Positions 1-64,000 of a stretch of 64,000 bases of DNA are shown here, piece after piece. This stretch comes from Ilex aquifolium (Eukaryota; Streptophyta; Magnoliopsida; Aquifoliales; Aquifoliaceae): assembly GCA_951799425.1 (NCBI GenBank), contig OX637391.1, forward strand, positions 25,096,551 to 25,160,550, in the 5' to 3' direction. The position numbers and the translations under genes are program-made. The notes under the pieces were generated by a model. It made no database searches and was not told the DNA's origin. It saw only the letters and a list, made by a program, of their open reading frames with translations. Position 1 is the first letter of the stretch; the number at the start of each line of letters is the position of its first letter.

Positions 1-515
1 TGGTGACACGACTATTCCAGCACACATTCCCGGGTGAGCCTATCCCCAGTGGACCTCCACAACCCCCAGCTGGTCTGTCGACTTTAGCTCCTATGCCTTC
101 CATGACTGCTGAGGTGGACGACGACGACGACGAGTCTAAGTCTAAGGAGTTTGAGACTGAGGGGGAGGATGCTTTCAATGAGGAGGATGATTAGGAGGAC
201 TTTTGTACTTTGTTTCTTTTGATTTTAGGATGTACAATAGGGTTAGTTCATCGGCCTAGTAGAAGTGTCCTTAGGTTTTGGGCCGTTTTGTTTGAAACTT
301 GAACCCATTGTAAAAAAATTTTGAAAATGATCAATGAAATACCACAGTTGTTTTTTTTAATCATTGCCCAAAGCTATTTATGTAATTGTAATATGATTTT
401 TGGATTTTGAGTGTTTGGATGTTTTGATTGTATGGATGGATTTTGTTTTAGTTTATAGCTTGTGGTTTTTAAGTGAATGTTTGCTAGGGACTAGCAAAAC
501 TCAAGTTGGGGGGTG
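1..515 (+). mobile_element. 3' internal end of an LTR retrotransposon
   Basis: The window opens inside a + strand LTR retroelement. An open frame at 3-194 encodes the tail of a larger protein that starts outside the window. It has a proline-rich stretch followed by a run of Asp/Glu (DDDDDES, then EDAFNEEDD) and a stop; I cannot assign it to gag, pol or an extra ORF. A noncoding stretch follows. It ends in a purine-rich tract at about 505-515 (GTTGGGGGGTG), directly before the TG of the 3' LTR at 516, as expected for the plus-strand primer. A similar tail (acidic protein end, ACTAGCAAAA.., G-rich tract) recurs at 54,420-54,958 before another LTR, so both belong to related families. Confidence 0.7.
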
Positions 516-2211
516 TGATTAGCACAAAATATTGTATATTTTGTATGTTAATATGCCCCTTTATACTTGTTTTTGTTGTGACTTTGGTGAGAAATGCGTT
601 CAATCTTGTCATTAATGGAGTTTTGTGTAAATGCAGGTAAAAAGATGCAAATGGTTTGAGTTAGGCCCCCATTGAAGTGTTTGAAGTCAATGAAGATGAG
701 GGGATAGCTTAAATGAATGTTTAGAGGGTGAAGAAACCAAGGAAAATGCAGTTTGGATGAAAACCTTCCGAAAGGTTTTGCCTTGGTCTACCTATTCACT
801 GCCAAAACCTTCCGAAAGGTTTTGTCTACTGGAATGAACTTTTCGGAAGGTTTTGCTTACTGGTTTTCCATTTTAACTGTTCCTGCACAAACCTTCTAGA
901 AGGTTTGTGTCGACCTCCTGGAAGGTTTTGCCTAGACAGCCTACAACTCAAGCTCTGCCATTTGGGGGTCCCACCTACAATTCTCCCATTTGTCCCCTGA
1001 CATCCCTTACACATCTACAGGCCTCCCATCACCCATGCTTGTACTTTGAAGGCTTGGGCATTTATGAGGAGGAGAGAGAAGAGGAAGAGTTGGAAGATGC
1101 AGGCTAGGCCTGTCCTAGCCTGCCCAATGCATCCAATCAGCCCCCTTTTGATGTAAGGCCTGTCACACACCTAAGGAGCTCTCCATGGACGAAAATGTAT
1201 CATTTAATTTTGATTATTATTCAGCTGTATTGCATTGTAGAGAGAGAAACTCTAGGTAGAAGACATAGTTAGAGAGAGAAAGCTTAGATTTCATGCATTT
1301 CTTCCATCCATTTCACTTGTAATCCTCTGTAAGACTTGTGTAAGCTTCATTTAATGTCTTTAATGCCATTTATTACAAGTACATTGCAAGTTTAGTTCTC
1401 CATTTTGGTTTTCACCATTGTTGCAGGTAGTTTTCTTCATTTCAAGTTTTAAAATGGGTATTGAATATTTCCAGTCTTAGTTGAAGTTTTTATGCATTAA
1501 ACTAAACTCCAATCTTCATTTCTTTACAACATTTCTTCATTACATTTATGTTCTTGCTTTAAATATGAGTAGCTAAGCTTATAGTTGGCTAATCCAAGGG
1601 AGAATTCCTCTTAGGTATGTTATTTCAACTTATTTTCATTCCTCCTCGTAGTGTACGTTGATTCGGTTTGACTGGGTTGAGTATGGACATGGTTGTGAGT
1701 CTTTGATATCCTGTAGACTTGTCACGGGGTATGCTTGGATCCTCACCTCCATCTTAGTCTCTCGTTTCCCACGAATCAATAGAACATCTAGACACCATTG
1801 GAGGAAGATCTTGAGTTGATTTGGCATTCCCATTGGAATGACCTCTTCGGATTAGCCAACACTTGTTCCATTTCAATTCTATCACAAACACAAATCACCA
1901 AATTCAAACATCAAATATTTTTACACTTTTCATTTTTCACCCAAAATCACATTCAACACGATTCACCTCTTTCCCTGAGGAGACAACCTTGGAATATGAT
2001 TTCTAAGTAAAACACGACATTCAAAAGTCTCCCTACGCTTGGGGAGCACTTTTATTCACACACACATATTTCATTCATCTGTCATTATTCTGTTTTCCCC
2101 CATTTCTTGCATCATTCCGAGGGAGAGTGACACTCCCCTATCCCTATAAGCCATACACACATTGAGCGATGATGTCCGGAGATTAGGGCATACGACAGAA
2201 AACATCAAGCA
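516..2211 (+). mobile_element. 3' LTR of the left-edge retrotransposon
   Basis: It begins TGATTAGCACAAAATATTG right after the purine tract and ends ..AACATCAAGCA at 2,211, giving TG..CA termini and about 1.7 kb. The distal half is homologous to the solo LTR at 36,688-38,581 (for example the segment with GATTCGGTTTGACTGGGTTG). The proximal part is homologous to the LTR at 62,228-63,493. A cluster of near-palindromes of the type AACCTTCCGGAAGGTT lies at 760-930. The bases after it (AAAAG, 2,212-2,216) should be one copy of the target duplication; the other copy lies left of the window. The element interrupts a hAT transposase gene. Confidence 0.82.
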
Positions 2212-5125
2212 AAAAGCTATTTCGAAGTTCTTCCTCTTCAGTGCAATACCATTCAATGCAGCTGATAGTGGGCCTTACTATAAGTCAATGATTGACACTA
2301 TTACGGATGTAGGCCCAGGAATAAAGGGCCTACATGATATCAAATTAGTTGTTCTTATTTGAAGGAGAAGGTTCAAGAGCTCGACGTGTATATATCCTCG
2401 ATGAAGGTAAAATGGCCTCAGTATGGTTGCACAATCATATATGATGGGTGGAGTTCTAGAACAAAGAAACCCATTATCAATTTCATGAGTTATTGTGACT
2501 GTAGTATGATTTACCATACTTCAATTGATACCACCAACATTTCAAAAACTGTTGACTATATTTTCTCTCTTATGGATAAATTTGTTGATGAAGTTGGAGA
2601 AGAAAATGTAGTACATATAGTAACCGACAATGAGGCAAGCTTTAAAGCCGCTAGTAAGATGTTGATGGATAAAATGAAACATCTATTTTGGTCTCCTTGT
2701 GCAGCCCATTGTATCGATTTGATGCTAAAAAATATTGGTCATATGAAAGCAATCAAGGAGACCATAGATGATACTAAAACGATCACATCCTTTATCTACA
2801 ACAGTCTCAAAGTGGTGAACTTAATGAAGCAACATACCAGAGACAAAAGATTTATTGAGGCCAGGTATAACACGATTTGCCACTGAATTTATCGCCATTG
2901 AAAGTCTTATCCGTTATGAATCGGACTTGAAAAGAATGTGCACCACCGATAAATGGCGTGAGTTCAACAAAGACAAGAAGAGGAGAAAAACAAGAGATAT
3001 AGTCTCAAACCTTATTTTGACTGACCAATTTTGGAAGAAGGCTAGAGAAGTTCAATCCGTCATGGAGCCTCTTGTTAGGGTCTTAAAGGTAGTTGATTAA
3101 GAAAAAAAAACAACTTTATCAATTGTCTATGAGGCAATGGACAGGGCTAAACTAGTCATACAACATTCAATCAAAAATTGGAGGAAATACTGGGTCGTGA
3201 TTGACAAAAGATGGGAGACCCAATTGCACAGACACTTACATGCAGCAGGTAAAAGTATTTAAAAATATAAATTTTTCACTGTGTATTAGCTTGTAAAATA
3301 TTATAGTTTTCCACTAACTTACATTAAATTGTCAACAAATTTGCAGCTTATTTCTTAAATCCAGTTTTTCAGTATTCTAATCAATTTTCCAACCATCCTG
3401 AGGTAAGATCTGGTTTGAAAGAGGTTATTAAAATATTGGAACCATATTTGAATAAACAATCAAGGGAAATGAAAGAGGTATGACGATTTTTAAAAATATT
3501 TATTATAATATGTATATATATTGGTCGCATACGTAATACATTACACAATAAATTGCGGATCAAATTATATACTGACAGACATGACGAGTTTGGGAATGCA
3601 CTCACTAGGAAAGTTGTACATGCCTCCCTTCCAGGTTTATTATTTAAACTATATGTATTTTATTAAAGTATCATTTGTTACTCTTATGGACAAATAATAA
3701 TAGTGTACATTTTTTTTTGTAGCTGAATGGTGGATCAATTATGGTGAAGAAGCTCCCCATCTACAAAAAATTGTAGTCAAAGTCTTACGTCAAACATGTT
3801 CATCATCAGGGTGTGAAAGAAATTGGAGTACATAGTCGTTGATCCATACAAAACTTCGCAACCAATTGGCAATGAAAAAGCTACATAAGCTAGTTTTTGT
3901 GCACTACAATATGCGGTTGCGAGTTAGAAATTTGACGTATCAGCATGAAAATGATGATTTTTATAATCCAATTGATTTGAACTACATTTTTAATGATGAG
4001 GACATATTAGATGAGTGGATAAGAGAGGGAGAGGAACCAATTTTACCACCTGATAACTTAGGTTGGTTGGATGAAGGTATTTGTGACATTGAAGAAGGTG
4101 GAAGTGGACAAGATGCAGTTGATGAAGGTGACACTAATACGGGTCCAACATCTAGCAACTATGCCACTATCAGAAGATCTGGAAAAGATACGAGGCCAGC
4201 CAATAAGGGTAAAAAAGCTATGAGAATTTTTTTCAGTTCTAGTGATTCTTCTGATAATGATGATGATAATAATGTTGTTGATGCTTGTGGTGGTGGTGGT
4301 GGTAGTGGTAGTAATGATGATGATGATGCTAGTAATCATGGTGGAGATAATGATGAGGGCAACAAGAGTGGTGGTGGAGGGACTACTGGAGATGGTGGTG
4401 ATACTCAGCTAGCTGGCGATATGTCATGGGCACAAGGGCAAGACAATTATTATGCCACATAGGATACAGACCATGAATATCGACCAGGGGCAATAAAACA
4501 ACAGAGGAATTTAAACTCTTCCATTGGTGATGATTATTCCAATAGACGCCACCATCATTCACTTGGTCGTCAAGATATTGATGATCATATGCAAAGTTTG
4601 GGATTGACATCACATGAAGGATACATGCCTTACGGACATCATCAAAGTATTGGTATAGAATATAGCTATGCACATGGATCATATGGATATGATATCCCTT
4701 CGCAGCTTGTGAGGTCTACTAGTACTAATAGTGCTGGACATTATGGCCATCGCCCTACGCATCTTGAGAGATCTACTAGTACTAGTACTGGTGGCTACTA
4801 TGATCGTGTTGCAAGGAGACATCATGATGGATCTTCTAACACGACATCAGATAGTGTCAACTTTTATGGATATGATCAGTCTTCTGCTAGTAGTGGCTGT
4901 GAATATCGTGATTTTGGGTACTATCAACATGGGAACCAGCCAGTATAACCTCCACAGTCACACTACTTTGATTATGGGTCATCTAGCCAATCAACTCAAC
5001 CAACCCAATCAGACCCATATTCACACTTGTACTCTTATCCCTATGGTGGACAGTATCATAATTTGTATTATCTTAGAGACAATAACGACAATTTTGAGAC
5101 TCATCGTCATTCAATGTGGCAATGA
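2212..5125 (+). pseudogene. hAT-superfamily transposase pseudogene (DUF659/hAT dimerisation type)
   Basis: The order of conserved blocks is that of plant hAT transposases. An N-terminal remnant (AISKFFLFSAIPFNAADSG) is followed by the catalytic core with the DGWSS block (about 2,440), VTDNEASFKAA and WSPCAAHCIDLML (about 2,620-2,730). The C-terminal hAT dimerisation block TCSSSGCERNW is at about 3,798-3,826. Three short introns are visible, at about 3,248-3,345, 3,478-3,550 and 3,634-3,722. The C-terminus is a Gly/Asp/Ser/His/Tyr-rich tail ending MWQ-stop at 5,123-5,125. Breaks: a frameshift near 2,330-2,350, another near 2,840-2,870, and in-frame stops at 3,833 (expected Trp), 4,460 and 4,946. 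The BED zinc finger is missing because the left LTR element sits at the 5' side. Non-functional. Confidence 0.85.
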
Positions 5126-5430
5126 TTATGGCTCAATATGTTCCTAAATGCCTACGTTGAACATTGATAATGATAATTATTTTTTATAGCGATTTTATGT
5201 TTCATTTTAATTATGTTTAATGTGTTTTTGGATATATTGTGGACATATGATGCATGAATGATGATGTTTATATTTTAAGAATTTTCTATAATTTTTTCAA
5301 ATTCTTTTGGAGCTTTTATCTTGTATTTTGAGCGTATCGGCCGATACCGCGTTGCGACGCCGTGATCGATGTGTATCAGCACCCTCCGAGTCGATGGCTG
5401 ATACTGCGACTTTGAACCATGCACCAAATT
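5126..5430 (+). mobile_element. 3' noncoding end of the hAT element
   Basis: AT-rich trailer after the transposase stop. It is followed at about 5,330-5,425 by a GC-richer block with self-complementary pieces (GTATCGGCCGATAC) and GTATCAGC/GGCTGATAC. Such subterminal blocks are common at hAT ends. I could not fix the exact terminus or target duplication because the other end is outside the window. Confidence 0.45.
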
Positions 5431-6921
5431 GACTATGTATTTTTTTTTTTTTTGGACATGTCTGTGTTTGTGTATTTTATGAGTTGCTACTATTTGATCA
5501 AATGGTTCTTTAGTTCATTGGAGGGATTGGTTTTCTATGATGTTTATGACAACTTGATTGAGAGAAATAGGTAGTGGTGGTTTTACTTCTTGCCTTTCCT
5601 TTTTTTATTAGATTATTTCGGGCATCTACCCAAAAAAACCCACCTGTCAATCTTTCCCAAAAGTCACTCTTGGCGTAATTGGTTAAGTGGTATTATCTTT
5701 TTAGTTTTGTTTGTTTAGCTTTGTGAAATATTGTTGAATATTGAATTAGTAATAGTGTTATTAAATGCCGATGAGCTTTTTTCCAAGTTGATTTTCTGTA
5801 CCGATGAATGCATATGACATTCTTAGTATTCTTGAGTTGAATTGGGCTGGTGTTTATGTCATTGTTTCATTAATGGGGCATGATTTTCTTTTCTTTTCTT
5901 TTCTTCTCTTCCTTTGTGGCTTATTTGTATGGTTCATTTATACTTTGAGTTTACTTAAAGTATGAAGTTATTAACAACAACTCACAGTTTTTGTGTCATT
6001 GTAGTTTTTGGTGATATATGCACACTCCTTATCCAACAATGATGGGTTGGGTTGTTATTTTTATTAAATTTTTTTTGGGTTTGGGTTTGAGTTTGAATTA
6101 GTTGAAGGGTTTGAGTTTGAGTTAATGATTGAAGGATATGTTATGCGATTGACTTTGAATTAAATGATTGAAGGATATGTTATGCGATTGATTTTGAGTT
6201 AGAGGCTTCATTGTTGAGTATTGTGTTTCTCTCATGCTCCCTCCCTCTTTGTCTCTCTCCCCCTCTCTCTACCTCACACACTCCCAAAGCACAGACGCAC
6301 AAATCACAGCCATATGCAGAAACACACAACCATATTTGTCGGGTTTTGTTAATTGCAGGATTATTTTGATGAAATTTGAAAGTTGTATTTTGTTCATGTT
6401 AGGGTTTTGTGTGTTTTGATCTAATTGAATGTTAGGATTTTGTTAATGGTATGATATTGGGTGTTAATTTCATGAAATTTGGATTAAACTGAAATTAGGT
6501 GTATATGTGGGTGGGGTTTGGGTATGGAATTTGATTTTGTATTGCTTTTTAGGAGTTTTTGTGCTCAGTTACTTGCTCATTACTAGGAGCGAATCTCTCT
6601 TTTTATCTTTTTTTTTTTTTCCAGTTTAGCGAATCTCTTTTTTTTTTGTACATCTTTTCCCATGGACTTATCAAATTTGTGGAGTTTATAGATTGTTCCC
6701 TTTATTGCTTTATTGAGTGGCTGAAGTTCAGAATGCATCTATTTAAAGTTAATTTTCACTTTCAACAACCTTTATGCATGTAATTTGTTTCTTAGTCAAC
6801 TCGGAATCATGTGTTTGGTTATATTTGTAGAGATCTTACACGGCGTCTTGATTCATCTGTCATATGCTACTGTGTTTGGGGTATTGAAAGCCTGAGATGA
6901 CTTTTGCTTCTTTTGTGCAAG
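5431..6921. other. AT-rich intergenic DNA, no gene seen
   Basis: No long or conserved reading frame on either strand. A 42-bp segment (GATTGAAGGATATG.. GCGATTGA) is tandemly duplicated around 6,126-6,196. A CT-rich stretch at 6,230-6,290 resembles plant 5' UTR or core-promoter pyrimidine tracts and could precede the candidate exons at 6,922, but no start codon with a usable frame follows. Confidence 0.4.
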
Positions 6922-7000
6922 GAATGAAGTTTCTCGAGACCGACGTAGGAAAAGGTGGCAAAACCAAATAGTTGCTAACGTTAAGAAAGATAGTTGTATT
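6922..7000 (+). CDS. Candidate internal exon, unidentified gene
   Basis: An acceptor (TTGTGCAAG) and a consensus donor (GTGAGT) flank 79 bp. These read in one open frame with basic, protein-like content (RDRRRKRWQNQIVANVKK). It ends in phase 0, which matches the next candidate exon at 7,940. I do not recognise the protein family. It may be an exon of a real small gene, or a gene fragment carried by a transposon. Confidence 0.3.
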
Positions 7001-7939
7001 GTGAGTATGACTTTGTTCTTATTGCCTTATTATAATGTTGGTAAAGATACTTATAAATAAGTTATACATGTGAATGTTTGTAATTCAATGTCCCCACCTT
7101 CCTCTTTTAGTGTTTTTCAGTGCTAAAATTATGCAATTCATTTGGAATTTTCTATTCTTCACCTTTTTTATTATTTCAAACATGTGTCAGTTTGAATTTC
7201 GATGGATTCTTTTAAAATCCTTAATTACGAATCTTTTTAAATTCGATTCTTGGATTAAAATTTGATTATTGGATTAATGGTTGTTTTGAGATTCTTCTTT
7301 GATGCTTATTATTCATGCAATTATTTTTTGCAAAACTCTAGGCATTTGAAGTTTGTCCCATTTGTAATTCAATGTGAACACCTATTATGTGAACTAAAAT
7401 AATGAAAATGTTCTTTGGTTCTGTGGTAACTTGACAAATCATAACTACTCTGACAATTTGAGCTTTGTTTTCTTTTAACTAATGTTGTTTGTGATTATTT
7501 AATTTTTTCGTGATTTTGTGTTTGGCTTGAATCTTAGGGGGATTGTTAAGTGTTCATTAGTTTCAATAATTTGTTTGAGAAGTTCAATATTGTATTGAGT
7601 ACATTGCTTTTTGTGTACAGTGGTTGTGATCTTGATATATTGATGACTTGAATTGGGTAGATTTCTTTTCTTTTCTTTTTTGAAGATTGTAGTGGATTAT
7701 ATGGAGGGATTAGGTAGATTACTTTGTGGATCGCCCATTCCTATGACTGTTAGGTATAAAATGTGTTATATGTACATAAATATGCTTATGTATTGTGTAT
7801 TGTTTATTTGTATTGTGTCTCATGCATAAACTCATGATGTTTTTTACTGACATCTTTCTCACTGCCATCTTGCATTTGTTTTTTGGTTTTTCTGTTGCAA
7901 CACTTAGTATGCGCTAATATGGAGTTATTATAGGAATAG

Positions 7940-8044
7940 AGTCGGGAAGACTTGAGGAAAGAGGCTCAAAAGAGTAAAGGCGATCTCACGGTCAATCTTT
8001 CTTCTTACGCTATGCTCGGCTTGGCGATAGGTTTACATAACCAG
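7940..8044 (+). CDS. Candidate internal exon, unidentified gene
   Basis: 105 bp between an AATAG acceptor and a CAG|GTTTTG donor, exactly 35 codons in phase 0, with the motif LTVNLSSYAMLGLAIGLHNQ. Phase matches the candidate exon ending at 7,000. A third piece after a TTTTAG acceptor at 8,839 stays open for about 30 codons in the same phase and could end the gene. The family is not recognised. If real, this would be a short + strand gene at about 6.2-9.0 kb; transcript data would decide. Confidence 0.3.
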
Positions 8045-9459
8045 GTTTTGTTCTCTCTGTCTCTATGTGTATTTTTTTTGTTCTACTGTCAGATCTTGCT
8101 ATATGGATGCGGATGCGTGTTTTTGCTGTATGTGACTTTTCAATAGGTAAGTTTGGTAAATGTGTGTTTTTGCTATTGTTTTTTGAATTCACATATAGTT
8201 TTTATCAATGTGAATATGTATCCACCCACCCCTCCCCCTCATTTTTGGCACTAAACTAGAATGCAGATTGTAGTTGTCTATTTTATTGTGATAGTGATGT
8301 ATGTATTTGTATTTAGTCGTACCACATTGTTGTGCAATGAACAAAATGATTATTGATTTAACTAAAAGATTCAAGCATATATTTTAGGGATAGTAAAGAA
8401 ATAGGAAGGAAGATTCAATTCTCATTTGAAGTTCAACTCTATTAGATGTGCAATGAACCTAAATGGTCAAAGTGAAGTTCAACTCTATTAGATGTGCACG
8501 TATGATTTTTTTTTTCCAAAATAATTCTCGTTCTCTAATTTTTTTGGCTTCAATCTGGTCCTCTCTAGCCATTGTGACTAGAAAAAATATTGCTTAACAT
8601 TATCATTTTGAAATAATGAAGTTAATTGCCATAGTAATGCCAACCATGTGTATGGAGAACTTAACACTATTTTTTACCTTGGTTTTTTGTTTTGCTGTTA
8701 AAAGTTGATGAGTATATGGTAATATGTTTCGTTTATAAAACTTGTACAAAACTGCATTATTTCAATATATTATAGTATAATGTTAGAACTATTGATTAAT
8801 GATCTCTTTGCTTAAAGACACCGAGTACTGAATTTTAGATTTTTGTGAATATTATGCGGCAAAGACTTCATCAATTGGACCTGTATGGATTTGGGCAAGA
8901 TTTTCTCTTCAAAAGCCAATGGAAGCTCATATCTTGAAAGCGACACAACTACTATTGAATAGTTGTTTCTATTCGATTATGATTATGTAAAACTGCTATT
9001 TATTTTTATTCTAATTTCACGCAGTTTTTTTAAGTCTATAATGAAGCTATGTCGCGTATAATTCATATTTAAAATGTTTCTTCTTAGTGACTAGTTTTTT
9101 ATTCTTACTTTTTTTTAGGAAAGATTAAGGTGTTTGTTCCGAGTTTTGAAATTTGATTGTGTTGATGTTGGGAATGTATGAAAACGAGTTTTGTGGCTTA
9201 AAAAAGTTTATTTTTATTGTGTTTGGTTTATTATATGTTTTTGGATTTAATTATGCAATAAATTAGAAATTTGGGCATCAATGCTTTGGGAAATAGTTAA
9301 AGATTGAGTTATCGTAGTTCAGAGAAGAAAAAAGATTAGGTTGTCCAACATCAACAATTATTTAAGGTTTTTTGTTTGTCACGTAGTGCCTTTAGTCATG
9401 AGCAACTGCTAGCTATGTCATAGCTATGATTATGAGCGATATAAATACAAATAAGTATG
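8045..9459. other. AT-rich intergenic DNA
   Basis: Low-complexity AT-rich sequence. It contains a local duplication (GAAGTTCAACTCTATTAGAT occurs at about 8,427 and 8,473) and the possible last exon at 8,839 mentioned with the candidate gene. No conserved protein or RNA gene was recognised. Confidence 0.4.
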
Positions 9460-9467
9460 ATTGTAAG

Positions 9468-10117
9468 CTATGAAGCACGGATACGGATACGGCGATACGG
9501 GATACGGCGATACGGATACGGCGATACGGCAAAACTTAAAAAAATAGGATACGGATACGGCCAAGATACGGTTATAATAAAATATTTTTATTATTTTTAT
9601 TATTTTCAACCAACTTAATACTTATATATTTTGGTAGTTCTTTAACATATAATAAGAAAAATTAGTAATTCTTTTTAGTTTCAAGAAAATATATATCGTA
9701 TCGCTGTGGTATATTCACAAAGTGAAGTGACAAATTAAAGGAATCAAAGCTAATATTTACCTAGTATTTAGAAGTAATTTTGCTAAAATTATAATGTAAT
9801 AACTTTATTTTATACTCTTTTGACATGTAATTTTAGATAATACTTAAAAAACACTCATGTACCTTTGAAGTAATATGAATTTGTTGTTAATGTATTGTAT
9901 GGTATGTAAATTCGAAAAGAGATGTTAAAAGTTCAACTAAAATATTATATATGTTGGTCGACTACAAAAGTATCCGTGAAGTATCCTAATATTTAATTAT
10001 TATCGGATACGTAGAAGGTGTATCCGATACGTATCGGACGAGTATCCGACGAGTATCGTATCCGTAAAGTATCCGATACGGATACGTCAACCTCAACGAA
10101 GTATCCGTGCTTCATAG
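9468..10117. mobile_element. Non-autonomous TIR element (MITE-like), 650 bp
   Basis: Perfect terminal inverted repeats: CTATGAAGCACGGATAC at the left end and its reverse complement GTATCCGTGCTTCATAG at the right end. They are flanked by a perfect direct repeat ATTGTAAG at 9,460-9,467 and 10,118-10,125. An 8-bp target duplication points to a hAT-type transposase; if the shared G is counted it would be 9 bp and Mutator-like. Both subterminal regions are built of short GATACGG / CCGATAC units in opposite orientation, so the ends can fold on each other. The middle is AT-rich and noncoding. Confidence 0.88.
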
Positions 10118-10125
10118 ATTGTAAG

Positions 10126-10978
10126 TATTGTAGATATGTTTAGATTTTTTTATACTCTTATTTTTAGAGGAAATTATGTTGACATTTTTGAAAAATGGAA
10201 GAGACTAACTTGATTTCAATTTTTTATATTAGAGCAAATGAAGTAAAAACTATTTTAAATTGACGGTTTGTTTTAAATTGCAAAGTGTCTTTAGGAAGTG
10301 TAGTATTATTCGAGTTTTAATTTAATTTTTCGTTACGCAGGTACAGACAATTACTAATTAGCTAATAATTCATATCAAAATCATGCAATATTCATGGCTA
10401 ATCACCTTCCGTCTAAATTTGTTATTAACTTTGACGAAAAACATCATGTGTACATTACATAAATTAAAAATTATGATAGTTAAGACAATATGGGTGCACT
10501 TCACATGAGACTTTTGTTAAAATTAACGATAAATTTGGACAAAAGATCACACAGTCAAATTACATAATTAAAAAATTAAATTGATACAAAAAATAGTTTT
10601 TTTTGGTGGTTTGGGGGGGTGGTTTAAGACATGGTTTAGGGCCCAACTCCCCCCCCAAAAAAAAAAAAAAGGGACCTAAACCGGACCGTTAAGACTTAAG
10701 ACTGACAAACAAGACAACTGTTACCGTCTGAAGCAACGCGGTAACTTCAGCGACTCGGATATCCTTGAATTGCAGACATCGAAGACGCCTCGAATCTTCG
10801 TTTCCGCTTATTGTTGGTCTCCCAAATCTATCTTAGACTTCCAAAGACTCGATCGTTTTATGTAATTCATCATCATCTATCCTCGGCCGTAATTTATAAA
10901 CAACACGCTCGTCTTATATACAATCGTCGGACCCAACGAATCATTTGCGGTCTACTCTGTACAGCTTCAATCTAATCG
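10126..10978 (+). promoter_or_regulatory. Upstream region and 5' leader of IRE1
   Basis: AT-rich to about 10,600, then a G-run/C-run inverted pair (GGTTTGGGGGGGTGG .. CTCCCCCCCC) and an A-tract at 10,609-10,672. A more GC-balanced leader follows at about 10,690-10,978 before the ATG at 10,979. No canonical TATA position or ER-stress element could be assigned with confidence. Confidence 0.45.
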
Positions 10979-11157
10979 ATGAAACACCATTTTATCCATC
11001 TATTATCCATTTTATTGATCTTATCTGTGTTTTCGGGATCAGCCAGCGACGTTTCGAGCTCAGCAATTGCCAAGATACCATTTCAGGGTTTGATTGGGAA
11101 CGATTTCAGTAGCTTTGATCGATCACCTGGTAGGAGGTCTCTCTTGTCACATTCAAA
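10979..11157 (+). CDS. IRE1: IRE1 exon 1: signal peptide and start of lumenal domain
   Basis: The ATG opens a hydrophobic signal sequence (MKHHFIHLLSILLILSVFSG) followed by a Ser-rich stretch and GRRSLLSHS. The donor GTGAGT begins at 11,158 and leaves two bases of a codon, completed by exon 2 to give Asn. No upstream in-frame ATG extends it. Confidence 0.92.
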
Positions 11158-14100
11158 GTGAGTGCCTTGTTCTTTTGTTTTCTTTGTTTTTGTGAAGTTT
11201 CAATCATTACTCCTAATTTATTTTTATTTTTTGCCCGGGAATTAGTCATCATGGGTGTTGGCAATGATGTTGAAATCTGGCGTTTTTTTATCACTGCATC
11301 GTAAGCTACAATCAACAGAAAAAATTGTGAAAGGTTCTATGCAGAGTTGATACTTGCTAGTAAGGGTTGTACAAAATATTTTTAAACGTGCTCGACTCTA
11401 GGTTTATTAGAGGTGTGGAAGGATCCAATAATAGCCAGATAGTCCCGATAATAATAGATGATGACAAGCATGGGTGATAGTTTTTGTCTTTTACTTGTGT
11501 GTTTCTCACCCTATCAACACGGTGAGAATAATATATCAGGTGTAAATTGTAACTCATTGGCATCTAGTCTATGGATGTAGGCACGATGTGCCAAATTTGT
11601 ATTGGTGCGTTGGTTTTCATTACCTCTTCTCTATCTATTTATAATCCTTTCACGTTCTTAAACTTCTTTATGGTATTAGAGCAATCAATCCTTTTCCACT
11701 TAATGCTGTTGATCACATGCAATTCGCCATCCTTCGTTCAAGGATCAAAAGACTAACACTTTGTGTCTTTGTTCGTCAGTTTTTTTTTATTGTTCTTCAT
11801 TTTTCATACTAGGAGAAAGCTCACAAGAGAGAAGTGCCCATATTCTTATCCGTTACATGCAACACCTGCCATTGGTGTCATCTAATGGAAGTTGAATCCT
11901 TTGAGGAAGAAGGGATTGCAAAATTGCTGAATGTTTATTTTGTTAGTATGAAGGTAGACCGAGAAGAATGACTAGATGTTGATGAGGTTAATAAGAGCTA
12001 CCTGCTGGCCTGTTATGGTGGTTGAGGTTGATTCCTGAGAATACATCTTTCATCTGGCTTAGGGGCAGTTTTCACACATGCAGCCCATGTTCAGTCTAAC
12101 GCAAGCAAGAAATTGTGCAAAAAAAAAAAAAAAAGAGAAGAAATAGAAATGTTAGAAAACTTTTTTTTGCACGTTGGTTATTCCATGAATATTTATTTTT
12201 GATCTGTTATGTAATGGGAGTATTATCACCAAATATGCATCATCAATGACTTCAGCAGGGCTGTATTTTCAGCTACAGTCCCGACATTTACACTGTTATA
12301 GGCTCGACAAGTATCATTCCAATCCGATTGAATAACTTCCAACAAAATAAAAGAGCAGAGTGTTGCTGTCTCGGTCACCACTCTATTTTTTAGTTTAAGT
12401 TGAACGCTTTTCATCTCATCTTTTCAGTGTATCAACTTTAGGGGTAATATTAGAGATATCATAGGATCTAAGGATATCCAACAATTTCTTCATAGTTCGA
12501 ATAAACATAGATGATGGTAAGAAAAAGTGGTTCTGGGCACAACTTTATCAATTTTTCAACACGATTTGAATGTCGTTTGTAGTTCATAATTGTTGCTTAC
12601 TTCTTATTTATATCTTTTTGCTTTCTGGGGGTGGATTTCGTATCCATCATTTTTGTGTACTTCCATCCTTTAATGAAATGAAAGTTTTGTTTCCTATAAA
12701 AAAAAAATAAAAAAAAGCATAGGTGATATTTTATCTTTATCAAATGTATTTCTCAACCTTTAAATAGGTTTTTTTTTCCGACATGTACAACTATTAAAGA
12801 ATAATATATCACATGTAGCACATTGGACATTTGGTCCGGAGATGCAGGCATGATTTGCTAAACCACATGCTTTTGTCTTCTTTTCCCCTTTACTTATTTT
12901 GAATTTCTCTTGTATTCTAATTAATTAAGTTTTATAGCTAGTGACATGGTATTTGGCATAATAATAGGGCAGTGTGATTGTTTAATTCAAGTGAACTTTC
13001 TAGAAGTAGTTTGATTATCTGTCTCGTGGGAAGTGAAGTATTACTCTGCTACATCTGGGTTCATGGTCTAGCATGAACTTGACTGATGTTATGATACATG
13101 CATGCACACAGAATGCTGGGTCAATGTCTTCCCTAAAATTTCTAGTAGGTAGCTTTTCTCTCTAGTTCTTTTGTGTCAGTAGGTCAATTTGACTTTCTTG
13201 GTGTTTGCCTTTGATCCATATTCGTTGGCTTCTTTCATTTAGGTTTACTTAAGCATATGTGCCTAATTTAGCTGGAATATGTATTTCTATAAATGTCAAC
13301 GGGAATTGCGTCGTGTTCAGCTGTCATAAAAGTTATATTCTTTTCCTTTTCTTCTATCCTGACTTAACTACTTCTTTCATTCGCTGTGTATTTTTGTTGT
13401 TGGGCTTTCATTGAAACAGTAAACATGATACTGCCCTAGTTGCTGCTCTGGATGGTACAGTTCATTTCCTGGATCTCAATTCTATGAAACCACTCTGGTC
13501 GTTTACATCAGGCCCAGAAATTTACTCTTCATATCAGGCTCCTCTCGACCATGATAATGACAAGGAAAATGCATCTGGAATAGGAAGTGGTTATTTCATG
13601 GATTGTGGGGATGATTGGGAATTGTATGCTCACGACAGGCTTGGACCCCCACGGGTACGCCTTAGAATTTCTCTTTAATTCTCTTTAGCCTTCATATCGA
13701 TGTTTTTTGGATTTGGTCAATTGTTATGGGCCAATCAATATTTTGAATTTGGATGTAGAACCTAGACTGTGGCTTGTAGTTTTTGCTAAGTATTTGGACA
13801 AGGTTGGTCCAAGATCTTGATATCGATCATTGACTTGGAGGACACTGAGACACATTGGTCGTGACGTCGCAGAATGGTTTAATTGATGCACCTGAATTGC
13901 TAGATAAAGAAGTTTAACGAGAGATTCGTGTCATATCATGTGCAGCGAAACAGTATTGAATGATATATAGCGCTTTGATAATGATGACTCGAACAAATCG
14001 GCAGAGTCGTCTAGGACATCTCCGAATCAACCATGAGTTGAGTGAGGCTTGTAGTTTCCGCATACCGTGCATCAGTCTTGAAAAGGATGGTGTCGTCACA

Positions 14101-17100
14101 AATATGACTTGTCCGAGGCGTATACTTCAAAACATGAGGTTAATCCACATTTGCCCCCTTTGTAATTCTTGTCCATCCTTTGAGACGGTCACCCGTGATG
14201 TCTTTTTAATTTTTGTTGAGGACAAATTGAACTCTCCCAATCCGGAACCTTAGTTGTCAAATGCAAATACATGTTGGCATTGGTGTTTATCTTTGTTTTT
14301 AATTTTGGGGGAATATAATTAGTTCACAGTAGAAATGGTGAGGGATTAAGCAAAATACATGTGATGTTTCTATCTGCTTAAGTTGCCAGCTGCCCTGCTG
14401 TTGCTTCTCAGTTGTTTAAGCATGCGATAGGGTGGACCTTGAGGAGAATTTAAAGCAAATATCCATTATCGAAGTGTGATGTAGGCATATATCAATCATG
14501 TGAGTTATATAAATAAATTCTAAAACAATGAGAAAGTTGTATCTTGTAACTGTCTCCATTTAACAATAAAATGATATTTGTTAAAGAACCAAGTCATCTA
14601 AAAGCTTAAACTATTGAAAATGGTATAACTTAAGTATTTATATTTCAACACTCTCTCACGTGCAGGCCCGTGAAAACCTTTTAATTGTGAGGTTGGCGGG
14701 GAGATTCGAACATAGCTCTAATACCATCTTAGAGCATCCAATCCAAAATCAATTGATAATGGTTGGAGTGGCCCTTCAAGTACATAAACTAACATTGAAT
14801 CTACTTAATTTTTTTGTGTGGATATCTCTCTTCACATCATGTAATCATTGTTTGAACTCCTGAAGGGCTAAATTGGGTATTACAAGTTTTCTTTGTTTGA
14901 GCTCATGACTCCACATGTCGTGTCCCATTTCATATTAATTAGATTATATTCTTTTTTTATTAGTTCTGTGATAAGATGGTAGTGACATAGGAATTTCTTT
15001 ACACTATACACTATGGCACCTCTTGCATGCTTTAGAATGCTCTTGAATGCCATTGTCACCAAAGCCCCAGAACTGCAAAAAGAGCTACTTTGGATAAAAA
15101 AATTGACCATATGAATGTGTATTAATTCTGGGGGTATCTAGATCCAGTTAGTTCTCTTAACTCAACATGTATAGTGCATGTAAATTCGTCACTAATTTGG
15201 TTTGCATCAGATTGGGGGTTCTAGAAAAGCATTTCGCAATCGATTTACCGAAAAATAAGTCTATCCACTTTTAGAATCTTATTCGCTGTTCTCCATCTGA
15301 TGAAGGATTTGATGAGTTGTTGATACCTTTTTTGGTGTGAGATGTATCAATTCTGCCCCTTTTTCTCATTTATATGGTTTATTATGTTCTGTTTCTTGTG
15401 AAATAAGCGGAGGAAATCATGTCAAAACAATGTGGAAAAATGAGGAATAAGGACAAATATAGCTTGAAATAAATAAGTCAAGGGCAGTGGTCTTGCGAGG
15501 CCCTGATATGGAAATATGGAATGCTTACGCTGACAATGTCTCATGTGTTGTAATCTTGCCCTTTCCATATTTTGTGGTACCTTTGGTAAACTACTGAGAA
15601 TCTGCAAAGATCATAGGGAGCTTGAAAATATGCAAAGCACACAGAGTTCAGAATCTAAGTTCTCAGCTTCTTGCCAATCCCCCAAGAAAGGAAAAACAGG
15701 AATTAAGTATTTAATTTCTTATTAATTCTCCAATTCTCCTCTTGGACGAGGTTGAAGAAGCTTTTGCCTCTTCCATTATTGGCATGTGTGCCTTAAGCTT
15801 GTCTTGCATAGCCAGTGAATGCTATAATCTGTCTTTGTTCTTCCTGCTAGTGCTAGATGACTTTTACCTATTCTATCAAAGCCACTTATCCTATTGTGAA
15901 GGTCGTGAATGCTAAGCAGTAAGCACCATGTTCCTTAATCTTATTCAGCATGCTCTAATCACTAGCAGAGGTGATAGAGGCTGGTGTTCGTGATGCAAAA
16001 GCTCGGGCATCCTGTGTGATGAAGGATGGCGGTCTAATAGAGTCCAAGTAATCATTATTAAGGCCCATTCCACGATGGGTTAATGGGGGTGCTGTTAATA
16101 CTACATGATACAACACGTCTACAAGTTCAAAGCCCTACTATAGAAAGACCAGTTAGTAATTCATTACAGACTGATTGACATGCTAAGCATCCATTACTTA
16201 TCCTGGAAGATTGAATTTTATGCATAGAGTCACCTGACTCCTAGGACATTGGTTTGCTAGAGCAGTTCTAGTTGGTAGTTTCTGGGTACAATAACCATAA
16301 AGTGAAATGGAAATTCATAGGGGTCCCTTTCACATGCTCACCTTCTACTCTGGTATGGGTTTGAACATTCAAATTTTTTGCAAATATTGCACATGCTCTT
16401 TCCCTCTCTTGAAGTATACATAATAAGTTAAGGCTGATCATGTGGAGTTTCTTAAAAGGGGGTGGTCTGGCAATTGCAGCTTTCCGGGGCTGTTCAGGAT
16501 TGAGAGTTAAGAGACATTGACTCTATAGTGATATACTCTACAGATTGAGGTGGGCCGGGGTGATAGAAGATATTGTAATGTTGAAACCAACTAAGAGTGT
16601 AAAGTTTTGATGTCTTTGCTACATCATGTTGATGGGAGGTAGTGTTTCTAACCTTTTGTGAAAAGATATATGGTGGCTGAAGATGACTTTAAAGGTGCCT
16701 TTTTTGTCTCAACTCTCTCGGTTGATACATTCTTTGATGATAGTAACCTGGTGAAAAAAGGGGCAAAATTTTCCAAATTGGTGTCATATATACAATATGG
16801 TAAGGACAGGGAATCATTTGCTGGTTCGTTCTGAGGTAATGAGGAATCTTTTTCACTTTCTTTGGATTCCTTGGGCAAGATGGAGTAAGGCCAAGAGGCA
16901 GCGGCTCCCTTCTCCTATTTTGGTTTGTCTGAGAGGAGGTGAAGCAATAAATATTTTACTGGGGCAAAGTCATGGGTCACCACTGGACAAGCAAAAGATA
17001 ATATTGTAAATACTACTTAAATATGTGGCTTTCTGGATGTGGCACCAATATCTACATTATGCAATATACATTGACTGTTTAGAGGATTTGTTAGGTAATT

Positions 17101-20100
17101 GTTTTTGCTTTGTCTCGATTCATGTGTACATTGTGTTTTCTCATGTGATTTTCATTTGGTGAATTTCTGTGGCTTGTTTTTCCTCTTTTTCGCTGAATTG
17201 AGAAGGACAAAGAAAACCAAAGCATTTTATCCAATTAGTAAATATCCTTGGCATGCCTTTGGAGCTGGATGGACCTTGGTAGCAAGGGATGGGAAATGGT
17301 TGCCCATCGGTGAAAGAAATTGATGCTGGCAACCATAAGCCAAAACCTTACTTGTGTGGTCATTTTGGAGCAATCTATCCTCCTATTTCTTAAAAGTCTT
17401 GCCCCTGACCAAGACTGAGATCAAGTATGGATCAACCTCCTTCTACATCATCGGTTTCCCCTTCCCCTTCGCTAACAGCTCTTTGCCACCCTTCAAACGG
17501 ACTGGTTCCCTATCTCAACCCTTCCCTGGCTCTTTTGTAACATTCCGTTAGGAAATGTGACCCTCTCCCGGTCAAGAAAGAATCAGAACTGGAGAATCTG
17601 TTCATCTTTTTGGCTAGTCAAGCATGAGCTATTTCATAGATCTTTGGGTTTTGATTACAAAGGAAGATTGACTTAACAAATAAAGCCCGAGAATTGGTAC
17701 TCCATTGCTCTCATTTCATATGTATATGGTTACAATTATCTACACTTCTAGTGTGCCTATGATGTGGCACCAGGCCATGAACTTCCTCTTTGAAGTCTTA
17801 AATTATTTGGCTTTTAGTTCAGAAAGCTGAAATTTTTGCATGTTCTTTCACCCCTTTCAGGCTCAGAAGTTCCCCATATGTATGATAAAGTTAATTTTGT
17901 TGGACCCACGAGGCTGGGTGATGTTAACATTTGGATCAGTTGCTTTTTGTATATAAATTCTGGTGTGTGCATGATACAATACAGAGTGGGGCTTCAACTC
18001 AACTCAACTCAACAAAGCTTTGCCCCTACTTGAATAACATGTTTATATGACAAGTGTATACATTTCCTTGTTGCAGTCACTCATTTTAGTTTTCTTGTAT
18101 CTTATATTGCTTTGATTTTTGCAGAAACTTGGGATAAGTGTTGAGGAGTTCATCCGTTCAACACCACAAATAACAGAAGATGGTGGTATCATACTTGGCT
18201 CTAAAAAAACTACTGTATTTCTGGTTGATTCCAAGACAGGAAGGCTTATCTCCAGTTACAGGAGCTCTGATGCTCCAACCACGTCGCAGAACAATGAAAA
18301 GAATCGGTATTCTTTGAAGACCACTACAGGGGAACGACAACAGTCCAGGTTTATGAACCTGAAGACTGACGAACTGCCACTTTACATCACGAGGACAGAT
18401 TTTGCACTTATGTCTTTTGTTCCAATCTCAAATAAAGTTCTCTGGAAGTTCACCGTTGCTGAAATTGGTGCTGCTTTTCTTTGTCAGGGCATTGAGAATT
18501 CACTCAGTGGGGCTCTTTTGGATTCAGAGCCCTCTGAAGGTGATTTACACTTTAGTATGCCATTACCATGTCAATCAAAGCCTGTTTTCCGGTTGCGCGG
18601 TCACAGTATTTCAGAATCTTTCACTAGGCCTAGTAGGCTAATGGAGGCTCAGCATGAAGATATGATGCTCACATTGCATCATATTCTTCCTTCACGACCA
18701 AAGGTTGGCAAAATATCAGATTTTTCCTCTCCGTCATCCAATGTTGATATATTGCTGGAATCCCATCAAGATAGTGACACTGAGGTCGTGGTTACTTTGC
18801 CTTCATTGACTGAAACTGCAGCGATGTCCCTAGTGCAAGATGATAAAGTGCCTCATAGGGATGCATTAAGCATGCTTTCTGAAAGATTTGGTGCCTGGTG
18901 TCTGTTTCTTGTTATTATTCCTGTGATCTTTGCCACTCTGATAGGAAAATTAAAAAAGGTGAACAGAAAAGAGAAAGACCAGCCGAATGCACTGCCCTCA
19001 AAAAGGAGGAAAAGTCGGAAATCTGCACTGAATAACAACATTGTTGAGAAGAGGGTTAAAAACTCTTCATCTAATCTTGAGGATAGACATACACACATGG
19101 AGAATGATAACACACTGTGGTTGAACCTCAACCAACCTAGTGCCAGTGGCATGGAAGGACGTACAATTGGTAAATTATTTGTTTCTACTAAAGAGATTGC
19201 TAAGGGGAGCAATGGTACCATTGTGCTTGAGGGAATTTTTGAAGGTCGTCCAGTTGCTGTAAAACGCATTGTCAAGGCCCATCATGATGTTGCTTTAAAA
19301 GAAATACAGAATCTTATTGCATCCGACCGGCATCCAAATATTGTACGATGGTATGGGGTGGAGTATGATCGAGATTTTGTGTATCTTTCATTGGAACGCT
19401 GTTTGTGCAGCTTAAATGATCTAATTCAGATACATTTAGATGAGTTAGTTACAAAGAACCAGGATGCAGAAACTATGACCGAGTATAGAGTCCGTTTGGA
19501 TTCAGTGAAGGGCGTTGTTATACAGGACACTAACCTGTGGAATGCAAATGGCTATCCTTCTTTTATATTAATAAAATTGATGAGGTAAGTTTAAACACTC
19601 GAACCGGCATTTTTCAAATTACAAGTCCCTATCTCATGTTATTTATGCCATTATTGTGCTTTCCATCATAAAATGGCATGTTTTCCTTATCCTTAGCCCA
19701 ATGTTTGCTGTAACCCCCAAAAAAATGCCATAAACCACTGATATTATCTATATTGTTTCAATGCTATTGGTCTTTTGGCATGTCTTTTGAAGGAAATACT
19801 CCAGTACCACAAAGGCTGGGCCATTCTGAAGCTTGGGACTAATTTTGCTTGTTCATTGATTAGATGGAGTGGGATAAACCTATCCCATGATATTCTATAC
19901 TGAATTTGAAACGTTCCCATTATATTTTTCGTGGATACATACTTCTTTTTGAAGCTAATCATTTCATGAAACATTCGGAATGATCATCTTGTTACGTGTG
20001 CAGAAGCACATTTTAGGGTGTTCATGAAATATTATTATTTCACATTTTTCTTTCTAGTTGTGATGGTTTCTGTAATAAATCTTTGTGACCATCATGAAAA

Positions 20101-22065
20101 AGAAAAAGCAGAGTATCCCTTATACTGATCATGAAATCAACGGATAGTTGTAATAGAGGAATATGTATTACCAAAGCCTCAAATTGTTGGGATTGGGGCT
20201 ATGGAATTGTGCATCTATACATATTATAATTTTAAGGTAGATACCCTTTCTGAACTTCAATAACTATTCACATTTGTTTATGCCAGCTTACTTGGATGTA
20301 GTTCCTTCGCTTGATTCTATGTTTCATTTTTGTAACACAGGGATATGGTTTCTGGGCTTGTGCATCTGCACGAACTGGGAATAATTCATCGAGACCTGAA
20401 GCCTCAAAATGTGTTAATAATTAAGGAAAGATCTTTGTGTGCAAAGCTCTCTGATATGGGTATAAGCAAGTGCCTAGTTGGGGACATGTCTTCCTTGGGT
20501 CATCATGCTACTGGCAAGTACTAGTAATCAATCAGTTGCTATCAATAAAGTGCATGGTAAACTTATGTGGTTATTTGCACCTGCCACGTAGTTGGTTTTC
20601 TTAGTCCACTTATCTGTCTTTCCTCATCCTTACATCCAACATAGGAATACCTTTAGAACAAGGCTAAATAAAATCAAGTTGACCGAAAGGTGCTTTAATG
20701 TTTTTGGTAGAGCTAACTCCTAAGGGATCTGAGTTATGTGACCATCACCGTCAATGTGGCACCACCTATCCTGACATTCATTTGCATATTAGTAAATGGT
20801 GACATTTTCTGGGTGAATATATGCAGGTTATGGCAGTTCGGGATGGCAAGCTCCCGAACAGCTTCTTCATGGACGCCAAACACGTGCAGTGGATATGTTT
20901 AGTCTAGGTTGTGTCCTCTTCTTCTGCATCACTGGTGGTAGGCATCCATTCGGCAACCGTCTAGAACGTGATGTCAATATTGCAAAAAACCATGTTGACC
21001 TTTCTTTAGTGGAATATGTCCCTGAAGCTGTGGATCTCTTCTCTCATCTATTAGATCCTATTGCTGAAATGAGGTAAGGATGATTATTTTTTTGTGAGTT
21101 GGCCCCATACAACGATAACTTAATATACTACCTGACTAGAGCTTTCTGCCATTTGATCAGGTTTGGACCTGTCATCTGTGGCTAAATTACTTCATTTTGT
21201 CTTCCATATAGAAAATATATTGAAAGGCTGATATCTGGTCATCTAAGGATAAAAACTAATATAACATCAAGGAATAAAATGAAGTAATTTTATAGCCTCA
21301 AATGTGCTGCGTGAGGGCATAGATTGGTCAAACTGTCAGTATTTGATTATTTATCTCGCCGTTGTATCTGTGCACTAGTAGTACACACAGTCATAAGCTT
21401 CACAGGTTACTCGAACGTTCTTTTTTGATCATCTTAATTTCTGAGCTTCTAATATGTTGCAGACCAAAGGCATGGGAGGTGCTTCACCATCCACTGTTTT
21501 GGAGTTCTGAGATGCGACTGTCATTTCTTCGTGACACAAGTGACAGGGTAGAATTGGAAGATAGGGAGACTGATTCGGATCTTTTAAAGGTGTTAGAAAG
21601 TATAGTGTCAATAGCTTTGGGTGGAAAATGGGATGAAAAGATGGAACCAGCATTTATCAATAATATTGGACGTTACCGGCGTTACAAGTTTGACAGTGTT
21701 CGGGACTTGCTGCGAGTCATGCGCAACAAGTTGAATCATTATAGAGAACTTCCTACCGAAATTCAGGTTCACTTCTTTAAATATGTATTGATTTTGGTAA
21801 TCCATTACAAAATTGAGCGCTTATAAAGCTCCCATACGACTAGTGTGCATACCCGTAGGCGGTTTTACTTAGGGATGACAGTGGACCGAAAAAAAATAGA
21901 TATTTGTTCAAACTCGTTCTATTCAGACCGGAGATGAACCATACATATTAGACAGTGGATGTATATGAAAATACCAGTATAAACCTGTGCGGGGATAGAA
22001 ATGGGATGGACTGAAAGTCATCCCTGTCTTGTCTCCACCCCACCCCGCTCAGCTAAGTTAAACCC

Positions 22066-22108
<43 letters not shown>

Positions 22109-24374
22109 CTCGTGCCTTAAGATACGGTACAATATAAATAGTGTTGAGAGAGATGCTGGTAGCCGTTGGATTAGTCTATTTAAGACATTCAAATGGATGT
22201 ATTGAAGTTTGTCTTGTTTTATATATATACTAGCAGTGCATATCGTGCGTTGCACGTAAATAAATTTAAATAATATTATTTTTATAGAAAATATAAATTA
22301 TGTGTAATTAAATTAAATAATAAATTAGTTGTCAAATAATTAATTCATACTTTAATTATTGTTAAATTTAATTAATGGTTGATTCTATAAGTTTCTAAAT
22401 ACCTAATTTGTCATTTATTTAGATATCTCTTCTACATTTTTAGTCATTTGCAAATCTAATTATAGTATACAATTATTAATTTTTATTTTGTTAAATAGAT
22501 TGATTAGATTATTTATAATATTATTATATTATTACATATCAAAAAATAAAATATAATATATATTGCACCGTGAAATTCAATATGGTGACTATATGTGTAT
22601 AATAATTTAACATATATATGATTTTACTTCTTCATATAGATATAGATAATTATAAGTAACTGTACTAATAATAAATGAGTTCAAAATAATTTAGAAGTCC
22701 TTATAAAAGAGTCCAAAACAAGTTAAAAGTTAAATAGATGTAAAAAACATAAATTAGATAAAAATATATAGTTGGATATAATTGACTTTATTATAATAAT
22801 TAGGAATAAAATAAGAAATCAAATTTTTTTTGTATATGTTAGATATTTATAAATAGTATATATATATAACAAGTAAAATAATTAAGTGAAATACACATTT
22901 ATTATAAATATTATTTTTGTGAGTTTTTATGTTTTATGTTTGATTCATTTGTTATATAATTAGTAATTTATTACATGCGTTACACGTGAATATTTTTTGT
23001 ACACAAAAATTCATAAAACATATTTAGGTATGTGTATCTGAATAAATATCTTTTCAATTTTATCAAACTTAATTTTTTATTGCTCATTTTATTATACAAT
23101 TATGAAAACTTTGTATGTTCCCAAATTTTTTTGTTCTAACTACATAAAAAAAAATAGTTAAAATTCTATTTCCTTGGAATTTTGTGATTGAGATTGATTT
23201 TGTAGTGATGTTTGAGAAATTAAATTTTTTAAAATTCATTTTATTAGGATTCCACTTATAATTTCTTGAATGAAATAAAAATAATTATCAATATACTAAT
23301 TATACTAGAACCTTACTGTAATTAGAAATTAGTTAGGTCAAAAAAAATTTAATTTTAGATAAAAATAAACTACAATATCTATTTTTATATAAAAGTTTAG
23401 TACAACTTAAAAAGTTTATTGTGATTAAAGAATTATATTGGTTTAGCATAAATTAATTTTAAAAAAATATATATATGATTAATTTTTTTCTTAAAAATGA
23501 AAGAGTTAAATTTTTCGATGAAAAAAAAAATATTACGTATATAGGCATAATATTATCTTTACTAATGGACTTTTCTTTATTAAAAATATAATTATGTATA
23601 TTTTTTTAAAGGTAATATAATCAATCAAAAAAATTTATAAAAATTAATTAAATAATTAAAAGAGATGTTATAGATAATTTGGAGATTTAAAAACATAAGG
23701 ATATGGTGGTAATTTAAATATTTAATTGTGAATAGATTGAGTAGTCTTTGCAATTTTTTATAAGGGTAAAATAGAGATTCAAATTTTTTTTATTTTAAAA
23801 TACTTTTATTACTAGTATAGTATAGATGAGTTTTCATCTTTCTTGAAAATCTATTTGTGAGGTTTTATGATTTTTTTGTTAATTTTTTTCTTAAAATAAT
23901 AGAAATTCATCGTTATGGGTGGGGATGGTGGCAGAGACGGGTGGGGATGGTGGCAGAGACGGGAACGAGGACGGGGATCAAAACTTATCCGCGGGGTGGA
24001 GACGGGGATTAAAATTTCTCCTGCTACTGGAGGTGAGCAAATATTTTTGAAGGGGTACGGGGGTGGAGACTACTCCCTCTGCCTCCGCCCCGCCCCGGTG
24101 TACTGTCATTCATAGTTTTATTTGATGTTATCCATTCTAGTTTTACCTTTTATTTTCTTTATTATATTTTGCTTTTTGCATTTACATTTATGGCTAAACT
24201 GCATTTTATCCTGGGTGTTTATTTCAGGCAATTATAGGATCAGTACCTGAAGGATTTAATGGCTACTTTACCAGTAGGTTCCCTAAACTCTTGATTGAAG
24301 TATACAAAGTTGTCTACAAATTCTGTCGTGAAGAAGAATGCTTCCACAAGTACTTCAAGGGCAATGCAGTCTAA
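10979..24374 (+). CDS. IRE1: IRE1-type ER stress sensor kinase/endoribonuclease, 7 exons, 914 aa
   Basis: Type I ER membrane protein of the unfolded protein response. In this family the lumenal domain senses misfolded protein, the kinase domain autophosphorylates, and the RNase domain cuts mRNA (bZIP60 in Arabidopsis). My exon model: 10979-11157, 13420-13654, 18125-19584, 20341-20513, 20827-21073, 21463-21766, 24228-24374; every junction keeps frame. Features: signal peptide (residues 1 to about 23), lumenal domain to about 390, transmembrane helix about 394-413 (CLFLVIIPVIFATLIG), basic linker, kinase from about 489 with Lys518, HRDLKPQN with Asp643, and SDMG in place of DFG as usual in IRE1. 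The C-terminal RNase has Tyr839, Arg852, Asn853 and His857, the catalytic set known from yeast Ire1. The length is slightly above Arabidopsis IRE1a/b. No stop or frameshift was found, so it looks functional. Introns 2, 1 and 6 are expanded by repeats. Confidence 0.95.
11158..13419 (+). other. IRE1 intron 1 (2,262 bp)
   Basis: GTGAGT donor and AACAG acceptor. Besides the thioredoxin-fold pseudogene fragment at 11,813-12,038 it holds an A-run at 12,120-12,135. At 12,640-12,716 a sequence ending ..TTTCCTATAAAAAAAAAATAAAA resembles the 3' tail of plant LINE-type retroposons. The rest is AT-rich without features. Confidence 0.75.
11813..12038 (+). pseudogene. Fragment of a SPATA20/YyaL-like thioredoxin-domain gene
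   Basis: A reading frame through intron 1 of IRE1 matches the N-terminal thioredoxin-fold block of the spermatogenesis-associated protein 20 family (bacterial YyaL). It reads KREVPIFLSVTCNTCHWCH, then MEVESFEEEGIAKLLN and VSMKVDREE. The CHWCH block is the family's CxxC-like signature. An in-frame TGA follows DREE where an Arg codon (CGA) is expected, a C-to-T change. The frame then decays and a second TGA falls at a Gly-Gly-Trp position. Only about 75 codons of a protein usually near 800 aa are present, with no introns in the fragment, so this is a dead insert or retrocopy, not an exon of IRE1. Confidence 0.8.
13420..13654 (+). CDS. IRE1: IRE1 exon 2: lumenal sensor domain
   Basis: Encodes the first beta-propeller-like repeat of the sensor (DTALVAALDGTVHFLDLNS, then LWSFTSGPEIYSSYQAP). 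It ends in phase 0 with Pro-Pro-Arg before the donor GTACGC at 13,655. Confidence 0.92.
13655..18124 (+). other. IRE1 intron 2 (4,470 bp)
   Basis: The longest intron. No intact ORF or recognisable gene. Possible repeat relics: 14,655-14,780 contains GAGATTCGAACATAGCTC.. and TAATACCATCTTAGA, typical of decayed LTR/PBS-like repeats. At 17,390-17,560 a pyrimidine-rich, higher-GC block stands out from its surroundings. At 17,995-18,015 there is a short CAACT tandem repeat. Acceptor TTTTTGCAG at 18,124. Confidence 0.65.
18125..19584 (+). CDS. IRE1: IRE1 exon 3: rest of lumenal domain, transmembrane helix, kinase N-lobe
   Basis: The large central exon. It begins KLGISVEEFIRSTPQI, continues through the lumenal domain (GSKKTTVFLVDSKTGRLISS), the membrane helix near 18,890-18,950 and a Lys/Arg-rich linker. 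It then enters the kinase with the glycine-rich loop (AKGSNGTIVLEG), the VAVKRIVKAHHDVALKEI block and the hinge (LSLERCLCSLNDLIQI). The donor GTAAGT is at 19,585. Confidence 0.95.
20341..20513 (+). CDS. IRE1: IRE1 exon 4: kinase catalytic loop
   Basis: Carries HRDLKPQNVLI and KLSDMGISK, the catalytic and metal-binding loops. The exon must end at 20,513, before GCAAGT, to join in frame to YGSSGWQAPEQ of exon 5, which completes the activation segment. Confidence 0.93.
20514..20826 (+). other. IRE1 intron 4 with a GC donor (GC-AG)
   Basis: The only splice that restores the conserved TG-x-GSSGWQAPEQ activation segment uses G|GCAAGT at 20,513/20,514 and ATGCAG at 20,826. The nearest GT, four bases downstream, shifts the frame. 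GC-AG introns with strong GCAAGT donors are a known minor class. Confidence 0.85.
20827..21073 (+). CDS. IRE1: IRE1 exon 5: kinase C-lobe
   Basis: Encodes YGSSGWQAPEQLLHGRQTRA, then VDMFSLGCVLFFCITGGRHP and the helix leading to LLDPIAEMR. The donor GTAAGG is at 21,074 and splits the Arg codon. Confidence 0.94.
21463..21766 (+). CDS. IRE1: IRE1 exon 6: end of kinase and RNase (KEN) domain
   Basis: Starts RPKAWEVLHHPLFWSSEMRL, the kinase-to-RNase transition. It contains the nuclease core GRYRRYKFDSVRDLLRVMRN and KLNHYRELP, with the Tyr, Arg-Asn and His expected for catalysis. Ends in phase 0 before GTTCAC. Confidence 0.95.
22071..22107. repeat. (AT)n microsatellite
   Basis: An uninterrupted run of alternating T and A at about 22,071-22,107, inside the intron 6 transposon. 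Confidence 0.9.
22236..23826. mobile_element. Possible AT-rich nested non-autonomous element
   Basis: A strongly AT-rich block bounded by ATACTAGCAGTGCATATCGT (with GTGCGTTGCACG) on the left and TTACTAGTATAG on the right. The ACTAG-type ends and the GTGCGTTGCAC hairpin are typical of a common plant repeat class, but I could not find a clear target duplication. Confidence 0.35.
24228..24374 (+). CDS. IRE1: IRE1 exon 7: C-terminus of RNase domain
   Basis: Encodes AIIGSVPEGFNGYFTSRFPK and then LLIEVYKVVYKFCREEECFH to the stop TAA at 24,372-24,374. This is the conserved end of plant IRE1 nuclease domains. It lies 2.4 kb from exon 6 because of the intronic transposon. Confidence 0.94.
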   Translation, partial: AIIGSVPEGFNGYFTSRFPKLLIEVYKVVYKFCREEECFHKYFKGNAV

Positions 24375-25012
24375 TTCTTCTTTATCACTGACTGCCTCAG
24401 ACAGACTAATGGTCTTCTTCATTTTTCTTATCTTTTTACTGTTATGCACTGTATATATGTAAATGTGACTATAACCAAAAATTATTTTATGTTAGCCATC
24501 AATTAATCTTATTAGTTATTTTCAATTAATATTTTTCTGTCTGCTATTTTTGGTCATGTCTAGTTACTGATTTGATCTTATTTTGGTCAACTGCTCAACA
24601 ACTCAACAAAGATTTATCCCAATTATTTGGGATCAGTTACATGATTCTAGCCATTGTGTTCTATCCAGACTTGTATTGTCATCGGTTGGTGGCCCCTCTT
24701 TCTCACTGATGTGGTAATAAGCCTTTAACAAACATGTCTAAAAGTTCTTAGTCAATTTGTTCTTAAATTGGCTCACCTAATGGATGGATGACTTGATGAT
24801 CAAAAAAAAAAAAAAAATGGATGGATGACTCAACAAGTTATCCATAAAGCTTTGTCAGCAGCATGGTCCATAATTATCTGCGTCTTTGTCTCATCTTTTC
24901 CACTTCTTAAAAGTTGTACTTTTGTCCCAGACTTGTTTAGACTTGTCTTTATTACTTTTGCTCCCGTGCTGTGGTGCGCTACTCTTTCTTTTTTATATGT
25001 TGTCCTATTATG
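24375..25012. other. 3' flank of IRE1
   Basis: Probable 3' UTR from 24,375; no clear poly(A) signal was assigned. At about 24,597-24,655 there is a plant repeat fragment (CAACTCAACAAAGATTTATC, CCAATTATTTGGGATCAG). At 24,779-24,830 a poly-A insertion is flanked by a 15-bp direct repeat, AATGGATGGATGACT. Confidence 0.5.
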
Positions 25013-25690
25013 AGCATGGATGTGAACCGTATCGGGTTAAACGGGTGATAAATAAAAAACATATAAATTCGTATATGACACGTTTAATAAACGAGTAAAA
25101 AATCTCAACATAAACACGACCCGTTTAATAAATGGATAACACGACGTGATTCGTTTAACCCGTTTAATTTTAAAAAAATTATATAAACAAATTTTAGTAC
25201 TCCACTTTTTTTACTGTCAATTGTACTTATTTCAAAAAATAAAAATTTCTAGCCAAATTTTACATAAAAATTAGACTTGAAGGTTAAAAAAAAAGGCAAG
25301 AGGCCACTGCCTTTTATAAGCAAGTCAGCTCTCCCTATCTCCCATCATTTGTCAATGTGAGACAAAAACAAAAGACATTAATTTGTCTGTCTTTGAACTG
25401 CTCTCTATCTCTCCTCCTTTGTCTTTGAACTACTGCTTTAGTTTTTTTTTTTTTTTTTTCGTATTGATTTTTTTACTTTTTTTTTTGACTAATTTTTTAA
25501 AATAATTATTAATTTATTATTATATTAATTTTATTTAAACGGGTAAACGTGTGATAAACGGTTTGACAGGTCTCACCCGAACACGACCCGTTTATTAAAC
25601 GTGTCTGGCGAGTCAACCCGTTTACCACTCAAACCCACTAAGATCTTACTCAAACTCGTTTAATTCGTGCCGATTCGTGTCAGGTCAGAT
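25013..25690. mobile_element. Probable non-autonomous repeat with ACCCGTTTAATAAAC motifs
   Basis: Two blocks rich in CACGACCCGTTTAATAAA and its complement (25,020-25,180 and 25,535-25,690) flank an AT-rich centre. The motif recurs in direct and inverted orientation, the pattern of a widespread plant non-autonomous element. Exact ends and target duplication are not resolved. Confidence 0.4.
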
Positions 25691-25708
25691 TTTCACAGAC
25701 ATAATTAT

Positions 25709-26520
25709 GAGGGCATCTTCAATATCAACTCAAACTCAAAATTAAGTAAAAAAAGGTGTAAAAAATTTGATTTGGTATCTACCTTTCTAATGGACAAAAT
25801 CAAATTTTTACTCAATTTTTTTAAAAAAAATTCTCTTATTGTCTCAAAATTCATTTCTCAAAAAAGAACAATCTTGGAATGGAATCTTTGGAAATCAGAC
25901 GCTTAAAATTTGGCTTGTGTGAGTGTTTTCAGAAGATTTCAAGAAAGATTGATCTTGAAACTGAATTTTTGAAATTAGAGATTTGATTTTTGGCTTTGAA
26001 GAAGCGTATTGCGAGTGTCTGCTGGAACTGAATCTTTGAAAATTAGAGGTTTGAATTTGGGTTTGAAGATGAGTTTGGAGAGTGTTTCAGATGAAGGTCG
26101 TCTCTAAATCTTCAGCGGAAAAAATAGGGTTCCTCAATCTGGGAGAAAATTACTGTGGGAGGCCACTGTGGGTGAGAGGATTACAATATCTGTTCAAAAG
26201 CCACACCGACAGGAAGCCGAAGACCCTTCGGGTTAGAAAATTACCTCTGGTGGTGACCGAAGGGAAGAGAGATAGAGGACGGTTCAGTTTTGGCGGGGAA
26301 CTCTTCTTCGCAGGTCGACAGAGAGAGGAGGTTCCATGGTCAGTTTGGCGGGGAAGTCTTCTTAGCTGATCAACAAAGAGAGATGAAGGGTCTAATTTTG
26401 GCTCAAAAAAATTTGAGTAAAAGGTTTGGTTCTCCCTCAATCTGAGTCGACATTGAAGAGGTTTTTTAGGCCTTTTATTCAAATTTAAGTTTGAGTTTAG
26501 TTTTAAGTGGAGATGACCTC
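25709..26520. mobile_element. Probable TIR element, about 0.8 kb
   Basis: The left end GAGGGCATCTTCAATATCAA is imperfectly inverted at the right end (..AGTTTTAAGTGGAGATGACCTC), followed on the inside by CTCAAACTC on the left and GAGTTTA on the right. The middle is noncoding although it has some open frames. No target duplication was seen, so the superfamily is not assigned. Confidence 0.45.
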
Positions 26521-27511
26521 AAGAGTGTCCTTTAATTTTCGAGTTGGATTATTTTTATACCACAAATATTCATTCTCATCATTTTTTAATTTTTTATTAT
26601 TCAACTACTAAGTCCACTTTTTTTATACTTGCCATTTAATAGCTAAACTTACCTCATGTTATACACACCATTTTAATAAATAAATTCACCTTATATTTTC
26701 CCACAATTAGGGTTTCATTCATTATCCTATATAATACACTCACAAAAACACTTTTTTTAATATGGATTTCTCTAATGAGAAACAAGTTAGTATTACTTTT
26801 CGATGTAATTTTATATTTGATTTCATGTGTGTTATGTGGATTTTTATTATTTTTGTTGTGTTTTGGTATCTTTGTTAAGTTTAATAATTTTTTATTTAGG
26901 GTTTATATGTGTGTGTTTGTGTGTGCGCGCGCGCGCATTTACACTGTTTTAAAAATTGGCAGTAAAGACTATTTCAATAGAAAATTTATTTCATTTGGCT
27001 TGTGTCGTTCGTGAATTAGAAAGCTTGTTTCAATTTTTATTTTTTCGGGGACAACTTTCTTCCTTCGTCATTTCTTGATTTATTTTTTCTTACTTATTAA
27101 ATGAGTGTATATAACATGAAGTGAACTTAATTACTAATGGAGTGGGTATAAAAATGGTAAGCTTAGTAGTTTGATAATAAGAAATTAAATGAAGATAAAA
27201 ATAGATATTTTTAGGGTGGAAATAGCCTCACCCTTAATCTTCTGAGTATGGTTGAGGGCTTGTTAGATAAACTTCATTCATTCTCATTGATGGTGGAAGA
27301 AATATGATGCTAGACTTTAGCGCTAAAGGCATTGATGTGGGACTTGTAAATCTGTTAAGAATATATATGGGAAAGTTATTTCGACCAAGTTGGTGAATCT
27401 GGGAGTCCTGAGCAGTACTTTGTTGAGTGTTAGGGGCGGCCCAACCAATATGGAGGCCATAGGCGAAAATATTTAGAGGGGTCCAATGCTGTAAAATATA
27501 ATAGTATTTTC
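26521..27511. other. Intergenic DNA with repeat relics
   Basis: AT-rich, no gene. It contains the GT/GC microsatellite at 26,906-26,936. At 27,430-27,480 a fragment GGGGCGGCCCAACCAATATG followed by GGAGGCCATAGGCGAAAA resembles the end of a common plant DNA transposon. That fragment may continue at 30,195-30,279 (GGGGGGAGCCTAGGGGCC) beyond the LTR inserted at 27,512. Confidence 0.4.
26906..26936. repeat. (GT)n(GC)n compound microsatellite
   Basis: Alternating purine-pyrimidine run GTGTGTGTTTGTGTGTGCGC continuing as GCGCGCGC, a candidate Z-DNA-forming tract. Confidence 0.85.
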
Positions 27512-29590
27512 TGTCACACCCCATATCGAGAGACTCTCTTTGGTTTCTTAGAGATGGAAATGTAACTCAACACGTGGCGATACTTGAGTTTGTAATGTAA
27601 TAACGTATTTAAAATTAATAATGCCACCTAATAACAGTAATAACAGCTAAGTTATATAACAGAGTACACAACGGTGTCGTTTGTACCAAAACAAAAGATT
27701 AGAGATTCTATTTCTTTATAACAACAGGGAAAACAAACACTCCTGTACAATATGTACATAATTAGATTCCTTAGTTTTCCCCCATTTTGTACAATGCTAC
27801 TGCAGTAGTAAACCTCACTCTAGACTTCGGCATCTTGAAATCAATAATTTTCTGAAGTGTACTGAACATCATAATTAAAGGAAATATAACAAAAATATGG
27901 ATTAAATATAATTTCATCCAAAAGATACTCATAGCTCGTAAATCACAACCAAAGTTAACTCAACTCACTTTGAAACTCAAATCAAACTCATATATCAAAA
28001 TAGTAAATATCCACATAAGCAGCGAGTCAAACAACAACATATAAGTAATGTCAGACTATCTACAACATTTAAGCAATGTTAAGTTGTCTCACGACAACTG
28101 CGCAGTGTCCAAATTAACAACATGTAAGCCATGTCAAGCTATCAACTACTCGGCATAGTGTATAATATTTAAATCACAAGCTTTTCATAAAAGCACATTT
28201 GATCCATAGTTTAAGCAACTCAACTCAAATTAATTCGACAAAATTGATCAGTCACATACAAGAGAATAAACTTGATATTATTTTTAATTATTATGAAGCA
28301 GTACACTTCACTTTTACTGCTGACAAATACCCCTCCTTTCTTTACGGTCGATCCCTATGTGTAACTGAGGTAGTAGCCTTTGATCCTAACAGTTAACACA
28401 TTGATGAATGCAAATAAGTATCGAAACAAAAATAGCTTAACTGATGCAAATCAATGCACAAGAATATGTTTCGTGACGTTTTGTGTTCACCACAACTTAA
28501 TTTCAGCGCTCAAAGTCCGAAGACCAACTAACCCCTCAAGCATTCACGAACTCAATTAGTACCCTCTACAACCTCAAACTAGAACGTAAACCCTTGTTGC
28601 CACTCAACCTATGTGCACTTACAATTAGTTTAAAAGGAATCTGGTATCTCATTTTATACAGTCAAATCCAACGTTTCAGACCACTGTGCGTTACCGCACT
28701 CAAAACCCTAATCCAGATCCGTGATTTCTAGGCCAAATAAAAAAAAAACAATCATAAGGTCTAAAATATGTCAAACATTCATAAATAATGTAAGATATGA
28801 TTTAAAAATGAATTTGAAAAGTTTCGAATGATCCGGAATTGAGAAACTCTACCTTGCGTTATTTTTCGATTTGAAATAGCCAAAAATAAAACGATGTTAT
28901 TTTTCAATGAAATTTCATACACATACTCAATTAACCTACCTAAGAATGAATATAAAATTTATTTTTCCAAAATCACCAAAAAACTGGGTCAAATTGTCCT
29001 TGGAGGCAAAAAAAGTTATTTCAATCCTCATTTTGATCCGGCCATCGGGTCGACTTGAAATTTTACCGAGACATCTGCACGGACGTTACAAAACTTTTGG
29101 CACTGACCAGATGTCGATCGAAGGTCGAGCGCACCCTCACACGCCAACTGGGTGCACTGGTGTACCTCATCCTCCTTTATCTTCTTCCTTGAACTCCTTT
29201 AACCAAAACCCTAGGTTCCCTATTTCAAGCTTCAACTACCCAACTTCTCTCATCCTTTTCTCCCTCTGTAGTACACCATTCCTCTTAATTTTTGAACCTA
29301 AACACTCACCAAAAGGTTTTTGGTTTATGGCCAGACCTGCATATGGTCATTTGACCCGCCAAACATCAACCAAATGCAGTTTTAATGGTTGAAATGGATT
29401 CCTTAGGTCCTTTTTAGTCTAGGACACTACCTTTTACACTTTAAAAACACAAGATTAACAAGTCCAAATTCTCAAGAACACAAATCCTGACCTTCAAACT
29501 TTACCTTCCTCAAACCTCCACCACCGACCACGGCAACACCCAAAACCACCACTAAACCACTCCTTGAACTCCCAGAAACACAAACATATA
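27512..29590 (-). mobile_element. Putative solo or truncated LTR, minus orientation
   Basis: Begins TGTCACACCCCATATCGAG. This is the reverse complement of the GGGGTGTGACA 3' terminus typical of plant gypsy LTRs, and resembles the other minus-oriented LTRs here (34,535 and 30,280). The sequence is noncoding throughout; the frame at 28,907-29,392 has no recognisable domain. The right boundary (about 29,590) is a guess from the change to AT-rich DNA. No target duplication was found. Confidence 0.4.
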
Positions 29591-30279
29591 GATTAAGTTA
29601 GAATGAAGAGTATACATGAAATTAAAATTTATTAATACAACTAAATTATTTTTCAAAAATTGAATGCCAGTAAGAATTTTGAATTGTAAACTACTCAAAC
29701 TTAATATGTTTTTCTATCATTCTTTATGTGTTTCTTGTGTATTTAAAAATAATAATTGAGCAAAAAACGGATCCAGATAAAAAAAGGTCTCAATTTAAGT
29801 TAAGAAAAAATATAATTTATAAAAATTAGGTGATAAATAATTAATTTGCCAATTGAATTTTATTGTAATAAATTAAAAGTATTGCATGAAAAGATAATTT
29901 ATTTTTTCCATATTTATATAAACATAAGTAAGACTGAAAAAATAAAGGTAATATAAGAATAATCATACGATCATATTGTGTTAGAATTTACTTAATATAT
30001 GTCTATTATACTTATAATCATGTATATTTTAACGAGGTTGTGTCGCATTTCGTTGGAATCGTGTTGACTTACTGATTTGAGTGGCCGAATAATTTCATCA
30101 ATTAATCATCCAAATTTACTAAGACTAGACTCAAACTCATTAATGTTGTGTCAATTTTTTATTAGTTCACAAATTGTATCTAAAATTACAAAACTAGTTA
30201 AAATTGGGGGCCCTAAAATTATTTTAATTGAATCTTTAAAAAAAAAAATTGGGGGGAGCCTAGGGGCCTTAGTGCTCTA
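29591..30279. other. AT-rich relic DNA left of the chromovirus
   Basis: No gene. The G-rich segment at 30,200-30,279 (GGGGGCCCTAAAATTATTTT) looks like the end of an old DNA transposon into which the chromovirus inserted. Confidence 0.4.
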
Positions 30280-32654
30280 TGTGACACTCCTAAACCGGGG
30301 GATCCTTTATTAACCGTTGATAACCCATCAACCCGCAGAAGTACCCGTGATTGTCGCACAACCCGACATCACGTCAATAGCATACCCTTGACCGGGATTA
30401 TAAAAGAAAAACAAAGTCTATATACTTTTAATCGATTGACCCGTCTAAGGTCCAACATACCACCATTGGTAGTCTATTATTGTCAATTTATAACATTTGA
30501 AGGGAGGAAACACATAGCCCAAAAGCTTGGCAAAACAGTTTTAAAATTTTAGATTTTTGGAAAGCGTACCGGTATGGCGTACCGGTACGTTGTGCCTATC
30601 GGACCACGTTGTACCGGTATGCTCTACCGGTACGCCTTACCCAGTTTTGTCTGTTTCACCTGTTTTCAATTTTCAATCCCATCAATTCCATTCCAAAACC
30701 ATCCCATACATGTTTAAAGAAATTTTTCACATAAAACATGCTACGTACAATACCTATTTCAATCAATTCCATATATTTACATGCCAAAACTAAGTTTTCA
30801 TAATAATTTTACAAAAACTCAAAATAAAGCCACATTCCGACTTTCTTCATCCACGGGGCTCGAATTGCGAGCCATCCACCGGCGTATATCCCGCACCTGA
30901 AATGTTTTTCCCATATAAGGTGAGCCACGCTCAATAAAGTATCTCCTAAAGATGCTACTCCCTAATCTAGATGCATATGAAATGTTCACATGCCAACAAT
31001 CAACAACTCATAACATTCCAATTTAGAATATGCATTCCATATTGGAATCTACCGTGCCATGCCATGAAATGAGATGAGACTCACTCACGCACATCAACCC
31101 GAGCCCTTCCCAACTCCTCAACACATGCAAGTGTCAATGTGTATGAATCCGTCATCTATGTTACACATCAAATGACATTTACCAATCTAGGGTCTTTGTA
31201 GGGGTGGATGTTCATGGACTTACACCAAGGGTCACCTAACCCACACGGAATTTACGTACTTCCACCGAGGGCTCTGCGTACACCCACACACTTCATGGGC
31301 CGAACCAAGGGAGTGCGTATCCCAATCACCGGGCCTTGCACCCGAGGGATCTTCTAGCCCTTCTTGCTAACCCCAACCCTACTAACCATGCAAACCGTGA
31401 AACTCGGCCAGGTCTTCGACCAAGCTTACTTGAGCCCACCCGTCATCTACCAAGTGTGGTGTTGACAACAACCATGCACACACACCCACAAAATGCGATG
31501 TTTCCATGCATATGCAATATGATGCCTTATTGCAACAATGACACAATGTTCAATATGCTATGAATGACTATGAACTATTTCAACGCATTCCATGGACAAT
31601 TATATCCAAGCATATAATTTTCATAATCCATCAATGTCAATATATCATAATTATGTATAGATCAACATTTTAGACAACATAATTTTCAAGCACGTTATCA
31701 CATAATCATGCTATCAACATGCTAATTCATCAAGGCATAACGTAAACACACAACATGTCCACAAATCACATAACTCAAGGATCACATTAGGTCAATCTCA
31801 TATATCCAATTCGAAATGGACTTTATTCTACCTATTTTCCATACCCATTTCACCAATTTCATCACAATAGGCAAGTGTTAAGATTATCCAACCACCTACC
31901 CATTTCATACAAACATTCTAGGTTGTAAGTGAACCTAATTAGGAGGGAACCCTACCTCTTGAAGCGTAAAGAACAACTGTAGGAAGCTTTCAAGAACCCG
32001 ATTCAAGCTAGAATCTTCACTTTCCCAAAATCCCGTCCTTGGAATCTCGCCCAAACCCGACCTCCTCGGTATGATTTTCTAGCCCTTGGTGAGGAGAACA
32101 ACTTTTGTTCTTGGCCCGAGTGGATTCGAGTACCTGATCTCCATAGATCGTAGAGAGAAGGTGGAGAGCCCAAACTTTTTCCCTTTCTTCTTGCTCCCTC
32201 TTTTCTATCGGTTAAAAGGCTGAGAGATTAGGAAAAAAATCTGATTTTCTTCCCCTTTTTATAGTCCCCAAATACTTGGTCCACAATTCGCCACACGTCC
32301 TCCTTTTTCCGGGTTCGTTTGCACCCCGAAACGATTAAATTTTGTCCCGATTCAAGTTTAAAATATTTTTATTTCAACCTGCTTTAAATTATTTTCCAAC
32401 TTTCAAAATTTTATTAAAAATTCCGTTTTTTTTTTGTCACCCGAGACTCGACCGCTTCGTAAAACGCAAAAAATCCGACTATCTCCGAATTTGAAAAAAT
32501 TTGACAGGGTAACTAGATTTCGCGAGACAAATCTAACGGTGAGGTCCATTTCGTCATCCGAGTTCTAGAAAAATACAGGTTTTCAACCTGTACTGGAATA
32601 GCAATTTACTGTTTTACCCTTTTCATCAAAGTTCAAATTTACCTGGGTTTTACA
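30280..32654 (-). mobile_element. Chromovirus 3' LTR (complete)
   Basis: In element sense it starts TGTAAAACCC at 32,654 and ends ..GGAGTGTCACA at 30,280. It is 2,375 bp and collinear with the 5' LTR at 41,545-43,318. The palindrome cluster with GTACCGGTA units lies at 30,564-30,636. Compared with the 5' LTR it has two extra 13-bp units there. Confidence 0.9.
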
Positions 32655-32700
32655 TTCTGTCCCCCTTAAAAGAATTTCGTCCCCGAAATTCACACACATG
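32655..32700 (-). other. Polypurine tract region of the chromovirus
   Basis: In element sense, AATTTCGGGGACGAAATTC is followed by TTTTAAGGGGGACAGAA immediately upstream of the LTR TGTAAAACCC. This sequence is highly characteristic of Tekay/Del elements. Confidence 0.85.
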
Positions 32701-32746
32701 CACACTTAACCGCATGCATATGCAACAAGCAAAACAATACTTATGA

Positions 32747-34140
32747 TCACAATAATATACTTCCATCCTCGAATAAGAACGGATAACTGGTACGTATAGT
32801 GTCATCATGCTCCCATGTCGCCTCCTCCACTCCTCGGTGCTGTCATAACACCTTCACTAGTCTCACGGTCTTGCCTCGCAAAACCTGCTCCCGGCTATTC
32901 ATGCGCACCGGTCCCTCTTCGAAGGTCCCATTCGCATCTACAATCAACTCACCCCAATCCACCACATGAGTCGGATCTGGAGTATATTTTCGGAGCATAT
33001 AGACATGGAATACCGCATGAACACTCGATAGATTTGGCGGCAACGCCAACCGGTAAGCAACTGTACCAACCCTCTCAAGTATCTCAAAGGGCCCGATATA
33101 CCTCGACGACAGCTTTCCCCACTTGTCGAACCTGACCACTCCTCTCTTAGGCATCACCTTCAAGAAGACATGATCTCCAACCTCAAACTCCAGAGGTCTC
33201 CACCGTCTATCATCGTAGCTCTTCTGTCGGCTCTGAGCTGTGAGAAGATGTTTCCGTATCAAGTCCACCTTCTCCGAGGTGTCTCTGACCAATTCCGGAC
33301 CCGTATAGGGTCTTTCTCCAACCTTCGTCCAACAAACCGAAGAACGACAATGCCTCCCATAAAGTGCCTCATAGGGTGCCATCTGTATGCTCGCCTGATA
33401 ACTGTTGTTGTACGCGAACTCCACTAAGGGTAAATGTTCTTCCCAGCTACCCTTGAGATCTAGGACGCATGCCCGTAGCATGTCCTCTAATGTCTGGATG
33501 GTCCTCTCCGATTGACCGTCTGTCTGGGGATGAAAGGCTGTGCTCATCATCAACTGTGTCCCCATGGCTCGCTGAAAACTCTCCCAAAAATGAGCTGTGA
33601 ACCTAGGATCCCGATCCGATACTATAGATATGGGCACCCCATGCAACCGGACAATCTCCTGTATATACAACCTGCAGAATTCCTCCAATGTGAAGGTCAT
33701 CCGCACCGCCAAAAAGTGTGCCAACTTCGTAAGCCGGTCCACTATTACCTACACCGCGTTATGCCCTCGTGATGTCTGTGGCAAGTGGGTCACAAAATCC
33801 ATCGTGACGTGCTCCCACTTCCACTCAGCCACCTCCAAAGGCTAGAGCAACCCTGTTGGTCTTTGGTGCTCAGCCTTGACCTGTTGACACGTGAGACATC
33901 GACTAACAAAATCTCCGACGTGCCTCTTCATCCCACTCCAATAATACCGACGACGAAGATCATGATACATCTTCGTGCCGCCTGGATGCACAGAAAAACG
34001 GGAGCAATGGAACTCCCTAAGGATCTCCTCTCTCAGATCTGCCGACTGGGGAACCACAACTCTTCCCCTAAATCGAAGACTGCCATCCGAGTGAATGGCC
34101 CAGCCCTCATCACCGGTACCCATCTGCACTCGGTCCCTGA
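32747..34140 (-). pseudogene. Chromovirus integrase and chromodomain (broken)
   Basis: In element sense: an HHCC zinc finger (HPGGTKMYHDLRRRYYW.. CLTCQQVK, about 34,000-33,880), then the catalytic core. The first Asp is in TMDFVTHLP (about 33,800), the second in IVSDRDPRF, and Glu is in FHPQTDGQSERT. The GPFEILERVGTVAYRLALPP module and a chromodomain (GVEEATWEHDDTIRTSYPF) follow to the stop at 32,747. Nonsense codons occur at about 33,842 (expected Gln), about 33,751 (expected Trp) and 32,840 (expected Trp before the chromodomain core). In the lineage the chromodomain steers integration to heterochromatin; here its tail is cut off by the TGA. Confidence 0.92.
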
Positions 34141-34534
34141 TGGATGATAACTCTGGGTCCTGCCCCTGAGACTAAATCATCCTGCTCAGTAGGGAAGGCA
34201 TAGCCACCAAGCTCCCTAAAACACCCTGAGTCTAACCCCGATAATGTAGCCTAAACTATCCCACAGTCTCGAGCATACGCCACTCTCGGGAAGCCACACT
34301 AGCCACAACTCCCCCTGACTTCCGGCTAAGTGCATCAGCCACCACATTTGCCTTACCGGGATGGTAATGCAAGGTGAAGTCATAGTCCTCCAGGTACTCC
34401 ATCTACCTACGCTGCCTCATGTTAAGGTCCCGCTGAGTGAAGATGTATTTTAGACTTTTGTGATCCGAAAACACCTCGAATTGCTCTCCGTATAAAATAG
34501 TGGCGCCAAGCCTTCAAGGCAAAGACAATGGCTG
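34141..34534 (-). pseudogene. Chromovirus RNase H C-terminal part and connection domain
   Basis: In element sense, after the solo LTR the frame resumes with [13 protein letters not shown]. It runs through RNase H remnants to [20 protein letters not shown] (about 34,340-34,400), the typical RNase H/integrase linker. Stops and a small indel near 34,470-34,495 interrupt it. Confidence 0.8.
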
Positions 34535-36479
34535 TGTAACACCCCAAGATCCCCCCTCAGTCGGCATTACTATTTAAACCCATTCACATCATTAGAGCAA
34601 CTAATAAATTCCAGACATAAAGAAATTTCATTCATCATACATGATATCTACATCATCATCCCAAAAGAATAAGCCAAACCATGGCCATTACATCCAAAAG
34701 AATATGCCCAAATAGGACAATTACATCCCAAAAATCAACTATGAGTTTGTAGCGGAATAACCAAAATATTAGACATTACATTGTCTCAAAATAAACTTCC
34801 TAAGGTAAAATCTAAGAGCATGTAGCTCTAGGCATCAATCTCGGGATCCACGTTCCCGTCTATCGGAGCTTCCCATTGTGCCGGCTCATCAACTCTAAGC
34901 TCTTCCTCCAAACTATAATCTGAAAATATATTATTTGTAGGGGGTGAGCACTAAGCTCTGTAGCAACATTCTCCCAAACTCGAACAAGGTTTAGAAAACA
35001 TATAAAACAAGTCGGTCTCATTTTTACAAATATCATATATAACTTTTGAAGGACAACATGAACATTTTAATAGATCTCTAGTTTACGAACAACAATAAAG
35101 TTAAACGGAGAGGTGAAACCAATTACCAACATGGAGCCATACAATTTTCCCAAAAGTAAACCCATAACCCACACATGATATAATATTGTTCTCTTTGGTA
35201 TGAACATCCTTACAAGGAACCTCTTACCCTCAAGATTTGGTTTCTTTGGCATGAACATCATTACAAGGAACCTCTCACCCTCACAGTCTTGTTTCTTTGG
35301 CATGAGCATCCTTACAAGGAACCTCTCACCCTCACGTTCATCAAAACAACCATACAAAAATACAATATCCACAATTTCTCAAAGACAACAAACCATTCCC
35401 ATAAATCCCCAAATTTCTCATAAAGTAGCACAATAGAGACAATGTGAGAAAATATACAAGAGATCCTCATAAATATCATTTGGTGGTTCAATTTCAAGCA
35501 CTAAAGTTTTTGAATTCAAGCATCAATGAAAAATCAAGAGAAAAACCCCTTTTTCTTGAGAACTAGGGTTTGAGACCAAGAAAAGAGTTTTAATGGTGAT
35601 TCCAGCATAGCATTGTTTAAAACATGACCACATTTACATAAATATCATGAATCAACAATTTCATAGCAAGTATATAAGATTTAGAGTCAAAAGAATGTAT
35701 ATATATGTATACCCTAGCCTCAATGTAAGAGAATGGAAGAAAACCCCTACCTTGAGTCAAGATTTCCAAGCTAAACCCAAGCTCTATAAATCTCCTTCCT
35801 CCCTTAATCTTCCTTTAGGGTTTTAAGAGTTGTGGGGTGAGAGTGGAGTGAAAGAAATGAGGGAAAATGGAAGGAAATGGTGTTATAAGGCTGCCCAATC
35901 CCGATTTTTACTGTTCACATGGCCCAAAAATTACATTTTTCCTTGAAATTACAATTTTGCCACTAACTATCTCCATTTTGATCTCTATGACCACCCTAAG
36001 GTTTTTAGACGTTCCGAATTCATTTTTAATGTTGTTTTATCCTAAAAACATTTAATTTTATGATTTATCATACTACTAAAGTAAATTTATCAGAATTTTA
36101 AAATACAAGGCCTATGTACATTCTTAATCGCTTGACCCCTCCTAGACCCAACATACCACCATCCATAGGATCTACTACACCATCCCAACTATTTGAGACA
36201 AATAAGGATGAAAGGGTAGCTTGGGGATAGCTCAGGAGAGGAGGAAATCAGAAAATCAGGAAGTCAGCCAAACAGTACCGGTATGCGTACCGGTACGCTA
36301 AGGCTTCTAGAGTTCGTTGTATCGGTACGCTTTGCTTGATCTACCCCAATTGCTCTGTGCATTCACATTTCACATTTCCACTCCATTCCAAACCCTTCCA
36401 AAACCAACCCAAACTTATACAACATACATTTGTATATCAACATAGTTGGTATAAGTTCAATTACATGTGGGAGTTTACA
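34535..36479 (-). mobile_element. Solo LTR in the RNase H domain (target duplication GGCYG)
   Basis: 1,945 bp, + strand TGTAACACCCC..GTTTACA. It is flanked by GGCTG (34,530-34,534) and GGCCG (36,480-36,484), one C/T difference, consistent with a CpG transition. Removing it and one repeat restores the RNase H reading across ELAA|IVFAL. Orientation is minus because TGTAAACTCC and GGGGTGTTACA are then its 5' and 3' ends, as in Tekay-like LTRs. It contains three 51-bp tandem repeats (35,192-35,344) and a GTACCGGTA cluster at 36,275-36,330. A truncated relative lies at 46,755. Confidence 0.88.
35192..35344. repeat. Three tandem 51-bp repeats in the solo LTR
   Basis: Units starting TCTTTGG at 35,192, 35,243 and 35,294, each with ATGAACATC or ATGAGCATC and TTACAAGGAACCTCT. 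The period is 51 bp (17 codons), so an open frame survives by chance. Confidence 0.85.
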
Positions 36480-36687
36480 GGCCGCCAACTCCATGTCATG
36501 TGTGGGATAATTCTGTTCGTGGTTCTTTAACTGCCGAGAACCATGAGCCACCACCCTCCCGGACTGCATCAAAACACAACTAAGTCCGTCTTTGGAGGCA
36601 TCACAGTACACTGTGTACATCTGTCCCCTCTTCGGGACTATCAAAATAGGAGCTAAAGTAAGCCTTCTCTTCAACTCCTGGAATGCC
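36480..36687 (-). pseudogene. Chromovirus RNase H N-terminal part
   Basis: A 208-bp island of the chromovirus between two solo LTRs. In element sense it reads [19 protein letters not shown], then [18 protein letters not shown] (with the catalytic Asp), [20 protein letters not shown] and MELAA at the edge of the LTR. Confidence 0.9.
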
Positions 36688-38581
36688 TGATGAGCACAAA
36701 ATATAGTATATTTGAAGGCCTCATTACATTCATTTTAACTCAACTTTTGCATATAAGTACTTAGTGTTAGCCAATTTTATGAATAATGTTGAATTTTCAA
36801 TGTTGCAAGTTTTTATAGCTTAAATGATTGATTTTAGGACCTTGCAACTATGATGGATGTGTGGTGAGGGCATGGACATATTACATGAAGATTTGGAGGC
36901 TTAAAAGTGATGAAATCAAGGAGGTATTGGTGTTTGGGAACAAAAGCACCAGCAACCACACCATCTGGAAACAGAGCCTCGGTATTCCTCCATTTTGACC
37001 ATTATCCGCTTCGAATCTGAAAAATTTCAAAACATAAAAGTTGTAGATCTGTATGTCTTCTATATTTTGTCAAAATTTCAGCTTAATCGGACGGTTGGAT
37101 CAAAAGTTATTCCAATTCTAAGAAGACTGGTCCGGAGCAGAAAAAGCGTACCGGTACGACGAACTCCAGTAGCTTTACCGTACCGGTACGCGTACCGGTA
37201 CACCGTGCCTGACAGCCCAGAATCGCCTGCAATCATGCTCCACTTTCTTGGGGGTCCCACCTGCACTTCTTCCACACCTAGCCCGACATTTTATCCCTAC
37301 AACCATGCCTCCTACACCCTACTTGAAGACATTAATGAGGATGGGAGAGAAAGGGGCTACCAGGGGAGTTGCAGGCTAACCTTCTCCTAGCCTGTCCAAG
37401 CTTCAACTCAGCCTCATATTGATGGGAGGCCTGCACACAGGCTAGGGGGAGCCTCATGGACGAAATTGGAAGGCTCTTTCACCATATATTCAACATTCAC
37501 AAGACATTGAGGTGGTGGCTACCTAAGCTTAGATAGTTCCTAGGAAGAAGAAGAAGAATAGTAGAATAGAAATTTATGGTTTTGCATTTTTATTCCATCA
37601 TTTCTTTTGCAGTTTATTGTAAGACTCTTGCAACCTTCATTTATTATCTTTAATGTCATTTACTTCAAGTACATTTCAAGTTTAATGCTACATTTTAGAT
37701 TGCACCATTGTTGTAGCTAGTTCTTCAATTTCTTGCTTTGAAATGGGTTTTGAATATTTTTCTCCATAGTTCAAGTTTTCTTGCATTGAGTTAAGTTTCA
37801 TGCTTCATTTCAATTATGTCCATTTACATTATGCAATGTCTTTCATTTTATCATGAGTAGCTAGAGTTTTAGTTGGTTAATCCAAGGGAGACCTCCCCGT
37901 GAGGATTCCATTTCAACTCTTCTTTTTTCCTCCACTCGGTGTACGGTGGTTCGGTTTGACTGGGTTGAGAGTGGAAGTGGTTGTGAGTCTTTGATATCCC
38001 GTAGGCCTGGTCACGGGTTATGCTTCGATCCTCACCTCCATTTGGTTGTGAGCTCTTGATACACCGTAGGCATTGTCACGGTGTATGCTTGAATCCTCAC
38101 CTCCATCTCGTCCCTAGCTTCCCACGAATCAATCGTTCATCTAAGCACCATTGGAGGAAGGTTTCGAGTTGAGTTGGGATTCTCATTGGAGTGAACCCTT
38201 CGGATTAGCCAACACTTGTTTTATTGCATTTTCATTCACAAACACAAACACCAAAACACAAACAAAAGATTTTACACTTTTCCCTTTTTACAAAATCACC
38301 TTCACACACTTGAACTTTCCTTCCATGAGGAGACGACCTTGGAATACTTTTCCAAGTAAAACACGACAAGCAAAAGACTCCTTGCTCTTGGGGAGCACTT
38401 TTGTTCATTTCGCACATTCCATTTCATACATTTCATTTCATTCCATCAATCATTTCGTTGCCCTTTCTTTTGACATCATCCCAAGGGAGAGTGACACTCC
38501 CTTTGCACGTAAATCATATACACATTAAGGGATGGTTTTTAGAGGTTAGGAATAGGAAACAACAACGGTTTTCACCAAGCA
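36688..38581 (+). mobile_element. Solo LTR in pol (perfect target duplication ATGCC)
   Basis: 1,894 bp, TGATGAGCAC..CACCAAGCA, flanked by ATGCC at 36,683-36,687 and 38,582-38,586. Removing it and one ATGCC rejoins the chromovirus frame ([11 protein letters not shown] in element sense). It is related to the LTRs at 516-2,211, 62,228-63,493 and 63,676-64,000. It contains a GTACCGGTAC cluster (37,146-37,203) and two 65-bp direct repeats starting at 37,978 and 38,043. The second repeat holds a 9-bp stem, ATACACCGT..ACGGTGTAT. Confidence 0.93.
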
Positions 38582-39150
38582 ATGCCTTCTCACACGATTC
38601 ATCCCACTCGAATTTGACCTCCTTCCGGGTCAATCTTGTCATAGGTGCGGCTAGTTGGGAGAAGTCATCGATGAACCTCCGATAGTACCCTGCCAATCCC
38701 AAGAAACTACGTATCTCGAAGACTGACTTCGGCCTCTCCCAACTCATAATTGCCTCAACTTTCTCCAAATGAACTGACACACCCAAAGTCGATACCATGT
38801 GTCCCAAGAATTTCACCTTCGTAAGCCAAAATTCACACTTGCTGAACTTGGCGTACAACTGATGGTCCCTCAAGGTCTGGAGAACAATCCTCAAGTGACC
38901 CTCATGCTCCTCCTCAGATTTGGAGTAGATCAGAATGTCGTCAACAAACACCACGACGAACTGATCTAAATAGGGTTGGAATACCCTATGCATGAGATTC
39001 ATGAATGCCACCGGGGCATTCGTCAATCCAAATGGCATCACAGTGAACTCGAAATGCCCATACCGCATTCTGAATGCCGTCTTAGGGATATCTGCCTCCC
39101 TGATCCTTAACTGATGGTAGCCCGTGCGGAGATCTATCTTGGAGTTGCCC
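38582..39150 (-). pseudogene. Chromovirus reverse transcriptase, palm and thumb
   Basis: In element sense after a frameshift: [14 protein letters not shown], the [15 protein letters not shown] block, the catalytic FVDDILIYS, then FLGHMVS and [20 protein letters not shown] one-base deletion at about 39,148 (between GAR and SKIDL) separates it from the upstream pol frame. Confidence 0.92.
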
Positions 39151-40087
39151 GCGCTCCCCTCAGCTGATCAAACAAATCATCAATCCTCGACAAAGGGTAC
39201 CTATTTTTGATGGTGACCCTATTCAAATGTCGATAGTCTATACACAACCGAAGGGTCTTGTCCTTCTTCTTGGAAAATAATACCGAAGCACCCCACGGTG
39301 AAGTGCTCGGTCTAATAAATCCCTTGTCCAATAATTCCTGTAATTGGACTTTGAGTTCTTGCAACTCAGCTGGCGCCATCCTATGCGGAGTCATAGAAAT
39401 AGGAGATGTACCCGAATGCAACTCGATGATAAAGTCTACATCCCTATGGGGAGGTAATCCCGGTAGTTCGTCAGGAAAAACGTCCTCATACTCACAAACA
39501 ACCCGAGGTAGGCCTAACTCTTGCCTCATCTCATCCTCCAGAGTAAGGCTCGCAAGCCAACCCATCAACTGCCCGTGCCATCGAGAGTCATACACGGCTT
39601 GGGGCAAGGCATCGTGCGTTTTCCCCTGAAACTTGAAACAAACGTCGTCCGATGTGTAGGCAGTTACCCTCTTCCGATCGCAATCAATGACGACCCAACG
39701 TGCCGCCAACCAGTCCATCCCAAGGATGACATCGAACTCCGACATGTCCATGACCCTAAGGTCCATGGTGAGTAGAACCCCCGAGATCTCTAACTCACAA
39801 CCCTGACATATCTGGTCAACACACACCCTAGCTCCTAGGGGTGAATTCAAATACGACGGCTCTTCCAAGGTATTAACCTCTAAGCCCAAATCCCTTACAC
39901 ATGATGCATAAATGAATGAATGCGATGCACCAGAGTCAAATAACACCCTAGCCCATAAGCGAGAGAGTAGAAATGTACCCTGAATGACTGACTGATCCAT
40001 TGGCTCAGCCTGAGGTGTGATGGCGTAGACACGCCCCTGGGTCCTCGAAGTCCTGGCCTGCATGCCCTGTCCTCGGCCTCGACCCAT
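39134..40087 (-). pseudogene. Chromovirus protease and RT fingers
   Basis: A 317-codon open stretch in element sense. The aspartic protease is [12 protein letters not shown] (Asp-Ser-Gly) with the later VILGMDWLA flap-side motif. The RT N-terminus follows: [40 protein letters not shown] and [20 protein letters not shown]. The frame is lost at about 39,148. It is the same phase as gag upstream, so protease is part of one gag-pol protein, as in this lineage. Confidence 0.93.
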
Positions 40088-40090
40088 GCC

Positions 40091-41188
40091 CTAACCCATT
40101 TGGTCTGATTGCGAAGCCCCCGCTCGGAAGGTAGTAGGGGCCTGAGTAGTGCCCTGGAACTGATACTGGTTTCCCTGTCCCATGGTTGGGTAGGGAGGAA
40201 CAAAGTATGTTTGTGGCTGCCCCACTGATGATTGGGACTGAGATGTCCCATAACTCTGGGATCCCTGCCTCTGAGGACAATCCCGCCTCACGTGACCCGG
40301 TTGATGGCAATAGAAACAAGTCTTCTGGCCTTCCTGGTAGGTAGTCCTGAAGTTTCTCCCGCCTTGGGAAGATTGACCTTGGCCTTGGCCTTGATGGCCG
40401 CGGCCCTGTCCCTGTTGTCCCTGTGGGGTAGAAGTCCTCTACTTCTTCCCCGAACTAGAAGAAGAGGATTGACCATCCTTCTTTTTGTCCTTAGCACCCA
40501 CCTCCCGGATGCTTCGTGCATCCTCAACCTCTCTCTCAATGGCCATAGCTGTCTCGACCATCGAGTCCAAGTCTTGCAGGCGGAGGCCCACAATCTTTCC
40601 CCGGATGGATAGTATCAAACCATCCTCAAACCTTCTTACCCTGGCCATGTCTGTGGCCACGTAATCATCGACAAAGCGGGCTAATTCAATGAACTTAGCC
40701 ATATCCTCCATCACCGTCATTGTCCCTTGCTTCAAGTCTAAGAATTCCCGTGCCTTTGCATGTCGAACGGCCGTTGGGAAGTATTTGCCCATGAAGAGCT
40801 CCCGAAACTCTCCCCATGTCATGGTCTCTAAGTTCTTTGAGGTCGTTATCCAATCCCACCACAACTGGGCTTCTCCCTCTAGCTGGAATGCAGCTAGTGT
40901 TATCTTAGTGGCATCTGAGGTGATTTCCATTGCCCCTAAGATTTTATTGACTTGTCGGAACCAATGGTCGGCCACCATCAGATCCACCCCTCCCTTAAAA
41001 ACTGGAGGCTTGTGTGCTTTAAACTGTTGGAGGTTACTCGTGCCTCCTTGGTTTGCATTGGCGCTAGCTTGTGCAACAGTAGCCGCCATCATGCCCATGG
41101 TTTTCGTAAAAGCTTGTTGGTCGAAGGCCGGTGGTGGTTCATTATTGTTCTGCCCACCGCCTCAGCGTCCTCTTCTTCTACTTGCCAT
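40091..41188 (-). pseudogene. Chromovirus gag with zinc knuckle (three nonsense codons)
   Basis: The start ATG is at 41,188 (element sense MASRRRGR, then TGA in place of an Arg codon). The capsid-like retrotransposon gag region follows (KPPVFKGGVDLMVADHWFRQ, EGEAQLWWDWI, FRELFMGKYFP). A Ser/Lys tail ends at a TAG (40,439). A Gln/Gly-rich linker leads to a CCHC zinc knuckle CFYCHQPGHVRRDC, and another TAG at 40,091. All three stops are in the same frame as pol, so the original polyprotein was continuous. Confidence 0.92.
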
Positions 41189-41529
41189 CTACACACATGT
41201 CAAGTAGCAATGGTACACTAACTTAGTATCGCGAGATAGGGATCAAAGTTGAAACGTTTAGAATTCTCTCATTGTCTTTCTAGTAGAGCGTGTGCCACCA
41301 CTAGTAGACATCTACACTTTGAACGATCCCGTTCATTCACTTTCCCACTCCCAAGGTTATATTCTCTAACCTTAGTGTGTCCATTTTCATACACATTTTA
41401 CCATGCATATAATTAACATTACACATATCACATAACATGTAGCAATTTAAGCACATAACATGTAATGCACAATGCATACAATGGTCTAGATCCATGCCCC
41501 ATCAAGCCCTAGGTAAATCGTATACCTAA

Positions 41530-41541
41530 GCTCTGATACCA
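41530..41541 (-). other. Primer binding site, initiator methionine tRNA
   Basis: In element sense TGGTATCAGAGC lies a few bases after the 5' LTR end (..GGGGCGTCATA). This is complementary to the 3' end of plant initiator tRNA-Met and is the usual PBS for Tekay/Del elements. Confidence 0.9.
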
Positions 41542-41544
41542 AGC

Positions 41545-43318
41545 TATGACGCCCCTAAACCAGGGGATCCTTTATTAACCGTTGATAACCTATCAACCCG
41601 CGGAAGTATCCCTGATTGTCGCACAACCCGACATCACGTCAATAGCATACCCTTGACCGGGATTATAAAAGAAAAACAAAGTCTATATACTTTTAATCGG
41701 TTGACCCGTCCGAGGTCCAACATACCACCATTGAGAGTCTATTATTGCCAATTTATAACATTTGAAGGGAGGAAACACATAACCCAAAAGCTTGGCAAAA
41801 CAGTTTTAAAATTTCAGATTTTTGGAAAGCGTACCGGTACGTTGTGCCTACTGGACCACATTGTACCGGTACGCCTTACCCAGTTTTGCTTGTTTCACCT
41901 GTTTTCCATTTTCAATCCCATCAATTACATTCCAAAACCATCCCATACATGTTTAAAGAAAATTTTCACATAAAACATGCTACGTACAATACCTATTTCA
42001 AGCAATTCCATATATTTACATGCCAAAACTAAGTTTTCATAATACTTTTACAAAAACTCAAAATAAAGCCACATTTCGGCTTTCTTCATCCACGAGGCTC
42101 GAATTGGGAGCCATCCACCGGCGTATATCCCGCACCTGAAATGTTTTTCCCATATAAGGTGAGCCACACTCAATAGAGTATCTCCTAAAGAGGCTACTCC
42201 TCAACCTAGATGCATATAAAATATTCACATGCCAACAATCAACAACTCATAACATTCCAATTTAGAATATGCATTCCATATTGGAATCTACCGTGTCATG
42301 CCATGAAATGAGATGAGACTCACTCACGCACATCAACCCGAGCCCTTCCCAGCTCCTCAACACATGCAAGTGCCAATGTGTATGAATCTGTCATCTATGT
42401 TACACATCAAATGACATTTACCAATCTAGGGTCTTTGTAGGGGTGGATATTCATGGACTTACACCAAGGGTCATCCAACCCACACAGAATTTATGGACTT
42501 CCACCGAGGGTTTCGCGTACACCCACACACTTCATGGGCCGAACCAAGGGAGTGCGTATCTCAATCACCGGACCTTGCACCCGAGGGATCTTCTAGCCCT
42601 TCTTGCTAACCCCAACCCTACTAACCATGCAAACCATGAGACTCGGCCAGGTCTTCGACCAAACTTACTCAAGCCCACCCGTCATCTACCAAGTGTGGTG
42701 TTGACAACAACCATGCACACACACCCACAAAATGCGATGTTTCCGTGCATATGCAATATGATGCCTCATTGCAACAATGACACAATGTTCAATATGCTAT
42801 GAATGACATATGAACTATTTCAACGCATTCCATGGGCAATTATATCCAAGCATATAATTTCCATATCCATCAATGTCAATAAATAACAAGTATGTATATA
42901 TCAACATTTCAAACAACATAATTTCCAAGCACGTTATCACATAACCATGCTATCAACGTGCTAAATTCATCAAGGCATAACGTAAACACACAACATGTCC
43001 ACAAATCACATAACTCAAGGATCACATTAGGTCAATCTCATATATCCAATTCGAAATGGACTTTATTTTACCTATTTTTCATACCCATTTCACCAATTTC
43101 ATCACAATAGACAAGTGTTAAGATTATCCAACCACCTACCCATTTCATACAAACATTCTAGGTTGTAAGTGAACCTAATTAGGAGGGAACCCTACCTCTT
43201 GAAGCGTAAAGAACAACCGTGGGAAGCTTTCAAGAACCCGATTCAAGCTAGAATCTTCACTTCCCTAAAATCCCGTCCTTGGAATCTCGCCCAAACCCGA
43301 CCTCCTTGGTATGGTTTT
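41545..43318 (-). mobile_element. Chromovirus 5' LTR, truncated by the Athila-like insertion
   Basis: Collinear with 30,280-32,080 of the 3' LTR. It is broken at GGTATGGTTTT, where the next element begins TGATGAGTGG at 43,319. The remaining part of this LTR was not found further right. The GTACCGGTA cluster at 41,829-41,875 is two 13-bp units shorter than in the 3' LTR. Confidence 0.9.
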
Positions 43319-44665
43319 TGATGAGTGGGTTTTATACCTACAAATTGAGTATTTTCGGCTTGATGAAATTGTAAGTTTTCAATTATTTTATGTTCCCTTT
43401 TATTTGTTTTGTGTGTTTTGATGTTATTTTGTAGGGATCATCATTTGGAAGGAAACAAGAACATTTGGAAGGAAATAAGGTCAATTTGGAGCCTAAGTGT
43501 TGGATTTTTGAAGGCTAAGCAACAAGGGAAGCTCTAGGCTTAAAAGGGGATCAGCACAGCTGCACCAAAACCAGCGCCCCTGCGCTGGAAAAGCAGTAAC
43601 TCAGCACCCCTGTGCTGATTTTCAGCGCTGCTGCGCTTGTGTTGGCTCGGGACGCGAATTTGGCTTGTTTTTTACCCGAAATTGGACTCTAATGTGACAT
43701 ATATGTTAGGGTTTGAGTTGGAAAGATATAGACTGATTTTGGGGGCTGAAAACATAAGAAGAAGACCAAGGATTGATAGAAAATTGAAGGCAAAAATTGA
43801 AGGAAGCGACGCGAAGAAAATCGGGATTGAAGGCTAGAGAGAGATTGAAGATTGCAACTAAGTTTTCATTCATTTTCTCTTACTTTTAGTTCTTGATTTT
43901 TTGAGATGTTGTTTAATTTGAGGATGATGTTTTTCAATTACATTATGAACTAAATTTTTATTAAGATTGCAACGGGACCTAATGTTTAGTTAAATTGATC
44001 TAATCTCGTTTCTAGTTCTTATTGATCATATATGAGTTGCTTATCATATTTTGTGCTTAATATATGATTGTGTGGCCACCAATTAATTTGATTCCCTAGA
44101 TGAAATTGGGAGATGAATTCTAGGGATAGATCGGAATATGATAACATGTGTCTGGTTGATTCTTCTTAGGATTGAATAGCTGGGTTTGTGTATAGGATAG
44201 GAATATACCTATATGCCGTGTGTAACTTTTATGAGAGTTTGAACTTAATGAATCTATTCCAACTTATTTTGCATAGGAATATAGTAATTTAATTGGGAGA
44301 GATATGTTTATCTTACTATCGGAAGAGGTTTGATAAATAATTTTGAAGTCTTAGTTAACAACTTAATTTGATCAATTAACAGGAAAGAGAGTGGGAAGAT
44401 TTACACGAAGCATTAGGGGGAATTGTAATCTTAAATTCTTTTATCCGTCAAATTCAATCATTGATTATTAAATTTAGATTTAGTTTTGAATTAGTAATTC
44501 CATAGTTCAATTCAAATTGTTTAAATAAAATCAAATTGATATAAAGTTAGTACTTGGAAGTTATTAACAATAATTCTCCGTGGGAACGATACTCTAGTTA
44601 TCACTTTATTACTTGTTGATCGTGTATATTTGCATGTAAATTGTCAATATCAAATTCGGAAAATA
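43319..44665 (+). mobile_element. Athila-like LTR, copy A
   Basis: TGATGAGTGGGTTTTATACC..GGAAAATA, collinear over its length with copy B (44,869-46,196). The final CA is mutated to TA. It contains hairpin motifs AGCGCCCCTGCGCT and AGCACCCCTGTGCT at 43,551-43,638, and the GGGAACGATACTC block near its 3' end that is common in Athila/Tat LTRs. Confidence 0.88.
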
Positions 44666-44868
44666 AGTTTTTGGGAGTATGTTGAATTGTTAGACTTTGC
44701 ACCGTTTTGAAGTTTCCCGTGAATTATTATTTGTAGTAACTTTTGGGGCCATTATTCAGATTCATATTGATCCATTGCTTGAGTAGTTGGTTGTTAGGTT
44801 TAATTTTTATTGTTTTTGTTCTTAGTACTTTGCTTGAGGACAAACAAAGATTTAAGTTTGGGGGTATT
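44666..44868 (+). mobile_element. Residual internal region between two Athila-like LTRs
   Basis: A 203-bp leftover. It starts with the first three bases of the primer site (TGG), then jumps to the 3' internal end (TTTGCTTGAGGACAAACAAA) and the polypurine tract TTAAGTTTGGGGGTATT before copy B. Almost the entire coding interior has been deleted. Confidence 0.85.
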
Positions 44869-46196
44869 TGATGATTGAGTTTTATACCTACGAATTGAGT
44901 ATTTTTGGCTTGATGAAATTGCAAGTTTTCAATTATTTTATGTTCCTTTTTATTTATTTTGTGTGTTTTGATGTTATTTTGTAGGGATCATCATTTGGAA
45001 GGAAACAAGGTCAATTTGGAGCCTAAGTGTTGAATTTTTAAAGGCTAAGCAACAAGGGAAGCTCTAGGTTTAAAAGGGGATCAGCGCAGCTGCACCAAAA
45101 CCAATGCCCCTACGCTAGAAAGGCAGTAACTCAGCGCCCCTACGCTGATTTTCAGCGCTGTTGCGCTTGTGTTGGCTCGGGACGCGAATTTTGACTTGTT
45201 TTTTACCCGAAATTGGATTCTAATGCGACATATATGCTAGGGTTTGAGTTTGAAAGAGATAGACTGATTTTGGGGGGTTGAAAACATAAGAAGAAGACCA
45301 AGGATTGATAAAAAATTGAAGGCAAAAATCGAAGGAAGCGACGCGAAGAAAATCGGGATTGAAGGATAGAGAGAGATTGAAGATTGCAACTAAGTTTTCA
45401 TTCCTTTTCTCTTACTTTTAGTTCTTGATTTTTTGAGATGTTGTTTAATTTGAGGATGATGTTTTTCAATTACATTATGAACTAAATTTTTATTAAGATT
45501 GCAACGGAACCTAATGTTTACTTAAATTGATCTAATCTGGTTTCTAGTTCTTATTGATCATATATGAGTTGTTTATCATATTTGTGCTTAATATATGATT
45601 GTGTGGCCACCAATTAATTTGATTCCCTAGATGAAATTGGGAGATGAATTCTAGGGATAGATCGGAATATGATAACATGCGTCTGGTTGATTCTTCTTAG
45701 GATTGAATAGTTGGGTTTGTGTATAAGATATGAATATACCTATATGCCGTGTGTAACTTTTATGAGAGTTTGAACTTAATGAATCTATTCCAACTTATTT
45801 TGCATAGGAATATAGTAATTTAATTGGGAGAGATATGTTTATCTTACTATCGGAAAAGGTTTGATAAATAATTTTGAAGTCTTAGTTAACAACTTATTTT
45901 GATCAATTAACTGGAAAGAGAGTGGAAAGATTTATACGAAGTATTAGGGGAAGTTGTAATCTTAAATTCTTTTATCCGGTAAAATCACTCATTGTTCAGT
46001 AATTTTAGATTTAATCTTAAATTAGTAATTCCACAGTTCAATTCCAATTGTTTAAATAAAATTGAATTGATATAAAGTTAGTACTTGGAAGTTATTAGCA
46101 ATAATTCTCTGTGGGAACGATACTCTACTTATCACTTTTTTACTTGTTGATCGTGTATACTTGCACGTAAATTGTCAATACGAAATTTGGACAACA
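44869..46196 (+). mobile_element. Athila-like LTR, copy B
   Basis: TGATGATTGAGTTTTATACC..TTTGGACAACA, with intact TG..CA ends, 1,328 bp. It is followed after six bases by a primer site and gag, so it is at once the 3' LTR of the deleted unit and the 5' LTR of the next one. Confidence 0.9.
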
Positions 46197-46202
46197 AGTT
46201 TT

Positions 46203-46220
46203 TGGCGCCGTTGCCGGGGA
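46203..46220 (+). other. Primer binding site, tRNA-Asp
   Basis: TGGCGCCGTTGCCGGGGA is complementary to the 3' end of plant tRNA-Asp, the standard primer of Athila and related elements. Confidence 0.93.
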
Positions 46221-46326
46221 CTTATTCGAGAAATTATTTCAATATTAATTTCAATCAATTTGATCTTAGTTTAAACTTATTTAATTTTTTGTTTTAATTG
46301 TTTCTGCAAGCACTCTTGAATTTTGT

Positions 46327-46754
46327 ATGCAAACACGATCTACAGGTCAGGAGCTACTACCGTACGAAGACGAAATCGAAAGAAGGCTCCGAAACTTGCG
46401 AAAACAGTGTCAAGAAGTAAACAACCAAGAAGTTATGGCTGAAGATGAACAAAAATTGTTAAGGGATTATGTTATGCTGCTTGTGACTGAAATACAATCG
46501 AGTATTCAAAGGCCCGCAATTCAAGCAAATAATTTCGAGTTCAAGCCGGGTACCATTGAAATGATTCAGAATTCAGTACAGTTTGGGGATTTGCCTAACG
46601 ATGGCTCAAACGATCATTTGGTGAGTTTTCTGGAGATATGCACATTCAGATACAATGGGGTTTCTGAAGATGCGATTGGACTCTGACTTTTCCCTTTCTC
46701 ACTTCGTGATAAGGCGAAGAGTTGATTGCATTCATTGCCGCCGGGTTCTATTAC
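46327..46754 (+). pseudogene. Athila-like gag, N-terminal fragment
   Basis: The start ATG (MQTRSTGQELLPYEDEIERR) is followed by RPAIQANNFEFKPGTIEMIQ, VQFGDLPNDGSNDHLVSFLE and CTFRYNGVSEDAI, the signature of Athila/Tat gag. Stops at 46,684 (expected Arg) and 46,723 (expected Trp) lie in LRLFPFSLRDKAKSWL-type sequence. The fragment breaks off after LPPGSIT, where an LTR begins at 46,755. Confidence 0.9.
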
Positions 46755-47525
46755 TGTAACGCCCCAAATACCACCCTAGACGGCATTACACTATGAAACC
46801 ATTCATGTCATGAGAGCAACTAAATATATATCCATCGAATAAGAAACATTCTTAATTTTAACAAAATTTGGGCAGAGTCTCCTTTGTACAGGAAATTCCA
46901 CCCAAAAATCACAACCTGTGCAATTCTATTAACTTGACCACACAGGGTCCATTTAACCATCCAATAACAATAAAATTTCTATTTACCATCTATACTATCC
47001 TTAACATTATCCCAAAAGAATAGGCCAGATATGGCAATTACATTCCCCAAAAGAATTACATGAATATATCGCAACGGAGTTTCAAAAGAATCTAGACTTT
47101 ACATTGTTCAGAAATAAATCTCCTAGTCTAGAACAAAATAAGCTATATCTCTAGATGTCCCATTCGGGATCTAGGTACCCCTCCAAGGAAGCTTCCCCAA
47201 GGCCCGGCTCATTCACACCGAGCTCTTCCTCTAAAGCCAAATCTGAAAAATATTAATTGTAGGGGATGAGCACGAAGCTCTGTAGCAAAATCTTCCCAAA
47301 CTCAAACAAGATCTATAAAAACATATAAAATGGCCGGTCTCATTTTACAAATAACATACATAATCTTTGAAGTAAAACAGGGACATTTTAAAATGGATCT
47401 CAAGTTTAAGTAGCAACAGTAATTTACATAAACAGTAAAAGAAACCAAGATCCAATACATATCCATTTTCCAAAATATAAACCATTTTCCCACAAGACCT
47501 TGTGGAATCCCATACTCCCACAAGT
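46755..47525 (-). mobile_element. Truncated LTR related to the solo LTR at 34,535
   Basis: Starts TGTAACGCCCC inside the Athila-like gag and is collinear with 34,535-35,150 (CGGCATTAC, GAGAGCAACTAA, CTCTGTAGCAA.. blocks). The similarity fades near 47,500, where a Tat-type pol fragment begins. Orientation is inferred from the complete relative. Confidence 0.75.
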
Positions 47526-48050
47526 CCTTGTAGCAGCTGTAACCAACGCTAGGACGAGCTTCTCCATCTTGGGATATCTTTCCTCTGCCCCCTCAGAGCT
47601 CTGCTGCAGTAATATACTGGTTGCTGGGCTTTGTCTCGCTCTCTTACTAGTGCTGCACTGGTCGAGAAATCCAAGACAACAAGATAAAGGGTGAGTACCT
47701 CTCCTTCCAAGGGGCTTACCAGAACTGGGGGTGAGCTCAAATAATCTTTAAGGGCTATGAATGCTTCTTCACACCGTGTGTCCCACTGGAATGCCTTCTT
47801 TAAAATCTGGAAGAAAGGCTGACATTTATCGCTTGACCTGGATACAAAGCGACTCAGGGCTGCGATACTTCCTGTTAGACGCTGGACTTCTCTGGTGTTG
47901 GAAGGTGGCCGCATGTCCATGATTTCTTTAAATTTTTCTGGTTTGGCTTCAATTCCCCTACTATTGACTATGAAGCCCAAGAATTTACCCGTAGAGATTC
48001 CAAAGGCACACTTGGCAGGGTTGAGCTTTGATGGCGTATTCTTACGTGGA
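47526..48050 (-). pseudogene. Tat-lineage gypsy RT/RNase H fragment
   Basis: Minus strand: KLNPAKCAFGISTGKFLGFI, VNSRGIEAKPEKFKEIMDM, RPPSNTREVQRLTGSIAALS, then the RNase H start PVYYCSRALRG. This wording is typical of Tat (Retand-like) gypsy elements, not of chromoviruses. One extra G after RALRG shifts the frame, and the sequence stops before the RNase H core. It joins LTR-like sequence on the upstream (higher-coordinate) side, so it is a deletion product. Confidence 0.85.
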
Positions 48051-48616
48051 TGAGCAAAATGTGCGAATGTATAGTTAGGAATAGGTCTGAGCTTCAAGGC
48101 TCGTGAGTATTAAGATAAATTTCAAAAGTCATCAAGGAACGAAGAGTTTTGCACAATGAAAGTATAGTGGATCACCAGCTTGGGAGCTCGGCTAATCCAC
48201 TCTTCAATGGAGCCTCTTCCTCATTTTCCTTTATTAGTGGTGAAAGGGATTTATAGAGGATTTTTGGTACAACTCAGGTTTTTCTTCTTTGAAATGGAGG
48301 CACTGTACAATATTTATAGTTCAATTACTATCTCTAAAGGATCTGCTCCAAGATCCTTGCCTTTCATCCGCGAGATCTCTCTTAATTCTGGGAGAGGATC
48401 TTGGTTAGTTGAGGGTTTTGCACCTTAATTATAGCTTTCCATTGTTTTGGGGGAGCCTGCTATTAACCAGCTGTCTCCTTCATGTTTCCAATTTTGCTTT
48501 ATCTGCGGGGAGCTCGAGGTCCGGACCACTGAGCTCTAGATAACTCGCTTGACCTCTCTGTCCGACCTCCTTTCCCGAGCTCGTACTTAATTAAAGTTCT
48601 TTCCAGGTATCATCAG
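48051..48616 (-). mobile_element. Putative LTR or promoter region, minus orientation
   Basis: In minus sense it starts TGATGATACCTGGAAAG at about 48,616 and includes a TATA-like CTATAAATATTGTACAG (about 48,305-48,321) and a second TATAAATCC near 48,252. It ends around the join to the RT fragment. It is noncoding and looks like an LTR of the Tat-like element, but I have no second copy or target duplication. Confidence 0.45.
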
Positions 48617-49599
48617 CCAAAGTGAGCAGCAAGAACCCTCCTATAGGAAGGAGAGACCTCGCTGGGACCCACAAACTCTACAGCTCTGGAAACAGCCGAT
48701 ACAACACTACCAGAGATCCCTACGCCACTTAGCTTTACCTTTATTAGGGTTTCTAGGCGCAGGAGAGGAGGATAAGGGAGGTTCTTCGGTATTTTCCTCA
48801 GCATCGACAGAATCGACGCCGAGGAAATTGTCAATCTCGTCGCCCACATCTCCCAAATCGGTATCCTCCTCGACAAACCTATCCCCCATCAAGGAAATGG
48901 ACGAACCCATAGCTTCAGAAGAAGCAGACATAACTGCACAGGAGGAAGGAAGCTTAAAGGACCTGTAAAGAGGGGGAACCTCTGAGAAGCACTCCCTAAG
49001 AATCCTGGGGTCGACGCAACACTGCCCAATAAGAAAGATTCTAGCGGTAGAATAGGGGTTCAAAAAGAGGAGGAGACGAGACAAGGAATAACCTCGGTTC
49101 CTAAAGTAGCAGAATCAAAAAGTCCAGAAATGCAGTAACCACCTCAGATTCGAGGGATCCAGAACGAAGAAACAAGTAAGGGACAAGAAACGTACCTAAT
49201 CAAGGGCGAATGGCAAACCAGAACTCGTAGCGAGAAACAAGGAGCAAGCCTTGCAATCCAATTCGAGGAAGAATGATGCTCAGCGAAACCCTAAGATCTC
49301 TGATAGATTGGGGGAAACCAGAAATCACAAGGAAGAAGAAAGTGAAAAGCTTGGGGGGAAAATTCAAAGGGTGAAATGAGCTGTTTCCCATCATTATAGT
49401 GACATTTAAAGCTTTTGGTACGTGGACCTCGAAAGTGGAGAACGTGCACGAAAAAAGAGGGAAAGAATGATTGCCCAAAACCGTCATAAAAAACCTGTTT
49501 GCGTGCAGATTGAGGTCGTCGTACGGAGATCTGACTCGATTCCAGTGCAGCTCAGCCCCTGTCCAAGCTAGCTCGGACCAAGGGCTAGGGGGCAACTAA
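48617..49599 (-). other. Possible antisense transcription unit next to a Tat-like LTR
   Basis: On the minus strand a gene-like order is visible: a pyrimidine-rich, AGGGTTT-containing leader (about 49,400-49,200), then ORF 49,084-48,707. Its later half reads MSASSEAMGSSISLMGDRFV, EEDTDLGDVGDEIDNFLG, an acidic protein with no family I recognise. On the + strand the right edge is a purine tract (AAGGGCTAGGGGGCAACTAA) followed by TGATAAGAGC, as at a Tat 3' LTR. Tat elements such as maize Grande are known to carry antisense ORFs between integrase and the 3' LTR, which would fit. Low certainty. Confidence 0.35.
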
Positions 49600-52500
49600 T
49601 GATAAGAGCTTATTGATGTTACCAATGTTGGGCCTCATGGAGTTGTTTGGATGGATTTTTGGGGAGGGTTTGAATTGACTTTTCAAAACCCTTTCAAACT
49701 CAAACTCCTCTATACAAAGATGAGATTCAATATTAAATCCGATTCATACTCATATTTGGTATACAAAACATACACATATAGCACCCACAGATATATCATA
49801 ATTATTAACAACTATTTGTCCTGTAATGACTATTTTACTCTTGATCAATCTAATTCATACCCATGTTAAGGGGTACAATTATCTTTTATATCTTAACCCC
49901 CTAACCCATCTTCCCAAACCCACCCCCCCTAACTTTGACGAAACCCATGATCATGAGTTTAATATTCGGGCCAACTAAGTGTCGAGTTTGAGAATTCGGG
50001 ATTGAATTTTCAATTCAAACATGGAGTTTGGGAGTCCTTTGAACTATTTTCTCCCAACCCATCTTACCAAACCCCCATACTCCCTAACCAAATAGTCCCT
50101 TGAAGCTCTGTGCCAAGTATGCTAACTACCACTATGTCTTCTACGTCGGCAAATACTGTACTCACCAACTTCCATAGTCCAACCATGGAGGTTAATGGGT
50201 CGTGTACTTGTCGGGGGTCATATTGCATCTTAAGTTGTGGTGTTAAAATTTATTAATTATTTATATCGGGTCAAGTTTAACTGGTTCATCTCATATTTAG
50301 TTGAATTTGTGTCTACCCAATAATATATCCAAAAAAAATTTGGTGGTAGAATAATTTAATGCAATGGTTAATAATTATGACATCATTAACTGCAGTTTTG
50401 AGGATAACACATCTGGTCGAATAACCAAGGGACTCTAGCAGAGGCGGAACTACATGGAGACCACATTTTGTAAAATTATCTTATTCCCTTTTTAGGTTTT
50501 TAAGAATTTTATACGTTCTTGTAAATTTTTAATTTTTTTTATATAAAAGATATTCAATTAGTGTATTCAAAAAGTATAATAATATCACATTAAACATTTA
50601 ATTACCAAATGAGGGATATTATTCACATGGACGAATGAGTTCTTATAAAATAAAATATTTGTATGTGCAAAGTTGACGACCAACAAAAAAAAGAAATGTG
50701 CTGCCAAATCAAGATATAAAGAACGTAACATTATATCATAATTAATGCAATGACTTATAACTAACGTTTAAAATGGTATCATGTGAATATTTATGCTGAC
50801 CAAAAAAAAAAGTGAATATTTATGATGGTATATAATTTAAATTTTTTAAATCATGTCATAAATGAAGGAATAAGTGGTCCATAAAATTGTCACAAATTAA
50901 ATTTCCTAATGATAAGTAAGAAATAGTTTTCAAATTTTACGAATTAAGTTTTTGTGATAGTATCATATAATGATAGAGTCTTTATAATTAAAAATATAAT
51001 ACTAATATTAACTTATCGGATGATCTCATTTCATTAAATTCTTAATTGTATCACTATTTTTATTTGGCCCGTCTTTTAATAAATTTCTGATTTCGTTCCT
51101 GATATCAAGGTTTACAAAATCATTCTTATTACAATGGTATCAAATATTCTTCAATTGTATAGACTCGTTCTCTTAAATTGTGTTCAAAAGTTTAATGGCT
51201 GCCCCGTAGTTTTAAGTTATTGAATCAATCTAGGCTCATACTCAATTGTCAAGCCAATCCCAAGGACAGATGCTCCAATATCTTGAAACAGTAATGTTAT
51301 GTTAACCAAATTTTTTATTGATTAAATGATATTACTTTATCATTTTTACAATCATGACCGGATATTAATCAATTTGGACATGGTGCCCACAAATTATTTG
51401 TGAGTACCGAAGTGCCATCCAATAAATAGAGTTATTTCAAAAACCTCCATGTATCCCAATCTTCTCCGTCAAAGAGTCCCAATTTTCTCTCCTCCATAGT
51501 CCCAATCTTCAAATATCCCAATCCTCCTCCACCACCACACAGTCTCAATACTCCATCCGATTCTTCAATTTGTCCGCAATCTTCCAATTCTTCAATTTGT
51601 CCGCAATTCTTCAATAGTAAAATGCAATTTGAGAACCAAAATAATTTGTCCGCTTGTGTTTTTGTAGAAGTTTTAGTCCCATAAAAATAAATGTTTTTGG
51701 CAAAGTTCCAGTTTTGTTGGCAATAAGTGAACCGTCTGAATACAATCCTTTTACTATGAACTGAAAAAGAAAGACGATTGTTGATAAGCTTGCTGATGTT
51801 ACCAATGTCGGGCCTCCTGGAGCTATGAACAACCATTTGAGTGTGTTTGGATCAGGGTTAAAAGTGATAACTTTGATAGGATAGGATAAAAAAATATAAA
51901 GTCTATTTATCCCACGTTTGATAAGTAAAAATTGTTATGTCTTGACAAATGGTGGTTGGATTATAAATATTACTGAATCATATTATGTCGGGTTTGTATT
52001 AAAATTTATTTGATTTATATTTGAATAATTTATAATAGATGTTCATATCGTGTAAAGTTAAGTTTGCATTATATCAAGTTCTTGTTGTACATAAATTGTG
52101 TTTAGCGGGCACGTGTCGTATTTAGCTAGGTCCGAATTGACTTATTTATTTGACAAGTAATCAAGATGCAAGGGAAAAAATTTTGTTTAACATTTTCGGA
52201 AAGACCATCTATTTGTTCGATTACCGAGTTCGACACGAAATCATAAATAAGCTCTACCAAGTATTGTCAAGCATTTGGTACTGAGTTTCTTCCTCCGTTT
52301 TTAGTAACAAAATGAACCAAAAGTACGACCAAATTGAGAGTTAGTAGCATAAATAAAGATGAATTTGTAAATGAGAAATACAAGTTTCATATATTTATAC
52401 GAATCAATGGTAGAATGACAAATCATAGTAGAATTCTCAAGCATTAGTTGAAGAAGAGGAGGTACCCGGCCTCTTAACACAAAAATCTATCTATGGAAAT

Positions 52501-52769
52501 GAGGGAGCCAAGGTTGACAAAATCATTATTATTACAAGGATATAAAATAATTGACAAATATCCCAATATACCTAAGAAGAAGGTAATTTTTCCCTATTAC
52601 ATTCCAACATGTTACAAAAAATAAAAAAGTTATCACCAAAACACTCCATGTGGATAAATACGAAAAAATAGCACTGAAAGCTCTGTCAAGTCCCAATTTT
52701 CTCTCATCTGAAGTCCAAATCTTCAAAAATCTATTCATTTTCTGTTAAAAATACAAACATTAGTTCCCT
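49600..52769. other. AT-rich intergenic DNA with two LTR-start fragments
   Basis: No gene recognised. TGATAAGAGCTTATTGATG at 49,600 and TGATAAGCTTGCTGATG at 51,782 each continue into GATGTTACCAATGT and GGGCCTC, so both are copies of the same LTR start or repeat. Otherwise the sequence is AT-rich without repeats I can delimit. Confidence 0.45.
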
Positions 52770-54360
52770 ATGGATACGACTTTAGATTTAACCGAGTTAT
52801 TACTACAACTTGACCACTTATACTTGGGCGTGGATATCTTTAGTCAAGTCAAGAACCCTCCCACCGCCACCACACAATTCGAAGGTGGTGAAGCGGTGGC
52901 TGAAGTAAAATTCCCAACGATTTGGTTAAAAACTAGGATAGAGTCGGCGAGGTGGAAGTCGAAAGACTTTAATGCAATATTTAATACCGTGACACCCAAT
53001 GAGTTTAGGAGAATTGCAAATTGCAAGACCTTCAAGAAAGCATGGGACATCTTGGTTGTTTCCCACGAAGGGACTTCCATAGTGAAGATGTCTAGCCTCC
53101 AAAGGTACACCTCTCAGTTCGAGACTTTGAGGATGCAAGAAGATGAAACATTTAGTGAGTTTTATACTAAATTGTGTGATATTGTAAATTCATTGTTTGC
53201 ATTAGGTACCAAGGTGGATGATGTGGCTATCAAGTGAAAAATCATGAGATCTCTACCCGAGAGATTTCATGAAAAGGTGACCTTGCTAGAGACGAGTGTC
53301 AACATGGCCACGGTATCGATCGAAGACCTAGTAGGGTCGATTTTGACTGTTGAAATGAAACTTCTTCCACCCAAGAAAGTGAAGGGTTTGACATTAAATT
53401 CTAAAATTGAAGAAGGGGGTAAATCCGAGTTACCCCATTTAGGAGGGGACATAACCTATCTTGCGAAAAATTTCAACAAATATTTTAAGGCTAGTGGTGT
53501 CAAGTCCTCAAGGCCGAAATGAAACCCAAGTAGAACTAAGTCTCCTAGAAAGGGAAAAAAAAGGCGGGGGTAGAACTTCTCAACACGAAGTTGAGAAGAA
53601 GGGGCAAGGTCTCCAATGCTATGAGTCTCATGGGTTGGACACATAGCTAGGAATGTGCTAGTGTAAATAAGAAGGACAAAAGATCCTTGAAGGCTAAGGT
53701 GAGTGAAAGTGAAAGTGAGTCCACAACGAGTGCTGACTCCTCTTCTTCAAGTGATGAAGAGAACTTCATAGCTTTTGTAGGTTCATATTCCTCCCCTCCC
53801 ATGAGAAACTTCCAAGAATGAAGAAAAAGAAGTTGAGTAAGTCCCACTATAGATATAGATGACTTAGAAGTAGAAGTCTCTACTAGTGACGATGAGACCG
53901 AGAGTGTTGAGGACCTCCAGGATACGTATAACGAGTTATATAAGGAGTGTCTAAAATAAGGTTAGAAGCTGCTTTCATTGAGCACGAGGCTCAAAACAAG
54001 TGAAGATGAAAATAAGGCACTTTATGTGGACTTAGTTAAGCCAAAATGCTCATATTGTTTAGCTTGAGAAGGGAAGAAAACCCCCTATGACAAGGTGAGC
54101 TTCCTTGAAAGAGAGCATAAAGGGCTTTTAGAGTCTAAGAAGAGTATTGAGTTTAAACTTATAAAACTTGATAGAGACCTTCACAAATTACTAGAGCTCT
54201 CAAAAATACTTTCCTAAAGTACTGAAAAGCTTGATAGAATGTTTTCTATAGCGAAGAGTGTGGGTGACAAGAGAAGCCTTGGCTATACAAATGAGGATAC
54301 CACCACCACTACCTCCAAGATTATGTTTGTGATTTCCCTATTGTGCTCAGGAAGACTTCA
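52770..54360 (+). pseudogene. Ty1/copia gag pseudogene (UBN2-type gag, zinc knuckle, coiled coil)
   Basis: Begins ATG at 52,770 with the copia gag (UBN2) core: WLKTRIESARWKSKDFNAIF, KKAWDILVVSHEGTSIVKMS, FETLRMQEDETFSEFYTKLC and KIMRSLPERFHEKVTLLE. It continues through a broken CCHC zinc knuckle (LQCYESHGLDT, about 53,610-53,640), an acidic/Ser region and a coiled-coil stretch ending KLDRMFSIAKSVGDKRSLGY at about 54,280. Stops at 53,235 and 53,520, a frame change near 53,540 and several later stops break it. Protease, integrase and RT are absent: homology ends near 54,360. No LTR of its own was found. Confidence 0.87.
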
Positions 54361-54958
54361 TCTTCAAATCCTTGGGCCATAAGTTTTCTGGTATGATTTC
54401 TCTTTGCCTCTATACACTCGAAGGCGATGGAGGGTATAGTAGGAAAAATGGGTACCCGGGCTAAGGTTACCACTTCTAAGGAGAAAGATTTGACTGCGGG
54501 TTAGAGTGTTGGTGAGTCAGTGATTAGTTCTGATTATGAGGAGGATGGAGATGAGGCTAAGGATTTGAGGGATGCTCCTATTTCTAAATCAGAGTGATGA
54601 GTTTAAGATTCCACCTATTTTTCTTTTTCAATCTTTTTTTTAGTTGCTTCATAGTACATAGGTTTTAGTAGAACCTTAGAGATTTTATTTTGGGTAGTAG
54701 TAGCCAATAGAAGAATCAATAGGTTAAGGCTACTACACTTTTGTTCTTTTGTACCCAAAATCACACAACAGATAAATATATATATAGTCTTTTGATTCCA
54801 ATTGTGTGCCATTTATTCTTCAAGCATATGCATCTCAATTTAATGATATTAATTATGTTATTGAGTATGCCTTGGAATTTATAGTATGATGTTAGGTAGT
54901 TAATGTTTGTTTATCGTGTTTTGCAAAGGGACTAGCAAAATCTAAGTTGGAGGAGGGT
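54361..54958 (+). mobile_element. 3' internal end of a second left-edge-type retroelement
   Basis: 54,427-54,599 carries a frame MEGIVGKMGTRAKVTTSKEK, one stop, then the acidic VISSDYEEDGDEAKDLRDAP, comparable in place and composition to the tail at 3-194. It is followed by noncoding sequence, ACTAGCAAAATCTAAG and the purine tract GTTGGAGGAGGGTG directly before the LTR at 54,959. Abrupt joining to the copia fragment implies a deletion or insertion boundary near 54,360-54,420. Confidence 0.6.
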
Positions 54959-55687
54959 GTGATGAGAGCATATTATTGCATATTATAAGCATCATAACCA
55001 TTCATCATAGTTATGTTTGTCGCTTAATTCCTTTGTGTTAGTTAAGTTTTTGTATTTTATGGGTTATCACTCCTACTAGTAGGTGCAATCCAGAGAGTTA
55101 TCATTTCGGTAGGTGAGTATTGTTCTACCGGTAGGTTGAAGACAGAAGGGCGTCCTACCAGTAAAAGAATAAAGCCACAAGTATGAGGAAAACAATGAAT
55201 AGTCCTACCGGTAGGTCGTTTTCTACTTCCTATCGGTAGGTTCTTGTAAATCTACTGAGATGACAAATTTGAAAAGCAATCTACTGGGTTATTTTAAAGG
55301 CCGTGATTGGTGGATTAAAAAGAGAGAAATCAGCACAAGACTCCTTATAAATACCCAAATCTAGCAAGAAATAAAGGGCTCCCATTCCATCGTTTAGTTT
55401 CACCATTCTTCTTCTTCTTCTCTCTCCTAGGGTTTTTAATTTTCTTCTTTTTAGATTTTTCTCCATTGTTTACTTTACAAGCTCTCTTTAAATTCAAGCC
55501 TTTAATTTCTACACATCAATAATATTTCCTTACTTTATGTGAACGATTTCGTTCCATTGTTATTTGAATACAAGGTATTTACATTACTTGCAATTTCAAT
55601 TCTTGTAATTTAAATTTTTTGCCTTTTTTCTTTAATTTACAATGATGCTTCCTTCAATTGTTTTCAAATTTTTTTTTCTATCATGAG
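54959..55687 (+). mobile_element. LTR, left part (continues at 58,277)
   Basis: Starts TGATGAGAGCATATTATTGC after the purine tract. It holds palindromic units CCTACTAGTAGG, CTACCGGTAGG and CCTATCGGTAGG at 55,072-55,240. It is interrupted at 55,687 by a solo LTR. Confidence 0.75.
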
Positions 55688-58271
55688 TGTAAAACCCGAG
55701 AAAACTTAAACCTTTGTGAAAAAGGGCAAAACGGTAAATTGCCACTACGGTACAGGTTGTAAACCTGAATTTTTCTAGAACTCGGATGACGAAACGGACC
55801 TCACCGTTGGATTCGTCTCGCGAAATCTAGTTACCACGTCAAATTTCGTTGAATTCCGAGATAGTCGGATTTTTCGCGTTTTACGAGACGAACGGGCCCC
55901 GGGTGACCCTGTACACGAAATTTTTATAAAATTTCCAAGTTTGGGGAAATATTAGACACAAGTTAAAATAAAAATAATTCGAACTTGAACCGGAGCGAAA
56001 TTTAATCGTTTCGGGATTAAAACGGACCCGAAATTAAATAGGACGTGTGGCGAATTGTGGGCCAAGTATTCTAAAATATAAATAGGGGGAAAAATTAGAT
56101 TTTCCCCATTGTTCAGCCGGTTGTTCAGCCGATAGAGAGAAAGAGGGAGAAAAGAGAGAAAACTCACCTTCTCTCTACGATCTACGGTGCTACGGACCTC
56201 GAATCCACGCAAGCCAAGAATTAAAGTCGCTCTACTCATCGAGGGCTACGCGGCTATACCAAAAAGCGCAAGTTTTACCGAAGATCAAGGTACGGGATTT
56301 TCGAGAAGTGAGGGTTTTTGCTTGAATCGGGTCTTGGAACTTCCCTCAGTCGTTCCTCACGCTTCAAGAGGTAGGGTTTCTTCCTACTAAGGTTTATTCC
56401 AAGGCTATAATGTTTTTATGGAATGGGTAGGATGATAGCCTATGTATCTCTTGCCTATTGTCGTGAAATTTGGGTGAATTGGGTATTGAAATGGGTAAAG
56501 GAAAATCCTAGTTTGGATAGGTATTTAGAAGTTACTAAATGTGATTTCTATGATTGGATATGTGAAATGAACCCAATGTGAATTCATGTGTTATGTGAAA
56601 AGGTGGGCATGTTATGTGTTTATATATGTATATGCCTTGAAATTCTAGTATGTTGATAACATGCTTGAAATTTGTATTATGGGAATTATATGCTAATGAT
56701 ATGATTTCGCCATGAAATATGAGAAGTGTGATGAGAATGTTCATATGTCACTCATACCATATCGAACATTAAATTATTGTTGCAATGGAGCATCACATTG
56801 CATATGCACGGGAACATCGCATTTAGTGGGTGAGTGTGCATGATTGTTGTCCTCACCACGTGTGGTGGATGGCGAGTGGGCTCGAGTAATATGGGTCGGT
56901 GACCTAGTCGAGTCGCACGGTTTGCATGGTTAATAGGGTTGGGGTAGCAAGAAGGGCTAGACTATCCCTCGGGTGAGAGACCCGGTGATGGGATACGCAC
57001 TCCCTTGGCTCGGTCCATGAAGTGTGTGGGTGTACGCGGAACCTTCGGTGGAAGTCCGTCAATTCCGTGTGGGTTGGGTGACCCTTGGTGTGAGTCCATG
57101 AACATCCACCCCTACAAAGACCCTAGAATGAAATGTCATTTGATGTGAAACATAAATGACGGATTGGTACACATTGGCACTTGCATGTGTAGAGGAGCCG
57201 GGAAGGGCTCGGTTGATGTGCATGAGTGAGTCTCACCTCATTTCATAGCATGGCATTACATGTTTCAACATGGAATATATTCTTGTTGTGGATTGTTGAT
57301 TGATAGCATGTGAACATTTCATATGCATTTAGGTTGGAGAGTAGCCTCTTTAGGAGATACCCTATTGAGCGTGGCTCACCCTTTATGGGAAAAACATTTC
57401 AGGTGTGGGTTTTGCACCGGCGGATGGCTCACTTGGAGAGCATCAAGCATGAAGGGGGCCGGCTTGTGGCCTTAGTTTGAGTTTTGTAAAACCTTTAACA
57501 AAATTCCATTTTGATGTATATATATTATGGAATGAATTGTGATAGAGCTTGTATGAGTTGTGTATTATATGGAAAATCTCATTAAACATGTGTTGGATGA
57601 GTTTGGAGTGTATGGGGTAGCTTTAAGGATGGTTTGGAGGGGAAAGAAATCCATTTTTTTGCTCACAGTCTGAAAACCTACCGGAAGGTGTATGTCGGCC
57701 TTCCGGAAGGTTTTGCTAAAAACCCTGGATGCCTTGTTCACGGCTAATACCTTCCGGAAGGTTTTGCCCACTGGAATAAACCTTCCGGAAGATTTTAGCT
57801 ACTGGAGTAAAACCTACCGGAAGGACTTGTCTACTGGAATGGACCTTCCGGAAGGTTTTGCCTTGGGTTTCTTTTTGACTGCCAAATTCTTCCGGAATGT
57901 TTTGTTTTCTGGAATGAACCTTCCGGAAGGTTTTTGCTACTGATGTCGACCTTCCGGAAGTTCTTGCATTTGATTCTTTTCATTTAACTGTTCTTGCAGC
58001 GACCTTCCGGTAGGAGTATGTCGACCTTCCAGAAGGTTTTCCAAAAATTTGAAATTTTCAAAATGCTTAGCCATGCTTTTGGGCTTTGTTTTCTTTGGTT
58101 CCTATGACATAAATGGACATAAATTGAGGTATAATTGACCTTGTGGATGGTAAATCTGGTTAAAAGCATGTGAATGACGTGGTGTCGGGATATACGACTA
58201 TCACGAGTATTTCCGCGGGTTGACGGATGGTCAACGGTTAATAAAGGACCCCCGGGTTTTGGGGCGTCACA
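55688..58271 (+). mobile_element. Solo Tekay/Del-type LTR (perfect target duplication ATGAG)
   Basis: 2,584 bp, TGTAAAACCC..GGGGCGTCACA, flanked by ATGAG at 55,683-55,687 and 58,272-58,276. It is in + orientation and homologous over most of its length to the reverse complement of the chromovirus LTR (30,280-32,654), including CTCGGATGACGAAACGGACC and the long middle part. In the slot where the chromovirus LTR has GTACCGGTAC units it carries at least ten CCTTCCGGAAGG-type units (57,675-58,040). Confidence 0.92.
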
Positions 58272-58276
58272 ATGAG

Positions 58277-58859
58277 TTAGTAGTTGTTTACCGGTTTGAT
58301 CAGATGAAGTAGTCTTATTCTTGAATTGGGGATTTTGACTCAAAAATAGGGCTAGTCTACTGTCGAGTTATTTTTTTTCAATTGAATAGGTTAATTGGGA
58401 AGATGTTCAATTGTATATCTTCTTGCTTACCTGTCGACAACTAAGACTTGAAACAGTAATTCTTGTAATCACTATAATTGAATTAATTCTACTAATAAAT
58501 TTAATTGATTTAGGTACACATTTGTTAATTAAATTGAGTGTTTAACGAATATCTACCCCTTGGGTGAAGCCTGGTCATAAGCTCAAGTGAGTTATTGAAT
58601 TTGAGTCAAAATACCTAATCATGGTGGGGTGATCTATACCGATTAACCGGTTCTTTTATTTATGTGTTATTTCTTTAATTAATTCAGTTTTCCAACTCTC
58701 AAACACTCTCAAAATTAATTTTTTTTTTTTGTTTTATTACCCCTTGAGCCAACTATCTTCCTTGAGGAGACAACCTCGATAATCGATTGAGTTACAAATG
58801 ACACCCCTTCCTGCGCTTGGGAATTCATATTAATTAAATACAACTCTGAGAAACAAGCA
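58277..58859 (+). mobile_element. LTR, right part (starts at 54,959)
   Basis: Continuation after the solo LTR. It contains GAGGAGACAACCTCGATAA and GCGCTTGGGAATTC blocks comparable to the 3' halves of the LTRs at 516 and 36,688. It ends ..GAGAAACAAGCA at 58,859, matching the CAAGCA ends of those LTRs. Without the insert the LTR is about 1.3 kb. Confidence 0.65.
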
Positions 58860-60370
58860 GTCTCCTCGAGGAAATCTTTGGTAAACCAAGGTGATTGAAG
58901 AAAGTAAGAGTAAAGAGTTCTTTGAAATTGAGGATTTTAGTAATTAACTAAACTAAAGGTAAATTCAATAAGAGAAAGAACCAGATAATCTTCATATTCC
59001 ATCCCACCTATGAACATAAAGTTACACTCTAAATTTATAACTCATTCGAGTTCGTAATCAAACTCCCTCAGACGGATGATATTCAATAAAAACCTCAATT
59101 AGTAAAAGTAGTGATTTTGGTAACAAATAAGTTGATGGAATAATTTGTATCCCATTGATTGCAGGGACTCCAATAATTATCCGTGAGAAACTCAATTGTC
59201 TACGGATAATAAAGGATGTGTACAAATCAATTAGGTTTCCGAAAAATAACTATTCAATCATTCAATCTCGTACATCATAAAAAACCCTAGTTTAGAGTAT
59301 AAGCCCTAGTTCATAGGTTAGGAGTCCTTGCTCGATTATCCGGGAAGGAAACTACTCACTCATAACGTTAAAACTAAAAAAAAGCATTGAAAGAAACATA
59401 ATTGAATTCAAGAAATAAAGATTGAAGCTGTAAAATAAAACTAAATATAAAATCACCTTGTATTGAAGAACTAAAGTAAAGTTGATTACACTTAAATAAC
59501 TAAATCAAATCGACTTGAAATTGAAGAACAATACTCTAAAACTAAGACAAAGCAACAAAAATAAAGTATGAATGCTAAGGAAAATAAGAACAGAATTGTA
59601 GAGAAGAAAAAGAATCTGAAGAGCTTCAAAGGTATCTTTTCCTTCATGAAAGGTCTTCCATTTATAGTGTGCAGAAGGAAAGTCTTTAGATTTTTCTTCC
59701 TTGAAAATATATCTTATTTCTATTGGTAGAGAATCCCCAAAAGATATGGCAAAAATCAGACTTTAATTAGAGTTTCCTATCAAAATCTACCTCGACCTAC
59801 TAGTAGAACACCATTCTGTCGAACGACCTACTAGTAGCAAATAGATTTCCTACCAGTATAAACTTGATCTGTCAAATTCCTGTAGCCTCTTCTACTGGTA
59901 GGAAATAAGCCCACCTACTGGTAGAACATCATTATGTCTACTCTAGAGAGCTCTGCTACCGGTAGAACATCATTATGTCTACATATTACTGTTCATTATA
60001 GAGGGCCTTTCTACCGGTAGAACATAATTTCACCTTCCAGTAGATTACACACTGTCTTCTTTCCTACCAGTAGAATCCATTTCTACTGGTAGATTCTTCA
60101 TTCTAGCACCCTCCCCCTAGTAGATTTACCTTCGGTAGAACATGACTTTTATGAATTTCTTCCCTAAGGCCTTCGGTTTCACTTCTAATCGATCACACTG
60201 AAGTCTAACTTGTTCAACACCATTATCATGATGCTCCATGTCTAACTTTACACTTGTACTACCTGCAAACACAAAATCAACACAGTAATCGCAAAATAAG
60301 CTAAGTAAAGCAAGTTAATCTACTAGCAAACCTAATGTGAGGATGTTTAACTATAAAATAGTGCAAGAAT
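58860..60370 (-). mobile_element. Probable LTR in minus orientation with CTACCGGTAG units
   Basis: Noncoding. Read on the minus strand it has the general layout of the LTRs at 516 and 54,959, with a cluster of TTCTACCGGTAGAA-type palindromes (59,796-60,092; variants CTACTAGTAG, CTACCAGTAG, CTACTGGTAG). The right limit is set by the chromovirus-type LTR beginning at 60,371. Terminal TG/CA and target duplication are not resolved. Confidence 0.5.
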
Positions 60371-60418
60371 TATGACGCCCCAAAATCCAGGGGTCCTTTC
60401 TCAACCCGTTGATTGATC
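60371..60418 (-). mobile_element. Tekay-type LTR fragment, first piece
   Basis: TATGACGCCCCAAAATCCAG then GGGTCCTTTCTCAACCCGTTG matches the 3' terminus (reverse complement) of the chromovirus LTR at 41,545. It is interrupted after 48 bp by a solo LTR and resumes at 61,981. Confidence 0.8.
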
Positions 60419-61974
60419 TGACTTGAATAGTGTAGTACACCCAAGTATAAGTGGTCAAATTGCAATATAATTCTCGGTTTAAGTTCGAGGTCGAACCCAC
60501 AGGGAGCTAAATATTGAAATTCAAAATAAAAACGGTGAAACTGTTACAAATACAAAATGTAATGAAATAGCTCGTGGTGTGAGCTTAGAACAATTAAAAT
60601 GAACAATTAATTAAAACTGTAGAAAGACAATAATTGAAAAGTACCCATTAGTTCGGGGATTCCACATGCATTGTATTCTTTATGTTATTGGAAATGCCAC
60701 CTTACAACAAATTAACTCCCATTTTACTGGAAAGTCAACTGGTAGGTCTGATGTATATTAAACCATAACACAACAACTGATTAGGTTAGCCGGTAGATCT
60801 TTGTACCATGCATCAGTTAAATAATCCTAGTAAACCAGAAGGAAAACCATTTAGGAGGAATGCTACATTTATTCAACCGGCAGCTTGATTATTCACTAAT
60901 GATGAGATTCTGGTTTATGCATTGAATCAAAAGCATTGGTTATGCCGAGACTTAACCCGTCTATAACCAATCTATCGACTGTTACATAAAGCCCAATCAC
61001 ATACATCACTGTATCATGCATGAAGTACATAATTAGTAGAGGTAGTATGGTATATAGCATTAAGTACCGCTCGGTGTTCATAACCACGAGCATATTATAA
61101 ATGTAACCATCCAGCAATTAAAGGAGGTATAAACATTAAAGCATAGATAGAACATTGGCATTTCCAACTTAAACAATATCATACATGTGTTCACCCTTCA
61201 CCGAAGGGTATAAGCAGACTACTCATGCCCCATTGCTATAGACGAGCAAGAGGTGCGATATAGTTCCATTACAAACAAAACAAAATACAAAACAATCCTT
61301 CCCCGATGAATAGTTGAAATACTACCACTCTTATTACCGGTTAGGCCACAAAAGTGGGAAAAGTTCAACCCTCAAAGTAAAAATGAATAAACATAAATGT
61401 CGAAGAAAAGAAGCTGGCTAGAAGTGGTTCGGCAGGGTTTCGCTTTACTGTTTCTCTCTCTCTCTCTCTCTCTCTTTGACTGTCTCTAACTCTCTCTGAA
61501 CTCTCTGGCGAAGTTCTGACGAAATATGATGGAATGCCTTGAAACTGAAGCGGAGCTGGATATTTATAGAAGCTGGGAAAGGGCTTGAGGCGGTTTGCAT
61601 GGGACTGGCCAATCAGGTGAATTGCTGCATTTTTGGACCAATGGGAGGATAGGAGGAAGTTGAGGTGGTTTAGCCACCGTCCGGACGCCATCACCACCGT
61701 CCAGACGGTGCTATTTCTCTGGATTTATCCTTTGCTTGATTGATGTTGTAATGTGATATTTGCACTTGCCTCTCCGGCATTATTTAGCTTTTACACTTCC
61801 ATCCTCCTAACTTTGCATAATTTTGCACAAAACCCTGCAAAATGTCAAGTTTCATGCATTAACCCTAATTTATGCACTAACCCTAATTTCACGTAACTTG
61901 ATTGTTTTAACCTAATTCTTTAAAACAATTAACCAAATAACCTAATTCATTATTGCACTATTTAGGTTTAATCA
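60419..61974 (-). mobile_element. Solo LTR, minus orientation (target duplication TTGATC)
   Basis: 1,556 bp, + strand TGACTTGAATAG..GTTTAATCA, flanked by TTGATC at 60,413-60,418 and 61,975-61,980. In its own sense the 3' end carries CCCTGTGGGTTCGACCTCG, typical for Athila/Tat LTR ends. It has a (CT)n run at about 61,452-61,485 and palindromes CCGTCCGGACG and CACCGTCCAGACGGTG at 61,675-61,710. Confidence 0.82.
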
Positions 61975-61980
61975 TTGATC

Positions 61981-62227
61981 ACCTATCAACCCACGGAAAT
62001 ACCCGTGAGTATTGCATAACCCAATATCACGTCTTTACACCCCATTCACCGGGATCATAACCAAAATAGACTTTGGGCAGAGTCTCCTTTGTACGAGAGC
62101 CTTACCCAATTCCGTAACCTATGCATGCAATAATCATATGACCATTCCAAGGTCCAAACCCTATCAACTAAGAATTAATATTTAACCAATTATATCATTC
62201 AAATGAAAGACCTCAAAAGGTGAAGGC
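61981..62227 (-). mobile_element. Tekay-type LTR fragment, second piece
   Basis: Resumes ACCTATCAACCCACGG and AAATACCCGTGA, matching the chromovirus LTR terminus region (30,320-30,420). It continues with GGGCAGAGTCTCCTTTGTAC, which also occurs at 46,870. It is cut at 62,228 by the next LTR. Confidence 0.78.
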
Positions 62228-63493
62228 TAATTAGCACAAAACATTGCATATATTGTATGTTGTTATGCCCTTTTATACTTGCTTTTGTTGTGAATTTTGG
62301 GAGAAATGCATTTAATCATTTCTTTAATGAAGTTTTGTGTGAATGTAGGTGAAAAGTTGTAAATGACTTGAGTTAAGCTCCCATCGTAATGGTTAAAGTC
62401 AATGAAGATGAGGGGATAGTTTAAAGGAAGGATTGGATGGTGAAGAAACTAAGAAAAATGCATTTTGGATAAAAACCTTCCAGAAGGTTTACACTTGGTC
62501 TGCCTATTCACTGCCAAAACCTTCCGGAAGGTTTTGTTTACTGGAATGAACCTTCTGGAAGGTTTATATCGACCTTCCAGAAGGTTTTTCTCACTGGACT
62601 GCTGTTTCATCTATTCCTGCACAAACCTTTCGGAAGGTTTGCATCAACCTTCTGGAAGGTTTTGCCCAGAATGCCTAGACAGCCTGCAATTCAAGCTCTG
62701 CGATTTGGGGGCCCCACCTAAACTTCTCCCACTTGTCCCCTAACATCTCTTACACACATACAAGCCTCCCCTCACCTCAAGTTGGACTTTGGAGGCCATT
62801 GCATTAATGAGGAGGAGAGAGAAGAGCCAAGCCAAGGGAGTTGCAGGCTAGACTTGTCCTAGCCTGCCCAAGCCATCAAGTCAGCCCCCTATGGATGGAA
62901 AACCTGTCACACACCTAGAGAGAGCTCCATGGACGAAAATGCAAGCATTCTTGGACAATTATTCAACATTGTAGAGATATAGAGTGAGAAGCTCCAAGAA
63001 AGAAGACATAGTTTAGAGAGAGAAAGCTTAGATTTTTACATTTCTTCCATCCATTTCACTTGTAATCTTTTGTAAGAATCTTGTAAGCTTCATTTATTGT
63101 CTTTAACGTCATTTATTTCAAGTACATTTGTAAGTTTAAATACACCATTTAGATTCTACCATTGTTGTAGTAAGTTTTCTACATTTCAAGCTTTTAAAAT
63201 GGGTATTCAATGCATTTCTTCTTAGTTAACTTTTCTGGCATTAAGTTAAGTTTCAATCTTCATTTCTTTACAATTTCTCCCTACTTCATTTATGTTCTTC
63301 CATTAAGTATGAGTAGCTAAGCTTTAAGTTGGCTAATCCAAGGGAGAATTCCTCTTGGGTATGCTAAATCAACTCTTTTTCATTCCTCCTTGTAGTGTAT
63401 GATGATTTGGTTTGACCTGGTTGAATATGTATAAGCCATACTCATATTATAGGATGATGTTAAGAGATTAGGGTTGACGGAGTAAGTCAAGTA
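62228..63493 (+). mobile_element. 5' LTR of a retroelement related to the left-edge element
   Basis: TAATTAGCACAAAACATTGC (first G mutated to A) is homologous to the LTR start at 516. The AACCTTCCGGAAGGTT cluster is at 62,472-62,664 and the downstream homologous blocks (CTAGACAGCCTGCAATTCAA, GCCTGTCACACACCTA) follow. It ends ..AGTCAAGTA before the primer site. Confidence 0.82.
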
Positions 63494-63497
63494 TTTT

Positions 63498-63515
63498 TGG
63501 TGCCGTTGTTGGGGA
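63498..63515 (+). other. Degenerate tRNA-Asp primer binding site
   Basis: TGGTGCCGTTGTTGGGGA differs from the Athila-type primer site at 46,203 by C-to-T changes only, and lies four bases after the LTR end. It shows that this LTR family belongs to a tRNA-Asp-primed (Athila/Tat) lineage. Confidence 0.85.
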
Positions 63516-63675
63516 AGACAAAGCGTTGAATTGAGAAGGTGATTTTCGAATGACGGAGGTAAGTCCCGTGAATTCTCATCACGGGCTGAGGTACATCGCT
63601 CCTTGTATGTCCTCCGACGAGGTCAATGCGGGATTTTCTCCAACCCACACGTAGCACCACTCCTTCTTGCATTCT
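63516..63675 (+). mobile_element. Internal leader of the retroelement with LTR 62,228
   Basis: A short frame from ATG 63,550 (MTEVSPVNSHHGLRYIAP) runs to a TAG. The region is cut after ATTCT by another LTR at 63,676. No recognisable gag. Confidence 0.6.
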
Positions 63676-64000
63676 TGATGAGCACAAAATATTGTATATT
63701 TGATGGCCTCATTACATGCATTTTAAACTCAACTTTGTAATTAATTACTTAGAGTTAGCCGAAATTATGAATAATGTTGAATTTTTTATGTTGCAGTAAT
63801 TATAGCTTAAATGATGGATTTTAGAACCTTGCAACTAAGTGTGGATGTGTGGTGAAGGCATGGACACATTACTTGAGGATTTGGAGGCTTAAAAGTGAAA
63901 TAAATCAAGGAGGTATGGGTGCTTGGTAACAAAGGCACCAGCACCCACACCATTTGGTTGTAGTACCTCGGTTTTCCTCCTGTTTGACCATGATCCACTT
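63676..64000 (+). mobile_element. LTR, left part, runs off the window
   Basis: TGATGAGCACAAAATATTGT then GATGGCCTCATTACATGCAT closely follows the first 325 bp of the solo LTR at 36,688. The left flank ATTCT (63,671-63,675) is the expected target duplication; its partner is outside. Confidence 0.85.

Follow-up and report, generated by a model that had tools for sequence, protein, structure and literature searches.

Palindromic arrays shared between chromovirus and Athila LTRs in Ilex aquifolium suggest an exchange of promoter-proximal modules

Introduction

The control regions of long terminal repeats (LTRs) are commonly assumed to evolve together with their element. The stretch of Ilex aquifolium DNA analysed here (64,000 nucleotides, hereafter the window) raises the question of how unrelated LTRs came to carry the same arrays of short palindromes. 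If promoters were traded between chromoviruses and Athila elements, families could alter both expression and silencing in a single step, and classification based on LTRs would mislead.

Results and Discussion

Elements and arrays in the window

Two LTR lineages are present, a chromovirus (hereafter T) and Athila, each with both CCTTCCGGAAGG and GTACCGGTAC arrays. The hosts gave RVP_2, RVT_1, RNase H and integrase matches of the Ty3/gypsy type and have Asp or iMet primer sites; the reverse transcriptase pieces of T and Athila are 37% identical over 141 residues. With an iMet primer site present, T is best described as a putative Tekay/Del-like chromovirus, and SH3_Tf2-1 was the only match of its integrase piece. 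Primer sites for tRNA-Asp were found at 63498 and 46203 (three mismatches and exact, respectively, to the expected motif), and another was seen in the sequence at 7661 of L021, one of the places sampled elsewhere in the genome. A sequence-only reading had placed the Asp-primed elements on the Athila/Tat side; the Athila part of this assignment stands and the Tat part does not, because ORFs match PF20167, which we take to be a marker of Athila and of its env position. These are the ORF that precedes the LTR at 516 and the extra ORFs after the integrase, in the env position, in L019 and L025. A third LTR family with swapped arrays, family C, lies outside the window and is a chromovirus with a Chromo match at E 3.4e-4, below the curated cut-off. 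Nesting of elements is heavy in the window, and its main features are as follows.

516..2214, + strand: Athila-type 3' LTR, directly after a polypurine tract; homologous to the LTRs at 62228 and 36690; ends by eye; upstream ORF matches PF20167
764..925, + strand: CCTTCCGGAAGG array, 5 units, in the Athila LTR
30271..32670, - strand: T (chromovirus, iMet) 3' LTR (T30) of an element at about 30.3-43.3 kb; 30282-32078 pairs with 41547-43318 (93.9%), and 30689-32657 matches the T LTR at 55685-57610
30566..30633, - strand: GTACCGGTAC array, 4 units, in the T LTR
36690..38588, + strand: Athila-type LTR (A36690), apparently solo, within the T element; homologous to other Athila LTRs; ends and target-site-like AATGCC by eye
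37148..37201, + strand: GTACCGGTAC array, 3 units, in the Athila LTR
41530..41541, - strand: primer binding site for tRNA-iMet in the T element, exact match to the expected motif
41547..43318, - strand: T 5' LTR (T41), pairing with the 3' LTR; far end cut by another element
41831..41872, - strand: GTACCGGTAC array, 2 units, in the T 5' LTR
55695..58272, + strand: T LTR (T57) without an adjacent primer site
57613..57653, + strand: Athila-like sequence between T backbone and array; 31/40 to LTR 516, 28/36 to LTR 62228
57677..58036, + strand: CCTTCCGGAAGG array, 11 units, in the T LTR
62228..63490, + strand: Athila-type LTR, 80.4% to LTR 516 over 1211 columns
62476..62659, + strand: CCTTCCGGAAGG array, 6 units, in the Athila LTR
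63498..63515, + strand: tRNA-Asp-like primer binding site, differing from the expected motif at 3 positions

We use CCTT, GTAC and CGTT as shorthand for CCTTCCGGAAGG, GTACCGGTAC and CGTTCGAACG arrays, the last of which were found outside the window. The motifs were found where the sequence-only reading had placed them, far above chance: with up to two mismatches CCTTCCGGAAGG occurs 23 times in the window against 1.2 expected, and with up to one mismatch GTACCGGTAC occurs 12 times against 0.5 expected (0 of 100 shuffles in each case). In the 800-Mb genome there are 17,078 exact copies of CCTTCCGGAAGG and 175 of its reversed control, so that a chance origin is ruled out by the shuffles and the reversed pattern. 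The palindromic units have dyad symmetry around a core that is CCGG in three types and TTCGAA in one, and number 11-12 in the CCTT LTRs of T and 2-6 in the other arrays of the window. Readings of the motifs as heat-shock elements or SBP boxes, which they presumably resemble, were dropped, as neither fits all types. Viral contigs scanned for the CCTT unit with its spacer gave 0 matches.

Array types are swapped between homologous flanks

All four combinations of motif and lineage, as originally proposed, are real. T has GTAC in both LTRs of a single element, at 30,566-30,633 and 41,831-41,872, and CCTT at 57,677-58,036, while the Asp-primed LTRs have CCTT at 764-925 and 62,476-62,659 and GTAC at 37,148-37,201. 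The slot flanks in T were indeed homologous (T57 against T30, 104/143 on the left and 80/97 on the right). For Athila the same claim held on the right (189/272 between A36690 and LTR 516), whereas the left flank was weak beyond the LTR start. Both Athila flanks are supplied by L028, a relative of A36690 (left 363/486, right 267/383), and A36690 with GTAC and L028 with CCTT thus represent a slot swap between homologous flanks. The CCTT units of L028 form two blocks about 230 bp apart, one alone of which lies at the place of the A36690 array. We rejected the possibility that the array at 37,148 is a misassigned nested insertion: the surrounding LTR is Athila on both sides and a CCTT block of L028 occupies the same place.

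A further swap was found in family C, where L021 (GTAC) and L015 (CGTT) share left (187/239) and right (77/104) flanks. L019 (GTAC) and L033 (CCTA) are 70% alike over 1242 columns. Between T and Athila the right flanks aligned over 8/8 bp, below the shuffle mean, and on the left a 40-bp patch alone aligns, which is putative transferred sequence; apart from it the flanks of the two lineages do not align. The copies compared across the genome were few and partly picked by motif; among them, array types cut across lineages within homologous slots, and neither outcome named beforehand as speaking against the proposal was seen. Such swapped slots amount to natural promoter-swap experiments, with the same backbone and different arrays.

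Position of the arrays and their putative function

Of the 20 arrays tested, 9 are followed by a TATAWA that starts at most 93 bp downstream; among random stretches 11% are, and the 93-bp limit was chosen after the data were seen. At 10 of the 20 no TATAWA was found within 220 bp (6 of the 8 in Athila LTRs and 4 of the 6 in T), and in T57 a TATA-like box was noticed by eye close to where the LTR begins, some 1.5 kb upstream of its array. In the two copies whose region before the env-position ORF was examined, L025 and L019, a CGTT array and a TATA box precede the PF20167 ORF. We suggest that the arrays serve Ty3/gypsy LTRs as regulatory modules close to the promoter, putatively tolerant of orientation, and probably clusters of dyad-symmetric sites that would bind a dimeric host transcription factor.

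An unlikely alternative is that the palindromes act in RNA, forming hairpins or dimers in a shared leader and so promoting packaging and template switching, or being cut into small RNAs. All six arrays tested had strong predicted folds (z of -10.2 in T57, -8.4 in T30, -7.9 in L025, -6.8 in L021, -3.9 in L019, where 1 of 200 shuffles was as good, and -3.3 in A36690), and palindrome clusters of a maize Sirevirus attract excess small RNAs (Bousios 2016, cited in PMC10760457). However, good folding is expected of any array of self-complementary units, and the TATA boxes near 9 of the 20 arrays sit downstream of the array, so that a transcript starting there would be without it.

Homology between lineages beyond the palindromes

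The similarity of spacers that had been noted between lineages was borne out and extends past the palindromes. When the units were masked, BLAST between arrays returned the CGTT pair as the sole match because the masked spacers are too short, and CCTT was therefore judged by a shuffle test on two pairs. The spacers of LTR 516 and T57 are colinear with a score of 85 (highest of 1000 shuffles, 60), and for LTR 62228 and T57 the score of 63 equalled the highest shuffle. The CGTT spacer of L015, in family C, has matches in the arrays that precede the Athila env-position ORFs of L025 (42 columns, 88%, E 2.7e-8) and L019 (83%, E 1.7e-4), the search space behind these E values having been set by us.

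Moreover, Athila sequence adjoins the array in three chromovirus LTR variants: in sense over about 40 bp in the CCTT clade, in antisense over about 95 bp in a mosaic fragment at 36,101-36,460, and as a short antisense edge in L027. The homology of T57 to T30 ends at 57610, and the Athila-like patch that follows matches LTRs 516 and 62228 (0 of 2000 shuffles each), the match to LTR 516 stopping 21-22 bp before the array in both LTRs. The patch matched L028 weakly (6/2000) and gave no match to three of the six Athila flanks tested; it is also present in L005 and L029 (0-1 of 1000 shuffles). The mosaic fragment, overlooked in the sequence-only reading, consists of the following parts.

36101..36162, - strand: right-hand T flank, 62 bp, 80.6% to T41 and 79.0% to T30
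36180..36274, + strand: Athila upstream-flank sequence, antisense to the surrounding fragment and adjoining the GTAC array; alignment with the Athila LTR of L019 is 75% over 120 columns (E 6.5e-13)
36275..36328, - strand: GTAC array, 3 units, 88% over 59 bp to the Athila array at 37143-37201
36331..36440, - strand: left-hand chromovirus flank; T30 68% over 148 columns (array included), L027 75% over 59, family C L025 76% over 66 (E 5e-8)

About 95 bp of the L019-like match falls outside the array, and the left flank fits family C as well as T. In L027 the edge is 22/24 identical to the reverse complement of the right Athila border of LTR 62228 (0/2000), with about 9 bp of it outside the unit; three of four Athila borders match it (0, 1 and 2 of 2000) and one does not (372/2000), and each match covers a portion of a palindromic unit. 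No convincing Athila flank was seen in T30, T41 or the old T copy L022 (46/2000 for the best of six flanks tested), and a donor flank for the GTAC array of T30 and T41 was not found.

Could a host transcription factor have favoured the same dyad-symmetric sites in each lineage, the arrays being independent in origin? Sireviruses of distant hosts share near-identical palindromes with otherwise very low homology, according to the comparison in PMC2829016. Several palindrome types are present here, and the mirror-image changes of their two half-sites suggest that symmetry itself is selected. Yet the spacers, and not the units alone, are alike and in the same order across lineages, and Athila sequence outside the arrays sits in chromovirus LTRs; for both reasons we favour descent and transfer and regard convergence as quite improbable. 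On the sequences compared, CCTT in the T57 clade and the mosaic fragment contradict convergence, which survives for GTAC in T30 and T41.

That mutual insertion of Athila and T elements, followed by repair, left Athila pieces in old T LTRs by accident, around palindromes without a role, would suit the heavy nesting and the mosaic, a broken copy whose antisense Athila piece is not expected from simple switching between two sense RNAs, but it is hardly likely given that T57-type LTRs with the array occur at five sampled places (the window, L005 with its second LTR in L032, L021, L029 and L030), that the patch is in all three tested (the window, L005 and L029), and that the two LTRs of the CCTT T element in L005/L032 both carry the array and differ at 1 of 2593 positions, so that the chimera transposed recently and was replicated as a working LTR.

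A model for the exchange of arrays

The cross-lineage spacer homology and the non-palindromic Athila sequence beside chromovirus arrays thus uphold the idea of an exchanged module. They support the view that array blocks have passed between unrelated LTR families, some with a piece of the donor, and suggest that these elements share and swap switches. We consider it likely that promoter modules were copied between lineages by recombination or template switching, and that types also arose in place. Copying would have been at least from Athila upstream regions into Tekay/Del-like chromovirus LTRs, the direction probably being Athila to T, with recombination or switching within or beside the array. 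Since the two strands of a palindrome read alike and many LTRs contain repeats of one 12-mer, short homology would be available in either orientation, and the finding of modules in sense as well as antisense fits this. Lineages with an acquired module would have kept transposing. Not every combination needs a transfer, because some type differences look like conversion in place (shared spacers, mirror-image half-site changes); the same change in both half-sites might spread over the units of an array.

A wider reading, which we put forward tentatively and hold to be possible rather than probable, is that the arrays are regulatory modules circulating among the Ty3/gypsy lineages of this genome. 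The palindrome would then serve both as a switch bound by a dimeric host factor and, in either orientation, as the handle by which it is transferred; promoters would be renewed from unrelated co-expressed elements, and the word would drift by mirror-image changes, perhaps escaping silencing of the old one.

Comparison with known systems

The nearest known kind of array is the RM box of the Sireviruses, which the Ty1/copia comparison in PMC2829016 describes as specific to them. As there, short palindromes with a CG-containing core are clustered in LTRs, here putatively near the promoter, and again before the envelope-position gene, the extra copies here being the CGTT arrays before the PF20167 ORF of L025 and L019. 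RM boxes are given in that source as at least 8 copies per element, clustered upstream of the TATA box, with CpG islands, and 12 of 13 published motifs have a CGG-CCG core (PMC2829016). That core is absent here, where CCGG (three types) or TTCGAA (one) takes its place and no single unit among the array types compared has CGG followed by CCG. Unlike the Ty1/copia Sireviruses, the hosts here belong to Ty3/gypsy and are of two kinds; one slot holds several array types, and homologous arrays are common to lineages. The maize Sirevirus palindrome CACCGGACNNNGTCCGGTG (Bousios 2016, cited in PMC10760457) likewise clusters in the LTR cis-region with strong predicted folding, but the account in PMC10760457, as far as it was available, describes no move of an array between lineages with a donor flank, such as is found here.

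Recombinant centromeric retrotransposons of grasses have likewise exchanged LTRs and other parts between subfamilies and proliferated, with template switching or nested illegitimate recombination proposed (PMC4079200). That exchange is between related CR subfamilies, whereas here it involves a chromovirus and Athila, at a palindromic array. The chimeric elements of Triticeae are also attributed to switching during reverse transcription (PMC1950507); those are fusions of whole elements, whereas here a small module lies inside an LTR.

Further arrays in the window

A CCTACCGGTAGG array, overlooked in the sequence-only reading and of a type found both inside and outside the window, lies in an LTR start whose match to A36690 is weaker (8/1000 shuffles) than that to L028.

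54961..55694, + strand: Athila-like LTR start, interrupted by a T LTR; first 23 bp 21/23 to the L028 LTR start (0/1000 shuffles)
55073..55235, + strand: CCTACCGGTAGG array
59790..60110, + strand: array of TCTACCGGTAGA-like units, by eye

Elements and array types in the window

The window holds the following LTR features of the chromovirus lineage T (Tekay/Del-like, tRNA-iMet primed) and of the tRNA-Asp-primed, Athila-type lineage, along with one array listed apart from both lineages.

30,282-32,078 and 41,547-43,318, minus strand: LTR pair of a T element (T30 and T41), 93.9% identity
41,530-41,541, minus strand: iMet primer site of this element, exact
55,695-58,272, plus strand: second T LTR (T57)
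starts at 516, 36,690 and 62,228 (LTR 516, A36690 and LTR 62228), further start at 63,678: Athila-type LTRs
59,790-60,110: TCTACCGGTAGA-like units arrayed with spacer ACATCATTATGTCTAC

Homology with the second T LTR extends the left LTR of the minus-strand T element to about 32,670; the element also contains pieces of gag, protease, RT and integrase. We take the tRNA-Asp-primed elements as Athila, not Tat, on the basis of ORFs matching PF20167, a family that marks Athila; one lies directly before LTR 516 and others form the env-position ORFs of L019 and L025 (L numbers denote sampled pieces of the same genome outside the window). RT pieces of T and Athila are identical at 52 of 141 residues.

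Two LTR-like copies at 43,313-46,205 (92.9% identity, about 190 bp apart) stand ahead of a tRNA-Asp primer site at 46,203 that matches exactly; motif scans found no palindromic array in these Athila-type LTRs. At 52,745-53,237 a copia-type gag ORF (PF14223) adjoins an Athila-like LTR end, perhaps a chimeric or nested element. An exon at 18,116-19,588, with a weak protein-kinase match below the curated cut-off, resembles plant IRE1.

The sequence-only reading had placed two palindrome motif types in both lineages. Both lie where it located them, far above chance, and each lineage carries both: in T, GTAC arrays in T30 and T41 and a CCTT array in T57; in Athila, CCTT arrays at 764-925 and 62,476-62,659 and a GTAC array at 37,148-37,201. 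The word CCTTCCGGAAGG occurs 17,078 times in the whole genome (800 Mb, 103 contigs), against 175 for the reversed pattern. The window occupies G000:C1:25,096,551-25,160,550 of this genome, which its retrotransposons indicate to be a plant's. That reading lacked a further Athila type, CCTACCGGTAGG, at 55,073-55,235, which recurs in Athila-like LTRs at L013 9545-9665 and L033 3090-3225 and whose spacers, by eye, resemble those of the CCTT type. Outside the window, Athila carries GTAC in L019 and L033, CCTA in L013 and L033, CCTT in L028 and CGTT in L025.

Family C, a third LTR family with an iMet site, a weak chromodomain match and an LTR pair with 96.8% identity across the 1,076 columns available for both, has GTAC arrays in L021 and L025/L026 and a CGTT array in L015. 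The flanks of the slot, that is, the array's place between homologous LTR flanks, are alike on both sides between L021 and L015 (left 187/239, right 77/104), and on the right only between L025 and L015. Array-free copies also occur (the Athila LTR at L021 5,976 and the T copy L014).

Athila sequence beside chromovirus arrays

The proposal that these modules are exchanged between families is supported by Athila sequence beside arrays in chromovirus LTRs. In T57, homology with T30 ends at 57,610. Directly beyond lie 40 bp that align with the Athila flanks of LTR 516 (31 of 40 positions) and LTR 62228 (28 of 36), each at 0/2000 shuffles. The match to LTR 516 stops 21-22 bp short of the array in both lineages. 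A weaker match to the patch comes from L028 (6/2000 shuffles), the Athila flanks of L013, L019 and A36690 do not match it, and the T backbone directly outside it has no comparable Athila match (best 32/1000 shuffles). The same patch is found in L005 and L029, the T57-type LTRs tested for it outside the window.

A second case is a mosaic at 36,101-36,460, which comprises, in order, a chromovirus left flank, a GTAC array, an antisense Athila flank and a T right flank. Its Athila piece of about 95 bp matches L019 (75% over 120 columns, E 6.5e-13), and its right flank is 80.6% identical to T41. For the left flank, T30, L027 and the L025 LTR of family C all give matches, so that either T or C may be its source; the Athila piece beside the array is unaffected by this.

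In L027, T flanks (right 215/229, left 81/113 to T57) enclose an array that matches Athila in reverse orientation only. Its left edge matches the Athila right border read in reverse complement, at 22 of 24 positions for LTR 62228 (0/2000 shuffles), with about 9 bp of the match falling outside the palindromic unit; LTR 516 and L028 gave 1/2000 and 2/2000 shuffles, and the L013 border did not match (372/2000). T30, T41 and L022 showed no convincing donor flank among six tested (best 46/2000 shuffles). Since several Athila LTRs have these flanks and, among tested T copies, only the affected ones do, we infer that transfer ran from Athila to T.

Shared spacers

The CCTT spacers are alike and colinear in Athila and T. 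With the units removed, LTR 516 and T57 spacers scored 85 against a best of 60 in 1000 shuffles, while LTR 62228 and T57 scored 63, equal to the best of 1000. For CGTT, a spacer of chromovirus C matches the array before an Athila env-position ORF (42 columns, 88%, E 2.7e-8). The spacer word ACTGGA, on either strand, occurs at 5.7 per kb in 23 arrays versus 0.41 per kb in the 264 kb of window and sample; it is found in 14 of the 23, whose copies are not independent, and is missing from T30, T36, L022, the 55-kb array and the family C and env-position arrays. These comparisons support a relationship by descent, beyond mere likeness, between the arrays of Athila and chromoviruses.

Possible in-place change of array words

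Array type can also shift in place by concerted mirror-image substitution, with no exchange needed. The CCTT, CCTA and GTAC words have CCGG in common, and each difference between them is mirrored in the two half-sites; Athila CCTA and GTAC arrays have common flanks (L033 versus L019, 70% over 1242 columns) and, by eye, common spacers; thus type change without exchange is possible. In a tally of 80 CCTT units from eight arrays (six T, two Athila), the central CG is intact in 67/69 T units versus 5/11 Athila units. The six altered ones read TG (3), CA (2) and TA (1), mostly as would be expected from decay of methylated CpG.

Recent activity and possible function

The chimeric form was recently active: the LTRs of the L005 T element, both with the T57-type array, differ at 1 of 2593 positions, and its long ORF matches gag, protease, RT, RNase H and integrase models.

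We hypothesize that the arrays are promoter-proximal sites for a putative dimeric factor, and that the palindrome would double as an orientation-free handle for recombination. A TATAWA starts 13-93 bp downstream in 9/20 arrays versus 11% of random stretches, the 93-bp limit being post hoc and the array copies not independent; the nine comprise four arrays from family C, one from an Athila LTR, the two at the env position, and those of T30 and T41. One further array has TATAWA at 105 bp, and 10/20 have none within 220 bp downstream, a distance at which 24% of random stretches contain the box. CGTTCGAACG arrays precede the Athila env-position ORF (PF20167) at L025 3498-3797 and L019 8844-9036, with a TATA box 13 bp and 47 bp downstream, respectively, likely forming a second, internal promoter. 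All six arrays tested have strong predicted RNA folds (z -3.3 to -10.2), so the arrays could possibly act as RNA.

Known systems and other palindromes

The closest known system is the Sirevirus RM boxes (PMC2829016), palindromes clustered in LTRs before the TATA box, with copies before the envelope gene, which the Athila env-position arrays resemble; that paper terms them Sirevirus-specific within a Ty1/copia comparison. For recombinant centromeric retrotransposons, PMC4079200 describes LTR exchange between related subfamilies. The titles and abstracts searched report no exchange of a palindromic module between chromoviruses and Athila.

In twenty 10-kb pieces at fixed coordinates, CGTTCGAACG was the top perfect 10-mer palindrome after two TA repeats (26 in 3 pieces), followed by GTACCGGTAC (12 in 3 pieces) and CTTCCGGAAG (8 in 1 piece, tied with an AT-only word). 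The sample is small and L005 and L027-L030 were picked for the CCTT motif, so array counts are uninformative on frequency. Near a contig end (G000:C1:60,594-192,100), recurrent CCTT clusters, several spaced 7.6-7.8 kb, have the appearance of LTR pairs of T elements gathered in a single region (one pair checked). At L017 ~8,880-9,170, a tandem array with G-box palindromes (GACACGTGTC) is perhaps another LTR built on the same principle.
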